NCBI GenBank assembly: GCA_028868305.1
Contig: JAGWUS010000006.1
Location: 1 to 64,000 of the forward strand
DNA length: 64,000 bases
Source: Burkholderiales bacterium
GTDB lineage: Bacteria > Pseudomonadota > Gammaproteobacteria > Burkholderiales > Burkholderiaceae_C
Direction: 5' to 3'
A program made the position numbers and the translations under genes. How positions within the stretch are numbered: the stretch's first letter is position 1; each line of letters starts with the position of its first letter. Positions 1-64,000 of the stretch are shown here, piece after piece. Under the pieces are notes generated by a model. The model saw nothing but the letters and a program-made list of their open reading frames with translations, searched no databases and was not told the origin of the DNA.

Positions 1-1
1 G

Positions 2-43
2 AAGCGCGCCACCGAACTGGGCAACGAGTTTGGCGGAAATTAG
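2..43 (+). CDS. C-terminal end of an unidentified gene (partial)
   Basis: A short open frame enters from the left edge and ends in TAG at 41-43, encoding the tail KRATELGNEFGGN. It is too short to identify. The frame choice is supported only indirectly: the stop is followed at once by the distal end of a palindromic repeat, the same layout seen after the crotonase stop at 1946-1948. Other frames also run through this stretch, so the call is weak. Confidence 0.3.
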   Translation, partial: KRATELGNEFGGN

Positions 44-73
44 CATCAAACCAGCCTCCGGCCCTTGGCTCGC
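44..73 (-). repeat. Tail half of a palindromic repeat, cut by the IS30 element
   Basis: Read on the minus strand this contains AAGGGCCGGAGGCTGGTTTG, which matches the tail (GGGCTxGAGG type) of the repeat family seen whole at 1949-2000, 3011-3062 and 44512-44565. The head half of what appears to be the same copy lies on the far side of the IS element at 1183-1227. The two flanks share an imperfect CCG(G)CCCTT, which could be a target duplication or chance. Confidence 0.55.
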
Positions 74-1182
74 TCAAAAACGAAGTGCAACACGCCCTTT
101 GAAACTTCAATAAGGTGTGTCCATGAAACAAGAATCGTCCTACAAACAACTCGACTACCAAGAGCGCCAGACTATCGCGGTTTGCCTTGAACTGGGATTG
201 AGCATCCGCGCCATTGCCCGTGTGCTTGGCCGTGCTCCCTCCACGGTGAGCCGCGAGATCAGTCGAAACAGTGGGGGGGCAGCCTACAGCTGTCGCTTTG
301 CCCATCAACGCTTTGTGCGGCGTCGGCGCCACAGCAGACCGCCCCCTAAGCTGGTAGTGGGTAATGCCCTCTTTGCCTGTGTGCACACTTTGCTGCAACT
401 GCGCTGGTCACCCCAGCAAATCGCCTCTCGCCTGGCTACACTGCACCCGCACCAGACTGCTTTGCGCGTCTCGCACGAAACCATCTACAACGTCATCTAC
501 GCCCAACCCCGGGGTGAGCTGCGCCGCGAGTTCATTGCCTGTCTGCGCCTGGCACACGCCAAGCGCTGGCCCCGTTCTCGGGGCGAGGATCGCCGTGGTC
601 AGATCGCCGACCTCTTGAGCATCCACGTACGTCCGCCAGAGATTGAGGATCGACAATTCCCCGGGCACTGGGAAGGTGACTTGATTAAAGGTGCGGGCAA
701 CCTCAGTGCGGTAGGCACCCTGGTGGAGCGCAGCACCCGGTTTCTGATGCTGGTCAAGCTGCCTCACCCCAATCCAGCCACGGCTGCCCACGTACTGCAG
801 GCGTTTACAGACAAGTTAAACGGGATTGCCAAGCCGATGCGCCAAACACTGACCTATGACCGGGGCCGAGAGATGGCCCACCACCACCAACTGACTGCCA
901 ACACGGGGATGGCGGTGTACTTCTGTGATCCGCACAGTCCCTGGCAGAGAGGCACCAACGAGAACACCAATGGCTTGGTGCGCCAGTTCCTGCCCAAGGG
1001 TACAGACCTATCGGGCTACAGCCAGGAACAGCTCGATGGGATCGCTGACTTGATGAATGGGCGTCCACGCAAGACGCTGGGCTGGCTGACTCCGCTGGAG
1101 GTCTACAGCCAGTGGCTCAATAAGCTCGAACTATCTCCTGACAGCATCCAATAAACTCCGCTTGTGTTGCACTTGGATTTGA
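74..1182 (+). mobile_element. IS30-family insertion sequence
   Basis: A complete-looking element of about 1.1 kb. The terminal inverted repeats are TCAAAAACGAAGTGCAACAC at 74-93 and, read inward from the right, TCAAATCCAAGTGCAACAC at 1164-1182; they share an identical 11-bp core (AAGTGCAACAC). One transposase gene fills the interior. The exact outer boundaries are estimated, because IS30-family target duplications are short and the flanks are repetitive. The transposase frame is open, so the element may still be active. Confidence 0.85.
123..1154 (+). CDS. IS30-family transposase
   Basis: A DDE transposase of 343 aa. Residues about 10-50 form the N-terminal helix-turn-helix (SIRAIARVLGRAPSTVSREI) that recognises the element ends. 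The catalytic triad is visible as D186 in GHWEGDL, D246 in LTYDRG and E280 in WQRGTNENTNG, with the NxxxGLxRxFxPKGT block typical of IS30. ATG 123 is preferred over the in-frame GTG at 117 because TAAGG at 111-115 is then well spaced. It is the only gene of the element and lies between its inverted repeats. Full family length with no frameshift suggests a functional enzyme. Confidence 0.95.
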   Translation: MKQESSYKQLDYQERQTIAVCLELGLSIRAIARVLGRAPSTVSREISRNSGGAAYSCRFAHQRFVRRRRHSRPPPKLVVGNALFACVHTLLQLRWSPQQIASRLATLHPHQTALRVSHETIYNVIYAQPRGELRREFIACLRLAHAKRWPRSRGEDRRGQIADLLSIHVRPPEIEDRQFPGHWEGDLIKGAGNLSAVGTLVERSTRFLMLVKLPHPNPATAAHVLQAFTDKLNGIAKPMRQTLTYDRGREMAHHHQLTANTGMAVYFCDPHSPWQRGTNENTNGLVRQFLPKGTDLSGYSQEQLDGIADLMNGRPRKTLGWLTPLEVYSQWLNKLELSPDSIQ

Positions 1183-1227
1183 GTCCGCCCTTTATTGTTA
1201 TGCACAAGCAGCTATTAATTCAGTAGC
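1183..1227 (-). repeat. Head half of the palindromic repeat split by IS30
   Basis: On the minus strand the sequence starts with the head GCTACTGAATTAATAGC (1211-1227) and continues TGCTTGTGCA, matching the other copies position for position until it meets the IS30 right end after AAAGGGCGGA. The missing tail is found on the left side of the IS at 44-73. This copy lies just upstream of the crotonase start. Confidence 0.75.
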
Positions 1228-1255
1228 AATTCTCCATTCGTTGAAAGCCCGCACC

Positions 1256-1948
1256 ATGACCGAACTCGTCACCTACAGCCTGCAAGACGGCATCGCCACA
1301 CTGACCCTGGCCAACGGCAAGGTCAACGCCATTTCGCCCGACCTGATGGCGTCGTTCAACCGTGCACTGGACCAGGCCGAGCAGGACAAGGCCGTGGTGA
1401 TCGTGACCGGACAGCCGGGCATCCTCAGTGGCGGCTACGACCTCAAGGTGATGATGACCGGCCCGCAGGCGGCACTCGAGATGGTGGAGATGGGATCTCG
1501 GTTGGCGCGGCGCCTGCTGGCCCATCCGTTTCCGGTCATCATGGCCTGCCCCGGCCATGCGGTGGCCAAGGGCGCCTTCCTGCTGCTTTCAGCGGACTAC
1601 CGGCTGGGGGTGGACGGCGCTTTCAACATCGGCCTCAATGAAGTCAAGATTGGCATGACCCTGCACCAGGTCGGCATTGCCCTGGCACGTGACCGCCTGA
1701 CGCCACCGGCCTTCCAGCGCTCGGTCAACAACGCTGAGATGTTCAACCCGCAGGGTGCCATGGCCGCCGGCTTCCTGGACCAGGTGGTGCCTGCCGACCA
1801 GTTGATGTCCGCTTCCAACGCGGTGGCCCAGCAACTCAAGGGCCTGAATATGGCGGCCCACCGGAAGACCAAGCTCAAGGTTCGCAAAGCGTTGCTGGAC
1901 ACACTGGACGCCGCCATCGAGATCGACAAGGTCACCGGTTTGAACTAA
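1256..1948 (+). CDS. Crotonase / enoyl-CoA hydratase family protein
   Basis: A 230-aa crotonase-fold protein acting on acyl-CoA thioesters. The two oxyanion-hole segments are SGGYDL (residues 58-63) and GHAVAKGAF (100-108). The second is atypical: the usual GGG and the first catalytic Glu of enoyl-CoA hydratases are absent, while a Glu in NEVKIGM (129) could serve as the second. The exact reaction (hydration, isomerisation or hydrolysis) therefore cannot be assigned. ATG 1256 is chosen over an upstream in-frame TTG at 1241. The stop codon abuts a palindromic repeat that fills the gap to the convergent LysR gene. Confidence 0.85.
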   Translation: MTELVTYSLQDGIATLTLANGKVNAISPDLMASFNRALDQAEQDKAVVIVTGQPGILSGGYDLKVMMTGPQAALEMVEMGSRLARRLLAHPFPVIMACPGHAVAKGAFLLLSADYRLGVDGAFNIGLNEVKIGMTLHQVGIALARDRLTPPAFQRSVNNAEMFNPQGAMAAGFLDQVVPADQLMSASNAVAQQLKGLNMAAHRKTKLKVRKALLDTLDAAIEIDKVTGLN

Positions 1949-2000
1949 ATCTGCCTCCAGCCCGCGTCCGTCTTGCACAGGCAGCTCTTGTTTTTATAGC
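1949..2000 (-). repeat. Palindromic repeat between crotonase and LysR genes
   Basis: A full-length copy read on the minus strand: head GCTATAAAAACAAGAGC (1984-2000), then TGCCTGTGCA and tail GCGGGCTGGAGGCAGA. The right arm of the head is degraded. The head overlaps the last codons of the LysR gene and provides its TAA stop (1994-1996); the tail ends directly at the crotonase stop. Confidence 0.8.
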
Positions 2001-2914
2001 GCCTTCCAGAACCCCGGGGTGCCGTAGCGCTCCTTGAGATAGTCGATCCACAAGCGCACGCGCAGGGGCAGGTGCTTGCGCTGGGGGAACACGGCGTAGA
2101 TGCCATTGGGCGGCGCGGCGTAGTCTTCCAACACCGCCACCAGCTTGCCCTCGGCGATTTCAGACTCCACTTCCCAGGTGCTGCGCCAGGCAATGCCGTA
2201 ACCCGCCAGGCACCAGTCGTGCAGCACCTGCCCGTCCGAGCAGTCCATGGGGCCACCGGGTTTGAGGTAGGTCACGGCGGCGTTCTCATTGCCGGGCTCG
2301 CGGAAGGCCCAGCCCCGGGTTTGCGAAGCATCGCTGGACAGCGTCAGGCAATGAAAGCGCGCCAGTTCCGCCGGGGTGTGCGGCGTGCCGTGGCGCGCCA
2401 GGTAGGCTGGCGTGGCCACACACAGGCGGCGGTTGTCGGCCATGCGCACGCTCACCAGCGAGGAATCAGGCATATCGCCCACGCGCACCGCGCAGTCGAA
2501 CCCCTCGCCCGCGATATCCACCACGCGGTCGCTCAGGTTGAGGGTGACGGTGACTTCCGGGTGCAGTTCGCGAAACCGGGGCACCAGCGGCGCCACATGG
2601 CGGCGGCCAAAGCCGGCCGGGGCGGTGATGCGCACATGCCCGCTGGCCTTGACGCCCCCGGCGCTCACGCTGGCTTCTGCGTTGGCCACGTCGGCAATGA
2701 TGCGCTGGCAATCCTCCAAAAACGCGCTGCCCTCGTGGGTCAGCGTGATACGCCGGGTGGTGCGGATCAGGAGCTTCACGCCCAGGCGCTCCTCCAGCCC
2801 GTCCAGGCGTCGGCCCATGATGGCGGGGGCCACGCCTTCCGCATTGGCGGCGGCGGTCAGGCTGCCACGGCTGGCAACCGACACAAAGGATTCGAGTTGT
2901 TTGAGTTTGTCCAT
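1994..2914 (-). CDS. LysR-family transcriptional regulator
   Basis: A 306-aa regulator. Residues about 1-60 form the winged helix-turn-helix (MDKLKQLESFVSVASRGSLT, then AxxxxxxPAIMGRRLDGLEERLGVKLL), followed by a LysR substrate-binding domain from about 88 on (GHVRITAPAGFGRRHVAPL). This subgroup commonly acts on a neighbouring metabolic operon, but no target is visible: the gene is convergent with the crotonase and codirectional with the CoA-transferase that precedes it. Its last two codons and stop (CTA TAA) lie inside a palindromic repeat, so its natural C-terminus may have been altered. Confidence 0.92.
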   Translation of the reverse strand: MDKLKQLESFVSVASRGSLTAAANAEGVAPAIMGRRLDGLEERLGVKLLIRTTRRITLTHEGSAFLEDCQRIIADVANAEASVSAGGVKASGHVRITAPAGFGRRHVAPLVPRFRELHPEVTVTLNLSDRVVDIAGEGFDCAVRVGDMPDSSLVSVRMADNRRLCVATPAYLARHGTPHTPAELARFHCLTLSSDASQTRGWAFREPGNENAAVTYLKPGGPMDCSDGQVLHDWCLAGYGIAWRSTWEVESEIAEGKLVAVLEDYAAPPNGIYAVFPQRKHLPLRVRLWIDYLKERYGTPGFWKAL

Positions 2915-2963
2915 TTCAGCCTCTAGACGGTTGGGCGGCAGAGCGCTCTGCTCCGTGTCCTCC

Positions 2964-2978
2964 GCCCGCTGCGCGGGC
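2964..2978. other. GC-rich hairpin upstream of the LysR gene
   Basis: GCCCGC-TGC-GCGGGC forms a 6-bp stem in the gap between the LysR start and the CoA-transferase end. No T run follows on either strand, so it is not a typical terminator. Its role is unknown. Confidence 0.4.
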
Positions 2979-3010
2979 TCCCCCTTTACCTACGCAGATC
3001 GCCCTACCAC

Positions 3011-3062
3011 CCAACCCTCTAGCGATCGTGTAATGGGTGCGGATAGCTATGTTTTTCATAGC
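3011..3062 (-). repeat. Palindromic repeat at the end of the CaiB/BaiF gene
   Basis: Minus-strand copy with head GCTATGAAAAACATAGC (3046-3062), a perfect inverted repeat apart from the centre, and tail GCTAGAGGGTTGG. The head supplies the TGA stop (3056-3058) of the CoA-transferase gene in the same register as in the LysR and mtnN genes. Confidence 0.8.
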
Positions 3063-4240
3063 ACCACTCCCTGGGCGTGCAGATCGGCAACCTCTTGCGC
3101 ACCATAGCCCAGGCTCTGCAATAGCGCGTCGGTATGCTCACCCAGCTTGGGCGGGTTCAGCCGCAGGCCCAGGCGCTCACCATCCAGTTTGATGGGAAGC
3201 AAGGGCACCTGGGTGTGGCGGCCATCGGGCAGCTCCATGGGTGCCAGACCGCCGGTTTGCTGCAGGTGCGGGTCGTCAAACAGGTGCTGCGGGTCGGTGA
3301 TGGGCGCAAACGGCAGGCCCACCTGTTCGAAGCGCTGCGAGAGTTCCGCCCGGCTGAACTGGGCCAGGCGCTGGCGCAGCTCGGGGATGAGCCAGCTGCG
3401 GGCCAGTACGCGGTCGTTGTTGGTGGTAACGCGCGAATCGGCAAACAAGTCGGCGTAGCCAAAGGCTTCGCAAAAGGTCTTCCACTGCCCGTCGCCCACC
3501 ACGGCCAGAAAAATCTGTTCCTTGTCCTTGACGCTGAACACGTCATAAATGCCCCAGGGCGAGATGCGTTCGGGCATGGGCGCGGCGGCCTTGCCGGTCA
3601 CGGCAAACTGCATCATGTGCTGGGCCACCAGGAAGATATTGTTTTCAAACAGTGCACTCTGCACCTCTTGCCCCTTGCCGGTCTGCTGGCGCTGCATCAG
3701 CGCGGCCATGGCACCCACGGCGCCAAAGATGCCGCCCATGATGTCGTTCACGCTGCTTCCTGCGCGCAGCGGATCGCCGGGGCGGCCGGTCATGTAGGCC
3801 AGACCGCCCATCATCTGCACCACCTCGTCCAGCGCGGTGCGGTGGTCGTAAGGGCCGGGCAGAAAACCCTTGTGGCTCACGTAGATCAGGCGCGGGTCCA
3901 GCTTGCTCAAGGACGCGTAATCCAGCCCCAGCTTCTGCATGGTCTCGGTCTTGAAGTTCTCGCTCACGATGTCGGCCGTGGCAATCAGTTTGAGCACCAC
4001 CTCGCGCCCTTTCGCACTCTTCATATCCACCGCAATGCTTTTCTTGTTGCGGTTGAACAGCGGGTAAAAACCGGCGCCACTGCCCAGCAGCTTGCGCGTG
4101 CTGTCGCCGGCCAACGGCTCGACCTTGATGACGTCGGCACCAAGATCCCCCAGCGTCATGCCGCAGGTGGGGCCCATCACCATGTGGGTGAATTCAACGA
4201 CGCGAATACCGGCCAGCGGCAGGGTTTTGGCTTCATTCAT
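3056..4240 (-). CDS. CaiB/BaiF-family CoA-transferase
   Basis: A class III CoA-transferase of 394 aa that moves CoA between carboxylic acids through a mixed anhydride/thioester on a conserved Asp. The N-terminus is typical: LAGIRVVEFTHMVMGPTCGM, then DLGADVIKVEPLAGD and RNKKSIAVDMKSAKG. The Asp is expected in the DEVVQMMGGLAYMTG segment. ATG 4240 (MNEAKTLP) is 5 bases after the upstream gene's stop, giving a two-gene unit with the Dabb protein. The substrate cannot be inferred. The stop codon is embedded in a palindromic repeat. Confidence 0.9.
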   Translation of the reverse strand: MNEAKTLPLAGIRVVEFTHMVMGPTCGMTLGDLGADVIKVEPLAGDSTRKLLGSGAGFYPLFNRNKKSIAVDMKSAKGREVVLKLIATADIVSENFKTETMQKLGLDYASLSKLDPRLIYVSHKGFLPGPYDHRTALDEVVQMMGGLAYMTGRPGDPLRAGSSVNDIMGGIFGAVGAMAALMQRQQTGKGQEVQSALFENNIFLVAQHMMQFAVTGKAAAPMPERISPWGIYDVFSVKDKEQIFLAVVGDGQWKTFCEAFGYADLFADSRVTTNNDRVLARSWLIPELRQRLAQFSRAELSQRFEQVGLPFAPITDPQHLFDDPHLQQTGGLAPMELPDGRHTQVPLLPIKLDGERLGLRLNPPKLGEHTDALLQSLGYGAQEVADLHAQGVVL

Positions 4241-4245
4241 GGCAT

Positions 4246-4545
4246 TTACACCACGTAGTCCAACACCAGAACGTCGTCCAGTGTGGGCTTCAAATTCTCC
4301 ACAAACGCCATGTGGTCCGGGTGCGGCAAGTAGGCGGCGCGTGCCGCGTCGTCGGCAAAAGTCAGGTTGAAGCAATGGGTGAACCCCTTGGCCAGGCCTT
4401 CGGGACTGTTGTTGGTGCCCCATTCCAGGCTTTGCACGGCACTGATCTTGCTGCGCAAATCGGCAAATCCGGCCTCAATACACTGGATCTCCGGCGCGCT
4501 CACAGAGGCCTTGAACTTCAGCAGAACTATGTGGCGGATGGGCAT
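4246..4545 (-). CDS. Dabb (stress-responsive alpha/beta barrel) domain protein
   Basis: A 99-aa single-domain protein starting MPIRHIVLLKFK, with the Dabb-family pattern of an initial beta strand plus His, a WG segment and GFTHCFNLTFADDAARAAYLPHPDH. Such proteins are small dimeric ferredoxin-like barrels, some of which are enzymes (cyclases, decarboxylases) and some of unknown role. It is the first gene of a two-gene unit with the CoA-transferase, which suggests a shared acyl-CoA or aromatic-acid pathway (inference). It is divergent from malate synthase. Confidence 0.85.
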   Translation of the reverse strand: MPIRHIVLLKFKASVSAPEIQCIEAGFADLRSKISAVQSLEWGTNNSPEGLAKGFTHCFNLTFADDAARAAYLPHPDHMAFVENLKPTLDDVLVLDYVV

Positions 4546-4559
4546 GAAATACCTTTGTT

Positions 4560-4594
4560 TTTGTCACAAATAGATTGATATTCTTCCATATAGT
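4560..4594 (+). promoter_or_regulatory. Divergent control region of malate synthase G
   Basis: The 144-base gap between the Dabb gene and glcB is AT-rich. It holds the perfect odd palindrome TTTGTCACAAA (4560-4570), a candidate operator, and TATAGT (4589-4594), a plausible -10 for glcB. No good -35 is seen at 16-18 bases, so an activator may be needed (inference). Confidence 0.35.
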
Positions 4595-4689
4595 GCCACG
4601 CAAAGGATGCAATACAGTATCGCCAAAGGCGAGTCGCTCGGATGCGGCCCCGTTCGCCGATGATTTTTTGTTTATTGGAAAGGTCTCCC

Positions 4690-6909
4690 ATGTCTTCTTC
4701 TGTCACCCGCACTTCTGAGCACCGCCTGCAAGTCGCCACTGTGCTGCACCGCTTTATCAACGAGCAGGTGCTACCCGGCACCGGCGTTGCCCCAGAGGCA
4801 TTCTGGACAGGCTTTGACGCCATCGTGGCCGACTTGGCCCCCAAAAACATCGCCCTGCTGGCCGAACGCGACCGCCTGCAGACCGAGTTGGACACCTGGC
4901 ACGCTGCCAACCCCGGCCCCATCAGCGATATGCCCGCCTACCGCGCGTTTCTGGAAAAAATCGGCTACCTGGTGCCCAGCCCGAAGAAGGTGAAGATCAA
5001 CACCCTCAATGTGGATGCCGAACTCGCCAAGCAAGCCGGCCCCCAGTTGGTGGTACCCATTACCAATGCCCGCTACGCCCTGAACGCCGCCAATGCGCGC
5101 TGGGGTTCGCTGTATGACGCGCTGTACGGCACCGATGTCATTTCGGAAGACAAGGGCTGCGAGAAGGTTGGTCCCAAGGGCTACAACCCCAAACGCGGCA
5201 AGAAAGTGATCGAATACGCACGCCATGTGCTGGACCGCACTGCGCCTTTGAAGAAGGGCTCGCATGTGGGCTCCACCGGTTACGCCGTCAAGGGCGGCGA
5301 CCTGGTCGTCACTTTGAAAGACGGCACTACCAGCAAGCTGGCCGACAAAGACCAGTTCATCGGCTTCCAGGGCGCTGCCAAGGCACCCTCGTCGGTGCTG
5401 CTGCAGCACAACGGCCTGCACCTGGACCTGATCATCAATCGTGCCACGCCCATCGGCAAAAGCGACGCCGCTGGCGTTGCCGACCTGGTGGTGGAAGCCG
5501 CGCTGTCCACCATTCTGGATCTGGAAGACTCTGTGGCTGTGGTGGACGCCGAAGACAAGGTGCTGGCCTACGGTAACTGGCTAGGCATCCTGAACGGTAC
5601 GCTGGTGGAGAGTTTCGAGAAGGGTGGCAAGACCATGACCCGCGGCCTGAATGCCGACCGCGTCTACACAGCGCCCGATGGCAAGAAAGAAGTGAAACTG
5701 CACGGCCGCAGCCTCATGTTTGTGCGCAATGTGGGTCACCTGATGACCAACCCGGCCATCACCTACACCGCCGCCGATGGCTCCACCCAAGAGATCCCAG
5801 AAGGCATCATGGACGCCGTGGTCACCACCACCATCGCCATGCACGACCTGGCCCGCACGAAGAAAGACGCCATCCGCAACTCGCGCAAGGGCTCGGTCTA
5901 CATCGTCAAGCCCAAGATGCACGGCCCCGCAGAAGTCGGCTTTGCCGCCGAGCTGTTCAGCCGCGTTGAGCAGATGCTGGGCCTGCCGGACAGCACCGTC
6001 AAGCTGGGCATCATGGACGAAGAACGCCGCACCTCGGTCAATCTGAAGGCCTGTATTGCCGCCGCCCAAAGCCGCGTGGCCTTCATCAACACCGGCTTCC
6101 TGGACCGCACCGGCGACGAGATGCACACCGCCATGCAGGCCGGCCCCATGATCCGCAAGGCAGACATGAAGAGCAGCGCCTGGATTGCCGCCTACGAGAA
6201 AAACAACGTGCTGGTGGGCCTGTCCTCCGGCCTGCGCGGCAAGGCGCAAATCGGCAAGGGTATGTGGGCCATGCCCGACCTGATGAAGGCCATGATGGAG
6301 CAGAAAATTGCCCACCCCAAGGCCGGTGCCAATACCGCGTGGGTGCCCAGTCCCACCGGAGCCACCCTGCACGCCCTGCACTACCACCAGGTACTGGTCA
6401 GCGATATCCAGAAGGGCCTGGAAAAGACCAACTACGAAAAAGAGCGCGACGGTATCCTGAACAACCTGCTGCAAGTGCCTGTGACTGCTACCCCCAACTG
6501 GACCGATGCCGAGAAGCAGCAGGAACTGGACAACAACGCGCAGGGCATTCTGGGCTACGTGGTGCGTTGGGTCGACCAGGGCGTGGGCTGCTCCAAGGTG
6601 CCGGATATTCACAACATCGGCCTGATGGAAGACCGTGCCACCCTGCGCATCAGCAGCCAGCACATGGCCAACTGGCTGCACCATGGTGTGGTCACCAAGG
6701 CCCAAGTCGAAGAGACCTTCCAGCGCATGGCTGCCGTGGTGGACAAGCAGAATGCTGCTGACAAGCTGTACAAGCCGATGGCCGGCAACTTCAAAACCAG
6801 CATGGCCTACGAAGCCGCGTGCGACCTGGTGTTCAAGGGCCTGGCACAACCCAGTGGCTACACCGAGCCACTGCTGCACGCATGGCGCCTGAAAGTGAAG
6901 GCGGCGTAA
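4690..6909 (+). CDS. glcB: Malate synthase G
   Basis: Condenses acetyl-CoA and glyoxylate to malate, the final step of the glyoxylate bypass and of glycolate use. The 739 aa match the long G isoform (about 720-740) rather than the roughly 530-aa A form. Family blocks are visible: [61 protein letters not shown] and [18 protein letters not shown] near the C-terminus. ATG 4690 is chosen over an upstream frame start at 4642 because AAAGG at 4679-4683 is well spaced and [13 protein letters not shown] begins the family-like N-terminus. It stands alone: isocitrate lyase and glycolate oxidase genes are not in the window. Confidence 0.97.
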
Positions 6910-6972
6910 GCCACCATTCACCCTGAGCTGTCGAAGGCCTGCAAATCCTCAGATTCCTGGAATGCTAAAACC

Positions 6973-7221
6973 ATGATCGATCCTGGCGCCTGCCCCCTGT
7001 GCGGCCAGGCCAACCAGTGCGCCATGGAACTGGAGCGCGCTACCGGCGTGAAACAGACCGCCTGCTGGTGTACCCAGGTGACCATGGGCGCCGAATTGCT
7101 CTCGGGCATTCCTGCAGACGCTGTGGGAAAGGCCTGCATTTGCCCATCTTGCGCCAGAGCCGTTACAGCCGTCTGTGCAACGCTGCCAGATTCATCAGGG
7201 CCGATATCACTTCGGGCTTGA
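6973..7221 (+). CDS. Cysteine-rich CWC-family protein
   Basis: An 82-aa protein with PLCGQANQCAME, then ACWCTQVTM and ACICPSCAR. The paired CxxC-type cysteines and the CWC tripeptide mark the small cysteine-rich CWC family, probably a zinc-binding fold of unknown function. It follows glcB by 63 bases on the same strand and may be cotranscribed. Its last 59 bases overlap the end of the convergent hypothetical gene. Confidence 0.8.
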   Translation: MIDPGACPLCGQANQCAMELERATGVKQTACWCTQVTMGAELLSGIPADAVGKACICPSCARAVTAVCATLPDSSGPISLRA

Positions 7222-7501
7222 AACCGACGCGCTTTTGCCCATCGTTGTCCCCATTAAGGATCAGCTTCTGGATGTATTCCACGCAATCGTGGTGGCCCCA
7301 GAACTTTTCTATGGCCAAAGCAATGCGCACATGGTGCTGGGCGATGACTTCCATCTCGCTGTCGATGCGAGCCTGCAAAGGCCGCTCATGCAGGGGTGTG
7401 GGACGCGTAGGCAAGTCATCTTCCTCCCAACTCAATGAGGGGAAACCGGTTGCCTGGTACCGGGAGTTGTCCTTGGGGTCCTGCAAAGCTTTGTCCTGCA
7501 A
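7163..7501 (-). CDS. Conserved-looking hypothetical protein
   Basis: A 112-aa, mostly charged soluble protein with no recognised domain. The C-terminal half (MEVIAQHHVRIALAIEKFWGHHDCVEYIQKLILNG) looks like a genuine helical domain. The only start that opens the whole frame is TTG 7501, directly after an in-frame TGA; the next ATG would give about 63 aa, so the start is uncertain. It overlaps the CWC gene tail-to-tail. No function is proposed. Confidence 0.55.
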   Translation of the reverse strand: MQDKALQDPKDNSRYQATGFPSLSWEEDDLPTRPTPLHERPLQARIDSEMEVIAQHHVRIALAIEKFWGHHDCVEYIQKLILNGDNDGQKRVGFKPEVISALMNLAALHRRL

Positions 7502-7525
7502 ATGTCAACTGACCTGAATATAGCC

Positions 7526-8956
7526 TCAGTGCGGCAAGGCTGCCAGAACTTCAGACAGAAGCTGACACTCATCGAACTGCTTGCGCCTGAAGGTCCAGCC
7601 AAGGCGCACCACCACTGCATTGCGGGACGGCACCATGGCCACCATCTGGCCCCAATGCCCGCCCATGGCAATCGTATCCGCTGGCACCCCGGGATACGCC
7701 CTGCACCGGCCGGCTGCGGGATTCCCGAACAGCCAGCTCTGCGCCCCGTAGCCCTGACCTTCCCCCTGCTTCATCGACGGTGTGCTGGCGAACTTGAGCC
7801 AACCTGCGGGGAGCACCTCGGTGTTGCCCCATTTGCCGTCCTGCAGCATCAACTGCCCTAAACGCGCCCAGTCACCTACGCTGGCCCAGAGGTACGATGA
7901 ACCGACCCAGTTGCCTGCGCTGTCGGTTTCCAACACGGCTGAGCGCGCACCAAGCGGATCAAAAAGCGCCTTGCGCGGATAGGCCCAATAATCGGCATCG
8001 GTGGCAAACCGGGCACGTGCCACACCTGCCAGCAGATTGGTAGATGCGCTGAGGTAGTTCCAGCGCGCAGCCGGGGCAGCCTCTGCCGGGTGGCGCGCTG
8101 CCCACGCGGGGATGTCCGGCGCCCCCCACAGCATTTGCGGCACGGCGTCCAGCGGTCCGTACCCCTCGTTCATGGCCAGCCCATCACGCATAGTGAGCAA
8201 ATCGGACACCCTGATGTTCTTTCGCGCGTCCCTGCGCCAGGCATCCACCCAGTCGGGTTCGCGCCCCGCAGGAAAAGCATCCACCACCAGCGCATCCAAT
8301 GGTAGCCCGGCCTCTGTCGACAGCTTGTAGGTCAACATGCCAGTCACTGTTTTGGTCATGGACCAGCCATGCAAACCAGTGCCCGGTGCAAATCCGGGCG
8401 CTTCGCGCATGACCAGCAAGCGCCCCTGGTGTACCACTGCCAGGCCGCGCGCGTTGGCTGCCAGCGGATTTCCAGCGCCTTCGAACGCAGCATCAACGAC
8501 ATGCTGCAACTTTTGGGCATCTACCCCTGCCCCCCAATCGGCCACAGGCAAGGTCGCATCGCCCTGCGGCCAGGGCTGCGCGGCATTTGTGGCAGGCTTG
8601 TACGCCTGTGCGGTGGTGTCCACAGGAAGATCCAGTACGCAACCGCGGTCACGCACCAGTACGGCACGGCGAGACACCAGCCCCAGAAAACTGGCCGTCA
8701 CACTGTGCTCTGACTGGTCAACCGCATCAATACGGATGCTGGCAAGAATGGGATTGGCAGGCAGCACATCCTGGGCAAACAGATCCTGAGCAGGTCGCCC
8801 GGCCACAAATGCGGCTGAACAGACCCCTTTGGCGGCCATGCCTGCGGCATTGGCGGGAATGCCATAGTAGGCCAGCACACCGAATACCAGTACCCCCAGC
8901 GTCAGCAACCCGGCCAGCAGCACCCACGCCACCCGTTTGAAAAAGTTCGTTTCCAT
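7526..8956 (-). CDS. Class C beta-lactamase-like serine hydrolase
   Basis: A 476-aa membrane-anchored hydrolase. Residues about 7-32 are one hydrophobic helix (VAWVLLAGLLTLGVLVFGVLAY), placing the rest in the periplasm. The catalytic SxxK is in GWSMTKTVTGML, a YxN-like triad element in WNYLSASTN, and the C-terminal GHWGQ replaces the K(T/S)G box, as in many beta-lactamase-related esterases. Likely an esterase or peptidase rather than a true beta-lactamase; the substrate is unknown. It stands alone with its start 76 bases from the divergent amn. Confidence 0.88.
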   Translation of the reverse strand: METNFFKRVAWVLLAGLLTLGVLVFGVLAYYGIPANAAGMAAKGVCSAAFVAGRPAQDLFAQDVLPANPILASIRIDAVDQSEHSVTASFLGLVSRRAVLVRDRGCVLDLPVDTTAQAYKPATNAAQPWPQGDATLPVADWGAGVDAQKLQHVVDAAFEGAGNPLAANARGLAVVHQGRLLVMREAPGFAPGTGLHGWSMTKTVTGMLTYKLSTEAGLPLDALVVDAFPAGREPDWVDAWRRDARKNIRVSDLLTMRDGLAMNEGYGPLDAVPQMLWGAPDIPAWAARHPAEAAPAARWNYLSASTNLLAGVARARFATDADYWAYPRKALFDPLGARSAVLETDSAGNWVGSSYLWASVGDWARLGQLMLQDGKWGNTEVLPAGWLKFASTPSMKQGEGQGYGAQSWLFGNPAAGRCRAYPGVPADTIAMGGHWGQMVAMVPSRNAVVVRLGWTFRRKQFDECQLLSEVLAALPH

Positions 8957-9032
8957 TGCACTTCCTGAGTCTGAGTCGGATAGCCCGACCCCATGTCACT
9001 CTACCTGATGTGCAACGCGCTACCATGGCGTC

Positions 9033-10526
9033 ATGTCCCTACTTCCCCCGTTCATTGCGCCCATGCGCTTTACCGACCCGGTTGCAGCCCTGGCTCAGGT
9101 CGCGTGTATTTACGATGCCAGCATCTCCCATCTGCGCCAGGCCATGGCGCGCTTCGTTGCCGGCGACGACATTGCCGGCCATGTTCGGGCCTGCTACCCG
9201 CTGGTGCGCATCCACACCGATACCGTGTCGCGCAAGGTGTCGCCCGACATTGCGCGCCTGAGCTACGGCTTTGTGGCCGGCCCGGGTCGCTTTGAGACCA
9301 CACTCACGCGCCCCGACCTGTACTGCGATTACTACCTGGAGCAGTTCAGCCTGCTGCTGCAAAACCACGCGGTGGAACTGGAGATTGGCACCAGCACCCA
9401 GCCGATACCCGTGCATTTTTCCTTTGCCGAGCACGACCACGTGGAAGGCAATATGGGGGCTGAACGCCGCATGCTGATGCGCGATGCGTTCGACCTGCCC
9501 GACCTCGCCGCCATGGACGATGGCATTGCCAATGGCACATTTGCTGCAAAACCCGGCGAACCGCAACCGCTCTCGCTGTTCACCGCGCCACGGGTGGACT
9601 ACTCGCTGCACCGCCTGCGGCACTACACAGGTACCGGGCCGGACCATTTCCAGAACTTTGTGTTGTTTACCAACTACCAGTTCTACGTTGACGAGTTTAT
9701 TGCGCTGGGCCGCGCCGCCATGGCGGACCCTGCGAGTGAATACATCGCATTCGTGGAGCCCGGCAATGTGGTCACCCGCCGTGCGGGGCTGTCCGCTGAG
9801 GCCAAGGATTCGCTGGGCAAGGAGCCCCCCCGACTACCCCAGATGCCTGGTTACCACCTAGTGCGCGCCGACCGCACAGGCATCACCATGGTCAACATCG
9901 GAGTCGGCCCTGCCAACGCCAAGAACATCACCGACCACATTGCCGTACTGCGCCCACACGCCTGGATCATGCTGGGCCACTGCGCCGGTTTGCGCAACAC
10001 GCAGCAGTTGGGTGACTATGTGCTGGCCCATGGCTATGTGCGCGAAGACCATGTGCTGGACGAAGAGCTGCCGCTATGGGTACCGATTCCGGCACTGGCC
10101 GAAATTCAGGTGGCATTGGAGCAGGCCGTGGCGGACGTCACCCAGGTCCAGGGCGCTGCGCTCAAAAGCATCATGCGCACCGGCACCGTGGCCAGCACCG
10201 ACAACCGCAACTGGGAACTTCTGCCCGACAACCAGCCCCAGCGACGCTTCAGCCAGAGCCGTGCGGTGGCACTGGACATGGAAAGCGCCACCATTGCTGC
10301 GAACGGATTCCGCTTCCGGGTTCCCTACGGAACCCTGCTGTGCGTGAGCGACAAGCCGCTTCACGGCGAAATTAAGCTGCCCGGCATGGCCAACCATTTC
10401 TACCGCGAACGCGTAGACCAACACCTGCGCATTGGCATGCGCGCGGTGGAATTGCTGCGTGCCCAGGGCGTGGACCAGTTGCACAGCCGCAAGCTGCGCA
10501 GCTTTGCGGAAGTGGCATTTCAGTAA
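9033..10526 (+). CDS. amn: AMP nucleosidase
   Basis: Cleaves AMP to adenine and ribose 5-phosphate, controlling the adenylate pool. The 497 aa agree with the family (about 480-500). The N-terminal AMP nucleosidase domain runs to about residue 170, followed by a nucleoside-phosphorylase-like catalytic domain with NIGVGPANAKNITDHIAVLRP, MLGHCAGLR, GTVASTDNRNWE and the purine/ribose-site segment SRAVALDMESATIAANGFRFRVPYGT. ATG 9033 is the first in-frame ATG. A diguanylate cyclase gene follows 4 bases after the stop, so both nucleotide genes are probably cotranscribed. Confidence 0.96.
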   Translation: MSLLPPFIAPMRFTDPVAALAQVACIYDASISHLRQAMARFVAGDDIAGHVRACYPLVRIHTDTVSRKVSPDIARLSYGFVAGPGRFETTLTRPDLYCDYYLEQFSLLLQNHAVELEIGTSTQPIPVHFSFAEHDHVEGNMGAERRMLMRDAFDLPDLAAMDDGIANGTFAAKPGEPQPLSLFTAPRVDYSLHRLRHYTGTGPDHFQNFVLFTNYQFYVDEFIALGRAAMADPASEYIAFVEPGNVVTRRAGLSAEAKDSLGKEPPRLPQMPGYHLVRADRTGITMVNIGVGPANAKNITDHIAVLRPHAWIMLGHCAGLRNTQQLGDYVLAHGYVREDHVLDEELPLWVPIPALAEIQVALEQAVADVTQVQGAALKSIMRTGTVASTDNRNWELLPDNQPQRRFSQSRAVALDMESATIAANGFRFRVPYGTLLCVSDKPLHGEIKLPGMANHFYRERVDQHLRIGMRAVELLRAQGVDQLHSRKLRSFAEVAFQ

Positions 10527-10530
10527 CTCC

Positions 10531-11727
10531 ATGGCCCTGGATTTCAAGACCCTCCTGGTTGTTAACGCTGTCAACCTGATACTGATGGCGTTCGTATTGG
10601 GGGCCATCATGCGCAACCCCGTTAGCGCTGCCGCTGCGAGCGCGCGCGCCTCACTGGTGGTTCAGGCTATTGGCTGGGCCGTCTTCATGGTGACGAGCAT
10701 TTGGGGTGCGCGCTGGAGTGAGGCCCTTCCGGAGGGAATTTTCCATGTGTACCACGCTCTAGGCCTTTGGTGGATACCCACATTTTCGGTGGCATGCACC
10801 AGTGTGAGTATCTGGCTGATGTTTCGTGCCCTGCAGGGGTGGCTGGGACCTCGACACGGGAATTGGACCATGCTGTCACTGGCGATCCTGACTCCGCTGG
10901 GCTATGCATTGGCCTATGACAATTACCCAGTGCGTGTGGGCTGGTCCAACACCTTGCTTGCAATGCAACTGCTCATAGTGTGTATTGCCACCTTGCGCCC
11001 ATCGTCTGATCGGGCCGGCGGTTGGCGCTGGGTGATTTTCCTGTGCGCCCTGGTCATGGCAGGATTTACGGCAGCGCGCGGCATTCTGGGCGCTTTTTAC
11101 ACCCAGGAATACCCCAGCTTCACCACGCCGCACCCGGTCAACGTGCTCGCGTTGCTTGCTACCAATGTGTCCCTGGTGCTGGTCAACCTGGCGGTACTCG
11201 TGGCGTGGCGCGAGGAAGCAGAAGCCCAGTTACGTAACCACGCCTACACAGATGCCCTTACAGGCTTGCATAACCGCCACCACTGGGAACTGCGTGCCCC
11301 TGCGGTGTTCGACGCGGCGATCCGCCACGGCAATGACCTCTCCCTGCTGGCGCTAGATCTCGATTTTTTCAAACGCATCAACGACACCCACGGCCATGAC
11401 GAGGGTGACCAGGTGCTGACTCTGTTTGGACAAACGATATTGGAGAATTTGAGAAGCAGTGATCTCGCTGCGCGTATCGGGGGTGAAGAGTTCGTCATCC
11501 TACTACCACAAACCGACCAGCAGGCCGCTCGCCAGTTTGAGGCACGGCTACGCAGCGCCTTCCTGAGGAACTGTGAGCGCGATCCATTGCTGATGGTTAA
11601 CTTCAGCGCAGGATTGGCGAGTTTGCGCGAGGTCGATACTGCGCTAACGGCATTTCTCGCCAGGGCCGACCGTGCACTTTACCGGGCGAAAGAAGCGGGG
11701 CGCGGACGTCTGGAAGTTGACGTTTGA
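10531..11727 (+). CDS. Membrane-bound diguanylate cyclase (GGDEF)
   Basis: Makes cyclic di-GMP from two GTP. The 398-aa protein has about seven hydrophobic helices in residues 1-225 (an unassigned membrane sensor) and a C-terminal GGDEF domain (LTGLHNRHHWE, DLDFFKRINDTHGHDEGDQVL). The active-site signature is GGEEF, and an RSSD inhibitory I-site lies 5 residues before it, so the enzyme is probably catalytic and feedback-inhibited. ATG 10531 is 4 bases after amn. A c-di-GMP source is relevant to the LapA-type adhesin at the right end of the window (inference). Confidence 0.93.
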   Translation: MALDFKTLLVVNAVNLILMAFVLGAIMRNPVSAAAASARASLVVQAIGWAVFMVTSIWGARWSEALPEGIFHVYHALGLWWIPTFSVACTSVSIWLMFRALQGWLGPRHGNWTMLSLAILTPLGYALAYDNYPVRVGWSNTLLAMQLLIVCIATLRPSSDRAGGWRWVIFLCALVMAGFTAARGILGAFYTQEYPSFTTPHPVNVLALLATNVSLVLVNLAVLVAWREEAEAQLRNHAYTDALTGLHNRHHWELRAPAVFDAAIRHGNDLSLLALDLDFFKRINDTHGHDEGDQVLTLFGQTILENLRSSDLAARIGGEEFVILLPQTDQQAARQFEARLRSAFLRNCERDPLLMVNFSAGLASLREVDTALTAFLARADRALYRAKEAGRGRLEVDV

Positions 11728-11759
11728 CGTGATAATTTCCTTGCGCGGCAATCAGCACC

Positions 11760-12683
11760 ATGTCCACACTTCTCTTGCGCGTACATCACCTGCATAAACG
11801 CTACGGTGAAACCGAGGTCGTCAAGGACCTGTCTTTTGAAATCGGCCCGGGCGAATGCCTTGGCGTGATTGGCCCCAATGGTGCCGGCAAGACGACGACC
11901 ATTCGCATGTGCCTGGGGCTGACAACGCCTGACGGCGGAAGCATTGAAGCGCTGGGTATGCAAATGCCCAGTGACGCTCGGGCCATCAAGGCGCAGTTGG
12001 GCGTGGTGAGCCAGATGGACACATTGGACCCGGACTTCACCTGTGCCGAGAACCTGCTGGTGTATGGCCGCTATTTCGGGTTGCGCGATTCCGCCATTCG
12101 GGCCCGCATTCCGACATTGCTGGAATTTGCCTCACTGACCAGCAAGGCGGGTGCCAAACCCGGCGAACTGTCAGGCGGCATGAAGCGACGCCTGTCCCTC
12201 GCACGCGCATTGGTCAACGATCCGCGCCTGCTGATGCTCGACGAACCCACCACCGGCCTGGACCCGCAGGCACGCCACCTGATGTGGGAACGCCTGCAAC
12301 TGCTGCTACAGCAGGGCAAATCGATTTTGCTAACCACCCACTTTATGGACGAAGCCGAGCGCTTGTGCAACCGCCTGCTGGTGCTGGACCATGGCAAGAA
12401 AATTGCCGAGGGTGCCCCGCGCGATCTGATTGCGCAGCATCTGGAACCGGATGTGGTGGAGGTGTATGGCAATGGCGCGCTGGGGCTGGTGGACAGCCCT
12501 TTGCGCGCACTGGCCTCACGGATAGAGGTGAGCGGCGAGACGGTATTTTTCTACACGAGCAATGCCGGAGCCCTGTCGGTGGCACTGGCTGCTTATCCGC
12601 AACTGCGGACGCTGCATCGACCAGCCAATCTGGAGGATTTGTTCCTTAAGTTGACGGGTCGCCAGATTCGGGAGGATGCATGA
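11760..12683 (+). CDS. ABC transporter ATP-binding protein, NodI type
   Basis: The 307-aa ATPase subunit of an ABC-2 type exporter. Visible motifs: Walker [11 protein letters not shown]-loop [10 protein letters not shown], signature LSGGMKRRL, Walker [13 protein letters not shown] and the H-loop [13 protein letters not shown]. It resembles NodI and the DrrA-like group, in which a C-terminal extension follows the ATPase core. The stop overlaps the start of the permease gene (ATGA at 12680-12683), so the pair forms one transporter. In a non-rhizobial species the cargo is unknown, possibly a lipid or oligosaccharide. Confidence 0.93.
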
Positions 12684-13480
12684 TGGCCCAGTCTGTGTGG
12701 CGCGCACCGCGCCTGTCCTGGCGTTTCTGGCCCGTATTCCAGCGTAATCTGCTGGTGTGGCGCAAGCTGGCCATTCCCAGTCTGGTGGGCAACATTGCGG
12801 AGCCGCTGATGTGGCTGGTCGCCTTCGGCTATGGCATGGGTGCACTGGTCGGTCAGGTCACCGTAAATGGTGCGCAGGTGCCCTACATCCTGTTCCTGGC
12901 CAGTGGCTCCATCTGCATGAGCGCCATGCAGGCGGCCTCGTTTGAGGCGCTGTACTCTGCATTCAGCCGCATGCATGTGCAAAAGACCTGGGACGGCATC
13001 ATGAATGCGCCGGTAGGACTGGACGACATCGTACTGGCCGAGATGCTGTGGGCCGCCTTCAAGTCGCTGTTTGCCGTGACCGCCATTCTGGGCGTAATGC
13101 TGGGCCTGGGCATCAGCCACAGCCCCAAGCTACTGCTGGCCTGGCCGATCCTGCTGGGTGTGGGCATCACCTTCAGCTGCATGGCGCTGGTGTTTAACGC
13201 CTTGGCCAAAGGCTACGACTTCTTTACCTATTACTTCACCTTGTTTCTCACTCCCATGATGTTCCTTAGTGGCATCTTTTTCCCTCTGGACCAGCTGCCT
13301 GCTGTCGTGCGCACCGTCGCCGACTGGCTGCCGCTGTCCAATGCGGTGGCCTTGGTACGACCGCTGTTCATGGACCAGTGGCCTACGGGGGTGCTGCACC
13401 ATGCACTGGTGCTGGTGGTGTACGCGACCGTGTCGTTCTGGGTTGCCCTGTCACTGACCCGAAAGCGCTTCGCGAAGTAA
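12680..13480 (+). CDS. ABC-2 type permease, NodJ type
   Basis: A 266-aa inner-membrane permease with about six hydrophobic helices and the ABC-2 conserved end segment [20 protein letters not shown] followed by [12 protein letters not shown]. It is paired with the upstream ATPase through a 4-base overlap. NodJ and related proteins form the export channel for lipo-oligosaccharides; here the substrate is unassigned. A GC-rich hairpin follows the stop. Confidence 0.92.
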
Positions 13481-13484
13481 AGTC

Positions 13485-13500
13485 AGCCGTCCCAACGGCT
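13485..13500 (+). terminator. Candidate terminator of the ABC exporter operon
   Basis: AGCCGT-CCCA-ACGGCT forms a 6-bp stem with a 4-base loop directly after the permease stop, followed by CCTTTGTCCTTTG. The T tract is poor, so termination may be weak. Confidence 0.45.
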
Positions 13501-13507
13501 CCTTTGT

Positions 13508-13556
13508 CCTTTGAATTTCAAAGGTCTTTTCAAATTAAATTGCACACAATTTAATT
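13508..13556 (+). promoter_or_regulatory. OhrR operator region
   Basis: Two palindromes precede ohrR: CCTTTGA-ATT-TCAAAGG (13508-13524) and the AT-rich AATTAAATTG-N4-CAATTTAATT (13533-13542 and 13547-13556), a perfect 10-bp inverted repeat. OhrR/MarR operators are AT-rich palindromes of this size, and the second ends 18 bases before the start codon, suited to autorepression released by organic peroxides. Family knowledge plus position; binding is inferred. Confidence 0.65.
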
Positions 13557-13574
13557 GACTGCAATAATTACGGC

Positions 13575-14030
13575 ATGACAAATGCAGAATCCACCGCCCC
13601 GAACCCGGCCCTGCTGCTCGACAACCAGTTGTGCTTCGCGCTGTACTCGGCTTCGCTGGCGATGACCAAGCTCTACAAGCCCCTGCTGGAGGACTTGGGC
13701 CTGACCTACCCGCAGTACCTCGTATTGCTGGTCTTGTGGGAGCAGGACGGTCTGACCGTGTCTGCATTGGGCGAGCGCTTGCATCTCGATTCTGGCACCC
13801 TGACGCCTCTGCTCAAGCGCATGGAGCAGGCCGACCTGCTGCTGCGCCAGCGTTCGGCACAGGATGAACGCAAGGTGGAGGTCACCCTCACGGCTGCAGG
13901 CAGAAAGCTCAAAGCCAAAGCGGTCAGCGTGCCTGCCTGCCTGGTAAGCGCTTCAGGCTGCCCTATTGCGGACCTGATGTTCCTCACACAGCAGGTGCAG
14001 GCCCTGCGCGATCGCCTCACCAGCAACTGA
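13575..14030 (+). CDS. ohrR: Organic-peroxide-sensing MarR-family repressor OhrR
   Basis: A 151-aa winged-helix repressor. The reactive cysteine is Cys20 in LDNQLCFALYSAS, the hallmark of OhrR; Cys122 and Cys129 near the C-terminus could be the partner thiol of a two-Cys OhrR as in Xanthomonas. The DNA-binding wing is in LDSGTLTPLLKRMEQADLLLRQRSAQDERK. It lies 63 bases upstream of ohr on the same strand, and a strong palindrome lies ahead of it, consistent with repression of both genes until peroxide oxidises the cysteine. Confidence 0.92.
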   Translation: MTNAESTAPNPALLLDNQLCFALYSASLAMTKLYKPLLEDLGLTYPQYLVLLVLWEQDGLTVSALGERLHLDSGTLTPLLKRMEQADLLLRQRSAQDERKVEVTLTAAGRKLKAKAVSVPACLVSASGCPIADLMFLTQQVQALRDRLTSN

Positions 14031-14093
14031 CCCTTGCCATTGCACCTATTTACTAACCCGCCTGCCCAGCCAGGCATAACCCAAGGAAGCACT

Positions 14094-14522
14094 ATGTCCA
14101 CCAAAATCGAGAAAGTCGTTTACCAGGCCCACGCCAAATCCACTGGCGGACGCGATGGCAGCACCCGCACGCCAGACGGGCTGATCGACCTGAAACTCAC
14201 TGTACCCAAAGAAATGGGTGGTGCCGGCGGCGGCGTCAACCCTGAACAGCTGTTTGCCGCGGGCTACAGCGCCTGTTTTATCGGCGCCATGAAATTTGTC
14301 GCTGGTACGCAAAAAATGGTCTTACCCGCCGACACCAGCATTGAAGCCACCGTAGGCATTGGCCAGATCCCCCAGGGCTTCGGCATTGAAGTGCAAATGC
14401 AGATTCATGTCCCCGGCATGGATCGCGCTGCCGCCGAGGTACTGGTACAAAAGGCCCATGCGGTGTGTCCATATTCCAATGCCACACGCGGCAATATCGA
14501 AGTGACCCTGACGGTGGTCTAG
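14094..14522 (+). CDS. ohr: Organic hydroperoxide resistance peroxidase Ohr
   Basis: A thiol peroxidase of the OsmC/Ohr fold that reduces organic hydroperoxides. The 142 aa include both conserved cysteines: C61 ([10 protein letters not shown]) and C125 ([13 protein letters not shown]), and the Arg/Glu environment of Ohr. ATG 14094 follows AAGGAAG at 14083-14089; an upstream frame opening at 14034 lacks such support. It forms a unit with ohrR and ends at a strong hairpin. Confidence 0.95.
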
Positions 14523-14524
14523 TT

Positions 14525-14544
14525 CCGAGAGCGTTTGCTCTCGG
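14525..14544 (+). terminator. Terminator hairpin after ohr
   Basis: CCGAGAGC-GTTT-GCTCTCGG is a perfect 8-bp stem with a 4-base loop starting 2 bases after the ohr stop. The T-rich run comes only about 10 bases later (GTTTTGATATTTTTT), so the efficiency is uncertain. Confidence 0.65.
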
Positions 14545-14564
14545 GCATGGTGTTTTGATATTTT

Positions 14565-14578
14565 TTGACTTGCATCAA
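14565..14578 (+). promoter_or_regulatory. FNR/Dnr-like box upstream of the phosphatase-kinase operon
   Basis: TTGAC-TTGC-ATCAA matches the FNR-type consensus TTGAT-N4-ATCAA at 9 of 10 defined bases. It lies 81 bases before the metallophosphoesterase start; TAATCT at 14594-14599 is a possible -10, placing the box near -35 to -42. A near-identical box lies upstream of the porin-like gene (23712-23725). This suggests induction at low oxygen (inference). Confidence 0.6.
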
Positions 14579-14658
14579 TTTGTGACTCCCGGGTAATCTG
14601 CAAACTTGGCGTCAGTCCCAAGGGACATGATGTACAAAAACAAAGATCGAGAGACACC

Positions 14659-15411
14659 ATGAGACTGGCATTGCTGTCGGACATCCACGGCAACCTGCAG
14701 GCGCTTGACGCCTGCATGTCGCACGCGCGCGCGCAGAAAGTCCAACGCTTCGCCTTTCTGGGAGACCTGGTGGGCTACGGTGCCGACCCCAGTGCCGTAG
14801 TGGACCGCATCATGCTGCTTACGGAGGAAGGCGCCATCGTGCTCAAGGGCAACCACGATGCTCTGGCCATCAACCCACCCGCTGAAGCAAAAACCATTGG
14901 CGAAAGCACGGCCGGATGGACCAGCCGGCAACTCGACAAAGCCCAGCGCGAGTGGATCGACCAACTGCCCCTGACAGCTAACTTTGACAATGTGCTGCTG
15001 GTACACGCCAGCGCCGACAGGCCGGAACTGTGGCGTTATGTGTATGACGAGCGCGGGGCATCCGCGAGCCTGGATGCCGCCTGCGCCAACCCGGCAGTGC
15101 GCTACGTTTTTGGCGGACATGTGCACGAGCAATCGCTGTATTACCGGGGTGTTACATCCAGCTTGATGAAGTTCATCCCCCAGCCGGGCGTGGCCATCCC
15201 GGTACCGCGCCACCGCCAGTGGCTGGGTACCGTGGGTTCCGTCGGCCAGCCGCGCGACGGCAAACCCGACAGCATGTATGCCGTGTTTGACACTGACCGT
15301 GCACAGCTGACTTTCCACCGGGTACCCTACAACCACGCCGCAGCCGCCAATGCCATCCGCAAGGCCGGCTTGCCGGAATTTTTTGCTGAACGACTGGAGA
15401 AGGGGCGATGA
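14659..15411 (+). CDS. Calcineurin-like metallophosphoesterase
   Basis: A 250-aa dinuclear-metal phosphatase. All metal-binding motifs are present in order: SDIHGN (residues 7-12), FLGDLVGYG, KGNHDAL, VHAS and GGHVH. This is the same class as bacterial PP2A-like and cyclic-nucleotide phosphodiesterases; sequence alone does not choose between protein and nucleotide substrates. It overlaps the next gene, a protein kinase, by ATGA, which favours a kinase/phosphatase pair. ATG 14659 follows GATCGAGAG. An FNR-like box lies upstream. Confidence 0.9.
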   Translation: MRLALLSDIHGNLQALDACMSHARAQKVQRFAFLGDLVGYGADPSAVVDRIMLLTEEGAIVLKGNHDALAINPPAEAKTIGESTAGWTSRQLDKAQREWIDQLPLTANFDNVLLVHASADRPELWRYVYDERGASASLDAACANPAVRYVFGGHVHEQSLYYRGVTSSLMKFIPQPGVAIPVPRHRQWLGTVGSVGQPRDGKPDSMYAVFDTDRAQLTFHRVPYNHAAAANAIRKAGLPEFFAERLEKGR

Positions 15412-16925
15412 AACTGCTGGATCCAGGCACCGTCCTTGATGGCTTCACCATCGAGGAATGCATCCACTCCGGTGGCATGGCGCACATCTACCAGGTGCGC
15501 TACACCGACAGCCGTTTCAGCGTTGGTTTCCCCATGGCCATGAAAATCCCGCGCATGACGGCGGGTGACGGTGCCGAGAACATCGTGAGTTTTGAAGTGG
15601 AAAGTCAGATCATGCAGGTGCTGACGGGCAGCCATGTCCCCCGCTTCGTGGCCACCGGCGACCTGGACCGTGTGCCCTACCTGGTCATGGAATATGTGCA
15701 TGGCAAGACCCTGCAGCATTGGCTGGATTCCGAGCTGCCCCCCAGCACTGAAGAGGTGGTCAAGCTGGGGGCCTCCATGGCGCAGGCCGCCCACGCCCTG
15801 CACCAGCAAAACGCCGTGCACCTGGATCTCAAGCCTGCCAACGTGCTGTTTCGCGAAGACGGCAGCGCAGTGTTGCTGGACTTTGGCCTGTCTTGGCACG
15901 CCCATTACCCTGACTTGCTCGCCGAACAATTGCGCAAGGCCGTAGGGTCTCCTGCATGGATCGCGCCTGAGCAGGTGGTCGGTGTGCGCGGTGACCCGCG
16001 CAGCGACATCTTTGCCATTGGCGTCATGCTGTACCAGCTGGTCACGCACGCGTTGCCTTTTGGTGAACCACAAACCACTGCGGGCATACGCCAGCGCCTG
16101 TGGATGGATCCCCCACCGCCGCGCAAGCTCAATCCTGAGGTGCCCACCTGGCTGCAGGAAGTAATCCTGCGCTGCCTGGAACCCGAGGCCGCCAGACGCT
16201 ACCCTTCAGCCGCGCACCTGGCCTTTGACTTGATGCACCCCACGCAGGTGCAGATCACCGAGCGCGGCACCAACGTCACTGGTACCAAGTTCACAACCCA
16301 TTTCAAGCGCTGGATCAAGGCCGCCGGCATGCACTACCAGCCCAGCCCGGTACCATCGCAGCAGATTGATGAAGTGCCTATCGTGATGGTGGCTGTGCCG
16401 CACAAAGACGTGACCGACGCCACGCTGTACTCCCTGCGCCAGGCGGTCGTCCGCTCGCTGGGCACGCGCCCGGGTGCTCGGCTGGCCTGCGTCACCGTCA
16501 TTTCTTCCGGACAAACCAGTACGTCCAACGAAGAAAAAAGCGAAACCAATGTGCACCGGCGTTACCTCACGGCCCTGCACCAGTGGGCGCAACCGCTGGA
16601 CCACCCGGGCCACCAGACTTCCTGCCACGTACTCGAGTCGGGTGACCCGGCCCAGGCCCTGCTGGACTATGCCCGCGGCAACAACGTCAGCGTGATCGTG
16701 ATGGGCGCTGCCACCCATGGCCTCAAGACCCAGCGCTTCATTGCCACAGTACCCATCAAGGTTGCCATGGACGCCCCCTGCACAGTCATTCTGGTCAAGC
16801 AGTCCCTGCCGTTTGAACACCTGGGCCAGCAGTCCGAACGAGAAAAGTCGGCCAACTCAGGTTACTCCGACTCGGACACTGAAAGTCCATCGGTGTTCGG
16901 CGACGACCTCGGGCCGCTAGGCTGA
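15408..16925 (+). CDS. Serine/threonine protein kinase fused to a universal stress protein domain
   Basis: A 505-aa fusion. Residues about 12-275 are a Hanks-type kinase: glycine loop SGGMAHIY, ATP lysine K46 (AMKIPR), catalytic HLDLKPAN (D140, K142, N145), metal-binding DFG (158-160) and an APEQ segment (187-190), so it should be active. A linker with no evident membrane helix leads to a UspA-like domain (about 323-465) with an ATP-site-like GAATHG and the terminal APCTVILVK strand. It is translationally coupled to the upstream metallophosphoesterase. Such fusions are seen in betaproteobacteria; their targets are largely unknown. Low-oxygen control is inferred from the upstream box. Confidence 0.93.
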   Translation: MKLLDPGTVLDGFTIEECIHSGGMAHIYQVRYTDSRFSVGFPMAMKIPRMTAGDGAENIVSFEVESQIMQVLTGSHVPRFVATGDLDRVPYLVMEYVHGKTLQHWLDSELPPSTEEVVKLGASMAQAAHALHQQNAVHLDLKPANVLFREDGSAVLLDFGLSWHAHYPDLLAEQLRKAVGSPAWIAPEQVVGVRGDPRSDIFAIGVMLYQLVTHALPFGEPQTTAGIRQRLWMDPPPPRKLNPEVPTWLQEVILRCLEPEAARRYPSAAHLAFDLMHPTQVQITERGTNVTGTKFTTHFKRWIKAAGMHYQPSPVPSQQIDEVPIVMVAVPHKDVTDATLYSLRQAVVRSLGTRPGARLACVTVISSGQTSTSNEEKSETNVHRRYLTALHQWAQPLDHPGHQTSCHVLESGDPAQALLDYARGNNVSVIVMGAATHGLKTQRFIATVPIKVAMDAPCTVILVKQSLPFEHLGQQSEREKSANSGYSDSDTESPSVFGDDLGPLG

Positions 16926-16959
16926 TTGGCTCCCGTCAGGATAGGTTGACAATCAGGGC

Positions 16960-17988
16960 ATGACCCATGCCTTCGAATCCCTGACGCCTGACCTGGTCCT
17001 TGACGCACTCGACAGCGTTGGCCTGCGTGGCGACGGCCGCCTGACTGCCCTCTCCTCCTACGAAAACCGGGTGTACCAGGTGCAACTGGAAGACGCCAGC
17101 GCCGTGGTTGCCAAGTTCTACCGGCCCGGGCGCTGGAGCGATGCGCAGATACAGGAAGAGCACGATTTTTCTGCCGAGCTGATGGCTGCCGAAATCCCCG
17201 TCATCGGCCCCACACAGCTGCTGGGTGCCAGCCTTCACCGTTTTGGCGGCTTTGCGTTCAGCGTCAGCCCGCGTCGGGGTGGCCGCGCTCCTGAACTGGA
17301 CGATGGCGAGGTGCTGGAATGGATTGGCCGTTTTCTGGCGCGCATCCACACCGTTGGCGCCCAGCGCCCATTTGTGCATCGCCCCGCGCTGGACCTCGAA
17401 ACCTTTGGCATCGAACCCATGCAGTGGCTGCTGGAACACGACAGGGTACCCCTGGACGTGCAGTCCGTCTGGACCCGGACCTGCCAGAATGCTATTGATT
17501 CCATAGCTGCTTGTACAACATTGACGGGGGCTTCAGGCCCAAACGGCATAAATTCATCGGGCATACGCCTGCTGCGCCTGCATGGGGACTGCCACCCCGG
17601 GAACATCCTTTGGACCCCTGCCGACGCCGCACCCACCGCAGGGCCCGGACCACATTTTGTCGACCTAGACGATGCCCGCATGGGCCCGGCGGTACAGGAC
17701 TTCTGGATGCTGCTCAGCGGTGACCGCCAGCAGCGCACACGCCAACTGGGCGCACTGGTGGATGGCTACGAACAGTTCCGCGAATTCAACCGCGATGAAC
17801 TGGCCCTCATCGAGCCGCTGCGCACCCTGCGCCTGATCCACTACAGCGCCTGGCTGGCGCGGCGCTGGAGCGACCCGACCTTTCCGGTGAACTTTCCATG
17901 GTTCGGCAGCAGCGACTACTGGCAGGGCCAGGTGCAGATGCTGGAGGAACAATGCGAGGCCATGCAGGAAGACCCCTTGATCGTATGA
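16960..17988 (+). CDS. srkA: Stress response kinase A (YihE/RdoA type)
   Basis: A 342-aa aminoglycoside-phosphotransferase-fold Ser/Thr kinase that in Escherichia coli limits stress-induced death downstream of Cpx. Motifs: ENRVYQVQLEDASAVVAKFYRPGRW at the N-terminus, catalytic LHGDCHPGNILW and metal site FVDLDDARMGP. E. coli SrkA is about 328 aa; the extra length lies just before LRLHGDCH, where residues about 178-194 (AIDSIAACTTLTGAS) are encoded by an in-frame copy of the palindromic repeat. The DUF2520 gene overlaps its stop by ATGA. Confidence 0.92.
   Translation: MTHAFESLTPDLVLDALDSVGLRGDGRLTALSSYENRVYQVQLEDASAVVAKFYRPGRWSDAQIQEEHDFSAELMAAEIPVIGPTQLLGASLHRFGGFAFSVSPRRGGRAPELDDGEVLEWIGRFLARIHTVGAQRPFVHRPALDLETFGIEPMQWLLEHDRVPLDVQSVWTRTCQNAIDSIAACTTLTGASGPNGINSSGIRLLRLHGDCHPGNILWTPADAAPTAGPGPHFVDLDDARMGPAVQDFWMLLSGDRQQRTRQLGALVDGYEQFREFNRDELALIEPLRTLRLIHYSAWLARRWSDPTFPVNFPWFGSSDYWQGQVQMLEEQCEAMQEDPLIV
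17491..17541 (+). repeat. Palindromic repeat inserted in frame in srkA
   Basis: Head GCTATTGATTCCATAGC (17491-17507), then TGCTTGTACA and tail TTGACGGGGGCTTCAGGCC. It aligns without gaps to the copies in proA and leuS and encodes AIDSIAACTTLTGAS in the srkA frame, just before the catalytic loop. Confidence 0.85.
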
Positions 17989-18848
17989 GCATGAAAACCC
18001 TCAACCTGATCGGCGCCGGACGGGTCGGCCAGACGCTTGCGCACTTGTGGCACGCGCGGCAGGTATTCTGCGTCCAACAAGTCCTGACGCGAAGCGCCGC
18101 CAGTGCCCAGGGCGCCTGCCATTTCATCGGAGCCGGAGCACCGGCGACAGCATTGCACGCCATGGCGCCCGCAGATGTCTGGATGCTGGCTGTGCCGGAT
18201 GCCGCCATTGCACAGGCTGCGGCCGACCTGACCGCCCATGCCAGAGACACGCAGTGGGCCCCGGCCGTGGTGTTCCACTGCAGCGGCGCGCTCACCGCCG
18301 CGCACATGGCCCCGCTGTCAGCGCTGGGCTGGCAGGTCGCCAGTGCGCACTGCATCCTGAGTTTTGCAACGCCGGCGGGCGCAGTGCAGCAATTTCCGGG
18401 CACAGCCTGTGCGCTGGAAGGCGATGCGCAGGCCTGTTCCCTGCTGCACGCTGCGTTCAGCGACATCGGTGCGCACTGCTTTGCCGTGGCCAGCGAAGAC
18501 AAGGTGCTGTACCACGCCGCTGCCGTGCTTGCGACCAACTTCTTGCCGGTGCTGCAAGCCCTGGCAGAGCGTGCCTGGCAGGCCACCGGGGTGCCGGACG
18601 CATTGATCCCCTCGCTGCGCACGTCCCTTCTGTCCAACGCCGTAGCCAACATCAACCGCCTGGGCCCCCAGGGTGCACTCACCGGACCGGCGGCCCGCGG
18701 CGATGTGGCCGCCATTACGCGCCAGGCCGACGTGGTTCGCCAGTGGGATCCGCAGGCGGGCGCGGCCTACGAGGCTTTGAGCACCCTGGCGTTGCGCATG
18801 GCAAACGCCAGCAAGGACACCATCGCCACCACGGCAACCACCCGCTGA
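17985..18848 (+). CDS. Rossmann-fold / DUF2520 dehydrogenase-like protein
   Basis: A 287-aa protein with an N-terminal NAD(P)-binding fold (TLNLIGAGRVGQTLAHLW) and a C-terminal helical DUF2520 region (AAVLATNFLPVLQALAERA, then RTSLLSNAVANINRLGPQGALTGPAARGD). The architecture resembles 6-phosphogluconate/ketopantoate-type reductases, but the substrate is not known. ATG 17985 overlaps the srkA stop. Its last 82 bases overlap the convergent PAP2 gene. Confidence 0.85.
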   Translation: MSMKTLNLIGAGRVGQTLAHLWHARQVFCVQQVLTRSAASAQGACHFIGAGAPATALHAMAPADVWMLAVPDAAIAQAAADLTAHARDTQWAPAVVFHCSGALTAAHMAPLSALGWQVASAHCILSFATPAGAVQQFPGTACALEGDAQACSLLHAAFSDIGAHCFAVASEDKVLYHAAAVLATNFLPVLQALAERAWQATGVPDALIPSLRTSLLSNAVANINRLGPQGALTGPAARGDVAAITRQADVVRQWDPQAGAAYEALSTLALRMANASKDTIATTATTR

Positions 18849-19567
18849 AGCGGCAGGTTCTCTGCAAAGTCCAGTTCCTCGGTCAGCAGGTGGTATACCG
18901 CCACCGCCACCAGAACTGCCACCAGCCGCAGACTCCAGTGGGTGGGCTGGCAATGCACAGGCGTCATGCGCTCCAGCAGTTGCTTGCCCAGCAGCCCGGC
19001 CAGCAGGCCCAGGCTGGTACCGACTGCCACGTCGCCCGGCCAGTGAGCCCCCACGGCAATGCGCGACAGCCCAGTACCCAATGCCAGCACCAGCAGCCAC
19101 GCGTGCCGCCAGCGGGTAGCGCGCGGCAGCGCAAAGTAGATACCGCTGGCCACGGCAAACGCCGTCAACGTGTGGCCCGAAGGCATGGACACGTTGTGCA
19201 GCATCTCGCCAACGATGCGCATCTGCGCGTTGTCCACCACCGCAGCGGGGCGCGGGCTTTCCAAAAAGAACTTGCCCGTGCGCGCAAAGGCAATGGCAAA
19301 GGGTGCTGCACACAGCCAGGCCCACATAAGACGCGGCGCCAGCACCAGCAGGGGCGCCGTCACCCCCAGCACGCCCCATCCATTGCCCAGAAGCGACAGG
19401 CCCGTCCACACCTGCGCCGCCACCGGCATGCAGGCGGTGTTGATGGCCACAAACATGGCCGGCTCCCACCAGTGCAGCCACAACGGGGCTGTCACACCAA
19501 AAAGCACAAAGGGAACCAACCAGACCCAGTGCGGGACTTCAGTTGCTCGGGCATGGGGCAGGCTCAT
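18767..19567 (-). CDS. PAP2-family membrane phosphatase
   Basis: A 266-aa integral membrane phosphatase with the three PAP2 motifs: KFFLESPRP, MPSGHT and SRIAVGAHWPGD. About six hydrophobic helices place the active site on the periplasmic face; substrates of this family are lipid phosphates such as undecaprenyl diphosphate or phosphatidylglycerol phosphate. ATG 19567 overlaps the stop of the upstream GT39 gene (ATGA), suggesting a shared role in envelope lipid or glycan metabolism. It overlaps the convergent DUF2520 gene by 82 bases. Confidence 0.9.
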   Translation of the reverse strand: MSLPHARATEVPHWVWLVPFVLFGVTAPLWLHWWEPAMFVAINTACMPVAAQVWTGLSLLGNGWGVLGVTAPLLVLAPRLMWAWLCAAPFAIAFARTGKFFLESPRPAAVVDNAQMRIVGEMLHNVSMPSGHTLTAFAVASGIYFALPRATRWRHAWLLVLALGTGLSRIAVGAHWPGDVAVGTSLGLLAGLLGKQLLERMTPVHCQPTHWSLRLVAVLVAVAVYHLLTEELDFAENLPLQRVVAVVAMVSLLAFAMRNARVLKAS

Positions 19568-21114
19568 GGCGCAGTCACCTCGGACAACAGACGGGGCTGT
19601 GGTGCGCCCGACCAGCCCTGGCAAGCATAAAAACGGAATTCGGACAGGGGACGGCCCAATCGCAGGACGGGTAGCGTCTCCAGCAACTGGCAGTTCGCAA
19701 AACCATGCGCCCCCAAAGGTAAAGCGTACGCCATTTCGGACCAGTCCACCAGCAGCGTGTCGCCCCCTTTAGGCAGGTCACCGGCCCACAGAGCAAACTG
19801 ATCAAACCGGTCCTCCAGCACATGCACTTTCAGAGGCCGGGCGTACCAGCCCAGCCGGCTGGCCAGTGTCCAGTTCTGCACCGACACGCTGGACAGATTG
19901 TGCTGGCTCGCGAGTGTGCGTGCGTGCGCACCAGCCTGGTCCCAACCATGCAAATCGGCAAAAGGGTTGGGGGCCCGGTTGCTGGCGGGCGCCTTGGCTT
20001 CCACAAAAGGGATGCCGCCCGTGAGCATCAATGCCGGCAAGGCAATGCACAGCAGGCCCTGCAGGATTGCAAGACCCACGATGGGCCGCCGCCAGCGCGT
20101 TTGCGTGAATCGCTCCAGCGCAAGGCCAGCAAAAGGCGCCAATGCCACCCAGGCAGGAGCGGTCCAGTGCGGCAGACTGGTACCGCCACCGGACAGATAG
20201 GCCAGCACGGCAAAGGGCATGGCAAAGAACAGTACCAGCCACCGGTGACCATTTTCTGCATGCAGCCGCACCCCAGCCAGCCCCCACAGCAGCATCGGAC
20301 CAAAAACCACGAGCTGCACCAGCAGGAAGCGCAGCACATGCTGCAGTTGCCAGACACCGCCCGCGCCGTGTTGGGTCTGGTATCGGAACGAGACCCACTG
20401 GTTCTGCGCATTCCACAGCAGTACTGGGCTGATCATCAGCAAGGCCACCAGCACGGCCAGCCACACGCCCGGCGCACGCAGCAATCGCATGCCATGCGTC
20501 TGAAGCAGACACAGGGCCACTGCCAGTGCAGTGAATATGGCGGTGTATTTGCTCAAGCCCGCCAGGCCCAGCAACAGGCCCAGCAGCAACCACTGGCGGA
20601 TCGACGTCGGGTTGGCAGACTCCATCAAGGTCAGCGTCTGGTGCATCAGGGCTACTGTCAGCGCGATCAGCAAAGTATCGGGCAGCAAGCCGATGCCCAG
20701 GATATGAAGAAGCGGCGCCAGCAGCAGTGTCAGCATGGCCCACAGACCTGCCACTTCACGGCCTGCGCCGGCACCCTGCAGACGCGGGGTCAGGCGCAAA
20801 GTCAGGCGATATACGCCTGCCACGGTGACGAGCCAGAGCAGACCCGGTACCAGACGCAGGATCCCCTCGGGCGCCTGCACAGCCACCAGTGGCCACTGCA
20901 CCCAGCCCACCAGCGGCGGATGGTCAAAATAGCTTAGTGCGGGGTGCGCGGCATACAGAGCGTAGTGCGCCTCATCGACAGATAGCCCTATCGCGGCGCC
21001 CAGAACCCCATGCAACACGAACACGGCCAGCAAGAGCAGGCGCAATCCAGGTGAGGTAGGTAGCAATTGAGGGGCAGTGGGCAGCAAAAGTCGATCCAAA
21101 ACGGCAATCCTCAC
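19564..21114 (-). CDS. ArnT/PMT-like glycosyltransferase (GT39/GT83 type)
   Basis: A 516-aa multi-spanning membrane protein (around 11-12 helices) with the acidic first periplasmic loop LSVDEAHYALYAAHP and LSYFDHPPLVGW, characteristic of polyprenyl-phosphate-dependent glycosyltransferases such as ArnT. It probably transfers a sugar from an undecaprenyl-phosphate donor to an envelope acceptor; its coupled neighbour is a PAP2 phosphatase that could recycle the lipid carrier. The start is GTG 21114; no better upstream ATG is in frame. Confidence 0.85.
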   Translation of the reverse strand: MRIAVLDRLLLPTAPQLLPTSPGLRLLLLAVFVLHGVLGAAIGLSVDEAHYALYAAHPALSYFDHPPLVGWVQWPLVAVQAPEGILRLVPGLLWLVTVAGVYRLTLRLTPRLQGAGAGREVAGLWAMLTLLLAPLLHILGIGLLPDTLLIALTVALMHQTLTLMESANPTSIRQWLLLGLLLGLAGLSKYTAIFTALAVALCLLQTHGMRLLRAPGVWLAVLVALLMISPVLLWNAQNQWVSFRYQTQHGAGGVWQLQHVLRFLLVQLVVFGPMLLWGLAGVRLHAENGHRWLVLFFAMPFAVLAYLSGGGTSLPHWTAPAWVALAPFAGLALERFTQTRWRRPIVGLAILQGLLCIALPALMLTGGIPFVEAKAPASNRAPNPFADLHGWDQAGAHARTLASQHNLSSVSVQNWTLASRLGWYARPLKVHVLEDRFDQFALWAGDLPKGGDTLLVDWSEMAYALPLGAHGFANCQLLETLPVLRLGRPLSEFRFYACQGWSGAPQPRLLSEVTAP

Positions 21115-21159
21115 AGTCTAAACTGCAAAGCATTCACTCTTGCCCACTCCAGGACTCCC

Positions 21160-21351
21160 ATGCCCATCTACCGCGTTGAAATGCTCGAAGGTCGCACACT
21201 CGAACAAAAACAGAAACTGGCCGAAGAAATCACCCGCGTCAGCGTGCAAGTGCTGGGTGGCAGCCCCGACAGCGTGCACGTACTGATCGACGAGGTCCGG
21301 CGCGAGAACTGGGCTACCGGCGGAAAACTGTGGTCAGAACCCCGCAGTTAA
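21160..21351 (+). CDS. 4-oxalocrotonate tautomerase family enzyme
   Basis: A 63-aa tautomerase beginning MPIYRVEMLEGRT. The catalytic Pro becomes the N-terminus after Met removal, and the family Arg residues lie in VRRENWATGGK. The usual length is about 60-76 aa. ATG 21160 must be the start because the enzyme needs Pro1. The family isomerises unsaturated keto acids; no aromatic meta-cleavage genes are nearby, so the substrate is open. Confidence 0.9.
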   Translation: MPIYRVEMLEGRTLEQKQKLAEEITRVSVQVLGGSPDSVHVLIDEVRRENWATGGKLWSEPRS

Positions 21352-21429
21352 AGCACGCCCAACGCTGTTTTTTGTCCCGAAGCAACGGGATGAGGGAGAA
21401 TTTTCGGGTCGCAGGATTAAACTGCTTTC

Positions 21430-22320
21430 ATGTGCCAACTGCTTGGAATGAACAGTTATCTGCCAGCCAGCCTGACGCTGAGCTTTACCGGCTTCTCGCA
21501 GCGCGGCGGCTGCACCGACCACCATTCCGATGGCTGGGGCATTGCATTCTTTGAGAGCGAAGGCGATCAACCAGGCAAAGCCGCCCGGCACTTTGTGGAC
21601 AAGGAAAGCGCATCGACCTCACCGATTGCGAAGATGCTCAAGTCCTACCCGATAAAAAGCCACAACGTGGTGGCGCATGTGCGCAAGGCGACCGTCGGTG
21701 CGGTCACGCTGGAAAACTGCCACCCGTTTACCCGTGAGCTCTGGGGCCGCTACTGGGTGTTTGCCCACAATGGCGACCTCAAGGAATTCAACCCGCCCCT
21801 GCACGGCAGCTTCAAGCCCGTGGGCAGTACTGACAGCGAGCTGGCGTTCTGCTGGCTGCTCCAGGAACTCAACAAGTCGCACGTCAATGTGCCAACGGTC
21901 GAAGAGCTCACACGCACATTGTCTGAACTGGTGCCACGCATCGCCCGGCACGGCACTTTCAACTTCCTGCTCAGCAACGGGCAGGCGCTGTGGGCGCACG
22001 CCAGCACCAAGCTGCACTACGTGCTGCGCCAACACCCGTTCCCGGAGGTCTGCCTCGCGGATGAAGACATCACGGTCGATCTCTCCGACCTCAACGGCCC
22101 ACAGGACCGCCAGGTGATCGTGGTCACCGAACCGCTGACCACCAACGAGGCCTGGGTGGCCATGGAGCCGGGCGAGCTGCAGGCCTTTGTGGATGGGCGC
22201 CCCCTCACCCGCGCGGTGTGCAAGGCCACACTGATTGCCGCCGCCGCAGCGGCCGCAGCCCAGCGCGAAGCAGAAGAGGCTGCCAAAGTCGCAACCCAGG
22301 CAGCCTCTTTGTTAGCTTAA
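21430..22320 (+). CDS. Class II glutamine amidotransferase (YafJ type)
   Basis: A 296-aa Ntn-hydrolase beginning MCQLLGMNSY: Cys2 is the nucleophile exposed after Met removal. Other glutaminase motifs: DHHSDGWGIAFFE, HVRKATVGAV, and WVFAHNGDLKEF. No synthase domain follows, as in YafJ/EgtC-like stand-alone amidotransferases. The C-terminus ends in an Ala/Glu-rich helix (AAAAAAAAQREAEEAAKVA). The acceptor is unknown and no ergothioneine genes are adjacent. Confidence 0.92.
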   Translation: MCQLLGMNSYLPASLTLSFTGFSQRGGCTDHHSDGWGIAFFESEGDQPGKAARHFVDKESASTSPIAKMLKSYPIKSHNVVAHVRKATVGAVTLENCHPFTRELWGRYWVFAHNGDLKEFNPPLHGSFKPVGSTDSELAFCWLLQELNKSHVNVPTVEELTRTLSELVPRIARHGTFNFLLSNGQALWAHASTKLHYVLRQHPFPEVCLADEDITVDLSDLNGPQDRQVIVVTEPLTTNEAWVAMEPGELQAFVDGRPLTRAVCKATLIAAAAAAAAQREAEEAAKVATQAASLLA

Positions 22321-22327
22321 AACGTCA

Positions 22328-22344
22328 GCGGGCAGTACACCCGC
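22328..22344 (-). terminator. Weak hairpin after the PKD-protein gene
   Basis: On the minus strand GCGGG-N7-CCCGC followed by TGACGTTTT starts 7 bases after the stop codon of the exported PKD-like protein. The stem is short and the T run modest. Confidence 0.35.
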
Positions 22345-22350
22345 GTTGGA

Positions 22351-22926
22351 TTAAGGCTTGCAGCCGTACTGGCCCTTCTTGACATTTTCGAAGTAGCTCA
22401 AGTCACCTTTGCACTCGGGCTTGGCCGATGGCAGTGCGGTTCCGGCTTTTGCGGTGCAAGTGAAAGCACCCGTTTTGGCGTTGAGCTTGCCTGAGAGCTT
22501 CCAGCCGGTGCCGCAAACATCCACTGCCTTCATGGCGCCAGGCTTGGCGGCGGCAGCAGGCTTACCCGCATCCGTGACGCTGATGTCCACGGCCCGCTCA
22601 TTGCCACCGCAGTTGGGATGGCTTTGCACATTTTTTCCGCCCAGGGTCACATGGTAGGTACCCGCTTTGGCGTAGCTATGGGTCAGCAGCAGCGGAGTGG
22701 CATTGCTGATGTCACTCACGGCATCCTGGAATGTGCCGTCACCAAACCCCACGACGAAGCCGCAGTAGTTGCTGTTGATGACATCGATGTTGGCCGTGAT
22801 CGTCACGGCCTCCCCAGTCTTGGCAGTCATGGGCGCAGCGGTAATTGCCCCCAAGACCTGCGCCTGAACGGACAGTGTGGAAAGAGACGCCACGGCAAGC
22901 GCAGCCATTAGAAATTTAAATTTCAT
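22351..22926 (-). CDS. Exported PKD-like protein of unknown function
   Basis: A 191-aa protein with a signal peptide (MKFKFLMAALAVASLSTLSVQA, cleavage about residue 22). Residues about 30-120 look like a PKD/Ig-like beta sandwich (VTITANIDV, CGFVVGFGDGTFQDAVS, THSYAKAGTYHVTLGGKN). An Ala/Pro linker then leads to a small four-cysteine C-terminal region with CGTGWKLSGKLNAKTGAFTC. The cysteines suggest periplasmic disulfides. No enzyme motif is visible. It shares a strand with the beta-barrel gene but a terminator lies between them. Confidence 0.8.
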   Translation of the reverse strand: MKFKFLMAALAVASLSTLSVQAQVLGAITAAPMTAKTGEAVTITANIDVINSNYCGFVVGFGDGTFQDAVSDISNATPLLLTHSYAKAGTYHVTLGGKNVQSHPNCGGNERAVDISVTDAGKPAAAAKPGAMKAVDVCGTGWKLSGKLNAKTGAFTCTAKAGTALPSAKPECKGDLSYFENVKKGQYGCKP

Positions 22927-22987
22927 GTTGATACCTCCAGTTGGTTAACGCCATCGCGACACAGGCTGTTGACAGCCTGCTGCGGAC

Positions 22988-23009
22988 AAAAAAGCCCACC
23001 GAAGTGGGC
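22988..23009 (-). terminator. Rho-independent terminator of the beta-barrel gene
   Basis: On the minus strand GCCCAC-TTCG-GTGGGC followed by TTTTTT: a stable UUCG tetraloop hairpin with a T run, about 20 bases after the stop codon of the outer-membrane protein. Confidence 0.9.
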
Positions 23010-23029
23010 CTTTGCAAGGTCTGATGCAA

Positions 23030-23611
23030 TCAGAACTTGTAGCCAACGCCCAACGAGAAGACACTGGAGGATTCCTTTACTGAACCGCCACCGTAGTCCA
23101 CGTCGTTGTACTTGTTGATGTCGTACCCGACCTGGTAGAACATGTTCTTGTCGATCAGGCCACGTAAGCCAAAACCATAACCCACACCCGACAGGCTCTT
23201 CTTGGTTTCCACGCCGGCCAGAGTGAACGCGCCGTCTGCGCTCAACGAAGACACCTTGCCAAACAACATCATGTTGCTGGAGATGGCGTAGCCAGGAACA
23301 ATGTCAAATGCCATGCGGTTCTTGGTGACGAATTCTTGACCGGTGGTGAAAGTGCCGGCCTTGTTGTTGCCGGTACCCAGGGTGAGGCCCAGACCCAACA
23401 CAACTTGGGGGGCCAGCGCCAGAGAGTACTGGGCTTGCAGGTCCAGACTGGTGGTGTTGCCACTGTCAGAAGCAACACCAGTGGGCTCAGTCGTCGACTT
23501 GGCCACTGCCAAGTTGGCACCGACGCTAAAACCTTCAAAACTCTTGGCCTGTGCAAACGCTTGGGGGGCGATGAATGCAACCGAAGCGGCGAGCAGTAGT
23601 GCTTTTTTCAT
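23030..23611 (-). CDS. Small outer-membrane beta-barrel protein (porin/OmpW-like)
   Basis: A 193-aa exported protein. Signal peptide MKKALLLAASVAFIAPQAFA (cleavage about residue 20), then alternating strands with aromatic girdles and the C-terminal ...FSLGVGYKF ending in Phe, the BAM recognition signal. The length fits an eight-stranded barrel. ATG 23611 is preferred to an upstream in-frame start because it opens the signal peptide. A FNR-like box lies about 100 bases upstream and a strong terminator follows, so it is a single-gene unit, possibly oxygen-regulated. Confidence 0.85.
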   Translation of the reverse strand: MKKALLLAASVAFIAPQAFAQAKSFEGFSVGANLAVAKSTTEPTGVASDSGNTTSLDLQAQYSLALAPQVVLGLGLTLGTGNNKAGTFTTGQEFVTKNRMAFDIVPGYAISSNMMLFGKVSSLSADGAFTLAGVETKKSLSGVGYGFGLRGLIDKNMFYQVGYDINKYNDVDYGGGSVKESSSVFSLGVGYKF

Positions 23612-23711
23612 AAAAACTCCTTTGGTGAGAAAAAGTGACTTTGGCATGGCATTTTGCCAAACGCCCATGTTGGCACAATTCCCGGAGTCGCGTCCAAAAG
23701 CCCGCCCATGT

Positions 23712-23725
23712 TTGATGAAAGTCAA
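23712..23725 (-). promoter_or_regulatory. FNR/Dnr-like box upstream of the beta-barrel gene
   Basis: Minus strand TTGAC-TTTC-ATCAA matches TTGAT-N4-ATCAA at 9 of 10 bases and differs from the box at 14565-14578 by one base. It lies about 100 bases before the start codon. AATTGT at 23675-23680 (minus strand) is a possible -10. Function is inferred. Confidence 0.5.
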
Positions 23726-23783
23726 ACAACACCCAATTGCAGCATGGTGTGGCGGCAACACTCCAGAAATTCGTAACTATCCG

Positions 23784-24743
23784 CTAGCCTCCGGCGGCCG
23801 TTTCCAGCGCATCGATGAACATGGCTGGCACGTCAAACCCGGTCTGATCCGAGATTTCCTGGAAACAGGTTGGACTGGTGACGTTGATTTCTGTGAGGCT
23901 GTCACCAATGATGTCCAACCCCACCAGCAGGAGGCCACGCGCCGCCAGCACCGGACCTAACGCTTCCGCAATGGCGCGATCGGTATCACTCAGCGCCTGG
24001 GCCACCCCCTTGCCACCGGCAGCCAGGTTGCCACGCACTTCACCGCCCTGCGGGATGCGCGCCAGGCAATACGGTGCCGGCTTGCCACCAATGACCAGAA
24101 CCCGTTTGTCACCCTGGGCAATCGCCGGCAGGAACTTCTGCACCATCAGAGTCTGTGCGCCATCCTTGTTCAGGGTTTCGATGATGCCACCCAGGTTCAG
24201 GCCATCGTCGCGGACGCGGAATATGCCCATACCGCCCATACCGTCAAGCGGCTTGAGGATGATGTCGCGATGTGCGGTATGGAACGCCCGCACCGCATCC
24301 GCATCGCGGGTCACGAGGGTGGGGCCAATGAACTGGGGAAACTCAAGAATTGCGAGCTTTTCGGGGTGGTCGCGCAGGGCGCGCGGCTTGTTGAACACCC
24401 TGGCGCCCTCACGTTCGGCCTGCTCCAGCAGATGCGTGGCGTAAAAAAATTCGCTGTCAAAGGGCGGATCCTTACGCATAAGGATTGCACCAAAGTCGCG
24501 CAAATCCCTGAGGCGGCTTTGTGGTGGCAAGGGCGTTTCATGGAACCAGCGATCCTCATGCCCTGTCAGGGTGATGTGGCGCACGTGCGCCTGCACCCGT
24601 CCACCACGCTGCCAGATCAGATGTCTGGGCTCACACGCAATGATGCTGTGGCCCCGGCGCTGGGCCTCGCGCATCATGGAAAAGGTGGTGTCTTTATAGA
24701 TCTTGAACGACTCCAGCGGATCGGCAACAAACAGGATATCCAT
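23784..24743 (-). CDS. gshB: Glutathione synthetase
   Basis: Joins gamma-glutamylcysteine and glycine with ATP to make glutathione. The 319 aa match the bacterial enzyme (about 315). The N-terminal domain begins MDILFVADPLESFKIYKDTTFSMM; the ATP-grasp core shows RKDPPFDSEF, KPLDGMGGMGIFRV, GDKRVLVIGGKPAPYCLARIP and EINVTSPTCFQEI. ATG 24743 (MDIL) fits the family N-terminus. Kup lies 13 bases upstream, and gshA lies beyond kup, all on one strand. Confidence 0.97.
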   Translation of the reverse strand: MDILFVADPLESFKIYKDTTFSMMREAQRRGHSIIACEPRHLIWQRGGRVQAHVRHITLTGHEDRWFHETPLPPQSRLRDLRDFGAILMRKDPPFDSEFFYATHLLEQAEREGARVFNKPRALRDHPEKLAILEFPQFIGPTLVTRDADAVRAFHTAHRDIILKPLDGMGGMGIFRVRDDGLNLGGIIETLNKDGAQTLMVQKFLPAIAQGDKRVLVIGGKPAPYCLARIPQGGEVRGNLAAGGKGVAQALSDTDRAIAEALGPVLAARGLLLVGLDIIGDSLTEINVTSPTCFQEISDQTGFDVPAMFIDALETAAGG

Positions 24744-24756
24744 GATCAGGTTTTTA

Positions 24757-26679
24757 CTAGATTTCGATCTTGGAACCGAGCTCCACAACCGAGTTATTGG
24801 GCAGGTTCAGGAAGTCGGCCGCCCCGCTGGCGTTGTGGTGCATTTGCGCAAACAGCTTTTCGCGCCATGGCGCCATGCCTTCGCCCAAGGTGGGCACCAC
24901 CGTGTCGCGCGACAGGAAGTAACTGGTGCTCATGGGGTCGAGGTCGCAACCGCGCCCCTTGATCTGCTGCAAGGCCTTGGGCACGTCGGGGTCATTCTTG
25001 AAACCATAATGAATAACCACCTGCCAGCAGTCGTGGCCCAGCGAATCGATCTCGATGCGCTTGTCCATACCGATCCAAGGTACCTCATGGTTGCGCACCG
25101 TAACAAACAAGTTAATGGCATGCAACACCTTATTGTGTTTGAGATTGTGCAGGATTGCGTTGGGCACTGTGCCCACATCGGCCGTTAGAAAGACGGCAGT
25201 TCCGTCTACCCGAACTGGTGGGCTGACAAATATCGCTTCAAGGAAACTGGGCAAGTCAAGCGCGTCAGCACGCAATTTTTTGTTGAGCAGGCGCCTGCCG
25301 TCTTTCCACGTCGCCATAACCAGATACAGCGCTACCGCCATTGCCAGTGGGAACCATCCACCCTGTGCAATTTTCAAAGAATTGGAGGCAAAGAATGCTG
25401 CATCAATAAGAAAGAACAGCCCGGTAGAAGCAACGCATAGCCACAAGGGATATCCCCATCCATACCGAATCACGAAAAACGTCATGCCGGTGGTAATGAT
25501 CATGACCAAGCTTACCGAAATGCCGTATGCAGCAGCCAGGGCAGACGACGATCCAAACATGCCAACCGCAAGCACCACACCACCCAGTAAAGTCCAGTTG
25601 ACGACCGGGATATAGATTTGCCCTGTGTCCTTGATGGACGTATGCAAAATGGACAAGCGGGGTAGGAAGCCCAACTGAATGGTCTGTTTAGTTGCAGAGT
25701 AGGCCCCTGAGATCAAGGCCTGGGACGCAATTACAGTGGCTGCAGTTGCCAGCATCACCATAGGAATCAGTGCCCAGTCCGGTGTCATCTTGAAAAAAGG
25801 ATTATTTACTGTTGACGGCTGAGCCAGCACCAGCGCCCCTTGCCCCAGGTAGTTCAATATTAACGAGGGCATGACCAGTCCAAACCAGGCCAGTCGAATG
25901 GGTGTTTTCCCAAAATGCCCCATGTCTGCATAGAGGGCTTCCGCCCCGGTAAGACACAAAAAAACGGCCCCCAACGTAATGAATGCTATTGCGTAATGGT
26001 CAACTGCAAATCGGACAGCGTGTATGGGCAACAGTGCCCACAAAACACTCGGATTTTGTGCAATTTGCATCGCCCCGGCCACGCCAATACACAAGAACCA
26101 CAAAACGGTAATTGGTCCGAAAAATTTCCCAATATCTCCAGTTCCTCGTCGCTGAACAAGGAACAAACAAACCAGTACTACGAGGGAAATCGGCACCACA
26201 TAGGGCTTGGCTGCAGGAGTAACGATTTCGATTCCCTCCACGGCCGACAGCACTGATATAGCTGGCGTAATAACACCATCTCCAAAGAAAAGCGCTACAC
26301 CAAATACCCCGAGAACGACCAAAATATTACGCATTCGGGGATTGTCTTTAGTAGACATGGAGGCAAGCGCCAGCAGCGCCATCAAGCCGCCTTCGCCGTT
26401 GTTATCGGCACGCATGACCAACACGACATACTTTACCGACACGATAATCGTCATGGCCCAGACGAATAGCGACAATACACCCAGAATATTGTTAGTGGTA
26501 ATGGGAACATGCCCACTTACAAATACCTCTTTGAACGCATAAAGAACGCTGGTGCCAATGTCGCCGTAGACGACACCGATTGCACCTAACGTGAGTGCAG
26601 GGAGAGACGATTTTGATGCTGACACAAATTTCCCCGGCCATACGTTGCTGCCGAAGTCCATTCCAATGGGGATTGCCAT
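24757..26679 (-). CDS. kup: Low-affinity potassium uptake protein Kup
   Basis: A K+/H+ symporter of 640 aa. The N-terminal segment [25 protein letters not shown] is the Kup signature; about twelve helices follow ([21 protein letters not shown] among them) and a soluble C-terminal region of about 170 aa. The gene is visibly AT-richer than its neighbours, notably 25,250-26,700, with more A/T-ending codons, which could mean horizontal acquisition. It sits between gshA and gshB. An unusual hairpin lies in its leader. Confidence 0.95.
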
Positions 26680-26725
26680 TTTGCGCCTGTGGCGAAGGGC
26701 CGTAAGCAGCCCAAGCGCAAATTTT

Positions 26726-26741
26726 TAGCTTTTCGAAGCTA
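26726..26741. other. TTCG-loop hairpin between gshA and kup
   Basis: TAGCTT-TTCG-AAGCTA is a perfect 6-bp inverted repeat, followed on the plus strand by a second weak one (GTTGC...GCAAC). Read with the genes (minus strand) it is followed by AAAATTTG rather than a T run, so it is not a standard terminator. It may be a kup leader structure or the processed end of the gshA message. Confidence 0.4.
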
Positions 26742-26786
26742 TGTTGCAATGCAGCAACTTCGAGTCAGCCAGGCACTTGCCAAAAA

Positions 26787-28073
26787 TCACTCGTAGTGCT
26801 CTGCATCGGGGTCGGTGGCTTCCAGTTCATAACTGGCCGCCAGCATGGCCAGGCGGCCGATCACCCCGTACATATAAAAGCGGTTGGGGGCACTGGCACC
26901 GGGTCGCACACCTGGTTGAGGTAAGTGCGTACTCTCAACGAAGGCCAGTGGAACATAGCTGGAGCCAGGCGCGTTAAGCGCCTCGTCTACCCCGCGGTCG
27001 GCGTGAATGCGATAGAAACCACCCACCACGTAGCGGTCCATCATGTAGACCACGGGTTCGGCCACCGCATCGTTCATGCGCTCGTTGGTCAGCACGCCTT
27101 CCTGGAGGATGAGTTCCTGTACGCCGGTTAAGGCTGCTGCGCCGCCGCGGGCCTTGACCTTGAAGGCAGCCAGATCATTGATATCGCGCACCGTGAGAAT
27201 GCCCATGCCGCTGCTGCTGTTGTCCGCCTTGACGATGACAAAGGGCTTTTCCTTGATGCCGTATTCCTTGTACTTCTTGCGGATCTTGGTCAGCAGGGCA
27301 TCGACATGGGTGGTCAATGTCTGCAGGCCTTCTTCGCTGTCCAGATCCACAGCGCCACACTTGTCGAACATCGGATTGATGAGCCAGGGGTCCACGCCGA
27401 TGAGCTTGCCAAAGCGTTTGCAGACCTCTTCGTAGCACTTGAAGTGCATGCTCTTGCGCCGCGTGGTCCAGCTTGCGTGCAAGGGCGGCAGCAGGTACTG
27501 CTCATTGAGGTCTTCCAGAATGCCGGGGACACCGGCACTCAGATCGGTATTGAGCAGGATGGTGCAGGGGTCAAAATCCTTGACCCCCAGGCGGCCCCGG
27601 GTCCGAATCACCGGCTCCAGGGTGATGCTTTCGCCATCGGGCAATTCAATTTTGGTGGCTTTCTTCACGTCAGGGCTGATGGAGCCAATGCGCACATTCA
27701 GGCCAGCCATGTGAAACACGCGGCGCAACTGCGCCAGGTTGCTCAGATAGAAGGTGTTGCGAACGTTATTTTCCGGAATGATCAGCAGGTTGCGCGCCTC
27801 GGGGCAGATCTTTTCGATCGCCGCCATGGCCGCCTGGACCGCCAGCGGCAGCATGGACGGTGTCAGGTTGTGCCAGCTGGCCGGAAACAGGTCGGTATCG
27901 ACCGGCGCGAGCTTGAAGCCCGCATTGCGCACGTCCACGGACGAGTAAAACGGCGGCGTGTGCTCCATCCACTCCAAGCGAAACCAGCGCTCAATGGCTG
28001 GCATGGAGTCGAGCACACGCTGTTCAAGTTCGCTGATGGGGCCGGTCAAGGCAGTAATGAGGTGAGGAACCAT
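26787..28073 (-). CDS. gshA: Glutamate-cysteine ligase (proteobacterial ATP-grasp-like type)
   Basis: First step of glutathione synthesis. The 428-aa protein belongs to the short family found in Acidithiobacillus and many betaproteobacteria, not the E. coli GshA family: MVPHLITALTGPISELEQRVLDS at the N-terminus, and NLTPSMLPLAVQAAM, PENNVRNTFYLSNLA, IVKADNSSSGMGIL and QELILQEGV further in. The assignment rests on family resemblance and on gshB in the same cluster. The neighbours are kup and gshB downstream and the DUF6352 gene upstream. Confidence 0.93.
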   Translation of the reverse strand: MVPHLITALTGPISELEQRVLDSMPAIERWFRLEWMEHTPPFYSSVDVRNAGFKLAPVDTDLFPASWHNLTPSMLPLAVQAAMAAIEKICPEARNLLIIPENNVRNTFYLSNLAQLRRVFHMAGLNVRIGSISPDVKKATKIELPDGESITLEPVIRTRGRLGVKDFDPCTILLNTDLSAGVPGILEDLNEQYLLPPLHASWTTRRKSMHFKCYEEVCKRFGKLIGVDPWLINPMFDKCGAVDLDSEEGLQTLTTHVDALLTKIRKKYKEYGIKEKPFVIVKADNSSSGMGILTVRDINDLAAFKVKARGGAAALTGVQELILQEGVLTNERMNDAVAEPVVYMMDRYVVGGFYRIHADRGVDEALNAPGSSYVPLAFVESTHLPQPGVRPGASAPNRFYMYGVIGRLAMLAASYELEATDPDAEHYE

Positions 28074-28132
28074 GGGGCCTTTGCAACGGAGTGACAGGGT
28101 CGGTGACAGAGATGGTGGGGATTCCCACTATT

Positions 28133-29152
28133 TCAAGATCGCCGTGCCAATGGTAAGTTCAACAACAGGTTCTGGGGCTTGAGCTTGAGCCGGTTTTTTT
28201 CGTCCATGGCCATGGCCAGGTACACAGGCCTGCCCGCCACATCGGCCAGCATATCCGCCGGGTTGGCGAACACCAGCCGGAACAGGCACATCAGGCGGCG
28301 CATGCGCTCTTCATCCACTGCCACACCGGTGTACAGATCGTTCAAAATGCTGCTGGCCTGGGCGTCCAGCCCCACATGCCAGACCCAGTGTTCGTCCACA
28401 ATTTCCCGGTCGGTCTGAATGCGCACCTCCACCTTCAGAAAATGCGCGACCCAGCGCTCCAACACCCGGCACAGCGCATCCAGCGCGGGCTGGCCATGGT
28501 TGAGGCTGATCACCATGTCGAAATGTTCTTCGCGCTGCCAGTAGGCGTCGGCATTGTCGGCACCCAACACGTCGAGGTCGACGCTGCGCAGCGGAATGCC
28601 CCCCTGCCTGAGCAGTTCACCCAGCGTGCCAAAGGTGCCGGAGATCGCATGGTGCTCCACCGTTTCGTCATCAGCCGCCATGACCGCACCGTCTTCCAGC
28701 ACCGAAACCTTTTGCGTACGAAACAGCATCTCTGCGGCGCGGGCCTCCAGCGCAGTGGCGTCGGCGCCCAGCACATGGCGCAGCAGCACCTGAGTCAACT
28801 GTTGCACCAGCACCGGCGCCACATCCACGCCCTCGCCCTGAAACAGCGCCATATAGGCAGACTGCAAACTGGGGTGCGACAGCAGGCGCGCGCGAAAGCG
28901 CAGCCACACGGCGTAGTTGTCGGCTGCATCACGGTCCGCCAGCGCAGCCAGTTCCTGCGCGGTAACTTCACGACGAGGAGTTTGTACCAGCTGCGCATGC
29001 AGCGCCAGCTCGGCCGGGCAGGACTCGGCCACCGGGGCCAGTTCAGGACGCTGCAGCAACCCGGCCAAAAAGGCATCGGTCACCTCCAGCGAGCCATCCG
29101 GCATCAAGCCCAGGTACGTGTAACCGCAGCCTGCCCAGTAGCCCTCAGCCAC
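28133..29152 (-). CDS. DUF6352-family protein
   Basis: A 339-aa soluble protein starting [15 protein letters not shown], with [12 protein letters not shown] and [18 protein letters not shown], the pattern of a Burkholderiales family of unknown function (DUF6352). No catalytic motif is seen. GTG 29152 is chosen because it overlaps the proA stop (GTGGCTGA) and starts the conserved region. The tight coupling to proA is conserved in relatives as far as I recall, but a proline link is not shown. Confidence 0.75.
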
Positions 29153-30467
29153 GCACTTCGCCTTCGCCAAGCACCACGTACTTCAGCGATGTCAACCCTT
29201 CAATACCGACCGGGCCACGCGCATGGAATTTGTCGGTGCTGATGCCAATCTCGGCACCCAGTCCGTATTCAAAGCCGTCGGCAAACCGGGTGCTGGTGTT
29301 GACCATCACACTGGCCGAGTCCACCTCACGCAGAAAGCGCTGGGCGTGCATGTGGTCGCGGGTGAGGATCGCATCGGTATGGTGGCTGGAATACTGGTTG
29401 ATGTGGGCAATGGCTTCGTCCACGCCAACCACCACCTTCACACTGACGATGGGCGCCAGGTATTCCTCGTACCAGTCCTGCTCGGTGGCGGGCACCAGGT
29501 TTGCTATTGAATTGATAGCTGCATGTGCACGATCCACGGGGGTCGCAGGCAGATTTTCCTTCAAGATAGCCAGCGCCTCGGGGTCGCAGCGCATCTCCAC
29601 GCCCTTGGCGGCATACACCTTGCCGATCAGCGGCAAAAACTCCGCTGCCACGCCGCGTGCCACCAACAGGCTCTCGGTCGCATTGCAGGGGCTGTACTTG
29701 TTGGTCTTGGCATTGTCGGCCACTTTGACGGCCATGGCGATGTCGCAGGGGTCGTCCACATAGGTGTGGCAGTTGCCGTCCAGGTGCTTGATGACGGGTA
29801 CCTTGGCATCGCGGCTGATGCGCTCGATCAGGCCCTTGCCGCCGCGCGGAATGATTACGTCCACATACTGCGGCATGGTGATGAGCTGACCCACTACCTC
29901 GCGGTCGGTGGTCTGCACCAGTTGCACCGCGTCTGCGGGCAAACCGCTCTCTTGCAGCGCCTGCTGGACCAGTTTGGCCAGCGCCTTGTTGGAGTCAATC
30001 GCCTCCGAGCCACCGCGCAGAATGCAGGCGTTGCCGCTCTTGATGCTCAGGGACGCCGCTTCAATCGTCACGTTCGGGCGGCTCTCGAAAATCATGCCGA
30101 ACACGCCGATGGGCACCCGCATTTGGCCCACGCGGATGCCGCTGGGTTGCTGCTTCATGCCGATGATTTCGCCAATCACATCCGCCATGCTGGCGAGTTG
30201 CTCGCAGCCCTCGGCGCAGGTTTCCAGCACTTTGGGCGTAAGTTTGAGCCGATCCACCATGGGCGCAGCCAGACCGGCGGCCACGGCGCGCTCAATGTCT
30301 TTGGCGTTTTCCACCTGCAGGGCCTGGGTGTTCTCGCGCAGGAGTGCAGCCAGCTTGCGAAGTGCTATGTTTTTAGTAGCCGTCTGCGCACGTGCCATAA
30401 GGGCCGAGGCCGCTTTGGCCTGTACACCCAGTGTGTTGGTGTATTCGGTGATGCTGGTCGCGTTCAT
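29145..30467 (-). CDS. proA: Gamma-glutamyl phosphate reductase
   Basis: Second step of proline synthesis: NADPH reduction of gamma-glutamyl phosphate. The aldehyde-dehydrogenase fold is complete: [35 protein letters not shown] (preceding the catalytic Cys region), [15 protein letters not shown] with the catalytic Cys in SPCNA, and [16 protein letters not shown]. At 440 aa it is about 20 longer than usual; the surplus coincides with a repeat-encoded insert at residues about 305-322 ([11 protein letters not shown]). The proB partner is not in the window. Confidence 0.96.
29503..29553 (+). repeat. Palindromic repeat inserted in frame in proA
   Basis: Plus-strand head GCTATTGAATTGATAGC (29503-29519), then TGCATGTGCA and tail CCACGGGGGTCGCAGGC. 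It lies antisense to proA, so proA reads its complement, giving [17 protein letters not shown] without breaking the frame. It lies before the EDW/E-type segment in a surface-variable region of ProA. Confidence 0.85.
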
Positions 30468-30478
30468 GCCCCCTCCTG

Positions 30479-32335
30479 TCAGTCCAGCAGCGACAAGTCG
30501 CGCACCGCGCCCTTGTCGGCCGACATCACCAGCTTGGCATAGGCCTTAAGTGCGGCCGACACCTTGCGGGGACGCGGCTGGGCGGGCTTCCAGCCCAGCT
30601 TGTCCTGCGCGGCGCGGCGCTTGGCCAGCTCTTCGTCGCTAACCAGCACGTTGATGCTGCGGTTGGGAATGTCGATGCGAATGCGGTCGCCATTGCGCAC
30701 CAGGCCAATGGCGCCACCGGCTGCCGCTTCGGGCGAGGCGTGGCCGATGGACAGGCCCGAGGTTCCGCCCGAGAAGCGGCCATCGGTCAGCAGCGCACAG
30801 GCTTTGCCCAGGCCTTTGGACTTGATGTAGCTGGTGGGGTAAAGCATTTCCTGCATGCCGGGGCCGCCCTTGGGGCCTTCGTAGCGCACGATCACCACGT
30901 CACCGGCCACCACCTTGTCGGCCAGGATGTTGGCAACCGCTTCGTCCTGGCTTTCCACCACATGGGCGGGGCCTTCAAACACCAGCAGCGCGTCGTCCAC
31001 GCCGGCGGTCTTGACCACACAGCCGTCGAGTGCAATGTTGCCGACCAGCACGGCCAAGCCACCTTGTTGGCTGAAAGCATGGTCCACAGAGCGGATGCAG
31101 CCTTCAGCGCGGTCAGTATCCAGGCTGGGCCAACGGGCCGCCTGGCTGAATGCCACTTGCGTAGGAATGCCACCGGGGCCTGCCATGTAGAAGGTCTTGA
31201 CCGCGTCCGATGGATTGCGGGCAATGTCCCACTGGTCGAGCGCGTCCTTCATGGTCTTGGCGTGCACGGTGGGCACGTCGGTGTGCAGGCGGCCAGCGCG
31301 GTCCAGTTCACCCAGAATGCCCATGATGCCGCCTGCGCGGTGCACGTCTTCAATGTGGTACTTGTTGGTGTTGGGCGCGACCTTGCACAGCTGGGGCACG
31401 ATCTTCGACATGCGGTCGATGTCTGCCATGGTGAAGTCGATTTCGGCTTCCTGGGCAATCGCCAGAATGTGCAGGATGGTGTTGGTGGAGCCGCCCATGG
31501 CGATGTCCAGCGCAATCGCGTTCTCAAACGCCTTGAAGCCCATGGAGCGCGGCAGCACGGTTGCATCGTCCTGCTCGTAGTAGCGCTTGCAGAGTTCCAC
31601 GGCCAGATGCCCGGCGCGCTTGAACAGTTGTTCGCGGTCGGCGTGGGTGGCGACCACCGTGCCGTTGCCGGGCAAAGACAGGCCCAGTGCTTCGGTCAGG
31701 CAGTTCATGGAATTGGCGGTGAACATGCCGGAGCAGGAGCCGCAGGTGGGGCAGGCCGAGCGCTCCACTTCGGCTACGTCGGCGTCGCTGACCTTGTCGT
31801 CCGCAGCCATCACCATCGCGTCGATCAGGTCAAGTTTCTTGAACTCGATCTTCTGGGTCGTGGGGTTGAGCAGCTTGACCTTGCCGGCCTCCATCGGGCC
31901 ACCGGAGACAAACACCACAGGGATGTTCAGGCGCATGGCGGCCATCAACATGCCGGGGGTGATCTTGTCGCAGTTGGAGATGCACACCATCGCATCCGCG
32001 CAATGGGCGTTGACCATGTACTCGACCGAGTCGGCAATGATGTCGCGGCTGGGCAGCGAATACAGCATGCCGTCATGCCCCATGGCAATGCCATCGTCCA
32101 CGGCAATGGTGTTGAACTCCTTGGCCACACCACCTGCCGCCTCAATCTCACGCGCCACCAACTGGCCTAGGTCTTTCAGGTGCACGTGGCCCGGCACGAA
32201 CTGGGTGAAGGAATTCACCACGGCGATGATGGGCTTTGCAAAGTCGTCGTCCTTCATGCCAGTGGCACGCCATAGCGAACGGGCACCTGCCATGTTGCGG
32301 CCGGCGGTGGAGGTTTTGGAACGGTAGACAGGCAT
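30479..32335 (-). CDS. ilvD: Dihydroxy-acid dehydratase
   Basis: An Fe-S enzyme of branched-chain amino-acid synthesis that dehydrates dihydroxy acids to 2-keto acids. The 618 aa contain the three cluster cysteines in [12 protein letters not shown] and [17 protein letters not shown], plus the C-terminal [27 protein letters not shown]. This is the long (E. coli-like) subgroup. ATG 32335 (MPVYRSKTS) is chosen over an upstream in-frame start because it opens the conserved N-terminus. It is 11 bases from proA on the same strand. Confidence 0.97.
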
Positions 32336-32591
32336 GGGAACACCCCTCAGTGGGTACAAAGTTGAATTTTTTGTGCAACGCGCCAGCGCCGCAACTTGCG
32401 GTCCTCCAATTATCGTCCACCGGGCTGGATTGGCTGGCGGGCGTAACGGGTAACCCTAAGTTGTTCCGCGCTTACTGAAAACACGCCCGCAAGATCCACA
32501 TCAAAGCGTGTTTGTGGGCAAAGATATCGCTATATAGTGCCAAAAAACAATATGAAACAACCAGCTATCTGCAGCAAAGGAGGCGCAGACC

Positions 32592-33050
32592 ATGAATACC
32601 TGTGCACGTTATTCCGCACTTTTCGTCAGGATAGGCCACAAGACCATGCGCAATATCTCACTGCCGCTCTATGCGTTCGCGGCACTTGTCTCCATCGCAT
32701 CCGGAGTTCATGCTGCGCCAATCAACAAGTGCGTCATCAATGGCAGCGTCACGTATCAGCAAGAGCCATGCCCTTCGACACAAGCGCGAAAAGATCCCAC
32801 GCTCGAGGAACTGAACGCCGCTGAAAGGAAGCGACGTGCCGAAGCGGCCTCGTCTAGGGCGCCACTCCCCAGAGAGGCCTCTACTGTGCCAACTGCAGTA
32901 TCCGGCAGCTTCCGCTGCGACGGGCGGAAATACTGCTCCCAAATGACATCATGTGCAGAATCCAAGTACTTCCTCGCCCACTGTCCCGGCGTGAAGATGG
33001 ATGGCGACAACGATGGAATTCCCTGTGAAGAGCAGTGGTGCAGGCCCTAG
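32592..33050 (+). CDS. Exported excalibur-domain protein
   Basis: A 152-aa protein. The start at 32592 is supported by AAAGGAGG (32576-32583); an internal ATG (MRNISLPLYAFAALVSIASGVHA) opens a better-looking signal peptide, so translation may begin there. After cleavage comes a short DUF4124-like stretch (INKCVINGSVTYQQEPCP), a basic linker, and a C-terminal excalibur calcium-binding domain with CPGVKMDGDNDGIPCEEQWC (DxDxDG loop and paired Cys). Its function is unknown; cell-envelope or nuclease-associated roles are known for the domain. Confidence 0.82.
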   Translation: MNTCARYSALFVRIGHKTMRNISLPLYAFAALVSIASGVHAAPINKCVINGSVTYQQEPCPSTQARKDPTLEELNAAERKRRAEAASSRAPLPREASTVPTAVSGSFRCDGRKYCSQMTSCAESKYFLAHCPGVKMDGDNDGIPCEEQWCRP

Positions 33051-33156
33051 AACACACCAAGCGCGGATTGTCCGCAGCATCCGCTTACCTCAAACCCGTT
33101 GTTTGCCCGATAGCGGTCTAAAGTCGCTTCTCATCCCGCGTCCCAAGTAGAAAAAC

Positions 33157-33205
33157 GACTTTAAACCCCCATGGAGAATGCACAACTAGCTACTATTTTT
33201 ATAGC
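33157..33205 (-). repeat. Palindromic repeat next to the holA remnant
   Basis: Minus-strand copy with head GCTATAAAAATAGTAGC (33189-33205), then TAGTTGTGCATTC and tail CATGGGGGTTTAAAG. It lies in a 345-base stretch (33051-33395) without an intact gene, which otherwise holds the holA 3'-end remnant. Confidence 0.8.
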
Positions 33206-33227
33206 GACTTAGCGTAGCACTCGTCCT

Positions 33228-33366
33228 GCTGCTGTCACCGCCGCACACAAACACACAACTGCAGCGCCAGCCCGTGGCGGGCCAATCGGGTTGTTTCAGG
33301 TGGTTGACAATCCCGTCGACCACATGCGCCGAGCACAGCAGTTTGGCCGGCATTAAGCTGGCCTGG
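33228..33366 (-). pseudogene. Degraded second copy of the holA 3' end
   Basis: About 140 bases align with the 3' end of the intact holA (33930-34085), for example GCCGCACACA, ACACAACTGCAGCGCCA, GGCGGGCCAATC, TTGACAAT-CCGTC-ACCACATG, with scattered substitutions and one deletion of about 15 bases. Translated on the minus strand it still reads KLLCSAHVVDGIVNHLKQPDWPA, versus LLQSAHVVDGIVKGLKQPDWPA in HolA. It has no start and no upstream part of holA, so it is a remnant. Confidence 0.85.
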
Positions 33367-33395
33367 CCGCTTTTCCTTTTCATTCGACGCGCCAG

Positions 33396-33668
33396 TTACA
33401 CCGGCGAGTGGGTGCGTAACCAGTCTTTTAGCGCCGCATCAATACGCGTCTGCCAACCGTCTCCGGCCGCCCGAAATGCTTGCACCACATCAGGGGACAA
33501 CCGGATGGTGGTGGACACCTTGGGTGGTGTCTTTTGAGGTCCACGCCTACGAAGCTTGGTTTGCAAAGTTGCAGGCAAGCTGCTGAAGGGCGTGGCGGTT
33601 TTGATGTCCTGGGTTGTCCACTCAGGATTCTCACTGTCGATGGGTTCAGGTTTTGGTTTCTTGGTCAT
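33396..33668 (-). CDS. brnA: BrnA-family antitoxin
   Basis: A 90-aa ribbon-helix-helix antitoxin. The N-terminal half is charged and flexible; the RHH is at residues about 48-85 (KVSTTIRLSPDVVQAFRAAGDGWQTRIDAALKDWLRTH). BrnA binds and neutralises BrnT and represses the brnTA promoter. The start overlaps the 3' end of the BrnT remnant by 23 bases, the usual coupling. The antitoxin is intact while its toxin is broken, so it may persist as a regulator only. Confidence 0.88.
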   Translation of the reverse strand: MTKKPKPEPIDSENPEWTTQDIKTATPFSSLPATLQTKLRRRGPQKTPPKVSTTIRLSPDVVQAFRAAGDGWQTRIDAALKDWLRTHSPV

Positions 33669-33839
33669 ACATCAATACCTCACGCTTGTTGGCCTTGCGA
33701 AAACTGATAACGCGAATACCTTTAGCGGTTTCAGTGAACACCAGTGCATGCAAGCGGCCATCTCCACCGCCCGCTCAAACGAAAGTCCCCGGTCACGGAT
33801 GTTGGTCTCGTTTTTATGAGCGTCAAAATCGAGTCGCAT
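33646..33839 (-). pseudogene. brnT: BrnT-family RNase toxin with internal deletion
   Basis: From ATG 33839 the frame reads MRLDFDAHKNETNIRDRGLSFERAVEM, a BrnT N-terminus. After that the BrnT sequence resumes in another frame as GRLHALVFTETAKGIRVISF followed by RKANKREVLMYDQETKT and TGA at 33646-33648. The missing middle (about 30 residues in the family) and the frame change show a deletion that removes part of the RNase active site. The original frame ends early after VFARPTSVRY. A sequencing artefact is unlikely, since a whole segment is absent. Confidence 0.85.
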
Positions 33840-33846
33840 TTAGCAA

Positions 33847-33892
33847 AATGTAGTAACACTTTTGCAGTGCGTCAATCTTTAGTGTTACTACA
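33847..33892 (-). promoter_or_regulatory. brnTA promoter with inverted-repeat operators
   Basis: A perfect 12-bp inverted repeat, TGTAGTAACACT (33849-33860) and AGTGTTACTACA (33881-33892), flanks a minus-strand -35 TTGACG (33870-33875). A 17-bp spacer leads to TACATT as -10 (33847-33852), which overlaps the proximal repeat arm. This is a textbook layout for RHH autorepression. The predicted start point is near 33840, next to the toxin ATG at 33839, so the message could be leaderless. Confidence 0.7.
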
Positions 33893-33914
33893 AAAACGCA
33901 ACGCCACTGGTGCA

Positions 33915-35003
33915 TCAACGTCTGGCTTGTCCCACCGCAGTCCCCGCCGCACACAGACCACACAACTGCAGCGCCAAGCGATGCAGAGCCTGCCACGGGC
34001 TGGCGGGCCAATCCGGCTGCTTCAGACCTTTGACAATGCCGTCCACCACATGGGCGGACTGCAGCAGTTCGGCCAGTTTGGCCTCTGAAAGTTTGGGCAG
34101 CACGCGCTCGAACAGGCGCTCCTTCACACCCCAGATGCGGTTCTCGCGCAGGGCCATGGGTAGCGGGCGGCCCTGACCCATGGCGTCTTTCACGCGTTTG
34201 AGGGCACGAATGTCTTCGGCCAGCGTGTAGTGCACCAGCACCTCGGCTTCGCCTTCGGCTTGCAGGCCGTCGAGCATGCGCTGTACGCGCACCGCCTGCC
34301 CGGCCAGTACCGCTTCGCTGAGCTTGAACACGTCGTAGCGCGCCACGTTCAGCACTGCGCTTTCTACCTGCTCGAAACTCAGCTCTCCGGCATTTGCGCT
34401 GGCAGGGAACAAGAGCCCCAGTTTCTGGATTTCTTGGTGCGCGGCCAGCAGATTGCCTTCCACCCGGTCGGCAAAAAACTGCAGCGTGCGCTGCCCCTCT
34501 TCACCTGCGGCCACGCGCTGGCCCTGGGCGGCCAGGCGCTGGGCAATCCACTGCGGCAGGGCATTGCGTTCTACCGGGTCCACCTGCAGCGTGACGCCGC
34601 AGCTGTCCAGTGCGCCAAACCAGGCGCTGGATTTGGTCATCTTGTCCAACCGAGGCAGCAGCACGATGGTGAGCGTGGAGTCATTGCCCTGCGCGCCTTC
34701 GGCCAGCTGCTGCAAGGCCACGCTGCCGTCCTTGCCGGGCTTGCCGCTGGGGATGCGGATTTCCACGATCTGTTTGTCGGCGAACAGGCTCAGCGAACCG
34801 CCTGCGGCCAGCACCTCACTCCAGTCAAAGTGCGCACCCGCGACGGTGTGCGAGGTGCGTTCGGTGTAGCCCTGCGCACGGGCCGTGGCACGGATCGCGT
34901 CCAGCGCTTCCTGCTGCAACAGTGGCTCATCGCCATGCAGTGTGTACAGGCTTTTGAGCCCGCGCTGCAGGTGGTTGCCGAGCTGGTTGGCCGCAAGCTG
35001 CAT
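33915..35003 (-). CDS. holA: DNA polymerase III delta subunit
   Basis: The clamp-loader subunit that opens the beta clamp. The 362 aa match the family (about 340-360): YTLHGDEPLLQQEALDAIR at the N-terminus, beta-clamp contact region after it, VEGNLLAAHQEIQKLGLL and the C-terminal helical collar domain (LAEDIRALKRVKDAMGQGRPL, RIWGVKERLFERVLPKL). It follows leuS and lptE as in other Burkholderiales. Its 3' end is duplicated as a remnant about 550 bases downstream. Confidence 0.95.
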   Translation of the reverse strand: MQLAANQLGNHLQRGLKSLYTLHGDEPLLQQEALDAIRATARAQGYTERTSHTVAGAHFDWSEVLAAGGSLSLFADKQIVEIRIPSGKPGKDGSVALQQLAEGAQGNDSTLTIVLLPRLDKMTKSSAWFGALDSCGVTLQVDPVERNALPQWIAQRLAAQGQRVAAGEEGQRTLQFFADRVEGNLLAAHQEIQKLGLLFPASANAGELSFEQVESAVLNVARYDVFKLSEAVLAGQAVRVQRMLDGLQAEGEAEVLVHYTLAEDIRALKRVKDAMGQGRPLPMALRENRIWGVKERLFERVLPKLSEAKLAELLQSAHVVDGIVKGLKQPDWPASPWQALHRLALQLCGLCAAGTAVGQARR

Positions 35004-35010
35004 GGAATGT

Positions 35011-35523
35011 TCAGTCGATCGACTTCACCGCCGCAATGCGACGCAGGAGTTGCTGCACGATGTCGGACTGCATATCACGGTACAACAAGACTTCTTCGGC
35101 CTCTTTGGCCAGCACGGCAGATTCGTTGAAGCTGATGTCGCGCTGCTGCACGATCTCGGTGGGGGCAATCAACTCGACACCTTTGGGCGTGCGCATGCGG
35201 AACTTCACCTTGATGCGCAATTGAAATTCGCGCACCTGGCCGGAGGCATTGACACCCACCACGGTCTTCTCGCGCAGCTCCTGCAGAATGTCCACAATCA
35301 CTTGCGGTGGCTGTTCCCCCGCACGGGGCGCCACGGGGCGAATGGAAGCCCCAAAATAACGCGCGAGTTCCGCAGCCACTCCACCACCAGCTTCCGGCGT
35401 CACCGCCACGGTCTGGAACGCAAAGTTCTGGCTGCTGCGCAATTTGAAGCCACAGCCGGTCAGCAGGATCGCTGCGCCCAGGCCAGCCACACCTGCGGCA
35501 ACGGATCGGCGGCGCATCGTCAT
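35011..35523 (-). CDS. lptE: LPS-assembly lipoprotein LptE
   Basis: The outer-membrane lipoprotein that plugs the LptD barrel for lipopolysaccharide export. The 170 aa start MTMRRRSVAAGVAGLGAA with the lipobox LLTGC (Cys about 24), then a compact alpha/beta fold (GFKLRSSQNFAFQTVAV, ARYFGASIRPV, VLLYRDMQSDIVQQLLRRI). ATG 35523 is chosen because it opens the signal sequence 6 bases after leuS ends; a longer frame would run back into leuS. The leuS-lptE-holA order is conserved. Confidence 0.93.
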   Translation of the reverse strand: MTMRRRSVAAGVAGLGAAILLTGCGFKLRSSQNFAFQTVAVTPEAGGGVAAELARYFGASIRPVAPRAGEQPPQVIVDILQELREKTVVGVNASGQVREFQLRIKVKFRMRTPKGVELIAPTEIVQQRDISFNESAVLAKEAEEVLLYRDMQSDIVQQLLRRIAAVKSID

Positions 35524-35528
35524 GGCGT

Positions 35529-38252
35529 TCAGATCACCACGTTGACCAGGCGGCCAGGCACCACGATCACCTTCTTGGCGGGCGCGCCTGCGGCGAAGGT
35601 CATGAAAGCGTCGCACGCCAGGGCAGCGGCCTCAATGGTCTCTTTGGAAGCCCCTGAGGGCACGGTGACCGAACCGCGCAACTTGCCGTTGACCTGCAAC
35701 ACCAGCTCGATTTCATCCTGCACCAGGGCCGATGCATCGACCTGCGGCCAGGGTGCATCCAGGATGTCGCCCAGGTGGTTGGCATAGCCCAGATCGGACC
35801 ACAGCGCGTGGGCCAGGTGAGGGGTTGCCGGGTACAGGCAGCGCAGCAGGATGCCAAAGCCTTCGATCAGAGCAACCTGTGCACCCGCGCAGTCAGCCGC
35901 CTTGAAGTCTTCCAAAGCGTTGATCATCTTCATGGCGCCAGACACCACGGTGTTGTATTGCATGCGCTGGTAGTCATAGTCCACCTGCTTGAGCACGGTG
36001 TGCATCTCCAGCCGCAACGCCTTGGCTTCCTTGCCAAAATTGACGTCTTTCAGGCTACCAACCCCCGCCACGCTTGCGTGAGCAGCTACAGAATCCATAG
36101 CAGACAGCTTGACGCCAAAATTCCACACGCGGCGCAGGAAGCGGTAGCTGCCTTCCACGGCGGCATCGTTCCACTCCAGTGTGGCCTCGGGCGGAGCGGT
36201 GAACATGGTGTAGAGGCGCGCGGTGTCGGCGCCGTAGCGCTCGATCAGGTCCTGCGGGTCGACGCCATTGTTCTTGGACTTGGACATGGTGCCCACGCCC
36301 TCGTAGTCGATGGCCGTACCCACGGGCAAATCACCCACGGCGTTTTTCAACTTGGCGCCAATGACCTTGCCAGCGTCGTCAAGCACATGTTCCACATCAT
36401 GCGGCCAGAAATACTCCTTGCCACCCTTGTCGCCCTTGCGGGAGTAAATGTGGTTAAGCACCATGCCCTGCGTCAGCAGCTTGGTGAAAGGTTCATCCAC
36501 CTTCACCAGCCCCAGGTCGCGCATGACTTTGGTCCAGAAGCGCGCATACAGCAGGTGCAGGATGGCGTGCTCGATGCCACCGATGTACTGGTCCATGCCG
36601 CTACCACCGGTAGCGGATTTCTGATCCCGCATCCAGTATTCAGTACCACCGGCCACCATGGCGTCCGCGTTGTGCGGATCGCAGTAGCGCATGAAGTACC
36701 ACGAGCTGTCCACAAAGGTGTCCATGGTGTCAGTTTCGCGGCGCGCAGGCTTGCCGCACACCGGGCACACCACGCCCGCGTGAAAACCTTCGTGCTTGTG
36801 CAGCGGGTTGCCAGAGCCATCGGGCACGCAGTCTTGCGGCAGCACTACGGGCAGGTCTTTCTCGGGCACCGGCACGGTGCCATGTTCGTCGCAATGGATG
36901 ATCGGGATCGGCGTGCCCCAGTAGCGCTGGCGGCTCACGCCCCAGTCGCGCAATCGCCAGGTGGTTTTCTTCTCGCCCAGGCCTTTGGCTGCCAGTGCCT
37001 TGGCAACAGCGTCCACCGCCTCCTTATAGTTCAGGCCGCTGAACACGTCGGAATTGACGGTAACGCCGCGCTGCTTGTCACCATACCAGTCCTGCCACTG
37101 GCTGTGGTCATAGGTCAACCCATCCACATGCACCACATCGTGGATAGGGAAGCCGTATTTCTTGGCGAAGGCAAAGTCGCGCTCGTCATGCGCCGGAACG
37201 CCCATGACCGCGCCATCGCCATAGCCCATCAGCACGTAGTTGCCAACCCACACGTCCACATGGCGGCCCGTGAGCGGGTGTGTCACCTGCAGACCGGTAG
37301 GCATGCCCAGCTTTTCCTTGACCGCCAGCTCAGCCTCGGTGGTGCCGCCGGCCTTGCATTCTTCGATGAAGGCGGCCAGCTTCCGGTTGGACTGCGCTGC
37401 ATGCACTGCCAGCGGATGCTCGGGCGCAATGGCGCAGAACGTCACCCCCATGATGGTGTCGGCCCGGGTGGTGAACACGTACATGCGCCCATCACCAATC
37501 AACCGGCCACTGCTGTCCTTGACGTCGTGGGTGAACGCAAAGCGCACGCCCTCGCTCTTGCCAATCCAGTTCTCCTGCATCAGCTTGACGCGTTCAGGCC
37601 AGCCGGCAAGACCTGTCTGCACCTGCTCCAGCAACTCCTGCGCGTAGTCGGTGATCTTCAGGTAGTAGCCGGGAATCTCACGCTTCTCGACGGTCGCGCC
37701 CGTTCGCCAGCCCTTGCCGTCGATCACCTGCTCGTTGGCCAGCACGGTCTGGTCCACCGGGTCCCAGTTGACGATCTGGGTCTTGCGGTAAGCAATGCCC
37801 TTTTCCAACATCTTGAGGAACAACCACTGGTTCCACTTGTAGTAGCTGGGATCACAGGTAGCAACCTCGCGGCTCCAGTCGATGGCCAGGCCCATGGCCT
37901 GCATCTGGCCCTTCATGTAGGCGATGTTCTCGTAGGTCCACTTGGCCGGGGGCACGCCATTCTTCAGCGCTGCGTTCTCGGCGGGCAGGCCGAACGCGTC
38001 CCAACCCATGGGCATCAGCACGTTGTAGCTGTTCATGCGCAGGTAGCGCGTGAGCATGTCGTTGATGGTGTAGTTGCGTACATGGCCCATATGCAGCTTG
38101 CCACTGGGGTAGGGCAGCATGGAGCAGGCGTAGAACTTCTTCTTCGACGCATCCTCAATCACGCGGTAGGCGGTGCGGCCGTTCCACAGAGGTTGTGCCC
38201 AATGGGCATGGGCCGCTTTTTCAACGTCGAGGTGTTGGTATTTGTCTTGCAT
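35529..38252 (-). CDS. leuS: Leucyl-tRNA synthetase
   Basis: Charges tRNA-Leu. Class I signatures are present: HIGH-type [15 protein letters not shown] near residue 50 and KMSKS-type [13 protein letters not shown] in the C-terminal half, with the CP1 editing domain between ([19 protein letters not shown]). At 907 aa it is longer than usual (about 860-880). Residues about 716-733 ([16 protein letters not shown]) in the C-terminal helical domain are encoded by an in-frame palindromic repeat. ATG 38252 ([18 protein letters not shown]) fits the family start. Confidence 0.97.
36053..36101 (-). repeat. Palindromic repeat inserted in frame in leuS
   Basis: Minus-strand head GCTATGGATTCTGTAGC (36085-36101), then TGCTCACGCAAGC and tail GTGGCGGGGGTTGG. 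Read in the leuS frame it gives [15 protein letters not shown], the same frame as the srkA copy (AIDSIAACTTLTGAS). Confidence 0.8.
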
Positions 38253-38313
38253 GAATGGGTGGGCAGCGCACAGGCTGCCAATAGAAACGCCTGGAGTGGA
38301 TTTTAGGCGCTGG

Positions 38314-38742
38314 TCAGCGGGCGGCCGGTGCAGGGGCCTCGGCCACAAACCCGATGCGGTTCAGACCGGCCTTTTGAGCCACCCCCATCACTTCGACCAC
38401 ACGGCCGTAGGGCACGGAGGTATCGGCCCGCAACTGCACTTCAGTATCAGGGTTTTGCTGGGCAGCCTTTTGCAGGCGCTGGGCCAGTTCTTCCAGCGTG
38501 TGGGGTCTGTCGTCCACAAACACTTGGCCGGACTTGTTGATGGCCAGCGCCACGAATTTCGGCACATCCGCTGACTTGCCACCCTCTGCCTTGGGCAATT
38601 CCACCTTGACAGCGCTGACCATCATGGGCGCAGTGATGATGAAGATCACAAGCAGCACCAGCATCACGTCAATCAATGGCGTCATGTTGATCTCGCTCAT
38701 GGGCTGTGCGCCCGGTGTACGTTCGAGTCGGCCGAATGACAT
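38314..38742 (-). CDS. exbD: ExbD/TolR-family biopolymer transport protein
   Basis: A 142-aa inner-membrane protein with one N-terminal helix carrying the essential Asp ([23 protein letters not shown]) and a periplasmic domain ([43 protein letters not shown]). With ExbB it forms a proton-driven motor for TonB- or Tol-dependent envelope processes. No tonB or tolA is adjacent, so Exb versus Tol is not settled. It follows exbB by 30 bases. Confidence 0.92.
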
Positions 38743-38772
38743 ACTATGCAGCCCAGCAGTGAGTTGCTTTAC

Positions 38773-39417
38773 TCATGGCTTTGACGTCAGCAACAACTCG
38801 CGCAGATCCCGTGCGAAACCTTCCAGGTCCGCCTCAATGCGCCCGATCAGGCGCCCCAGAATGTTGTAGCCCAGCACGGCAGGAATTGCCACTGCCAGCC
38901 CTGCGGCGGTCATGATGAGTGCCTCGCCCACCGGGCCGGCGATTTTGTCAATGCCGACCTGCCCGGCCCCCGCGATGCCAATGAGTGCATGGTAGATGCC
39001 CCAAACGGTCCCGAGCAGTCCAACAAACGGGGCCGTTGAGCCTACAGTGGCAAGCAGCACCTGCCCGGCCTGCAATTTGTGCAACACACTGTGTAGCGCA
39101 TCGCGCAGTACACGCGTCAACTGCTGGGAATGATCACCGGCGGCGGCAAGAGTGCCAGTGGCCTGGGCTTGTGTCGCTGCCACCAGCGGGCTGACCAGGC
39201 CATCGCGGTCAAACGCAGCCAGCCGGGACTGTGCCTCGGTCACAGAGGCGGCCTGCCAAAAAACGGCCGTGCTGCGTGCCACGTCCTGGCGCGCGCGCGC
39301 CAGCATCCAGCCCTTCCAGACGATCACCACCCAGCTGCCGACCGACATGGCCAGCAACAGCAGTGCGACGCCGATACTGACGGCATCGCCTTTGAACAGC
39401 AGGTCGGGCACGCTCAT
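38773..39417 (-). CDS. exbB: MotA/TolQ/ExbB-family proton channel protein
   Basis: A 214-aa inner-membrane protein with three helices: an N-terminal one ([27 protein letters not shown]) and two after a large cytoplasmic loop ([47 protein letters not shown]), the ExbB/TolQ signature. It is the partner of the downstream ExbD. Its ATG overlaps the dapB stop (ATGA at 39414-39417). Confidence 0.93.
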
Positions 39418-40217
39418 TTCAGATTCAGTACATCAAACATGTCATATAAACCGGTTTTCTTTCCCGCAAGGAAGCGCACTGCACGCAAACTGCCCTGCGC
39501 GTAGGTCGCGCGACTCGATGACTTGTGGGAAATTTCAATACGCTCACCGATACCCGCAAACAACACGGTGTGGTCTCCCACAATGTCGCCGCCGCGGATG
39601 GTCGCGAATCCAATGCTGGAAGGATCCCGCTCGCCAGTCACGCCTTCCCGGGCGTACACCGCGCAATCCTTCAGGTCGCGGCCCAAGGCCCCGGCAATGA
39701 CCTCTCCCATCTTGAGTGCGGTGCCGGAGGGCGCATCGACCTTGTGGCGGTGGTGCGCCTCAATGATCTCTATGTCGTAACCGGTAGATAGCGCCCTGGC
39801 GGCCATTTCCAACAGCTTCAAGGTCACATTTACGCCCACGCTCATGTTGGGCGCCATGACGATGGGGATGTACCTGGCCACATCGGCAATCTCGGCCTTC
39901 TGGGCATCGGTAAAACCTGTGGTACCAATCACTGCTGCGACACCCAACTCACGGCAAACCTTGAGATGCTCCAGCGTACCCTCGGGTCGTGTGAAGTCAA
40001 TCAATACCTGGCTGTCCTTGAGGCCCTGGTGCAAGTCGGAGCAGATCAGTACGCCTGTAGTCTGGCCCGCAAACGCCCCAGCATCCTGTCCTACGGCTGG
40101 ACTGGCAGGGATGTCCAGTGCGCCGGACAACATGCAATCGTCCGCGGTACGCACCGCATCGATCAACATCTGACCCATGCGGCCTGAAGCGCCAGCAATG
40201 GCTATTTTGTGGATCAT
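39414..40217 (-). CDS. dapB: 4-hydroxy-tetrahydrodipicolinate reductase
   Basis: Reduces the dihydrodipicolinate-type intermediate in lysine/diaminopimelate synthesis. The 267 aa show the dinucleotide site [14 protein letters not shown] at the start, [11 protein letters not shown], the catalytic pair in [20 protein letters not shown] and the C-terminal [23 protein letters not shown]. It lies between bamE and exbB as in other Comamonadaceae. Confidence 0.97.
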
Positions 40218-40246
40218 GGTCGCTATTCGGTTCGGTGGGTGCAGCC

Positions 40247-40792
40247 CTAGTTGCCCGCGGGCTCCAGGGGAGGGTAGTTGACGGGACCGGTGGTAACCGG
40301 TGGCAGTGGCGGTGCTGCCCCGGTGGAGGCGGGCGAATACTTGCGAAGGCTTTCTGCAGATGCTTCGAGGGGTGGTAGCGCCCCAATTGATACCGGCGAC
40401 TTCAGGGTTGACACAAACTCGGCTTCACTCGGCAGTTCATCGGCTTCCATACGGTTAAGCAGGTCATCCTTGAAGAACAGGGTGACCTTGCGCGACTGTG
40501 GTTCCGCACCCTGACGCTTCAGGGTAAAGACATAGTCCCAGCGGTCAGCATGGAACACACTGGATAACAGTGGCGTGCCCAACACATCGCGCACGGCGGC
40601 GCGGGGCATGCCAAGCTTGAGCACCGCCAGTTGCTCCCGCGTCACAACATTGCCCTGAACCACATCAATTTTGTAGGGCGAAACCGTTGTGGCGACCTTG
40701 CGGGAGTCCGGCAAGCTGCCGCAACCTGCGACAGCCAGCAATACAAGTGCAGTCAGCAAGGATGCGGTAGGACGATGCAGGGCAACAGGCAT
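40247..40792 (-). CDS. bamE: Outer membrane assembly lipoprotein BamE
   Basis: A BAM-complex lipoprotein. Signal and lipobox: [16 protein letters not shown] (lipid Cys about 24). SmpA/OmlA domain: [54 protein letters not shown] in the middle. At 181 aa it carries an extra Pro-rich C-terminal tail ([21 protein letters not shown]) beyond E. coli BamE (about 113 aa), common in betaproteobacteria. It is divergent from fur with an 86-base shared promoter region; TACAAT on the minus strand at 40824-40829 is a plausible -10. Confidence 0.94.
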
Positions 40793-40878
40793 GAGAACAG
40801 TCAGGGAGCGATATGATGCGACGATTGTAGCGGTTGAGGCTATGCTGACCGCCCTTGTCGCTGCGCAGGAAGAGGCCC

Positions 40879-41319
40879 ATGACCAATATCGAAGAACTCA
40901 AAAGCACTGGCCTGAAAGCCACCGTTCCGCGTCTGAAGATACTGGAAGTATTTCAACGCGGCATACTGCGCCACATGACCGCCGAAGACGTCTTTCGGGT
41001 GCTCCTGCAGGAGCGCTCAGATGTGGGTTTGGCTACGGTTTACAGGGTGCTCACGCAGTTTGAGCAGGCCGGGTTGCTGACACGCAGCCAGTTTGAGAGC
41101 GGCAAGGCCGTCTATGAACTCAATGAAGGGCAGCACCATGACCATCTGGTGTGCCTGGATTGCGGCAAGGTGGAGGAGTTTTACGATGTGGAAATCGAAA
41201 AACGCCAGAACGCCGTCGCCAGGGCCAAAGGCTTTTCCATTGCCGACCACGCACTGAGTCTTTACGCCACATGCACCAAGGACAATTGCCCTAACCGGAA
41301 TCGTCCCGGCGAAGCCTAA
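40879..41319 (+). CDS. fur: Ferric uptake regulator Fur
   Basis: A 146-aa metal-dependent repressor. N-terminal winged helix: [35 protein letters not shown]. Metal ligands: the HHDH of [19 protein letters not shown], with Cys pairs CLDC and, near the C-terminus, CTKDNC for the structural zinc. ATG 40879 follows AGGAAGAGG (40867-40875), better than an in-frame start at 40855. It is divergent from bamE and overlaps the hprK end by 4 bases. Confidence 0.96.
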
Positions 41320-42266
41320 TTTCCCTGCGCCATGGCCTTGCGATGGCGTTCGACGAATTCCTTGTAGGTATCGATACCACGCAACTGAAGGATGGTGTTA
41401 CGCACTGCCGCTTCCACCAGCACCGCGATGTTGCGTCCGGCGACCACCTGAATCACCACCTTGCGCACCGGCACACCCAGCACATCCTGAGTCAAAGGTT
41501 CATAGGGAATACGTTCGTACTCGCGCTCCATGGTTTCTCGCCGAACCAGGTGCACGATCAACTTCAAGCGCATCTTTCGCCGAACCGCAGTTTCCCCAAA
41601 GATGCCGCGGATATCCAGCAGTCCAATGCCACGGACTTCCAGCAGGTTTTGCAGCAGTTCCGGGCAACGCCCCTCAATGGTCGTCTGGTTGATGCGAAAC
41701 AGATCAACGGCATCGTCAGCCACCAAACCATTGCCACGGGAGATCAATTCCAGCCCCAACTCGCTCTTGCCCAGACCGGACTCGCCCGTAATCAGCACGC
41801 CCAGTCCCAGGATGTCCATGAACACGCCATGCATGGTGGTGCGATCGGCAAAGTGCTTGGACAGATAGGCCCGCAACACATCGATAACAAACGCGGACGA
41901 CTCTTCGGTCGCAAACATGGGAATTTGCGCACGCTCACACATGGAGAGCAGGGCCTCAGGGGCCGTCTGGCCATCGGCAAGCACCAATACTGGCGGCTCC
42001 AGCGTCACGATGCGCGCGATTCTGCGGGCACAGTCTTCCGGGGTGGCGTTGGTGATGTAGGCGACTTCACGCTCACCCAGAATCTGGACACGGTAGGGGT
42101 GGATGTAGTTCAGGTAACCGACCAGATCCGCACCCGAACGCGCGGCGCGCACCGCGACCTCGTCGAAACGGCGCTCAGATGCGCCCAGACCGGCAACCCA
42201 TTCCCAATGCAGGAGACCACGAAATTCTTCAAACAGGACGTCAGCACTGACAACGGTCGGTTTCAT
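41316..42266 (-). CDS. hprK: HPr kinase/phosphorylase
   Basis: Phosphorylates a Ser on HPr-type phosphocarriers and reverses it. The 316 aa have the N-terminal domain and a C-terminal P-loop kinase: [35 protein letters not shown] and the family signature [19 protein letters not shown]. In proteobacteria it accompanies the nitrogen-PTS and tunes regulation rather than sugar uptake. It follows ptsN and hpf on the same strand. Confidence 0.96.
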
Positions 42267-42292
42267 TGCTACTCAGCCACGCTGCACCGGTC

Positions 42293-42760
42293 TTAACCGA
42301 CCTGGGCAGACTGCCAGCCTGCGACCAGGCCATGAAGCTGCAGGGCGTCTCTGCACTCTGTGAGCTTCGTGCGCAAAGAAGCGTCGCTGAGCAGTTCTGC
42401 GATTTCCGACAAAATTTCGAGGTGCTTCTGTGTTGCTGCCTCTGGCACCAGCAGGAAGATCAACAGGCTCACCGGCTGGTCGTCGGGGGCATCGAAACCG
42501 ACAGGACTCAGCAACTGGAATACCGCCGCCAGCGGTGCCTTCAACCCCTTGATTCGGCCGTGCGGAATGGCCACGCCATGCCCCAAACCCGTCGAGCCCA
42601 GCCGCTCCCGGGAGAAAAGGCTATCCGTTACCAAGGCTCGGCTGAGGCCATGCAGATTCTCGAACAGCAACCCGGCCTCTTCAAATGCGCGCTTCTTGCT
42701 GGTGACATCAACCTGCGCAAGCACTTGCGAGGGAGGCAGGATATTGGATAGTCGGTTCAT
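42293..42760 (-). CDS. ptsN: Nitrogen-regulatory PTS enzyme IIA
   Basis: A 155-aa EIIA-Ntr phosphoacceptor. The active His is in GLGHGVAIPHGRIKGLKAPLAAVF, with PVSLLIFLLVPEAATQKHLEILSEIAELLSD downstream. It affects nitrogen, potassium and phosphate regulation in enteric bacteria; here the neighbours hpf and hprK fit the standard cluster. It is separated from hpf by a terminator-like hairpin, so it may be partly independently transcribed. Confidence 0.95.
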   Translation of the reverse strand: MNRLSNILPPSQVLAQVDVTSKKRAFEEAGLLFENLHGLSRALVTDSLFSRERLGSTGLGHGVAIPHGRIKGLKAPLAAVFQLLSPVGFDAPDDQPVSLLIFLLVPEAATQKHLEILSEIAELLSDASLRTKLTECRDALQLHGLVAGWQSAQVG

Positions 42761-42781
42761 GATTTGAGGCGATTATGCACA

Positions 42782-42808
42782 CAAAAAAACCGCCCAGTGA
42801 CGGGCGGT
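42782..42808 (-). terminator. Terminator between hpf and ptsN
   Basis: On the minus strand ACCGCCC-N6-GGGCGGT followed by a run of T (TTTTTTTGTG). The 7-bp GC stem with seven T residues is a canonical intrinsic terminator. The plus strand also carries T-rich sequence after the stem. Confidence 0.88.
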
Positions 42809-42833
42809 TTTGGCTTTTTGTCAAGGACGGCGA

Positions 42834-43163
42834 CTACATCAGGCGCTTGGGTGCCTCATGGTGATGATTCTGCACACGGTCCTTGTGGCGCACGACCTGG
42901 CGGTCCAGTTTGTCGACAAGTTCATCCACCGCGGCATAGAGATCTTCATGGGAACTTTCTGCAAACATGTCACTGCCTTTCACGTGAATATTGCACTCGG
43001 CACGCTGCCGTCGCTCCTTTTCTTTTTGCTTCTCAACGGTTAGCAAAACCTTGACGTCTACGACCTGATCGAAGTGGCGCATGATGCGATCAAGCTTGGT
43101 CGTAACGTAACTGCGCAGGGCCGGGGTAACTTCAAGGTGATGACCGCTGATCGTCAAATTCAT
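42834..43163 (-). CDS. hpf: Ribosome hibernation promoting factor, short form
   Basis: A 109-aa HPF/RaiA-family protein that binds the 30S subunit in stationary phase and blocks translation. It begins [31 protein letters not shown] and ends with [22 protein letters not shown]; the long-HPF dimerisation domain is absent. ATG 43163 follows GGAGG 7 bases upstream. In many betaproteobacteria rpoN lies directly upstream; here the upstream side is a 350-base gap and divergent corA. Confidence 0.94.
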
Positions 43164-43372
43164 AAATAGCCTCCAGTTGCTCTCAGGTTGAAAAAGTCTG
43201 CCACTTACAGCGGCGGACCGACACACTATTCACCATATCTGGCCAAGTTGTCGTCTTCACTATGCGCCCGATTATTTTTGTTTGCAATGCCTTTTGCTGA
43301 TGCACTGCAGCAAATAAAGGGCTCACCCGTCCTGAGCAGGCACTTACTGCCAACGAAGTACCGGCGCGGTGC

Positions 43373-43513
43373 GATAATTGGCGCCTGAAAACTTTTGGAG
43401 AAGGCTCCTTGGAAAACTACCCCAGTCGGTAGCTTTCAACTCCCACCACTGCATCGGGGTTGAAAGCAACACCACACCGCCCTTGCAGAAGCCAACTTAA
43501 TTGGGAGTGAGCC
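43373..43513 (+). promoter_or_regulatory. Structured leader upstream of corA
   Basis: The 350-base hpf-corA gap has no gene. GATAAT at 43373-43378 is a possible -10. Downstream lie two hairpin candidates: CTACC...GGTAG around 43417-43432, and the 9-bp perfect repeat GCTTTCAAC (43432-43440) with GTTGAAAGC (43459-43467). They overlap slightly, so they could form alternative structures ahead of the corA start. No known riboswitch is recognised. The hpf promoter must also lie in this gap. Confidence 0.4.
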
Positions 43514-44503
43514 ATGCTCAACATCTTTACGCTTGCCAATGGCCGACTCTTCCAGGAAGAGATCGAGTCCCTGGAAGAGCTATCCCGCTTTCAACCTATC
43601 TGGGTGGACCTGGAGTCCCCCACTGTGGAAGAAAAGCGCTGGGTCAAGCAGTATTACGGTCTGTCCATCCCGGAGGATGCGATGGACGAGGACATCGAGG
43701 AGTCCGCACGGTTTTATGCCGAAGACAATGGCGAACTGCATATCCGCAGCGACTTTTTGATCGCCGACGAGGAAGAACCCAGAACGGTACGCGCAGCCTT
43801 TATTCTGAATTTGGTGAACGACGAGTTGAAGAGCAAAGGGGTGCTGTTCTCCATTCACGATGAGGATGTGCCAGTATTTCGGCTGCTACGCATGCGCGCA
43901 CGCAGGGCACCAGGGCTGATTGAAGACGCCAAGGAAGTTCTGCTCAAACTTTTTGATGCTGACGCAGAGTACTCTGCCGATACACTGGAAGGCATCTACG
44001 ATGAGCTTGAAAATGTCAGCAAGAAAGTTCTTTCTGGCAACGTCACCGATGCCATCGCTGGGGAAGCGCTCGGTGCCATAGCGCGCCACGAAGACTTGAG
44101 TGGTCGTATCCGTCGCAATGTCATGGACACCCGCCGCGCGGTGAGCTTCATGATGCGCAGCAAGATGCTCAATGCCGAACAATTCGACGAAGCACGCCAG
44201 ATTCTGCGCGACATTGACTCACTTGACAGTCATACTGCCTTTCTGTTTGACAAGATCAACTTCCTGATGGACGCGACGGTCGGTTTCATCAACATCAACC
44301 AGAACAAGATCATCAAGATCTTTTCTGTTGCAAGCGTTGCATTATTGCCACCGACACTGGTGGCCAGTGTCTACGGGATGAACCTCAAGTTTCCAGAACT
44401 GGAATTCCTCGGGGGATGGAGCTATCCCTACACTGTGGCGGTCATGGCGGCCAGCGCAATGGTGCCCATGTGGTATTTCCGACGGCGCGGCTGGCTCAGT
44501 TGA
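43514..44503 (+). CDS. corA: CorA-family magnesium/cobalt channel
   Basis: A 329-aa divalent-cation channel. A large cytoplasmic N-terminal funnel (MLNIFTLANGRLFQEEIES...) and long stalk helix lead to two C-terminal helices with the selectivity motif YGMN (SVALLPPTLVASVYGMNLKFPEL) and a final basic cytoplasmic tail (FRRRGWLS). ATG 43514 follows GGGAG. A structured leader upstream may regulate it (inference). Its 3' side is bordered by a palindromic repeat. Confidence 0.95.
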   Translation: MLNIFTLANGRLFQEEIESLEELSRFQPIWVDLESPTVEEKRWVKQYYGLSIPEDAMDEDIEESARFYAEDNGELHIRSDFLIADEEEPRTVRAAFILNLVNDELKSKGVLFSIHDEDVPVFRLLRMRARRAPGLIEDAKEVLLKLFDADAEYSADTLEGIYDELENVSKKVLSGNVTDAIAGEALGAIARHEDLSGRIRRNVMDTRRAVSFMMRSKMLNAEQFDEARQILRDIDSLDSHTAFLFDKINFLMDATVGFININQNKIIKIFSVASVALLPPTLVASVYGMNLKFPELEFLGGWSYPYTVAVMAASAMVPMWYFRRRGWLS

Positions 44504-44511
44504 TTTTAAAG

Positions 44512-44565
44512 AAATCACCTTCTAGCCTTTACGGAAACTTAATGGATAGCTATTATTTTTATAGC
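44512..44565 (-). repeat. Palindromic repeat between corA and mtnN
   Basis: Minus-strand copy: head GCTATAAAAATAATAGC (44549-44565), then TATCCATTAAG and tail TAAAGGCTAGAAGGTGATTT. It fills almost the whole gap between convergent corA and mtnN. It supplies the mtnN stop TAA (44559-44561) in the same register as in the LysR and CoA-transferase genes. Confidence 0.85.
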
Positions 44566-45299
44566 GATTTGACCAGTCCATCCACGATTTTCACGGCATA
44601 GAGGCTGGCAACTTCGCGCACAAAGCGCGGAAAATCAACGTGCGCCGTGTCGTCAGCCCGGTCTGAAATGGTGCGAACGGCCGCAAAGGCAACGCCGTGG
44701 TCGGCGCACACCTGGGCCACGGCAGCGCCTTCCATCTCCACCGCAAGCGGCATATGTCCGGCTGAACGCAAAGCGGCCACCAATGCCGCCGCCTCCTGCA
44801 CCCCACTGACAAATCGGTCACCACTGGCAATCAGACCGGTATGCAGCCGCGCCCCACCCCGAGGCCCGCCGTCAACCAGCGCAAGCTGTGCGGCGTCCAT
44901 CAACCTTGCGGTCAAATCGGCATCACCGGCAAATACCGACTGACCCGTCAGAGGTATCTGGTAGCGGGGAAAAAGGGGCGAGGCATCCATGTCATGTTGG
45001 ACAAAACCCGTACCGACGACCACATCGCCCACTTCCACACCGTCGCCGACACCGCCCGCCACGCCGGTAAAGACCATACGTTGGGCGCCAAAGCGTTCAA
45101 TCAAAGCCGCAGTGGTGGTGGCAGCAGCCACCTTGCCAATACGGGAGAGCGCCAGCACGACGGGAACGCCATGCATCCGCCCCACCCAGAAGTCACGACC
45201 GGCATAACGAACACATTGCGCGTCCAGCAGCGCGCCAACCAGACCCTGCTGCTCCTCTGCCAGAGCACTGAGAACGGCCAGCGGCGCCGGGCGGGTCAC
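44559..45299 (-). CDS. mtnN: 5'-methylthioadenosine/S-adenosylhomocysteine nucleosidase
   Basis: Hydrolyses MTA and SAH to adenine plus a thioribose, in methionine salvage and methylation by-product removal. The 246 aa show the PNP-fold blocks LSALAEEQQGLVGAL, FTGVAGGVGDGVEVGDVVVGT, LIASGDRFVSG, AVEMEGAAVAQVCADHGV and AVRTISDRAD with the catalytic Asp. The start is GTG 45299, overlapping the fadD stop (GTGA). Its last codon and stop lie in a palindromic repeat. Confidence 0.93.
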   Translation of the reverse strand: MTRPAPLAVLSALAEEQQGLVGALLDAQCVRYAGRDFWVGRMHGVPVVLALSRIGKVAAATTTAALIERFGAQRMVFTGVAGGVGDGVEVGDVVVGTGFVQHDMDASPLFPRYQIPLTGQSVFAGDADLTARLMDAAQLALVDGGPRGGARLHTGLIASGDRFVSGVQEAAALVAALRSAGHMPLAVEMEGAAVAQVCADHGVAFAAVRTISDRADDTAHVDFPRFVREVASLYAVKIVDGLVKSL

Positions 45300-46969
45300 T
45301 TGACGCGCAGTTCGCGGCGCAGAATCTTGCCCACCGGTGTCTTGGGCAGATCGGCGCGGAACTCAATGACCTTGGGCTGCTTGTACCCCGTCAAGTTGTC
45401 CTTGCAGAAGGCGCGAACATCTGCTTCGCTCAAATTGGGATCCTTCTTCACGATAACCAGCTTGACGGCTTCACCCGACTTGGCATCCGGCACGCCCACG
45501 CAGGCGCATTCCAGTACGCCAGGAATTTGCGCAACGACGTCTTCCAACTCGGTGGGAAACACGTTGAAACCACTCACCAGAATCATGTCCTTTTTGCGGT
45601 CCACGATGCGGAAAAAGCCCTTGTCATCCACCATGCCGACGTCACCGGTCTTGAAGTAGCCGTCGGTGGTCATGACTTTGGCGGTTTCGTCAGGACGCTG
45701 CCAATAGCCCGCCATGACCTGCGGGCCCTTAATGGCAATTTCGCCCGACTGCCCAGGCGGCACTTCCTTGCCATCATCGTCCAGTAACTTCATATAGGTG
45801 CTGGGCAGTGGTACACCAATCGTTCCGGTGTAGGCGGTGGCAGTCACCACATTGCAGCTTGCCGAGGGCGAGGTTTCGCTCAAGCCATACCCCTCGCAAA
45901 TGGGGCAACCCGTCTTTTCAAACCAGAGTTTGGCGACACTGCTCTGCACGGCAGACCCACCTCCGACGGAAACCTTCAGATGGCTCCAGTCCACCTTGCT
46001 AAAATCGGGATGGTTTGCCAGTCCGTTGAACAAGGTGTTCACTGCAGGGAAGCTGTGGATCTTGTGCTTGGCAAGCTCCTTGAGCACGCCAGGAATATCC
46101 CTCGGATTGGCTATCAGAATCATCTTGCCGCCCGTGCGCATGGACAGCATCATGCCAACGGTAAAGGCGAATATGTGGTATAGCGGAATGGCGCACACAC
46201 TCGTAGGCTGCTCATTGGCAGGCACCTTCTTCATCACAGGCTCGTTCCAGGCCTCGGACTGCAGCACATTGGCAATCACATTGCGATGCAAAAGCACAGC
46301 GCCTTTGGACACGCCTGTGGTGCCGCCGGTGTACTGCAGGACCGCAACATCGTCGGCCCTGGTCGTTTGCTTCTTGAACGGTGCCTTGGTGCCCATGGCA
46401 ATGGCCGCATTGAAACGCACCGCATTTGGCAGGTTGTAGGCAGGCACCATCTTCTTAACGTTGCGCACCACGTAATTGACCAGAGAACCCTTTAGCAAAC
46501 CCAATTGATCGCCCATGGCGCACAACACAACGTGTTTGACGGGCGTTGCTGCAATGCATTTTTCCAGTGTGGTGGCAAAGGTTTCAATCACCACAATGGC
46601 CTTGGCCCCGGAATCCTTGAGCTGGTGCTCCAGTTCACGCGGCGTGTAAAGCGGATTGACGTTAACCACCACCATGCCCGCACGCAGGATGCCCGCCACC
46701 GCTACAGGGTACTGGGGCATGTTGAGCATCATGATGGCGACGCGGTCACCCTTGACCAGACCCAGACTCTGCAGGTAAGCGGCGAAAGCCTGACTCAGGC
46801 TGTCGGTCTGGGCATAGGTAATGTCCTTGCCCATGAAGCTGTAAGCCACCTTTTTGGCGTTCTTGCGAAAGCTCTCTTCCACCAGATCCACCAGCGATGT
46901 GTATTGGCTGGTATCAATATCCGATGGCACCCCGGGGGGGTAACTCTTCAGCCAAATGCGTTCTGTCAT
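45296..46969 (-). CDS. fadD: Long-chain fatty acid-CoA ligase
   Basis: Activates fatty acids to acyl-CoA with ATP. The 557 aa carry the adenylate-forming motifs YTGGTTGVSKGA, EGYGLSETSPS, YFKTGDVGMVDDKGFFRIVDRKKD and the C-terminal lysine in LPKTPVGKILRREL. FadD is about 560 aa in E. coli. ATG 46969 (MTERIWLKSYPPGVP) follows GGAGACAAG. It overlaps mtnN by GTGA and is the first gene of that pair. Confidence 0.93.
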   Translation of the reverse strand: MTERIWLKSYPPGVPSDIDTSQYTSLVDLVEESFRKNAKKVAYSFMGKDITYAQTDSLSQAFAAYLQSLGLVKGDRVAIMMLNMPQYPVAVAGILRAGMVVVNVNPLYTPRELEHQLKDSGAKAIVVIETFATTLEKCIAATPVKHVVLCAMGDQLGLLKGSLVNYVVRNVKKMVPAYNLPNAVRFNAAIAMGTKAPFKKQTTRADDVAVLQYTGGTTGVSKGAVLLHRNVIANVLQSEAWNEPVMKKVPANEQPTSVCAIPLYHIFAFTVGMMLSMRTGGKMILIANPRDIPGVLKELAKHKIHSFPAVNTLFNGLANHPDFSKVDWSHLKVSVGGGSAVQSSVAKLWFEKTGCPICEGYGLSETSPSASCNVVTATAYTGTIGVPLPSTYMKLLDDDGKEVPPGQSGEIAIKGPQVMAGYWQRPDETAKVMTTDGYFKTGDVGMVDDKGFFRIVDRKKDMILVSGFNVFPTELEDVVAQIPGVLECACVGVPDAKSGEAVKLVIVKKDPNLSEADVRAFCKDNLTGYKQPKVIEFRADLPKTPVGKILRRELRVK

Positions 46970-47029
46970 GTCTTGTCTCCGTGGCGCAATGCCGATCACA
47001 CATTGTTAAAGGGATAGCTACCGCTGCAC

Positions 47030-48445
47030 TCAGGTCTTGAGTGCACCCAATACTTCATCGAGCATTTTCTTGGCATCACCAAACAGCATGCGATTGTTTT
47101 CTTTGTAAAACAGCGGGTTGTCCACCCCCGCATACCCCGAGGCCATGCTGCGCTTCATGACGATGGTAGTCTTGGCGTGCCAGACTTCCAGCACAGGCAT
47201 GCCCGCAATCGGGCTACCGGGATCATCCTGGGCCGACGGGTTGACGATGTCGTTGGCGCCAATGACCATCACCACGTCGGTTTTTTCAAAATCTTCGTTG
47301 ATTTCTTCCATCTCAAAGACGATGTCGTAAGGGACTTTGGCCTCGGCCAGCAGCACATTCATGTGGCCCGGCATACGCCCCGCCACGGGGTGAATGCCAA
47401 AGCGCACATTGACGCCGCGTTCACGCAATGTGCGGGTGATCTCGAACACCGTGTGCTGGGCCTGCGCCACCGCCATGCCGTAGCCGGGCACGATGATGAC
47501 GTTTTTGGCTTCGCGCAGCAACTCGGCTGTCTCAGAGGCATTCACCGGAACCACCTCGCCTGCAGGCTGGGCTGCACCGCCCGCAACCTTGGGGGCCGCA
47601 CTGGTGGTACCAAAGCCCCCGGCAATCACACTGATGAAACTGCGGTTCATCGCGTTGCACATGATGTACGACAGAATCGCGCCGCTAGAACCCACCAGCG
47701 CACCCACCACGATCAACAAGTCGTTGTTCAGCATGAAGCCTGTAGCGGCCGCAGCCCAGCCGGAGTAGCTGTTGAGCATGGACACCACCACCGGCATATC
47801 GGCACCACCAATGGCCATAACCATGTGGATACCGAATAGCAACGCCACGACCGTCATGACGACCATGGGCACCATCGCTTCGTCCACGGTGTGTGCGTTC
47901 ATGAAGGCATGGCCAAACCAGATCACGACCAATAGGCCGGCCAGGTTCATCCAGTGCCTGCCGGGCAACAGCATCGGGCTGCCGCCTATGCGGCCTGAGA
48001 GCTTGCCAAATGCGATGACAGATCCGGAAAACGTCACTGCACCAATAAACACGCCCACATAAATTTCCATCTCGTGGATAGACTTGGCCGCACCACTCAG
48101 ACCTTTGGACGCTTCCGGATCGATAAAGGTGGCCACACCTACCAGGACTGCCGCCATACCCACCATGCTGTGCATCAATGCAACCAGCTCGGGCATTTGT
48201 GTCATCTGCACGGTACGCGCTGCATACACGCCAATCAGGCCGCCGACCGCCATCGCACCTGCAACCCACGGAATGCCTGCAGCGCTGACTTTCGGACCCA
48301 GCACCGTGGCCAGCACCGCCAGCGTCATGCCCACCATGCCATAGAGATTGCCCCGCAGCGCCGTCTTTTGATCAGACAAGCCCCCAAGGCTCAACACAAA
48401 AAGAATGGTCGCCCCGATATATGAGACGGTAACTAATTCAGACAT
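47030..48445 (-). CDS. pntB: NAD(P) transhydrogenase subunit beta
   Basis: The membrane and NADP-binding subunit of the proton-translocating transhydrogenase that makes NADPH from NADH. The 471 aa comprise about eight to nine helices ([16 protein letters not shown] through [10 protein letters not shown]) and domain III with [38 protein letters not shown] and [25 protein letters not shown]. Directly downstream of pntA (12-base gap), forming the functional pair. Confidence 0.97.
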
Positions 48446-48457
48446 TGCTCGTCTCCC

Positions 48458-50065
48458 TTATTTGCGGAACATGGCCAGCATGCGCTGGGTTACGGCAAAG
48501 CCGCCGAACATGTTGATGGCGGTCAGTACCACGGCAGCAGCAGCCACCCAGGTGATCAGGCTGTTGGGACGGCTGAGGGCGTCTGCCACAGGCGAGATTT
48601 GCACCAACGCGCCAATGGCGATGATGCTGCTGATCGCATTTGTCACACTCATCAGCGGAGTGTGCAAGGCAGGCTTGACATTCCACACCACCATGTAGCC
48701 CACAAAACAGGCCAGCACAAACACCGTGAAGTGCGACATGAATTCTTTGGGCGCGTTGGTGCCAATCAGCCAGAACAGCACAGCCGCCACACCAAACATC
48801 ACCGCCAGCTTGTTGCCCGACATGGGTTCGCTCGGTGCGCCGTGGCCCTTTTTGGCTGCAGCTGCAGCAACCGGCTTGGCAGTGGCAGCAGTGGGAACCG
48901 GCGGCAACTTGGGTGCAGGCGCTGGCCAGGTAATGGCGCCTTCCTTCACCACGGTCAAACCGCGGATGGCATCGTCTTCCATGTTTACGTTGATGGTGCC
49001 ATCCTTGGTTTTGCAAAGCTCTTCAGCCAGGCGAAACAGGTTGGTGGCATACAGCGTCGAAGATTGCGTTGCCAGGCGCGAGGCCAGATCGGTGTAACCA
49101 ACAATGGTCACACCGTGTTTGACGACTGCTTGACCGGGCTCGGTCAGTTCGCAATTGCCGCCCTGCTCGGCCGCCATGTCGACGATGACGCTGCCGGGCT
49201 TCATGCTCTTCACCATTTCGGCAGTAATCAGCTTGGGCGCGGGCTTGCCGGGAATCAGCGCAGTGGTGATGATGACATCCACCTCCTGGGCCTGCTTGGC
49301 GTACATCTCGCGTTGGGCTTGCTGGAAGCCCTCGCTCATTACCTTGGCGTAGCCGCCGCCGCCGCCGCCTTCCTCCTCGTATTCAACCTTCACAAACTCG
49401 CCACCCAAAGATTTGACCTGGTCCGCCACTTCAGCGCGGGTGTCGTTGGCACGCACGATGGCACCCAGGCCAGCGGCGGTACCGATCGCAGCCAGCCCCG
49501 CCACACCAGCACCGGCGATGAACACCTTGGCGGGGGGGACCTTGCCCGCAGCCGTAATCTGGCCGTTAAAGAAGCGGCCAAAAGCGTTGGCCGCCTCAAT
49601 GACAGCGCGGTAACCGGTCACACCAGCCATGGAGGTCAATGCATCCATCTTCTGGGCGCGGCTCAGCATGCGTGGAAGTGCGTCAATGGCCAGCACGGTT
49701 ACCTTACGGGCGGCCAGTTGTTGCATCACCTCTGGATTTTGCGCCGGCCAGATGAAACTGATCAGCGTGCTACCCGCACGCATCAGTGCTACTTCGTCCA
49801 CGGAAGGGGCTCGTACTTTGAAAACAATGTCGGACTGTGCCCAGAGCTCCGCTGCAGATTCGACTACTTCTGCGCCAACCGACCGATAGGCGTCATCACC
49901 AAAGCTTGCCTGCGCGCCTGCACCACACTCCACACTGACCCGAAAGCCCAGCTTGATGAGCTTTTCGACCATGGCGGGAACGGTTGCAACCCGTTTTTCA
50001 CCAGCGAAAATCTCCTTGGGAACCCCAATACGTTGTCCAGGTCCGGCGGCAATATCGGTCTGCAT
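48458..50065 (-). CDS. pntA: NAD(P) transhydrogenase subunit alpha (fused form)
   Basis: The NAD-binding subunit, 535 aa. Residues about 15-390 are the AlaDH/PNT domain ([59 protein letters not shown]). After an Ala/Pro linker come about three to four C-terminal helices ([34 protein letters not shown]). Many relatives encode these parts as separate PntAA and PntAB; here they are one chain as in E. coli. An unusual run of five Gly ([12 protein letters not shown] region) lies near the NAD domain. Confidence 0.96.
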
Positions 50066-50238
50066 TGATCGACTCCTCGTTTATATTCTTGAATTTTTGC
50101 ACCCCATCCAGAGCAGTAAGCTTCAAGACAGGTCTGCGGCAACTTTAACTGAAATTCGATGCTTTTCGATAACCAATCGGCAACTCAGCACCACCGTAGA
50201 CGCATACGGGGCGCGGGATTCTATCCTCATAATTGGCC

Positions 50239-50745
50239 ATGAATATCCGATGGAAACCCAGCGCAACAGTAGCCGCTGTCATTGAACGGGACGGCCACTT
50301 TTTGCTCGTTGAAGAGCATACCCCAGATGGTTTACGCCTCAACAATCCTGCGGGACATCTCGATCCAGGAGAGTCTCCGGCCAGTGGATGCGCACGGGAG
50401 ACGCTGGAAGAGACCGCCTACCAATTCCAGCCGTCAGCGCTGGTGGGTATTTACCTTTCGCGCTTCCAGCGACCGACCGGAACTGGTGGCACAGCCGAAG
50501 ACATTACCTACCTAAGGTTTGCTTTTTGCGGCACCCTGGGAGCCTTTGATGCCAGTCGGGCGCTGGATACGGGAATTGTTCGTACAGTGTGGCTTACGCC
50601 CGAGGAGGTGCGCGCATCGGTAGCGCAGCACCGTAGCCCATTGGTAGTGCGCTGCATGGAGGACTATTTGCTTGGGCGGCGCTTCCCGTTGGAATTGATC
50701 ACTACCGACGCCTCGGTTGTTGAGATGAAAAACCCGCTGGGATAA
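50239..50745 (+). CDS. nudJ: NUDIX hydrolase, NudJ-like
   Basis: A 168-aa NUDIX pyrophosphatase. The complete Nudix box is visible: GHLDPGESPASGCARETLEE (G-x5-E-x7-RE-xx-EE), residues about 40-62. NudJ (YmfB) hydrolyses nucleoside tri- and diphosphates and thiamine pyrophosphate and lies next to mnmA in gammaproteobacteria; mnmA follows here 9 bases later, which supports the symbol. ATG 50239 is preferred over TTG 50233. Confidence 0.88.
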   Translation: MNIRWKPSATVAAVIERDGHFLLVEEHTPDGLRLNNPAGHLDPGESPASGCARETLEETAYQFQPSALVGIYLSRFQRPTGTGGTAEDITYLRFAFCGTLGAFDASRALDTGIVRTVWLTPEEVRASVAQHRSPLVVRCMEDYLLGRRFPLELITTDASVVEMKNPLG

Positions 50746-50754
50746 TCCCCCACT

Positions 50755-51873
50755 ATGCAAAAGAATCGCGTTGTCGTCGGATTGAGCGGTGGGGTGGACT
50801 CTGCTGTCACTGCGTACCTGCTGAAACGACAGGGACATGAGGTCGTCGGCGTCTTCATGAAAAACTGGGAGGATGACGACGACAGCGAATACTGCTCTTC
50901 CAACATCGACTTTGTGGATGCGGCGGCTGTAGCAGATGTTTTGGGCATCGAGATAGAACACGTCAACTTTGCGACAAATTACAGGGACCGGGTTTTTTCT
51001 GAATTTCTGCGCGAGTACCAAGCGGGCCGTACACCCAACCCGGACATTCTGTGCAACGCGGAAATCAAATTCAAGGCATTTCTGGACCACTCCATACGCC
51101 TAGGAGCGGAGAAAATCGCCACCGGCCACTATGCACGCGTGCGCCAAAACGAAACAACGGGACTGTATGAACTACTCAAAGGTCTGGATCCCTCCAAGGA
51201 CCAGAGCTACTTCCTGCATCGCCTGAACCAGGCACAGTTGTCAAAAACACTTTTCCCGGTGGGCGAGTTGTACAAAACCGAAGTGCGGCGCATTGCTACC
51301 GAGATTGGCCTGCCCAACGCCAAGAAGAAAGACTCCACCGGCATCTGCTTTATTGGTGAGCGACCGTTTCGAGAATTCCTGAACCGTTACATCTCCAGAG
51401 AACCTGGCCCTATCAAAGATCCCAGGGGGCACACTATAGGGCAACATGTGGGACTGTCGTTCTACACCCTGGGACAACGACAAGGTTTGGGGATTGGTGG
51501 GCTCAAAGCCAGAGGCGCCCAAAAAGACGGAGGAGAGCACACGCCTTGGTTTGTGGCGCGCAAGGAAATGCAGAATAACACGCTGTGGGTGGTGCAAGGG
51601 CATGGTCATTCTTGGCTGCAAAGCATGTCGCTGGAGGCACGGGATGCGAGCTGGGTTTCTGGTGTAGCACCGCCAGACGCCGTTCTGGCTGCCAAAACCC
51701 GCTATCGGCAGGCAGATGCGCCCTGCAGCCTCCATGCCGTCACTGCAGACAGCTTTGCCTTGAGATTCACTGAGAAGCAATGGGCCGTCACACCCGGCCA
51801 GTCGGCCGTCGTTTACGACGGCGAGGTGTGCCTGGGCGGCGGGGTGATCGCCTCAGCCCATACGGGCGAGTAG
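50755..51873 (+). CDS. mnmA: tRNA-specific 2-thiouridylase
   Basis: Thiolates U34 of tRNA for Lys, Glu and Gln. The 372 aa contain the PP-loop [10 protein letters not shown], the catalytic Cys of [12 protein letters not shown] (about residue 100) and the persulfide Cys of [12 protein letters not shown] (about 198), plus GHYARVR and [11 protein letters not shown]. Sulfur comes from the IscS relay. It follows nudJ as an operon and overlaps the convergent CsoR-like gene by 21 bases. Confidence 0.97.
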
Positions 51874-52182
51874 TGTCTCCATATCCTTGAGCATATCGTC
51901 CAGATCAGCTTTCTGGTTGGCATCGGGTTGCATCCGGGTGGATAACTCCTGCTCCATAAAGCACACCGTCATGCGCAGATAAGTGCTGTCAAGCGCCTTG
52001 CGCACGGCAGAAAACTGCTGCCCGATCTTGAGGCAGTCTTCTCCCGCTTCGACCATGCGCTGAATCCCCCGAATCTGCCCTTCGGCGCGGCGCAATCGGT
52101 TCAGCACATCGGTCCTTGCCTGCCTATCGGACAGCACCGTTACTGTACATTGCGCATCGCTGGGAGGTTTGGGTGAACTCAT
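51853..52182 (-). CDS. CsoR/CstR-family repressor
   Basis: A 109-aa all-helical DUF156 repressor ([30 protein letters not shown]). Cys50 occupies the first CsoR ligand position. Cys74 ([10 protein letters not shown]) is the second, but the CsoR copper ligand His four residues earlier is Arg70 here. A Cys pair without that His is the pattern of CstR, which forms di- or polysulfide bridges with persulfides. It ends the five-gene operon with an SQR. Copper sensing is not excluded, but sulfur sensing fits better. Confidence 0.9.
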
Positions 52183-52205
52183 CGCGGTTGGCTCTGCAAC
52201 GTGTT

Positions 52206-52430
52206 CTAGCGACTGCAGGATGGACCGTTATCGGGCACACCCAGTTTGCGCAACAGAATGCCAGGCAGGCAAAAGTTAGTGAAGCCGGACTGGAACAAAT
52301 TCAGCCCCACAAATGCGGTAAACGCCAATGCCCACTTGCTGAAGAAGATCGGGCTTCCCTCCACACCAAGGGCCAGTGACAGGATCACAAAGAAACCAGC
52401 CAGCACACGGATATAGCGCTCAACAGTCAT
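52206..52430 (-). CDS. DUF2892 small inner-membrane protein
   Basis: A 74-aa protein with two hydrophobic helices (YIRVLAGFFVILSLALGVEGSP, WALAFTAFVGLNLFQSGFTNFCLPGILLRKLG). It matches the DUF2892 region that is the C-terminal membrane part of the rhodanese YgaP; the rhodanese domain is absent. The family's FTxFCP segment with a conserved Cys is here FTNFCLP. ATG 52430 opens the conserved region. It lies between the SQR and the repressor, which suggests a sulfur-linked membrane role. Confidence 0.85.
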   Translation of the reverse strand: MTVERYIRVLAGFFVILSLALGVEGSPIFFSKWALAFTAFVGLNLFQSGFTNFCLPGILLRKLGVPDNGPSCSR

Positions 52431-52459
52431 TACAACACCCCTAGTTAAAAAATCAAAAT

Positions 52460-53758
52460 TTACGGGCGGTCTTTTTGGGCCAACCGCACAATGCCAAGTG
52501 CCTTTAGTACATATTTTTCGTACACGGGCTCGGAGTTCCCTTTGCGAATTTTGCGCAAGAAATATTTCTCGAAGGCTATTTTGGCCAGATGGACCCACTT
52601 GCCCTTTTTGAACCAGTTCACATTGCGGGGAGGAATTTGTGGAAGCGCCACAAAGGCGGCTCCGGTATCTCCCATATCCGCCAGACAGATGGCATTCCAG
52701 GTGCCTTTGGCCTCTGCTGGCTTGCCTGCCAATTCATCCGCAATATTGTGGGCAATGGCTCCCACCATGCTTTCAATCATGTAGCCGGTTTTTGGCGTAC
52801 CCGTGGCCACTGGCGTCACCTCTACAGGAGGAATAGCAACGCACACGCCAGCCGAGAAGATGTTCTTGTAGGCTTTGCTGCGCTGGAATTCGTCAATGAT
52901 GACAAAGCCTCGGGGATTGCACAGGTTGGGCACCGCCGCCACAGCATCCACGCCTTTGAAGGCAGGCAGCATCATGGACAGCTTAAATCCGACTTCGTGC
53001 TCCTTGCGTACATTGCCCAAGTCGTCCAGTTCGGACACAAACAATTTACCCGCTTCCACCTTGGTGGTTTTGGCGTTGGTGATCCACTTCATGTCGCGGT
53101 TGCGCATTTCGGACTCCAGCATGGATTTGCTGTCGCCCACGCCGCCCAAACCGAGGTGGCCAATGTATGGCTCACTGGTGACATAAGTAATTGGCACTTT
53201 ATGACGCAGCTTGCGCTTGCGCAAATCGGTGTCCAGAATGAACGCAAATTCATATGCTGGGCCAAAACAGCTCGCACCCGGCATCGCACCAATGACCACT
53301 GGACCAGGATTTTCCAGAAATTTCTGGTAATCGGCAAAGAATTCCTGAGCATGATCCACGCTGCACACCGAGTGCGTAAAACCACCACCGCCAGAAGACA
53401 CTGGGCCCGCGCCTGGCACTTCGCTGAATGACAGTTTGGGACCGGTGGTAATAACTAGATAGTCGTAATCGACTGCCTGGTCACCGCCCACCGTAATGCG
53501 GTTCGCCGTAGCGTCAATGGCCGTCACGGGCTTGGCGATGAAGTTGATGCCTTTGCGCTCCAGATAAGGGGCTATTGGGAGCGTGATCTGCTCGCGTTCA
53601 CGCCAACCCACTGCGATCCAGGGGTTACTCGGAACAAATTGAAAATAGTCCGTCGAATTGACTACCGTAATGCGATGCGCCTTGCCGAGCAGTTCGCGAA
53701 TCTCATAGGCAGCGGGCATGCCGCCGATGCCAGCACCGACGATAACGATATGGGCCAT
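52460..53758 (-). CDS. sqr: Sulfide:quinone oxidoreductase
   Basis: A 432-aa FAD disulfide oxidoreductase that oxidises sulfide to sulfane sulfur and reduces quinone. FAD-binding MAHIVIVGAGIGGMPAAYEI starts the protein; LVITTGPKLSF and AGVCVAIPPVEVTPVATG follow. Cys132, Cys164 (GASCFGPAYEF) and Cys358 (NAICLADMGD) match the three-Cys arrangement of the Acidithiobacillus-type enzyme as I recall it. The C-terminal amphipathic region (WVHLAKIAFEKYFLRKI) fits membrane attachment. It is third gene of a leftward operon with RND pump genes. Confidence 0.92.
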   Translation of the reverse strand: MAHIVIVGAGIGGMPAAYEIRELLGKAHRITVVNSTDYFQFVPSNPWIAVGWREREQITLPIAPYLERKGINFIAKPVTAIDATANRITVGGDQAVDYDYLVITTGPKLSFSEVPGAGPVSSGGGGFTHSVCSVDHAQEFFADYQKFLENPGPVVIGAMPGASCFGPAYEFAFILDTDLRKRKLRHKVPITYVTSEPYIGHLGLGGVGDSKSMLESEMRNRDMKWITNAKTTKVEAGKLFVSELDDLGNVRKEHEVGFKLSMMLPAFKGVDAVAAVPNLCNPRGFVIIDEFQRSKAYKNIFSAGVCVAIPPVEVTPVATGTPKTGYMIESMVGAIAHNIADELAGKPAEAKGTWNAICLADMGDTGAAFVALPQIPPRNVNWFKKGKWVHLAKIAFEKYFLRKIRKGNSEPVYEKYVLKALGIVRLAQKDRP

Positions 53759-53799
53759 GGAATTGTCTCCTTCTAAGTTTGGGTATTTGTCACGCTAAC

Positions 53800-56700
53800 T
53801 CAAAAACCATTCGCATCTGTGCGCGATTCCATTCGGCGCCTGAACAGCGCGTAATACAGTACGGGAATCACTACCAGTGTCAGTACAGTCGACACCAGAA
53901 TTCCAAAAATCAGTGCGACAGCCAGACCATTGAAGATCGGGTCATCCAGAATGAAGAATGCGCCAATCATGGCAGCCAAACCGGTCAAGGCAATGGGCTG
54001 CGCCCGTACAGTGGCAGATTGCAGCACCGCTTCCTTGAACACCATGCCATTACGAACTTGCAACTCAATAAAGTCCACCAACAGAATGGAGTTGCGCACG
54101 ATGATGCCGGCCAGTGCAATCATGCCGATCATGGAGGTTGCCGTGAACTGAGCGCCCAGTAAGGCGTGTCCTGGCATTACACCAATAATGGTCAGTGGAA
54201 TGGGGGCCATGATGACCAATGGCGTTAAATAGCTCTTGAACTGGGCTACCACCAACAGGTAAATCAGGACCAGCCCTACTGCATAGGCAGCCCCCATATC
54301 ACGGAAGGTCTCGTAAGTGATTTGCCATTCGCCATCCCATTTGATAGCGTACTGTCGATAAGGGTCGTTCGGCTGATGAATCCAGTACTCACCAGTAGTC
54401 TCCCCACGCGCCTTGCTGGCGTCAGCCAAATGGCCACGAATCGCAAAAAGGCCATAAAGTGGCGAATCAAGCTTGCCAGCCATATCACCAATGACATAAC
54501 TCACGTTCATCATGTCTTTGGTGTACAGGGGCTTGTCAATGATGCCTCGCTCCACCTGCACCAATTCCGACAATGGCACTAGTTCGCCGTTGGCAGCGCG
54601 CATAGGCAGTGCAAGAATTGCGTCCAGCCCCACTTGGCTCTCTGGCGGTAACTGAATGCGCACAGGTACCGGATATTTGGCTTGCTGGTCATGCAGATAG
54701 GCGGCGTCTGCACCAGCCAACGCGTCGGATACCGTTTGAGCAACAGAAATCACCGGAATGCCCAGAGTCTCCGCGCGTTGACGGCGTACTTTCAAAAATG
54801 CGCGTGGAGCATCCTCCCGCAAAGTGGTATCTACTCCCACGATATCTGCTGTGGCGCCAAAGGATTTAGCAACCTCCAGTGCCAGCTTTTGGCGCCCCGC
54901 TTCTTCAGGCCCATATACTTCTGCTACCAGCGGTGACATTACAGGTGGACCCGGCGGAACTTCAACCACTTTGATCCGTGCATTGTGCTTACGACCAATG
55001 GCCTCCAAATCCGGTCGCAAACGCTGGGCAATGACGTGACTTTTCTCGCTACGTTGGTGCTTGTCGACCAGATTCACCTGCAGGTCGCCCTGCTCAGCCT
55101 CGGCACGCATATAGTATTGGCGCACCAGCCCATTGAAGGTAATTGGGGACGCAGTGCCAGCGTAGGATTGCAGATTAAGCACTTCCGGCTGTTTGGCCAG
55201 AAAGACACCCAGATCCTGCAAGGTAGCTGCCGTGTCTTCGAGTGCCGTGCCAGCCGGCATGTCGACAACCACCTGAAATTCGCTTTTGTTATCAAATGGC
55301 AGCATTTTCAGGACGACCCACTGCACTAACGTCAAACCCACGGACAGAAGCAGGGCCACAACGATCCCTCCTAGCAGCAACCAACGCTTGCGAGCACTCT
55401 CGAGCAGCGGCGTAAGTACCATCTTGAAAAGCCTTTGAACTTTCGTTCCAGACTCAGGCACCCCATGATGGCCATCGCTCTCGCCAACAGTGCCGTGTTC
55501 GCGCATGAACTTCAATGCGAGCCAAGGAGTCACAGTAAAGGCAATAGTCAAAGACAGTGCCATGCCAAGACTGGAGTTAATCGGAATGGGGCTCATGTAG
55601 GGCCCCATCAGTCCAGACACAAATGCCATGGGCAACAAGGCTGCAATCACGGTGAGGGTAGCCAGAATAGTCGGGCCACCGACTTCGTCCACCGCGCGGG
55701 GAATAATATCTTTCAGGGCTGCATCCGGAGTGAGTTGCTGGTGCCGGTGGATGTTCTCTACCACAACAATGGCGTCGTCCACCAGGATACCGATGGAAAA
55801 AATCAGCGCAAACAACGATACACGGTTGAGCGTGAACCCCCAAGCCCAAGAGGCAAACAGCGTGGCGGTTAGCGTCAGTATCACGGCGGCACCAACGATT
55901 ACAGCTTCGCGACGCCCCAAGGCGAAGCCGACCAGCAGAATCACTGAGCCCGTCGCAAAAGCGAGTTTTTGGATCAGTTTATTGGCTTTTTCCGCCGCTG
56001 TTTCACCGTAGTCTCGCGTAACTGTGACTTCGAGGTTCTCGGGGATCACCGTATTCTTCAAAGCATCCAAACGCGCACGTACTGCCCGTGACACCTCTAC
56101 AGCGTTTTCGCCAGGCTTTTTGGTGACACTGATGGTCACCGCTGGAGTGCTTTGACCGCCCGCCGGAGTGAATGCGACATAGCGTTGTGCCTGCTGGGTG
56201 CCCTCATCAATGCGTGCTACATCGCGCAGGAACACGGGTTTGCCACCACTGACACCTACGACCATATCGCCCACATCTTCCGCTGAACGGAGAAATTCAC
56301 CCGCGTCCACGGTAAGCATCTGCCCGCTGGGGCTCGATTTGGAAATCTCCAGCACCGTGCCGGCCGGCATGCCGAAATTGGCCGCCCCTAGCATCTTGCG
56401 CAAAGCCAGCACATCAACACCACGGGCGCGCAAACGTGCAGGGTCAAGGAACACATGCACGGCACGGCCAGGCCCCCCCAGGGTTTTAACCTCACGCACT
56501 CCCGGAGCCGCTTTCAATTCGGCTTCCACCGAATGGGCTACCGTCTCCAAATCCACCGCGGGCAATCCTTCCTTGCTCCAAAGCGTCACTGCAACTACGG
56601 GGACGTCGTCAATGCCCTTCGGCTTTACGATGGGCGTCAAAGTTCCAAGTTCACTCGGAACCCAGTCCTGATTGGCATTCAGTACATCGTAGAGTCGCAC

Positions 56701-57042
56701 CAATGCCTCGGTACGGGGCACACCCACCTTGAACTGAATGGTCAATACAGCCATGCCCGGACGTGCTACCGAATAGGTATGCTCGATGCCAGCGATCTGA
56801 CCGAGCACCTGTTCCGCTGGGCGGGCCACCATATTTTGCACGTCAGCACTACTGGCTCCCGGAAAGGGTATCAGCACATTGGCCATGGTTACGTTGATCT
56901 GCGGCTCTTCTTCACGCGGCGTCACCAGCACTGCAAACAAACCCAACAACAATGCAACCAAGGCAAGCAGTGGCGTCAGAGCGTTGGCCTGAAAGGCCGC
57001 CGCAATACGCCCCGAAATACCTAACATTCTTTGATCGCTCAT
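53800..57042 (-). CDS. RND-family efflux permease (HAE-like)
   Basis: A 1080-aa inner-membrane proton antiporter. About twelve helices and two large periplasmic loops are present; the TM4 proton relay is GILVDDAIVVVENIHRHQ with the Asp pair typical of drug-type (HAE) pumps. The N-terminus reads FQANALTPLLALVALLLG and PREEEPQINVTMANV. ATG 57042 (MSDQRM) follows the fusion-protein stop by 10 bases. No outer-membrane TolC-like gene is in the operon. The sulfur-linked neighbours suggest export of a sulfur-related or redox toxicant (inference). Confidence 0.93.
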   Translation of the reverse strand: MSDQRMLGISGRIAAAFQANALTPLLALVALLLGLFAVLVTPREEEPQINVTMANVLIPFPGASSADVQNMVARPAEQVLGQIAGIEHTYSVARPGMAVLTIQFKVGVPRTEALVRLYDVLNANQDWVPSELGTLTPIVKPKGIDDVPVVAVTLWSKEGLPAVDLETVAHSVEAELKAAPGVREVKTLGGPGRAVHVFLDPARLRARGVDVLALRKMLGAANFGMPAGTVLEISKSSPSGQMLTVDAGEFLRSAEDVGDMVVGVSGGKPVFLRDVARIDEGTQQAQRYVAFTPAGGQSTPAVTISVTKKPGENAVEVSRAVRARLDALKNTVIPENLEVTVTRDYGETAAEKANKLIQKLAFATGSVILLVGFALGRREAVIVGAAVILTLTATLFASWAWGFTLNRVSLFALIFSIGILVDDAIVVVENIHRHQQLTPDAALKDIIPRAVDEVGGPTILATLTVIAALLPMAFVSGLMGPYMSPIPINSSLGMALSLTIAFTVTPWLALKFMREHGTVGESDGHHGVPESGTKVQRLFKMVLTPLLESARKRWLLLGGIVVALLLSVGLTLVQWVVLKMLPFDNKSEFQVVVDMPAGTALEDTAATLQDLGVFLAKQPEVLNLQSYAGTASPITFNGLVRQYYMRAEAEQGDLQVNLVDKHQRSEKSHVIAQRLRPDLEAIGRKHNARIKVVEVPPGPPVMSPLVAEVYGPEEAGRQKLALEVAKSFGATADIVGVDTTLREDAPRAFLKVRRQRAETLGIPVISVAQTVSDALAGADAAYLHDQQAKYPVPVRIQLPPESQVGLDAILALPMRAANGELVPLSELVQVERGIIDKPLYTKDMMNVSYVIGDMAGKLDSPLYGLFAIRGHLADASKARGETTGEYWIHQPNDPYRQYAIKWDGEWQITYETFRDMGAAYAVGLVLIYLLVVAQFKSYLTPLVIMAPIPLTIIGVMPGHALLGAQFTATSMIGMIALAGIIVRNSILLVDFIELQVRNGMVFKEAVLQSATVRAQPIALTGLAAMIGAFFILDDPIFNGLAVALIFGILVSTVLTLVVIPVLYYALFRRRMESRTDANGF

Positions 57043-57052
57043 GATGATTTGC

Positions 57053-58162
57053 TCACTTAGCAGGTTGAGCAGCCCGCGCACCCACTGCCCCGCCCCGAAC
57101 GGGGTCCAGCGCCACTTCGTCCCCCGCTTTCAACCCTGCAAGGACTTCGACAGATTCATCTCCTTGCTGAGCACCCAAGCGCACCGCGCGCAGCGAAAAC
57201 CCCTGCCCAGTGGACACATATACGGCGGTCAACTCACCCCGGCGTACGACAGCCGCCCGCGGTACAGTCAAACGTAACACCGACCCAGTCTGAGCCTGCA
57301 AAAACTGCACCTGCACTTGCTGCCCTGGAACCAGATTGGCAGCTTCTTTCGCAGGCAAATCGAGCCGCCACTCTGTTGTTTGTGATACCGGGTCTGCAGA
57401 AGGAATGGCTGTACGGGCAGTGGGACTGATCCACAGCGGCTTGTCGTGAGGTCCATCCACTTTGATGCGGGTCTGCATCGCCGCCTGCACACTCTGCGTC
57501 CGAGATGCGGGCACCTGCACGACCGCACGCAACGGTTGTGGCGCATATACGGTCACCAGCGGCTTTCCGGGCACCGCAAGATCGCCGGCCTGCGCGTGGG
57601 TTTGAAGGATCCAACCATCAAAAGGCGCCGTCACCCGAGTAAAACCCTGCGCAATTCCTGACTGCCGCGCACCAGCTACCGCCTGCTCACGCATAGCAAG
57701 AGCGCTCTGGTACTGCGCATTGGCGCTGTCCAGCGCGGCCATGCTGACAAATCCCTTGGTTTGAAGATCCCTAGTTCGTTCCAGTGAAGCCTGCGCATTG
57801 CGCAATTCCGCCTCTGCTTGGTTGACTAGGGCCTTACTGCGCTGAACACCAACGCTGGCTTCACGGTCATCAATGCTTGCCAAGGTTTGACCAGCACGCA
57901 CCTTATCACCCGCTTTCACCGCCAAGATCACAATTCGCCCCGAGGCCTGCGCTGACACCGTACTCTGCTTAACGGGCTCAATGACCCCATCCAGCATCAC
58001 CATGACGCCACTCACTTTTGAAAGCACAGCTACGGTGGGTACTGGCGGCGCCTGAGCCAGAGCCACCTGATGCGTCAAGATCACACTGACGAAAGCGCCA
58101 AGTGCAACCAGATACGGCCGCGTCCACCGAGAACTGGATAGGATAGTTTGCAACGATTTCAT
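57053..58162 (-). CDS. RND efflux periplasmic adaptor (membrane-fusion protein)
   Basis: A 369-aa adaptor that bridges the RND permease and an outer-membrane channel. A signal segment (RPYLVALGAFVSVILTHQVALAQA) is followed by a lipoyl/barrel-sandwich domain (GRIVILAVKAGDKVRAGQTLASID), an alpha hairpin (residues about 110-170, VNQAEAELRNAQASLERTRDLQTKG) and beta-barrel domains. No lipobox is seen. ATG 58162 follows GGAAAC; two upstream in-frame starts (58195, 58189) lie in the promoter region. First gene of the operon. Confidence 0.9.
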   Translation of the reverse strand: MKSLQTILSSSRWTRPYLVALGAFVSVILTHQVALAQAPPVPTVAVLSKVSGVMVMLDGVIEPVKQSTVSAQASGRIVILAVKAGDKVRAGQTLASIDDREASVGVQRSKALVNQAEAELRNAQASLERTRDLQTKGFVSMAALDSANAQYQSALAMREQAVAGARQSGIAQGFTRVTAPFDGWILQTHAQAGDLAVPGKPLVTVYAPQPLRAVVQVPASRTQSVQAAMQTRIKVDGPHDKPLWISPTARTAIPSADPVSQTTEWRLDLPAKEAANLVPGQQVQVQFLQAQTGSVLRLTVPRAAVVRRGELTAVYVSTGQGFSLRAVRLGAQQGDESVEVLAGLKAGDEVALDPVRGGAVGARAAQPAK

Positions 58163-58195
58163 TGTGTTTCCAAATACTGTACCGAGCATTTTCAA

Positions 58196-58224
58196 ATACT
58201 ACCAGGGGTATACAAAAATGTCAA
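58196..58224 (-). promoter_or_regulatory. Operon promoter with CsoR/CstR-type operator
   Basis: On the minus strand TTGACA (58219-58224), a 17-bp spacer, then TAGTAT (58196-58201): a near-ideal sigma-70 promoter. The spacer and -10 contain the imperfect palindrome GTATACCCC-TGG-TAGTAT (58196-58213), with the G/C tract and flanking TA of CsoR-family operators. A similar half-site, ACTAGGGGTGT (minus strand, 52435-52445), precedes the DUF2892 gene. The operon's own CsoR-like protein is the likely ligand (inference). Confidence 0.7.
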
Positions 58225-58312
58225 ATCCAGACAACACAGTACGGCAGACTGCTAACATCCTACGAGCCCAATTCGCACATTTTTGCCAAATAGTCCGCCA
58301 CAACCGTCCAAT

Positions 58313-58636
58313 ATGTTTCATGTCATCCGAAGCGCTGATGGCGTCATTCAGGCTATTGCCAGGCAGGCGATCCCTAACAGTGCACCCATGGAAGAGAATG
58401 ATCCCGAGCTCATCCGGTTCTTCAATGGTGGGCTGACGCCACCAGGTTTTGATGCAGCAGATGCGGAGTTCGTGCGCGTTCTGGAAGACCTGATTGACAC
58501 ACTCATCTCGAAGAACGTTATACGCCATACCGATCTGCCACCAGCTGCGCAGCAGAAGCTGGTCAAACGCAAGGGCATGCGCAATCGCATGCAAGGTGCA
58601 CTAGACCTGCTCGGCGGGGACGGTCAGGTTATTTGA
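58313..58636 (+). CDS. Conserved-looking hypothetical protein before the type I secretion genes
   Basis: A 107-aa acidic, soluble protein: MFHVIRSADGVIQAIARQA, NDPELIRFFNGGLTPPGFDAADAEFVRVLEDLIDTLISKNVIRHTDLPPAAQQKL then a basic tail. No domain is recognised. ATG 58313 is used because the longer opening depends on a non-ATG codon. It lies 8 bases before the ABC transporter gene on the same strand and so probably belongs to the secretion operon. Confidence 0.7.
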   Translation: MFHVIRSADGVIQAIARQAIPNSAPMEENDPELIRFFNGGLTPPGFDAADAEFVRVLEDLIDTLISKNVIRHTDLPPAAQQKLVKRKGMRNRMQGALDLLGGDGQVI

Positions 58637-58644
58637 AACAGGCA

Positions 58645-60828
58645 ATGACCACCATCTCCCCTGAAAACCTGAGCGCACAAAAATCCAGTAGTTGGCGCCT
58701 GGGTGAGCACCATGTCCACTTTGATCCCTTATTGAACAGTGTCGTTGCCGCAGCCCGGATTTATGGGATTTCAACCACGCGGGAAGCGTTGTCAGCGGGT
58801 CTTCCACTGGAAAACAACCTGCTTACCCCCGCGCTATTGCCTCGCGCCGCAGCCAGAGCAGGGTTGACCGCGAAGCTTGCTCGCCGCTCCATTGACGATC
58901 TTCGCCCAGGGCTTCTACCGGTCATCCTGCTGCTGAAGGAAAAGCAGGCTTGCCTGCTTTTGGAATGGCAGCCGAACGGTGACGCCAGGGTCCGGTTTCC
59001 TGAGGGGGGGGAGTCTGCGGATAACTTGACGCGGGCAGAGCTGGAATCTCTTTTTTCAGGTGTTGTGTTCTTTGTCAAGCCAGTCTTCCGATTTGATCCA
59101 CGCACTCCGGAAACCGGAACAATCAAATCCGAGCACTGGTTCTGGAGTGTCGTCTTCCAAAATTGGCGCCTTTACCGCGACAGCCTGATCGCCGCTTTTC
59201 TGGTAAACATATTTGCACTTGCAATGCCCATGTTTTCCATGACCGTCTATGACCGTGTGGTTCCCAACCGTGCAGAGGAAACTCTTTGGGTTCTGTCAAT
59301 TGGAATTTTGCTCATGATGGGCCTGGATATGGCGCTTCGCATCATGCGCGCCTATATCCTCGATACCGCAAGCAAACGCATTGATGTCACCTTGTCGTCC
59401 CGGATCATGGAGCGGGTGCTGGGTCTGCGGATGGCAGACCGGCCTGCATCCGTAGGATCCTTTGCAGCCAACCTACGGGCATTTGACTCAGTGCGTGACT
59501 TTGTCGCATCAGCCACCATCACCACACTTGTCGATCTTCCATTCGTGTTGGTGTTTTTTCTCGCCATTGCATGGATTTCGCCCTGGCTAATACTGCCCCC
59601 GCTATTTTGTATTCTCGCGTTGGTAATTGCCTCTTTGGTTGTCCAGCAAAAGATGCAGGAGTTGGTCGAAGTTACGCAACGCGCCTCGTCGCAGCGCAAC
59701 GCGACACTGGTGGAAAGCCTGGTGGGCATTGAAACAATCAAATTCATGGTGGCCGAGAGCAGCTTCCAGCGTAAATGGGAACAGTCCACTGTGTTTCTGG
59801 CTCAAAACAACACCAAACTGAAACTCTTGTCTTCCAGCATGACAAACCTGGCGCAAATGCTTCAGCAATTGGTATCAGTCACGACTGTCATCGTTGGTGT
59901 GTATTTACTGATGAACAACCAGACCAGCATGGGTGGCATCATCGCTGCATCCATGCTCGCTGGGCGCGCCATGGCTCCATTTGGCCAGGTCGCTGGGTTG
60001 ATCATGCAGTATCACCACGCAAAAAGCGGATTGGGTTCTGTGGAAAAACACATGCAAACACAGCCGGAGAGGCCTGACGAGGCGACTTTTCTGCGTCGTG
60101 ACGGATTCCAGGGCACCATCGAATTCAAGAACGTCAGCTTCACTTATCCCGGACAAGAACAATCGGTACTCAACAAGGTTTCATTTACCATTCAGGCCGG
60201 CGAGAAAGTCGCCTTCATTGGGCGTGTTGGCTCCGGAAAGTCAACGATCCAACGACTGATTCTGGGGTTACATCAGCCTACAAAAGGTTCGATCTTGATC
60301 GATGGCATTGACCTTCGGCAAATTGACCCGGCAGAACTGCGGCGAGCTGCAGGATTTGTTTCGCAGGATGTAAGCCTTTTCTATGGCAGTCTCAAGGACA
60401 ACATTGCCATAGGAGCACCTTTTGCCGACGATCAAGACATTATCGCAGCAGCAGAAATTGCAGGTGTCTCAGAGTTTGCCAATCGCCATCCGCGCGGCTT
60501 TGATATGTTGATCGGGGAAAGAGGTGAGTCGCTGTCGGGCGGTCAACGGCAATCCGTTGGAATTGCACGCGCCGTACTCAATGACTCGCCCATATTGCTG
60601 CTCGACGAACCCAGCAGTGCCATGGATCACCAAAGCGAAGATGCACTGAAAGCCAGGTTGCGCCGTTTTTCGGCCGGAAAGTCGGTGATTTTGGTAACCC
60701 ACAGAACCTCGCTACTGGAACTGGTGGATCGCTTGATAGTTATAGACAACGGGCAAATCATGGCCGATGGCCCCAAAGCGCAAGTCGTTGAAGCGCTGCA
60801 AAGTGGACGCGTAGGCAGGGCCAATTGA
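58645..60828 (+). CDS. Type I secretion ABC transporter (LapB-like)
   Basis: A 727-aa inner-membrane exporter. Residues about 15-130 are a C39-like domain lacking the protease Cys, which binds substrates rather than cleaving them. Six helices follow (SLIAAFLVNIFALAMPMFSMTVYDRVVPN), then the ATPase: Walker A GRVGSGKST, signature LSGGQRQ, Walker B ILLLDEPSSAMD and the H-loop VTHRTSL. ATG 58645 is preferred to TTG 58633. Its stop overlaps the adaptor start. It most likely exports the adhesin downstream. Confidence 0.94.
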   Translation: MTTISPENLSAQKSSSWRLGEHHVHFDPLLNSVVAAARIYGISTTREALSAGLPLENNLLTPALLPRAAARAGLTAKLARRSIDDLRPGLLPVILLLKEKQACLLLEWQPNGDARVRFPEGGESADNLTRAELESLFSGVVFFVKPVFRFDPRTPETGTIKSEHWFWSVVFQNWRLYRDSLIAAFLVNIFALAMPMFSMTVYDRVVPNRAEETLWVLSIGILLMMGLDMALRIMRAYILDTASKRIDVTLSSRIMERVLGLRMADRPASVGSFAANLRAFDSVRDFVASATITTLVDLPFVLVFFLAIAWISPWLILPPLFCILALVIASLVVQQKMQELVEVTQRASSQRNATLVESLVGIETIKFMVAESSFQRKWEQSTVFLAQNNTKLKLLSSSMTNLAQMLQQLVSVTTVIVGVYLLMNNQTSMGGIIAASMLAGRAMAPFGQVAGLIMQYHHAKSGLGSVEKHMQTQPERPDEATFLRRDGFQGTIEFKNVSFTYPGQEQSVLNKVSFTIQAGEKVAFIGRVGSGKSTIQRLILGLHQPTKGSILIDGIDLRQIDPAELRRAAGFVSQDVSLFYGSLKDNIAIGAPFADDQDIIAAAEIAGVSEFANRHPRGFDMLIGERGESLSGGQRQSVGIARAVLNDSPILLLDEPSSAMDHQSEDALKARLRRFSAGKSVILVTHRTSLLELVDRLIVIDNGQIMADGPKAQVVEALQSGRVGRAN

Positions 60829-62243
60829 TGGAAAAGCCTGCCTCCATTCAAAAACACATCATCTCTGCATGGAGGCTTTTTTACGCTTGGTGTTCCACGC
60901 GGATCGATGACGCCTTCAAAAAGCTGGTCCAACACCAGCAGAAAGAAGATCAAGACTTTGATGCCAACGCTGACTGGGCTATCGCTGAACAAACACCACA
61001 TGGTGCCCGCAGGTTCGTATGGTTTAGTTGCGGAGCAATCCTCATACTTTTGGTATGGGCAAATTTTGCCGTGCTCGACGAAGTGACACGTGGGGAAGGC
61101 AAGGTTATCCCCTCACGGCAAGTTCAGGTTCTACAAAGCATGGACGGCGGCATTGTTTCTGAAATTTTGGTTAAAGAAGGCCAAACCGTTCACACTGGCG
61201 ATTTGCTGTTGAAAGTGGATCCTACGCGCATGGTTTCGTCCCTGCGTGAAAATCGTTCGCAGTACTTATCACTCTTGGCTAAAGGTGCTCGCTTGCGTGC
61301 ATTGGCGGAGGGTGCTCGGTTTATTCCCCCTCAAGATGTCACACGTGAAGCCCCTGAGATTGCCGAACAGGAGCGTGCTCTATATGAGTCTCGACGTGCC
61401 GAACTCGATGCCACTATCGGAGTAGCGCGCCAACAGCTTTCCCAACGAACTCAGGAGTTAGTCTCCGTGCGCGCAAAGAGGGAACAGGCGACACAAAGCT
61501 ACAACCTGACGGCACGCGAACTGGAGATGACGCGTCCTTTGGCCAAGAGTGGCGCCATTTCTGACGTAGAACTTTTGCGACTGGAACGGGATGTTGCAAG
61601 GTACAGGGGTGAACGCGATAGCGCCAATTCAGACATTCCGCGATTGGAATCAGCAATCTCCGAAGCGACACGCAAAATGCAGGAGGTTGAATTGACCTTC
61701 CGTAATGTGGCACGCTCTGAACTAAGCGAAACCAATGCAAAACTTAGTGCGCTATCGGAAGGAAGTGCAGCCCTCGAAGATCGTGTCAAGCAAACCGAAA
61801 TTCGCTCTCCGGTCAACGGTACAGTGAAACAACTCAAGATCAACACGGTGGGTGGCGTCGTTCAGCCAGGGAAAGATGTCATCGAGGTGGTTCCCTCCGA
61901 TGACGCACTTGTATTGGAGGCACGCGTTTTGCCGCGTGATATAGCATTTCTTCGCGCCGGTCAGAAAGCGCTTGTCAAGTTCACGGCTTATGACTTTGCG
62001 ACATACGGCGGACTTGAAGCTACCTTGGAACACATCAGTGCAGACACCGTGGTAGATGAAAAAGGGAATGCATTCTTCTTGGTTCGCGTAAGAACGCTTG
62101 CAACGAGCATCGGAGCGCAGCAATTCCCCATCATTCCAGGTATGGTGGCCGAAGTCGACATTCTTACTGGCAAGAAGTCCGTCCTCAGTTATTTGCTGAA
62201 GCCCATTCTCCGAGCCAAATCAAAGGCAATGACCGAGCGATGA
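60828..62243 (+). CDS. HlyD-family type I secretion adaptor (LapC-like)
   Basis: A 471-aa membrane-fusion protein. One N-terminal helix (FVWFSCGAILILLVWANFAVL), then GEGKVIPSRQVQVLQSMDGGIVSEILVKEGQTV (barrel-sandwich), a long coiled-coil hairpin (residues about 130-310) and IRSPVNGTVKQLKINTVGGVVQPG with the C-terminal beta barrel. ATG 60828 overlaps the ABC gene stop. The LuxR gene overlaps its own stop (ATGA). The outer-membrane partner is not seen here. Confidence 0.94.
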   Translation: MEKPASIQKHIISAWRLFYAWCSTRIDDAFKKLVQHQQKEDQDFDANADWAIAEQTPHGARRFVWFSCGAILILLVWANFAVLDEVTRGEGKVIPSRQVQVLQSMDGGIVSEILVKEGQTVHTGDLLLKVDPTRMVSSLRENRSQYLSLLAKGARLRALAEGARFIPPQDVTREAPEIAEQERALYESRRAELDATIGVARQQLSQRTQELVSVRAKREQATQSYNLTARELEMTRPLAKSGAISDVELLRLERDVARYRGERDSANSDIPRLESAISEATRKMQEVELTFRNVARSELSETNAKLSALSEGSAALEDRVKQTEIRSPVNGTVKQLKINTVGGVVQPGKDVIEVVPSDDALVLEARVLPRDIAFLRAGQKALVKFTAYDFATYGGLEATLEHISADTVVDEKGNAFFLVRVRTLATSIGAQQFPIIPGMVAEVDILTGKKSVLSYLLKPILRAKSKAMTER

Positions 62244-62878
62244 CAGGTAAGCGGCAGCTGATTCTGGTTTCTCAAGATGAGGGCTTGATAGCCCATTGGC
62301 AGCGTGTTTTTGGCAAGAGCCGCTCACGCGTGGCAAACGGTTTGAATGATCTTTCCAAACGCCAAAGAGACGCAGATGCCATCCTATGGGTTGACGATTC
62401 CCTGTCGTCACCCCCAGACTGGCGGAGCGAAGAATGGCAGAGCCTGCTCAGCATTCCTCATGTGCGGGTGGTCGCAGCCAGTTCCAACCCCGGTGATGAC
62501 AAGGCGATAGAAGCACTGGATGCAGGTTGTGCGGGTTACTGCCACGCCTATGCTGACGCGGCAACGTTGCGTCAAGTAGAACAGGTCATTGAGGCGGGTC
62601 AAGTCTGGATTGGCAAGAATTTGATGGGTCGTCTGTTGCACGGCACCAGCCGGATAGCAGGTGCTGCCCGCGGAGAAATTCAGGACTGGGGTATGACACT
62701 ATCCCAACGGGAGCGAGAAGTCGCCATTCTGGCAGCCAATGGGGCGTCAAATCAGGCTATAGCGGCAGACTGCGGCATTTCAGAGCGAACGGTCAAAGCC
62801 CATTTAACCTCTGTATTTAGCAAGCTAAATATCACAGACCGCTTGCAGTTGGCTCTCAGAGTCCATGGAATCAGTTGA
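62240..62878 (+). CDS. LuxR/NarL-type transcriptional regulator with degenerate receiver
   Basis: A 212-aa regulator. The N-terminal 130 residues resemble a response-regulator receiver (LILVSQDEGLIAHWQRVFG, AILWVDDS, VRVVAASSNPGDDKAIEALDAGCAGYCHAYADA) but the acidic pocket is incomplete, so phosphorylation is doubtful. The C-terminal helix-turn-helix is typical: LSQREREVAILAANGASNQAIAADCGISERTVKAHLTSVFSKLNI. It is coupled to the secretion adaptor and directly upstream of the adhesin, which it probably controls. No histidine kinase is nearby. Confidence 0.88.
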   Translation: MTGKRQLILVSQDEGLIAHWQRVFGKSRSRVANGLNDLSKRQRDADAILWVDDSLSSPPDWRSEEWQSLLSIPHVRVVAASSNPGDDKAIEALDAGCAGYCHAYADAATLRQVEQVIEAGQVWIGKNLMGRLLHGTSRIAGAARGEIQDWGMTLSQREREVAILAANGASNQAIAADCGISERTVKAHLTSVFSKLNITDRLQLALRVHGIS

Positions 62879-62895
62879 CTATTGCGTGGCCGGAC

Positions 62896-62913
62896 ATTGT
62901 ACTTAAGGACAAT
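62896..62913 (+). promoter_or_regulatory. 18-bp near-perfect palindrome upstream of the adhesin gene
   Basis: ATTGTACTTAAGGACAAT reads the same on the other strand at 16 of 18 bases (ATTGT-N-CTTAAG-N-ACAAT). It begins 18 bases after the LuxR-type gene stop and ends 65 bases before the adhesin ATG, the right place for a regulator operator. A second small repeat, GCAAAT-N4-ATTTGC, follows at about 62944. Binding is inferred. Confidence 0.55.
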
Positions 62914-62978
62914 AGGCGGCTACTGGTAGATCCCCTAAAGTTGGCAAATCCAAATTTGCTGAACTTACGGGTATCTCT

Positions 62979-64000
62979 ATGGCCACCAATCAAATCTCCT
63001 CCCAGGCACGCGGCGTTGTTGTCGTTTTGCAGGGCAAAGCTTGGGTTGTTAGTGAAGGCGGAATTCGCAAACCGCTGCAGGTGGATGATGAAGTACAGGA
63101 AGGCCAGCAAGTTGTCACTGAAGATGGCACCCGTCTTGAACTGGCGCTACCTAACGGCCAGCCATTGATAGTCACTTCCGGTCGCGAATTGCTGATTGAT
63201 GAAAATCTACTCGGTACGGCGTCCACTGACAAAACCGAGGCGGCACTCAAAGACCTGAACAGCGGCTCAGCTGAAGTCAGCCGAATTATTTCCACGGGCG
63301 GAGATCTCTCCGCAGAATTGGACCCTACTGCAGCAGGCCTGACCGGAGGAGGCAACAGTGAGTCTCACAGCTTTGTACGGTTATTGCGCATTCAGGAAGC
63401 TTTAGCTCCGTTAGGTATTGATCGCGCTGCTGATCAGACAACCACCGATCAGCCATTGCAAGAAGGAAATCAGACAGTAGATGCGGGTCGTTTGCTGGCA
63501 GTGAATGACTCTGCCTCTATCCAGGAAGATGCAACGCCTAACACCGTCACTGGTGCGATTCTGGCAAATGACAGCTTGGGCAGCAATCCAAATGCTACGC
63601 CTTTTAGCGCAGGCACCTACGCAGGCCAACATGGTTCGCTGGATCTCCGATCGGACGGGACTTACACGTACACACTGAACAACATTGATCCATTTGTCAA
63701 CGCACTTGGCGTAGGCCAGAGCCTGAAAGACGTTTTCGTCTACACGATCAAAAACGTGAATGGCGCCTCATCGACGGCCCAATTGGTCATCACCATCAAC
63801 GGCGCCAACGATGCACCGTTCACCGTTGCAGATGTGGGCACAACGAATGAAAACACACCGATTGCAGGCAATGTACTTTCTAATGATTCCGATGTTGATG
63901 CTGGCACAGTACTCCATGTCACGCAGTATTCGGTGGGTGGATTCATCTACCCTGCAGGAAGCACCGCCAGTCTGGTCGGCGTTGGTGACCTCATCATCGA
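62979..64000 (+). CDS. LapA-like giant adhesin with retention module (5' part)
   Basis: The first 340 residues of a protein that runs off the window. Residues about 5-130 are a retention module (VVVVLQGKAWVVSEGGIRKPL, VDDEVQEGQQVVTEDGTRLEL) containing TAAG at 117-120, the site cut by LapG-type proteases. A VCBS-like repeat follows (about 168-270: AVNDSASIQEDATPNTVTGAIL, GQHGSLDLRSDGTYTYTLNN), then another Ig-like unit. Such proteins are held in the outer membrane by type I secretion and mediate biofilm attachment under c-di-GMP control. The start ATG 62979 opens the module. Confidence 0.9.
   Translation, partial: MATNQISSQARGVVVVLQGKAWVVSEGGIRKPLQVDDEVQEGQQVVTEDGTRLELALPNGQPLIVTSGRELLIDENLLGTASTDKTEAALKDLNSGSAEVSRIISTGGDLSAELDPTAAGLTGGGNSESHSFVRLLRIQEALAPLGIDRAADQTTTDQPLQEGNQTVDAGRLLAVNDSASIQEDATPNTVTGAILANDSLGSNPNATPFSAGTYAGQHGSLDLRSDGTYTYTLNNIDPFVNALGVGQSLKDVFVYTIKNVNGASSTAQLVITINGANDAPFTVADVGTTNENTPIAGNVLSNDSDVDAGTVLHVTQYSVGGFIYPAGSTASLVGVGDLII

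Follow-up and report, generated by a model that had tools for sequence, protein, structure and literature searches.

The dispersed repeat family analyzed here is, with a probability of about one half, a genome-wide recognition motif upheld by selection or drive, most likely a candidate uptake tag for natural transformation. As shown by comparison of orthologs, its copies within genes appear to stem mostly from base substitution over existing codons, on either strand, and because they were mostly written letter by letter over existing code, the repeat looks like a self-recognition tag and not like a jumping element.

The Repeat Family in the Window

The window, i.e., the whole 64,000-nt stretch of DNA under analysis, was scanned unfiltered with a covariance model (R1; 36 training copies, 71 columns), from whose alignment locus L024 was kept out due to its poor tail. 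Nine matches were obtained, with E values from 3.6e-19 to 2.4e-7, three on the plus and six on the minus strand:

1163..1233, minus: spacer motif copy, flanked by a transposase ORF and an ORF of the enoyl-CoA hydratase family (E 3e-10)
1936..2006, minus: motif copy, head holds the stop codon of a LysR-type gene, 1994-2914, minus (E 4.7e-15)
2998..3068, minus: motif copy, head holds the stop codon of a CoA-transferase III gene, 3056-4423, minus (E 2.4e-7)
17485..17555, plus: motif copy within a PF01636 kinase-family gene, 16960-17988, plus; co-oriented, frame 0 (E 5e-18)
29497..29567, plus: motif copy within proA, 29145-30467, minus; antisense (E 3.6e-19)
30358..30427, plus: motif copy within the conserved N-terminal region of proA; antisense to the gene, length unchanged (E 1.6e-7)
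33141..33211, minus: motif copy in a spacer; ortholog absent from the loci compared (E 5.3e-13)
36037..36107, minus: motif copy within the leucyl-tRNA synthetase (LeuRS) gene, 35529-38348, minus; co-oriented, frame 0 (E 2.3e-12)
44501..44571, minus: motif copy, head holds the stop codon of a PNP_UDP_1 gene, 44559-45299, minus (E 1e-12)

All eight copies listed in an earlier note on this DNA were found where it had placed them; since these eight were among the 36 training copies, independent support comes from the genome-wide counts. The earlier note had overlooked the ninth copy (30358-30427, E 1.6e-7), and the fragment 44-73, which it listed along with 1183-1227, proved marginal (R1 match 37-82, minus, E 0.062). 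The repeat that it put at about 50 bp is real, but the conserved unit extends over about 60–70 bases, and the TGC after the head is absent from three of the eight listed copies. It was right that no copy lies right of 45 kb within the window, where the next R1 match (48222-48268) has an E value of 2.8. An Rfam scan of the window gave no matches.

Structure and Folding of the Motif

The motif has a 14-base core, RTAGCTGCTYGYGC, a left arm that reads GCTAY-N7 in the present lineage, and, as its right box, GGGSGCTAGAGGC-ATTT; its information content amounts to 55.6 and 58.4 bits. The consensus folded as RNA was no better than its shuffles (z -0.01), and folded as DNA it gave z -1.25. No covariation of the head arms was found in 53 copies of genome G605 (p 1.0), and among 97 copies taken from named loci these arms depart away from pairing (p 0.002). 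A REP/RAYT-type conserved hairpin is not supported by these head arms without compensatory pairing. In the middle 4-bp stem, pairing reaches 0.92–0.96 in G605 and 0.11 for one pair in the window's own genome (G000).

Abundance and Placement

The earlier note regarded the copies as a single dispersed family common to other Comamonadaceae, and named a chance-level count in a genome-wide search as its refutation. The copies were found far above the reversed-pattern control: in the window's own genome, which is Rhodoferax-like, the head GCTAY-N7-RTAGC occurs at 298 places (control 29), and the head followed by TGC, with up to one mismatch, at 162 (control 5); the core is also present in other genomes of the family. 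At least 150 full-length R1 matches of 41–78 bits were obtained in the own genome (150 scored among 1296 candidates), and the density is approximately one copy per 13 kb. Across 299 Comamonadaceae genomes the 14-base core is present in 0 to 416 copies per genome, of which a few low counts may be due to chance, since the reversed-pattern control was as high as 23 in one genome of the family. Copy number swings between congeners, from about 100 down to none in several genera, and comparison between genomes revealed dialects, i.e., motif variants specific to lineages; LeuRS, PutA, and YggS, three coding sites that genomes share, also differ in dialect.

In G605 the motif was found at 145 places, 79 on the plus and 66 on the minus strand, and the 100 of these that are listed are spread over the first 3.0 Mb. 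They showed no clustering along this genome (3 to 14 copies per 300 kb), and their spacing did not differ from random (CV 0.93 vs. 0.98). In viral contigs 72 stretches carried the motif, compared with 10 for the reversed pattern, and 51 of the 72 held a full-length copy. A BLAST search of the consensus against plasmids and phages, intended as a depletion test, matched mostly one integron cassette and one record and gave no usable denominator.

With genes called by a purpose-written gene caller, 90 copies were placed, 28 within genes and 62 in spacers. Seventeen of the intragenic copies are antisense and 11 co-oriented, and all 11 co-oriented copies lie in the one open frame. The neighboring genes converge at 18 and diverge at 7 of the spacer copies, and in 28 of these copies the head is located -20 to 30 nt from an upstream co-oriented stop codon.

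Origin of the Intragenic Copies

The earlier note likened the family to a MITE- or RPE-like element; spread by insertion does not hold for most intragenic copies. Motif-less orthologs are available for 14 distinct intragenic sites, and for 11 of these sites one or more such orthologs show exactly the same length; the head arms lack compensatory pairing. The codon test (nine rows representing eight distinct sites; ungapped sequences only, scores of 8–25 bits excluded; ProA-N, in the first set and without alignment, and a KDPG-aldolase site without motif-less partner were dropped) gave a third-position signature. Motif-less orthologs match the consensus at 0.57, 0.61, and 0.16 of first, second, and third codon positions (chance 0.26), and motif-bearing ones at 0.77, 0.81, and 0.78; the motif is thus completed mainly at third codon positions. 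Native loop codons are retained at motif sites in the ortholog alignments. The N-terminal ProA copy (30358) aligns gaplessly across congeners and to the four PDB homologs listed, and the YggS site is likewise gapless against PDB homologs. At the LeuRS site (36037) length is equal in 7 of 10 motif-less congeners, and the motif is confined to motif-rich congeners (n = 10), being absent in motif-poor ones (n = 10).

Insertion is possible for some copies, e.g., ProA 29503 and some spacer copies. The former site is 42–66 nt longer than in 14 motif-less congeners and 51–54 nt longer than in 56 of 62 named loci, and ProA is there 14 residues longer than PDB homolog 4ghk, which we take to be a B. thailandensis-type ProA. 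At the kinase-family site (17490) the one motif-less sequence available for comparison is shorter by 18 nt, site L167 also differs in length from its motif-less orthologs, and a few additional residues are seen at the motif in LeuRS and in a hydroxyisobutyrate-type dehydrogenase when these are compared with PDB homologs. Of the spacer sites, L201 is 53–78 nt longer than in three congeners and L326 49–102 nt longer than in twelve loci, several with opposite-orientation copies; since such copies and the score threshold blur the spacer comparisons, in-situ origin is claimed for intragenic copies only.

Proposed Uptake Tag and Rival Explanations

Molecular drive was proposed for the DUS of Neisseria and the USS of Haemophilus. 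By analogy, a trans-acting system, most likely natural transformation, would favor presence of the motif all over the chromosome: a pilus-borne receptor would prefer to take up tag-carrying DNA, imported DNA would recombine and thereby spread and renew tags where the system is kept, and in lineages without it the tag would be absent or lost. Spacer copies, which often lie at a stop codon, would occupy places free of protein constraint. At slightly less than even odds, Comamonadaceae have an unrecognized system for recognizing their own DNA, whose uptake-type tag would be unusually long (a 14-base core plus extensions that vary by lineage); molecular drive would have written this tag over genes and spacers, with gains and losses between sister species. 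Acidovorax temperans was reported to be transformed only by DNA of its own species, for which low homology could be another cause, and in Verminephrobacter eiseniae DNA uptake is sequence-specific and pilus-dependent (PMC4212676, as far as its text was available). Against the uptake reading counts that A. delafieldii, given in the same source as not transformable, has three motif copies at one locus (L294). The same is true of ComEC, which was found in 43 of 44 congeners regardless of motif count, the sole one in which it was not found being the window's own genome, and of the size (56–58 bits) and sparseness of the motif, beyond known uptake sequences of 9–11 bp. The extra 42–102 bases with some copies and the 72 viral stretches vs. 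10 also speak against it.

Noc, SlmA, MatP, and Chi sites are examples of chromosomal motifs bound by chromosome-organizing, replication or recombination proteins, and the present motif might be such a binding site, maintained through chromosomal selection rather than DNA uptake. We consider this rather unlikely, even though it would fit the same in-situ evolution, the presence on both strands, the spread of the 100 listed places (of 145) over the first 3.0 Mb of G605, the dyad head, which suits a dimeric binder, and the independence of ComEC distribution from the motif. A core function is hard to square with about 100 copies vs. none in congeners, the G605 copies are unclustered, and 56–58 bits is large for the site of one protein.

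An improbable explanation is a MITE- or RPE-like mobile element with an inserting unit of about 60 bp, whose intragenic copies would be tolerated in-frame insertions; the extra length at ProA 29503 and at spacer sites L201 and L326 is in its favor, and it is opposed by the unchanged length at 11 of the 14 intragenic sites, the third-position signature, the retained loop codons and the gapless ProA-N and YggS alignments. Very improbable is an RNA-level 3′-end element (terminator or stability element). It would agree with the excess of convergent over divergent spacers (18 vs. 7 of 62), with the 28 of 62 heads near an upstream stop and with a like bias of Acidovorax ebreus copies (PMC5217627, in the part available); however, 28 of 90 copies are intragenic, 17 of them antisense, folding is no better than shuffles (z -0.01), and the head arms show no covariation and, at named loci, depart from pairing.

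That DNA uptake can be sequence-specific is established for Neisseriaceae and Pasteurellaceae. If the motif is an uptake tag, Comamonadaceae would join the few families with sequence-specific transformation, and the tag would be a candidate cause of the transformation specificity in Acidovorax and Verminephrobacter. In this large, mostly environmental family, where genomes carry between 0 and 416 copies of the candidate tag, dialects exist and some congeners are tagless, the origin, decay and receptor co-evolution of the tag would be open to direct testing. Even as a chromosome-binding site, it would be a motif of unusual length that is imposed on coding sequence.

Comparison with Known Systems

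Rickettsia palindromic elements (RPE) also lie in frame within genes, yet they are insertions that add a peptide, whereas here, for 11 of the 14 intragenic sites, a motif-less ortholog of equal length exists. BRE of Bordetella and other Betaproteobacteria likewise are small repeats found in Comamonadaceae and partly intragenic, but they are 75–91 bp long, tandem and GC-rich, which sets them apart from the present motif by their description (PMC3110155, available in part). Among the titles and abstract openings covered, only PMC5217627 describes motifs that resemble the family, and no link of this motif to DNA uptake was found there. In the available part of that paper, ATAGCT(N)22CAAAAG of Polaromonas naphthalenivorans (125 copies, 18 in genes) and GCTTAT(N)5AAGCG of A. 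ebreus (114 copies, 44 convergent and 4 divergent) are presented as potential novel motifs, with neither a function nor in-situ evidence nor a connection between the two; judged by spacing and letters, both look like dialects of the present family.

DUS of Neisseriaceae and USS of Pasteurellaceae differ from the present motif in length, being 9–11 bp (PMC4212676, available part) compared with about 60 bases and 56–58 bits, and in number, with hundreds to thousands per genome (PMC2346458, available part) compared with approximately one per 13 kb. Another difference is that ComEC does not track the motif here, and the uptake role here is that of a candidate. Like the present motif, DUS and USS are over-represented, lie on both strands, within genes and at gene ends, form lineage dialects, evolve in situ (here, the intragenic copies) and are patchy among relatives. 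The likeness extends to the family level, as own-species or sequence-specific transformation has been reported in Comamonadaceae (PMC4212676, available part).

Copies of the motif and their anatomy

All eight window copies listed in an earlier note are present at the coordinates given, and the 71-column covariance model R1, trained on an ungapped alignment of 36 copies (8 from the window and 28 from the rest of its genome, G000), finds nine at E ≤ 2.4e-7 in an unfiltered search of the whole window, the ninth being 30358-30427; the piece 44-73, given in that note together with 1183-1227, attains E 0.062 only. The G000 assembly (3.48 Mb in 94 contigs, window included) holds a genome-wide excess over chance, with 162 matches to the head followed by TGC against 5 to the reversed pattern, while the head alone occurs in 298 places (29 with the reversed pattern), about one per 13 kb. 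Comparison of ProA places Curvibacter sp. GWA2_63_95 nearest among named relatives at 91%, followed by Rhodoferax sp. TH121 at 90%, the latter genus being a member of Comamonadaceae. The ORF at window 117-1154 encodes a transposase, which has HTH_38 and rve domains and which we take to be IS30-like; it adjoins the motif copy 1163-1233 and the same doubtful piece, 37-82 in the model search.

The motif is laid out roughly as AAATT-GCTAY-N7-RTAGC-TGC-TYGYGCA-(10)-GGSGCTAGAGGC-NATTT, and its information above background is 55.6 bits in G000 and 58.4 bits in G605, a one-contig genome. The head palindrome noted earlier does exist as a dyad, but its arms show no covariation: head positions 4/12 in 53 G605 copies read T-A 22, T-G 13, C-A 9, C-G 6 and others 3 (Fisher p 1.0), and the 97 copies examined in named loci deviate away from pairing (p 0.002). 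The middle GCGC/GCGC stem is paired in 0.92-0.96 of G605 copies, yet one of its pairs is found in just 0.11 of G000 copies, and consensus RNA folding gave stability not above that of shuffles; thus, no hairpin is conserved across the motif family.

With genes called by our own program, the 90 copies in G000 and G605 divide into 28 intragenic ones and 62 in spacers. Of the former, 11 are co-oriented with their gene, all 11 in the only reading frame that the consensus leaves open. Of the latter, 18 have convergent and 7 have divergent flanking genes. Three window genes terminate within a motif head. Core matches in G605 number 79 forward and 66 reverse, and the 100 listed among these 145 are placed in a random-like manner over 3.0 Mb. 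In the spacer 3′ of proA the motif has opposite orientations among relatives (L326:11321-11391 vs. L294:3112-3182).

Origin of the copies

At most intragenic sites the motif was completed mainly at third codon positions over pre-existing protein. Motif copies were compared in length and codons with orthologous sequence without the motif, in one set of 118 loci from a single genus (132 copies) and another made up of the window and 80 named loci (121 copies). Exactly equal length was found in at least one comparator at 10 of the 12 intragenic sites with motif-less comparators in the former, and at 3 of 5 in the latter.

Motif-less comparators of equal length, second set
BenE: 18 of 18
ProA N-terminus (30358-30427): 12 of 13
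LeuRS: 11 of 29

When the sets are merged (three sites are common), 11 of 14 distinct sites have an equal-length comparator and 3 have none, i.e., the copy at 29503 inside proA, a variable site in L167, and window 17490 in a PF01636 kinase-family gene (single comparator). Alignments inspected by eye place the motif of PutA (two sites), YggS, a 3-hydroxyisobutyrate-type dehydrogenase, a lipoyl ligase and BenE in motif-rich species, whereas motif-poor species encode similar residues there by other codons. Among the PDB homologs listed, the ProA N-terminus is gapless across the motif site against 4 and YggS against 3; LeuRS and the dehydrogenase carry a few additional residues there, as do some motif-less congeners. 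In the codon test (9 rows, 8 distinct sites, gapped sequences and intermediate scores left out), agreement with the strongly conserved consensus letters at first, second and third codon positions was 0.57, 0.61 and 0.16 in motif-less orthologs and 0.77, 0.81 and 0.78 in motif-bearing ones (chance 0.26). The protein is thus the older. The loops between arms at the ProA N-terminus and LeuRS retain native codons (by eye), which counts against copying from a donor.

Spread by insertion, as expected of the MITE- or RPE-like element that the earlier note saw a resemblance to, thus does not hold for most intragenic copies. In-situ origin is claimed for these only, as some sites gained or lost the motif together with an insertion or deletion. 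ProA 29503 exceeds 14 motif-less congeners by 42-66 nt and 56 of 62 named loci by 51-54 nt; the spacer site L201 exceeds three congeners by 53-78 nt, the L197 copy one congener by 99 nt, and the L326 spacer twelve loci by 49-102 nt, several of them bearing copies in opposite orientation. Orthologous spacer copies at 4 sites, counted only above threshold, differ from each other at 51% of positions with low information but at 20% of those with high information, a pattern that speaks for upkeep of the motif, with the score threshold pre-selecting copies.

Distribution and dialects

Of 399 order-level genomes, 3 have at least 10 copies of the core RTAGCTGCTYGYGC, every one from the window's family; outside that family no genome exceeds 3 copies. 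The suspected kinship with Comamonadaceae repeats was borne out, as the core was matched in 157 of 299 family genomes; 51 (hand count) have at least 10 copies, the maximum being 416, and the reversed control climbs to 23 in one of the 299. Counts diverge sharply between congeners: 100 vs. 0 and 0 in genus g273, 71 and 100 vs. 0 in g227, 94 vs. 4 and 0 in g5, and 66 vs. 3 and 1 in g3. The head followed by TGC ranges from 0 to 238 in the 103 genomes of the own genus. Dialect explains part of these differences, G515 having 6 copies by core and 48 by head pattern, and G674 having 3 and 62.

The G000 form is TTGTGCA..GGGGGC, that of G605 TCGCGCA..GGGCGC and that of G377 GCGCTTA..ATAAGCGC, while G093 retains the core with the head mostly gone (G377 and G093 from 10 to 30 copies per genome, chosen via core or head pattern). 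The G377 form agrees with the Acidovorax ebreus motif of PMC5217627, where Polaromonas and Acidovorax forms are given as potential novel motifs. At three shared coding sites every genome shows its own form, e.g., TCGCGCA..GGGCGC in G605 vs. TCACGCA..GGGGGT in G000 at leucyl-tRNA synthetase. Within the literature searched, three points are new: that these two forms belong to a single family with dialects, that most intragenic copies arise by substitution, and the uptake hypothesis.

Motif copy in an integron cassette

Plasmid records matched by a motif consensus at E 0.01 number 1752, with DUF1010 annotated on 31 of the 40 matches listed. An Acidovorax-dialect copy (L273:2501-2540, E. coli plasmid NZ_MZ513635.1) sits in the DUF1010 cassette, presumably gcuF/orfF, that dfrA12 and aadA2 flank in a class 1 integron. 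These matches hint at a Comamonadaceae chromosome as the cassette source. The Pfam DUF1010 match in L273:2352-2642 (-) spans residues 31-95, of which 35-47 (LASSACVASASSY) are encoded by the reverse strand of the motif, so that the DUF1010 family may in part be translated repeat.

Possible mechanism

Its occurrence over genes on both strands and chromosome-wide, its dialects and its absence in congeners imply that the motif is recognised in trans, and uptake sequences are the known kind with such traits. Most probably the motif would work like a DUS, to which we give an even chance (about 0.5); the main rival to such an uptake-type tag, a chromosomal binding site, seems clearly less likely. 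Natural transformation is documented in this family. According to PMC4212676, A. temperans gave transformants from own-species DNA only, which may equally stem from homology, while V. eiseniae uptake was reported as sequence-specific, dropped no more than about 10-fold when salmon DNA was in excess by as much as 1500-fold, and was abolished in type IV pilus mutants. The same paper gives A. delafieldii as not transformable, and its locus L294 (12.6 kb) bears 3 copies. ComEC occurs in 43 of 44 congeners whatever the motif count; G000 is the sole genome of the 44 in which neither a profile nor a congener's protein detected it, through either loss or an assembly gap. The comEC of a congener, G699 (L211), itself bears two copies, 1132-1202 (-) with R1 E 1.7e-16 and 2194-2264 (+) with E 7.7e-16, and in a one-contig congener with 0 copies the comEC match is split in two with ~790 bases between (G752:C1:4834255-4837454). 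DUS and USS are both shorter and denser than this motif, which is therefore compared with DUS in its putative working and is not filed among them.
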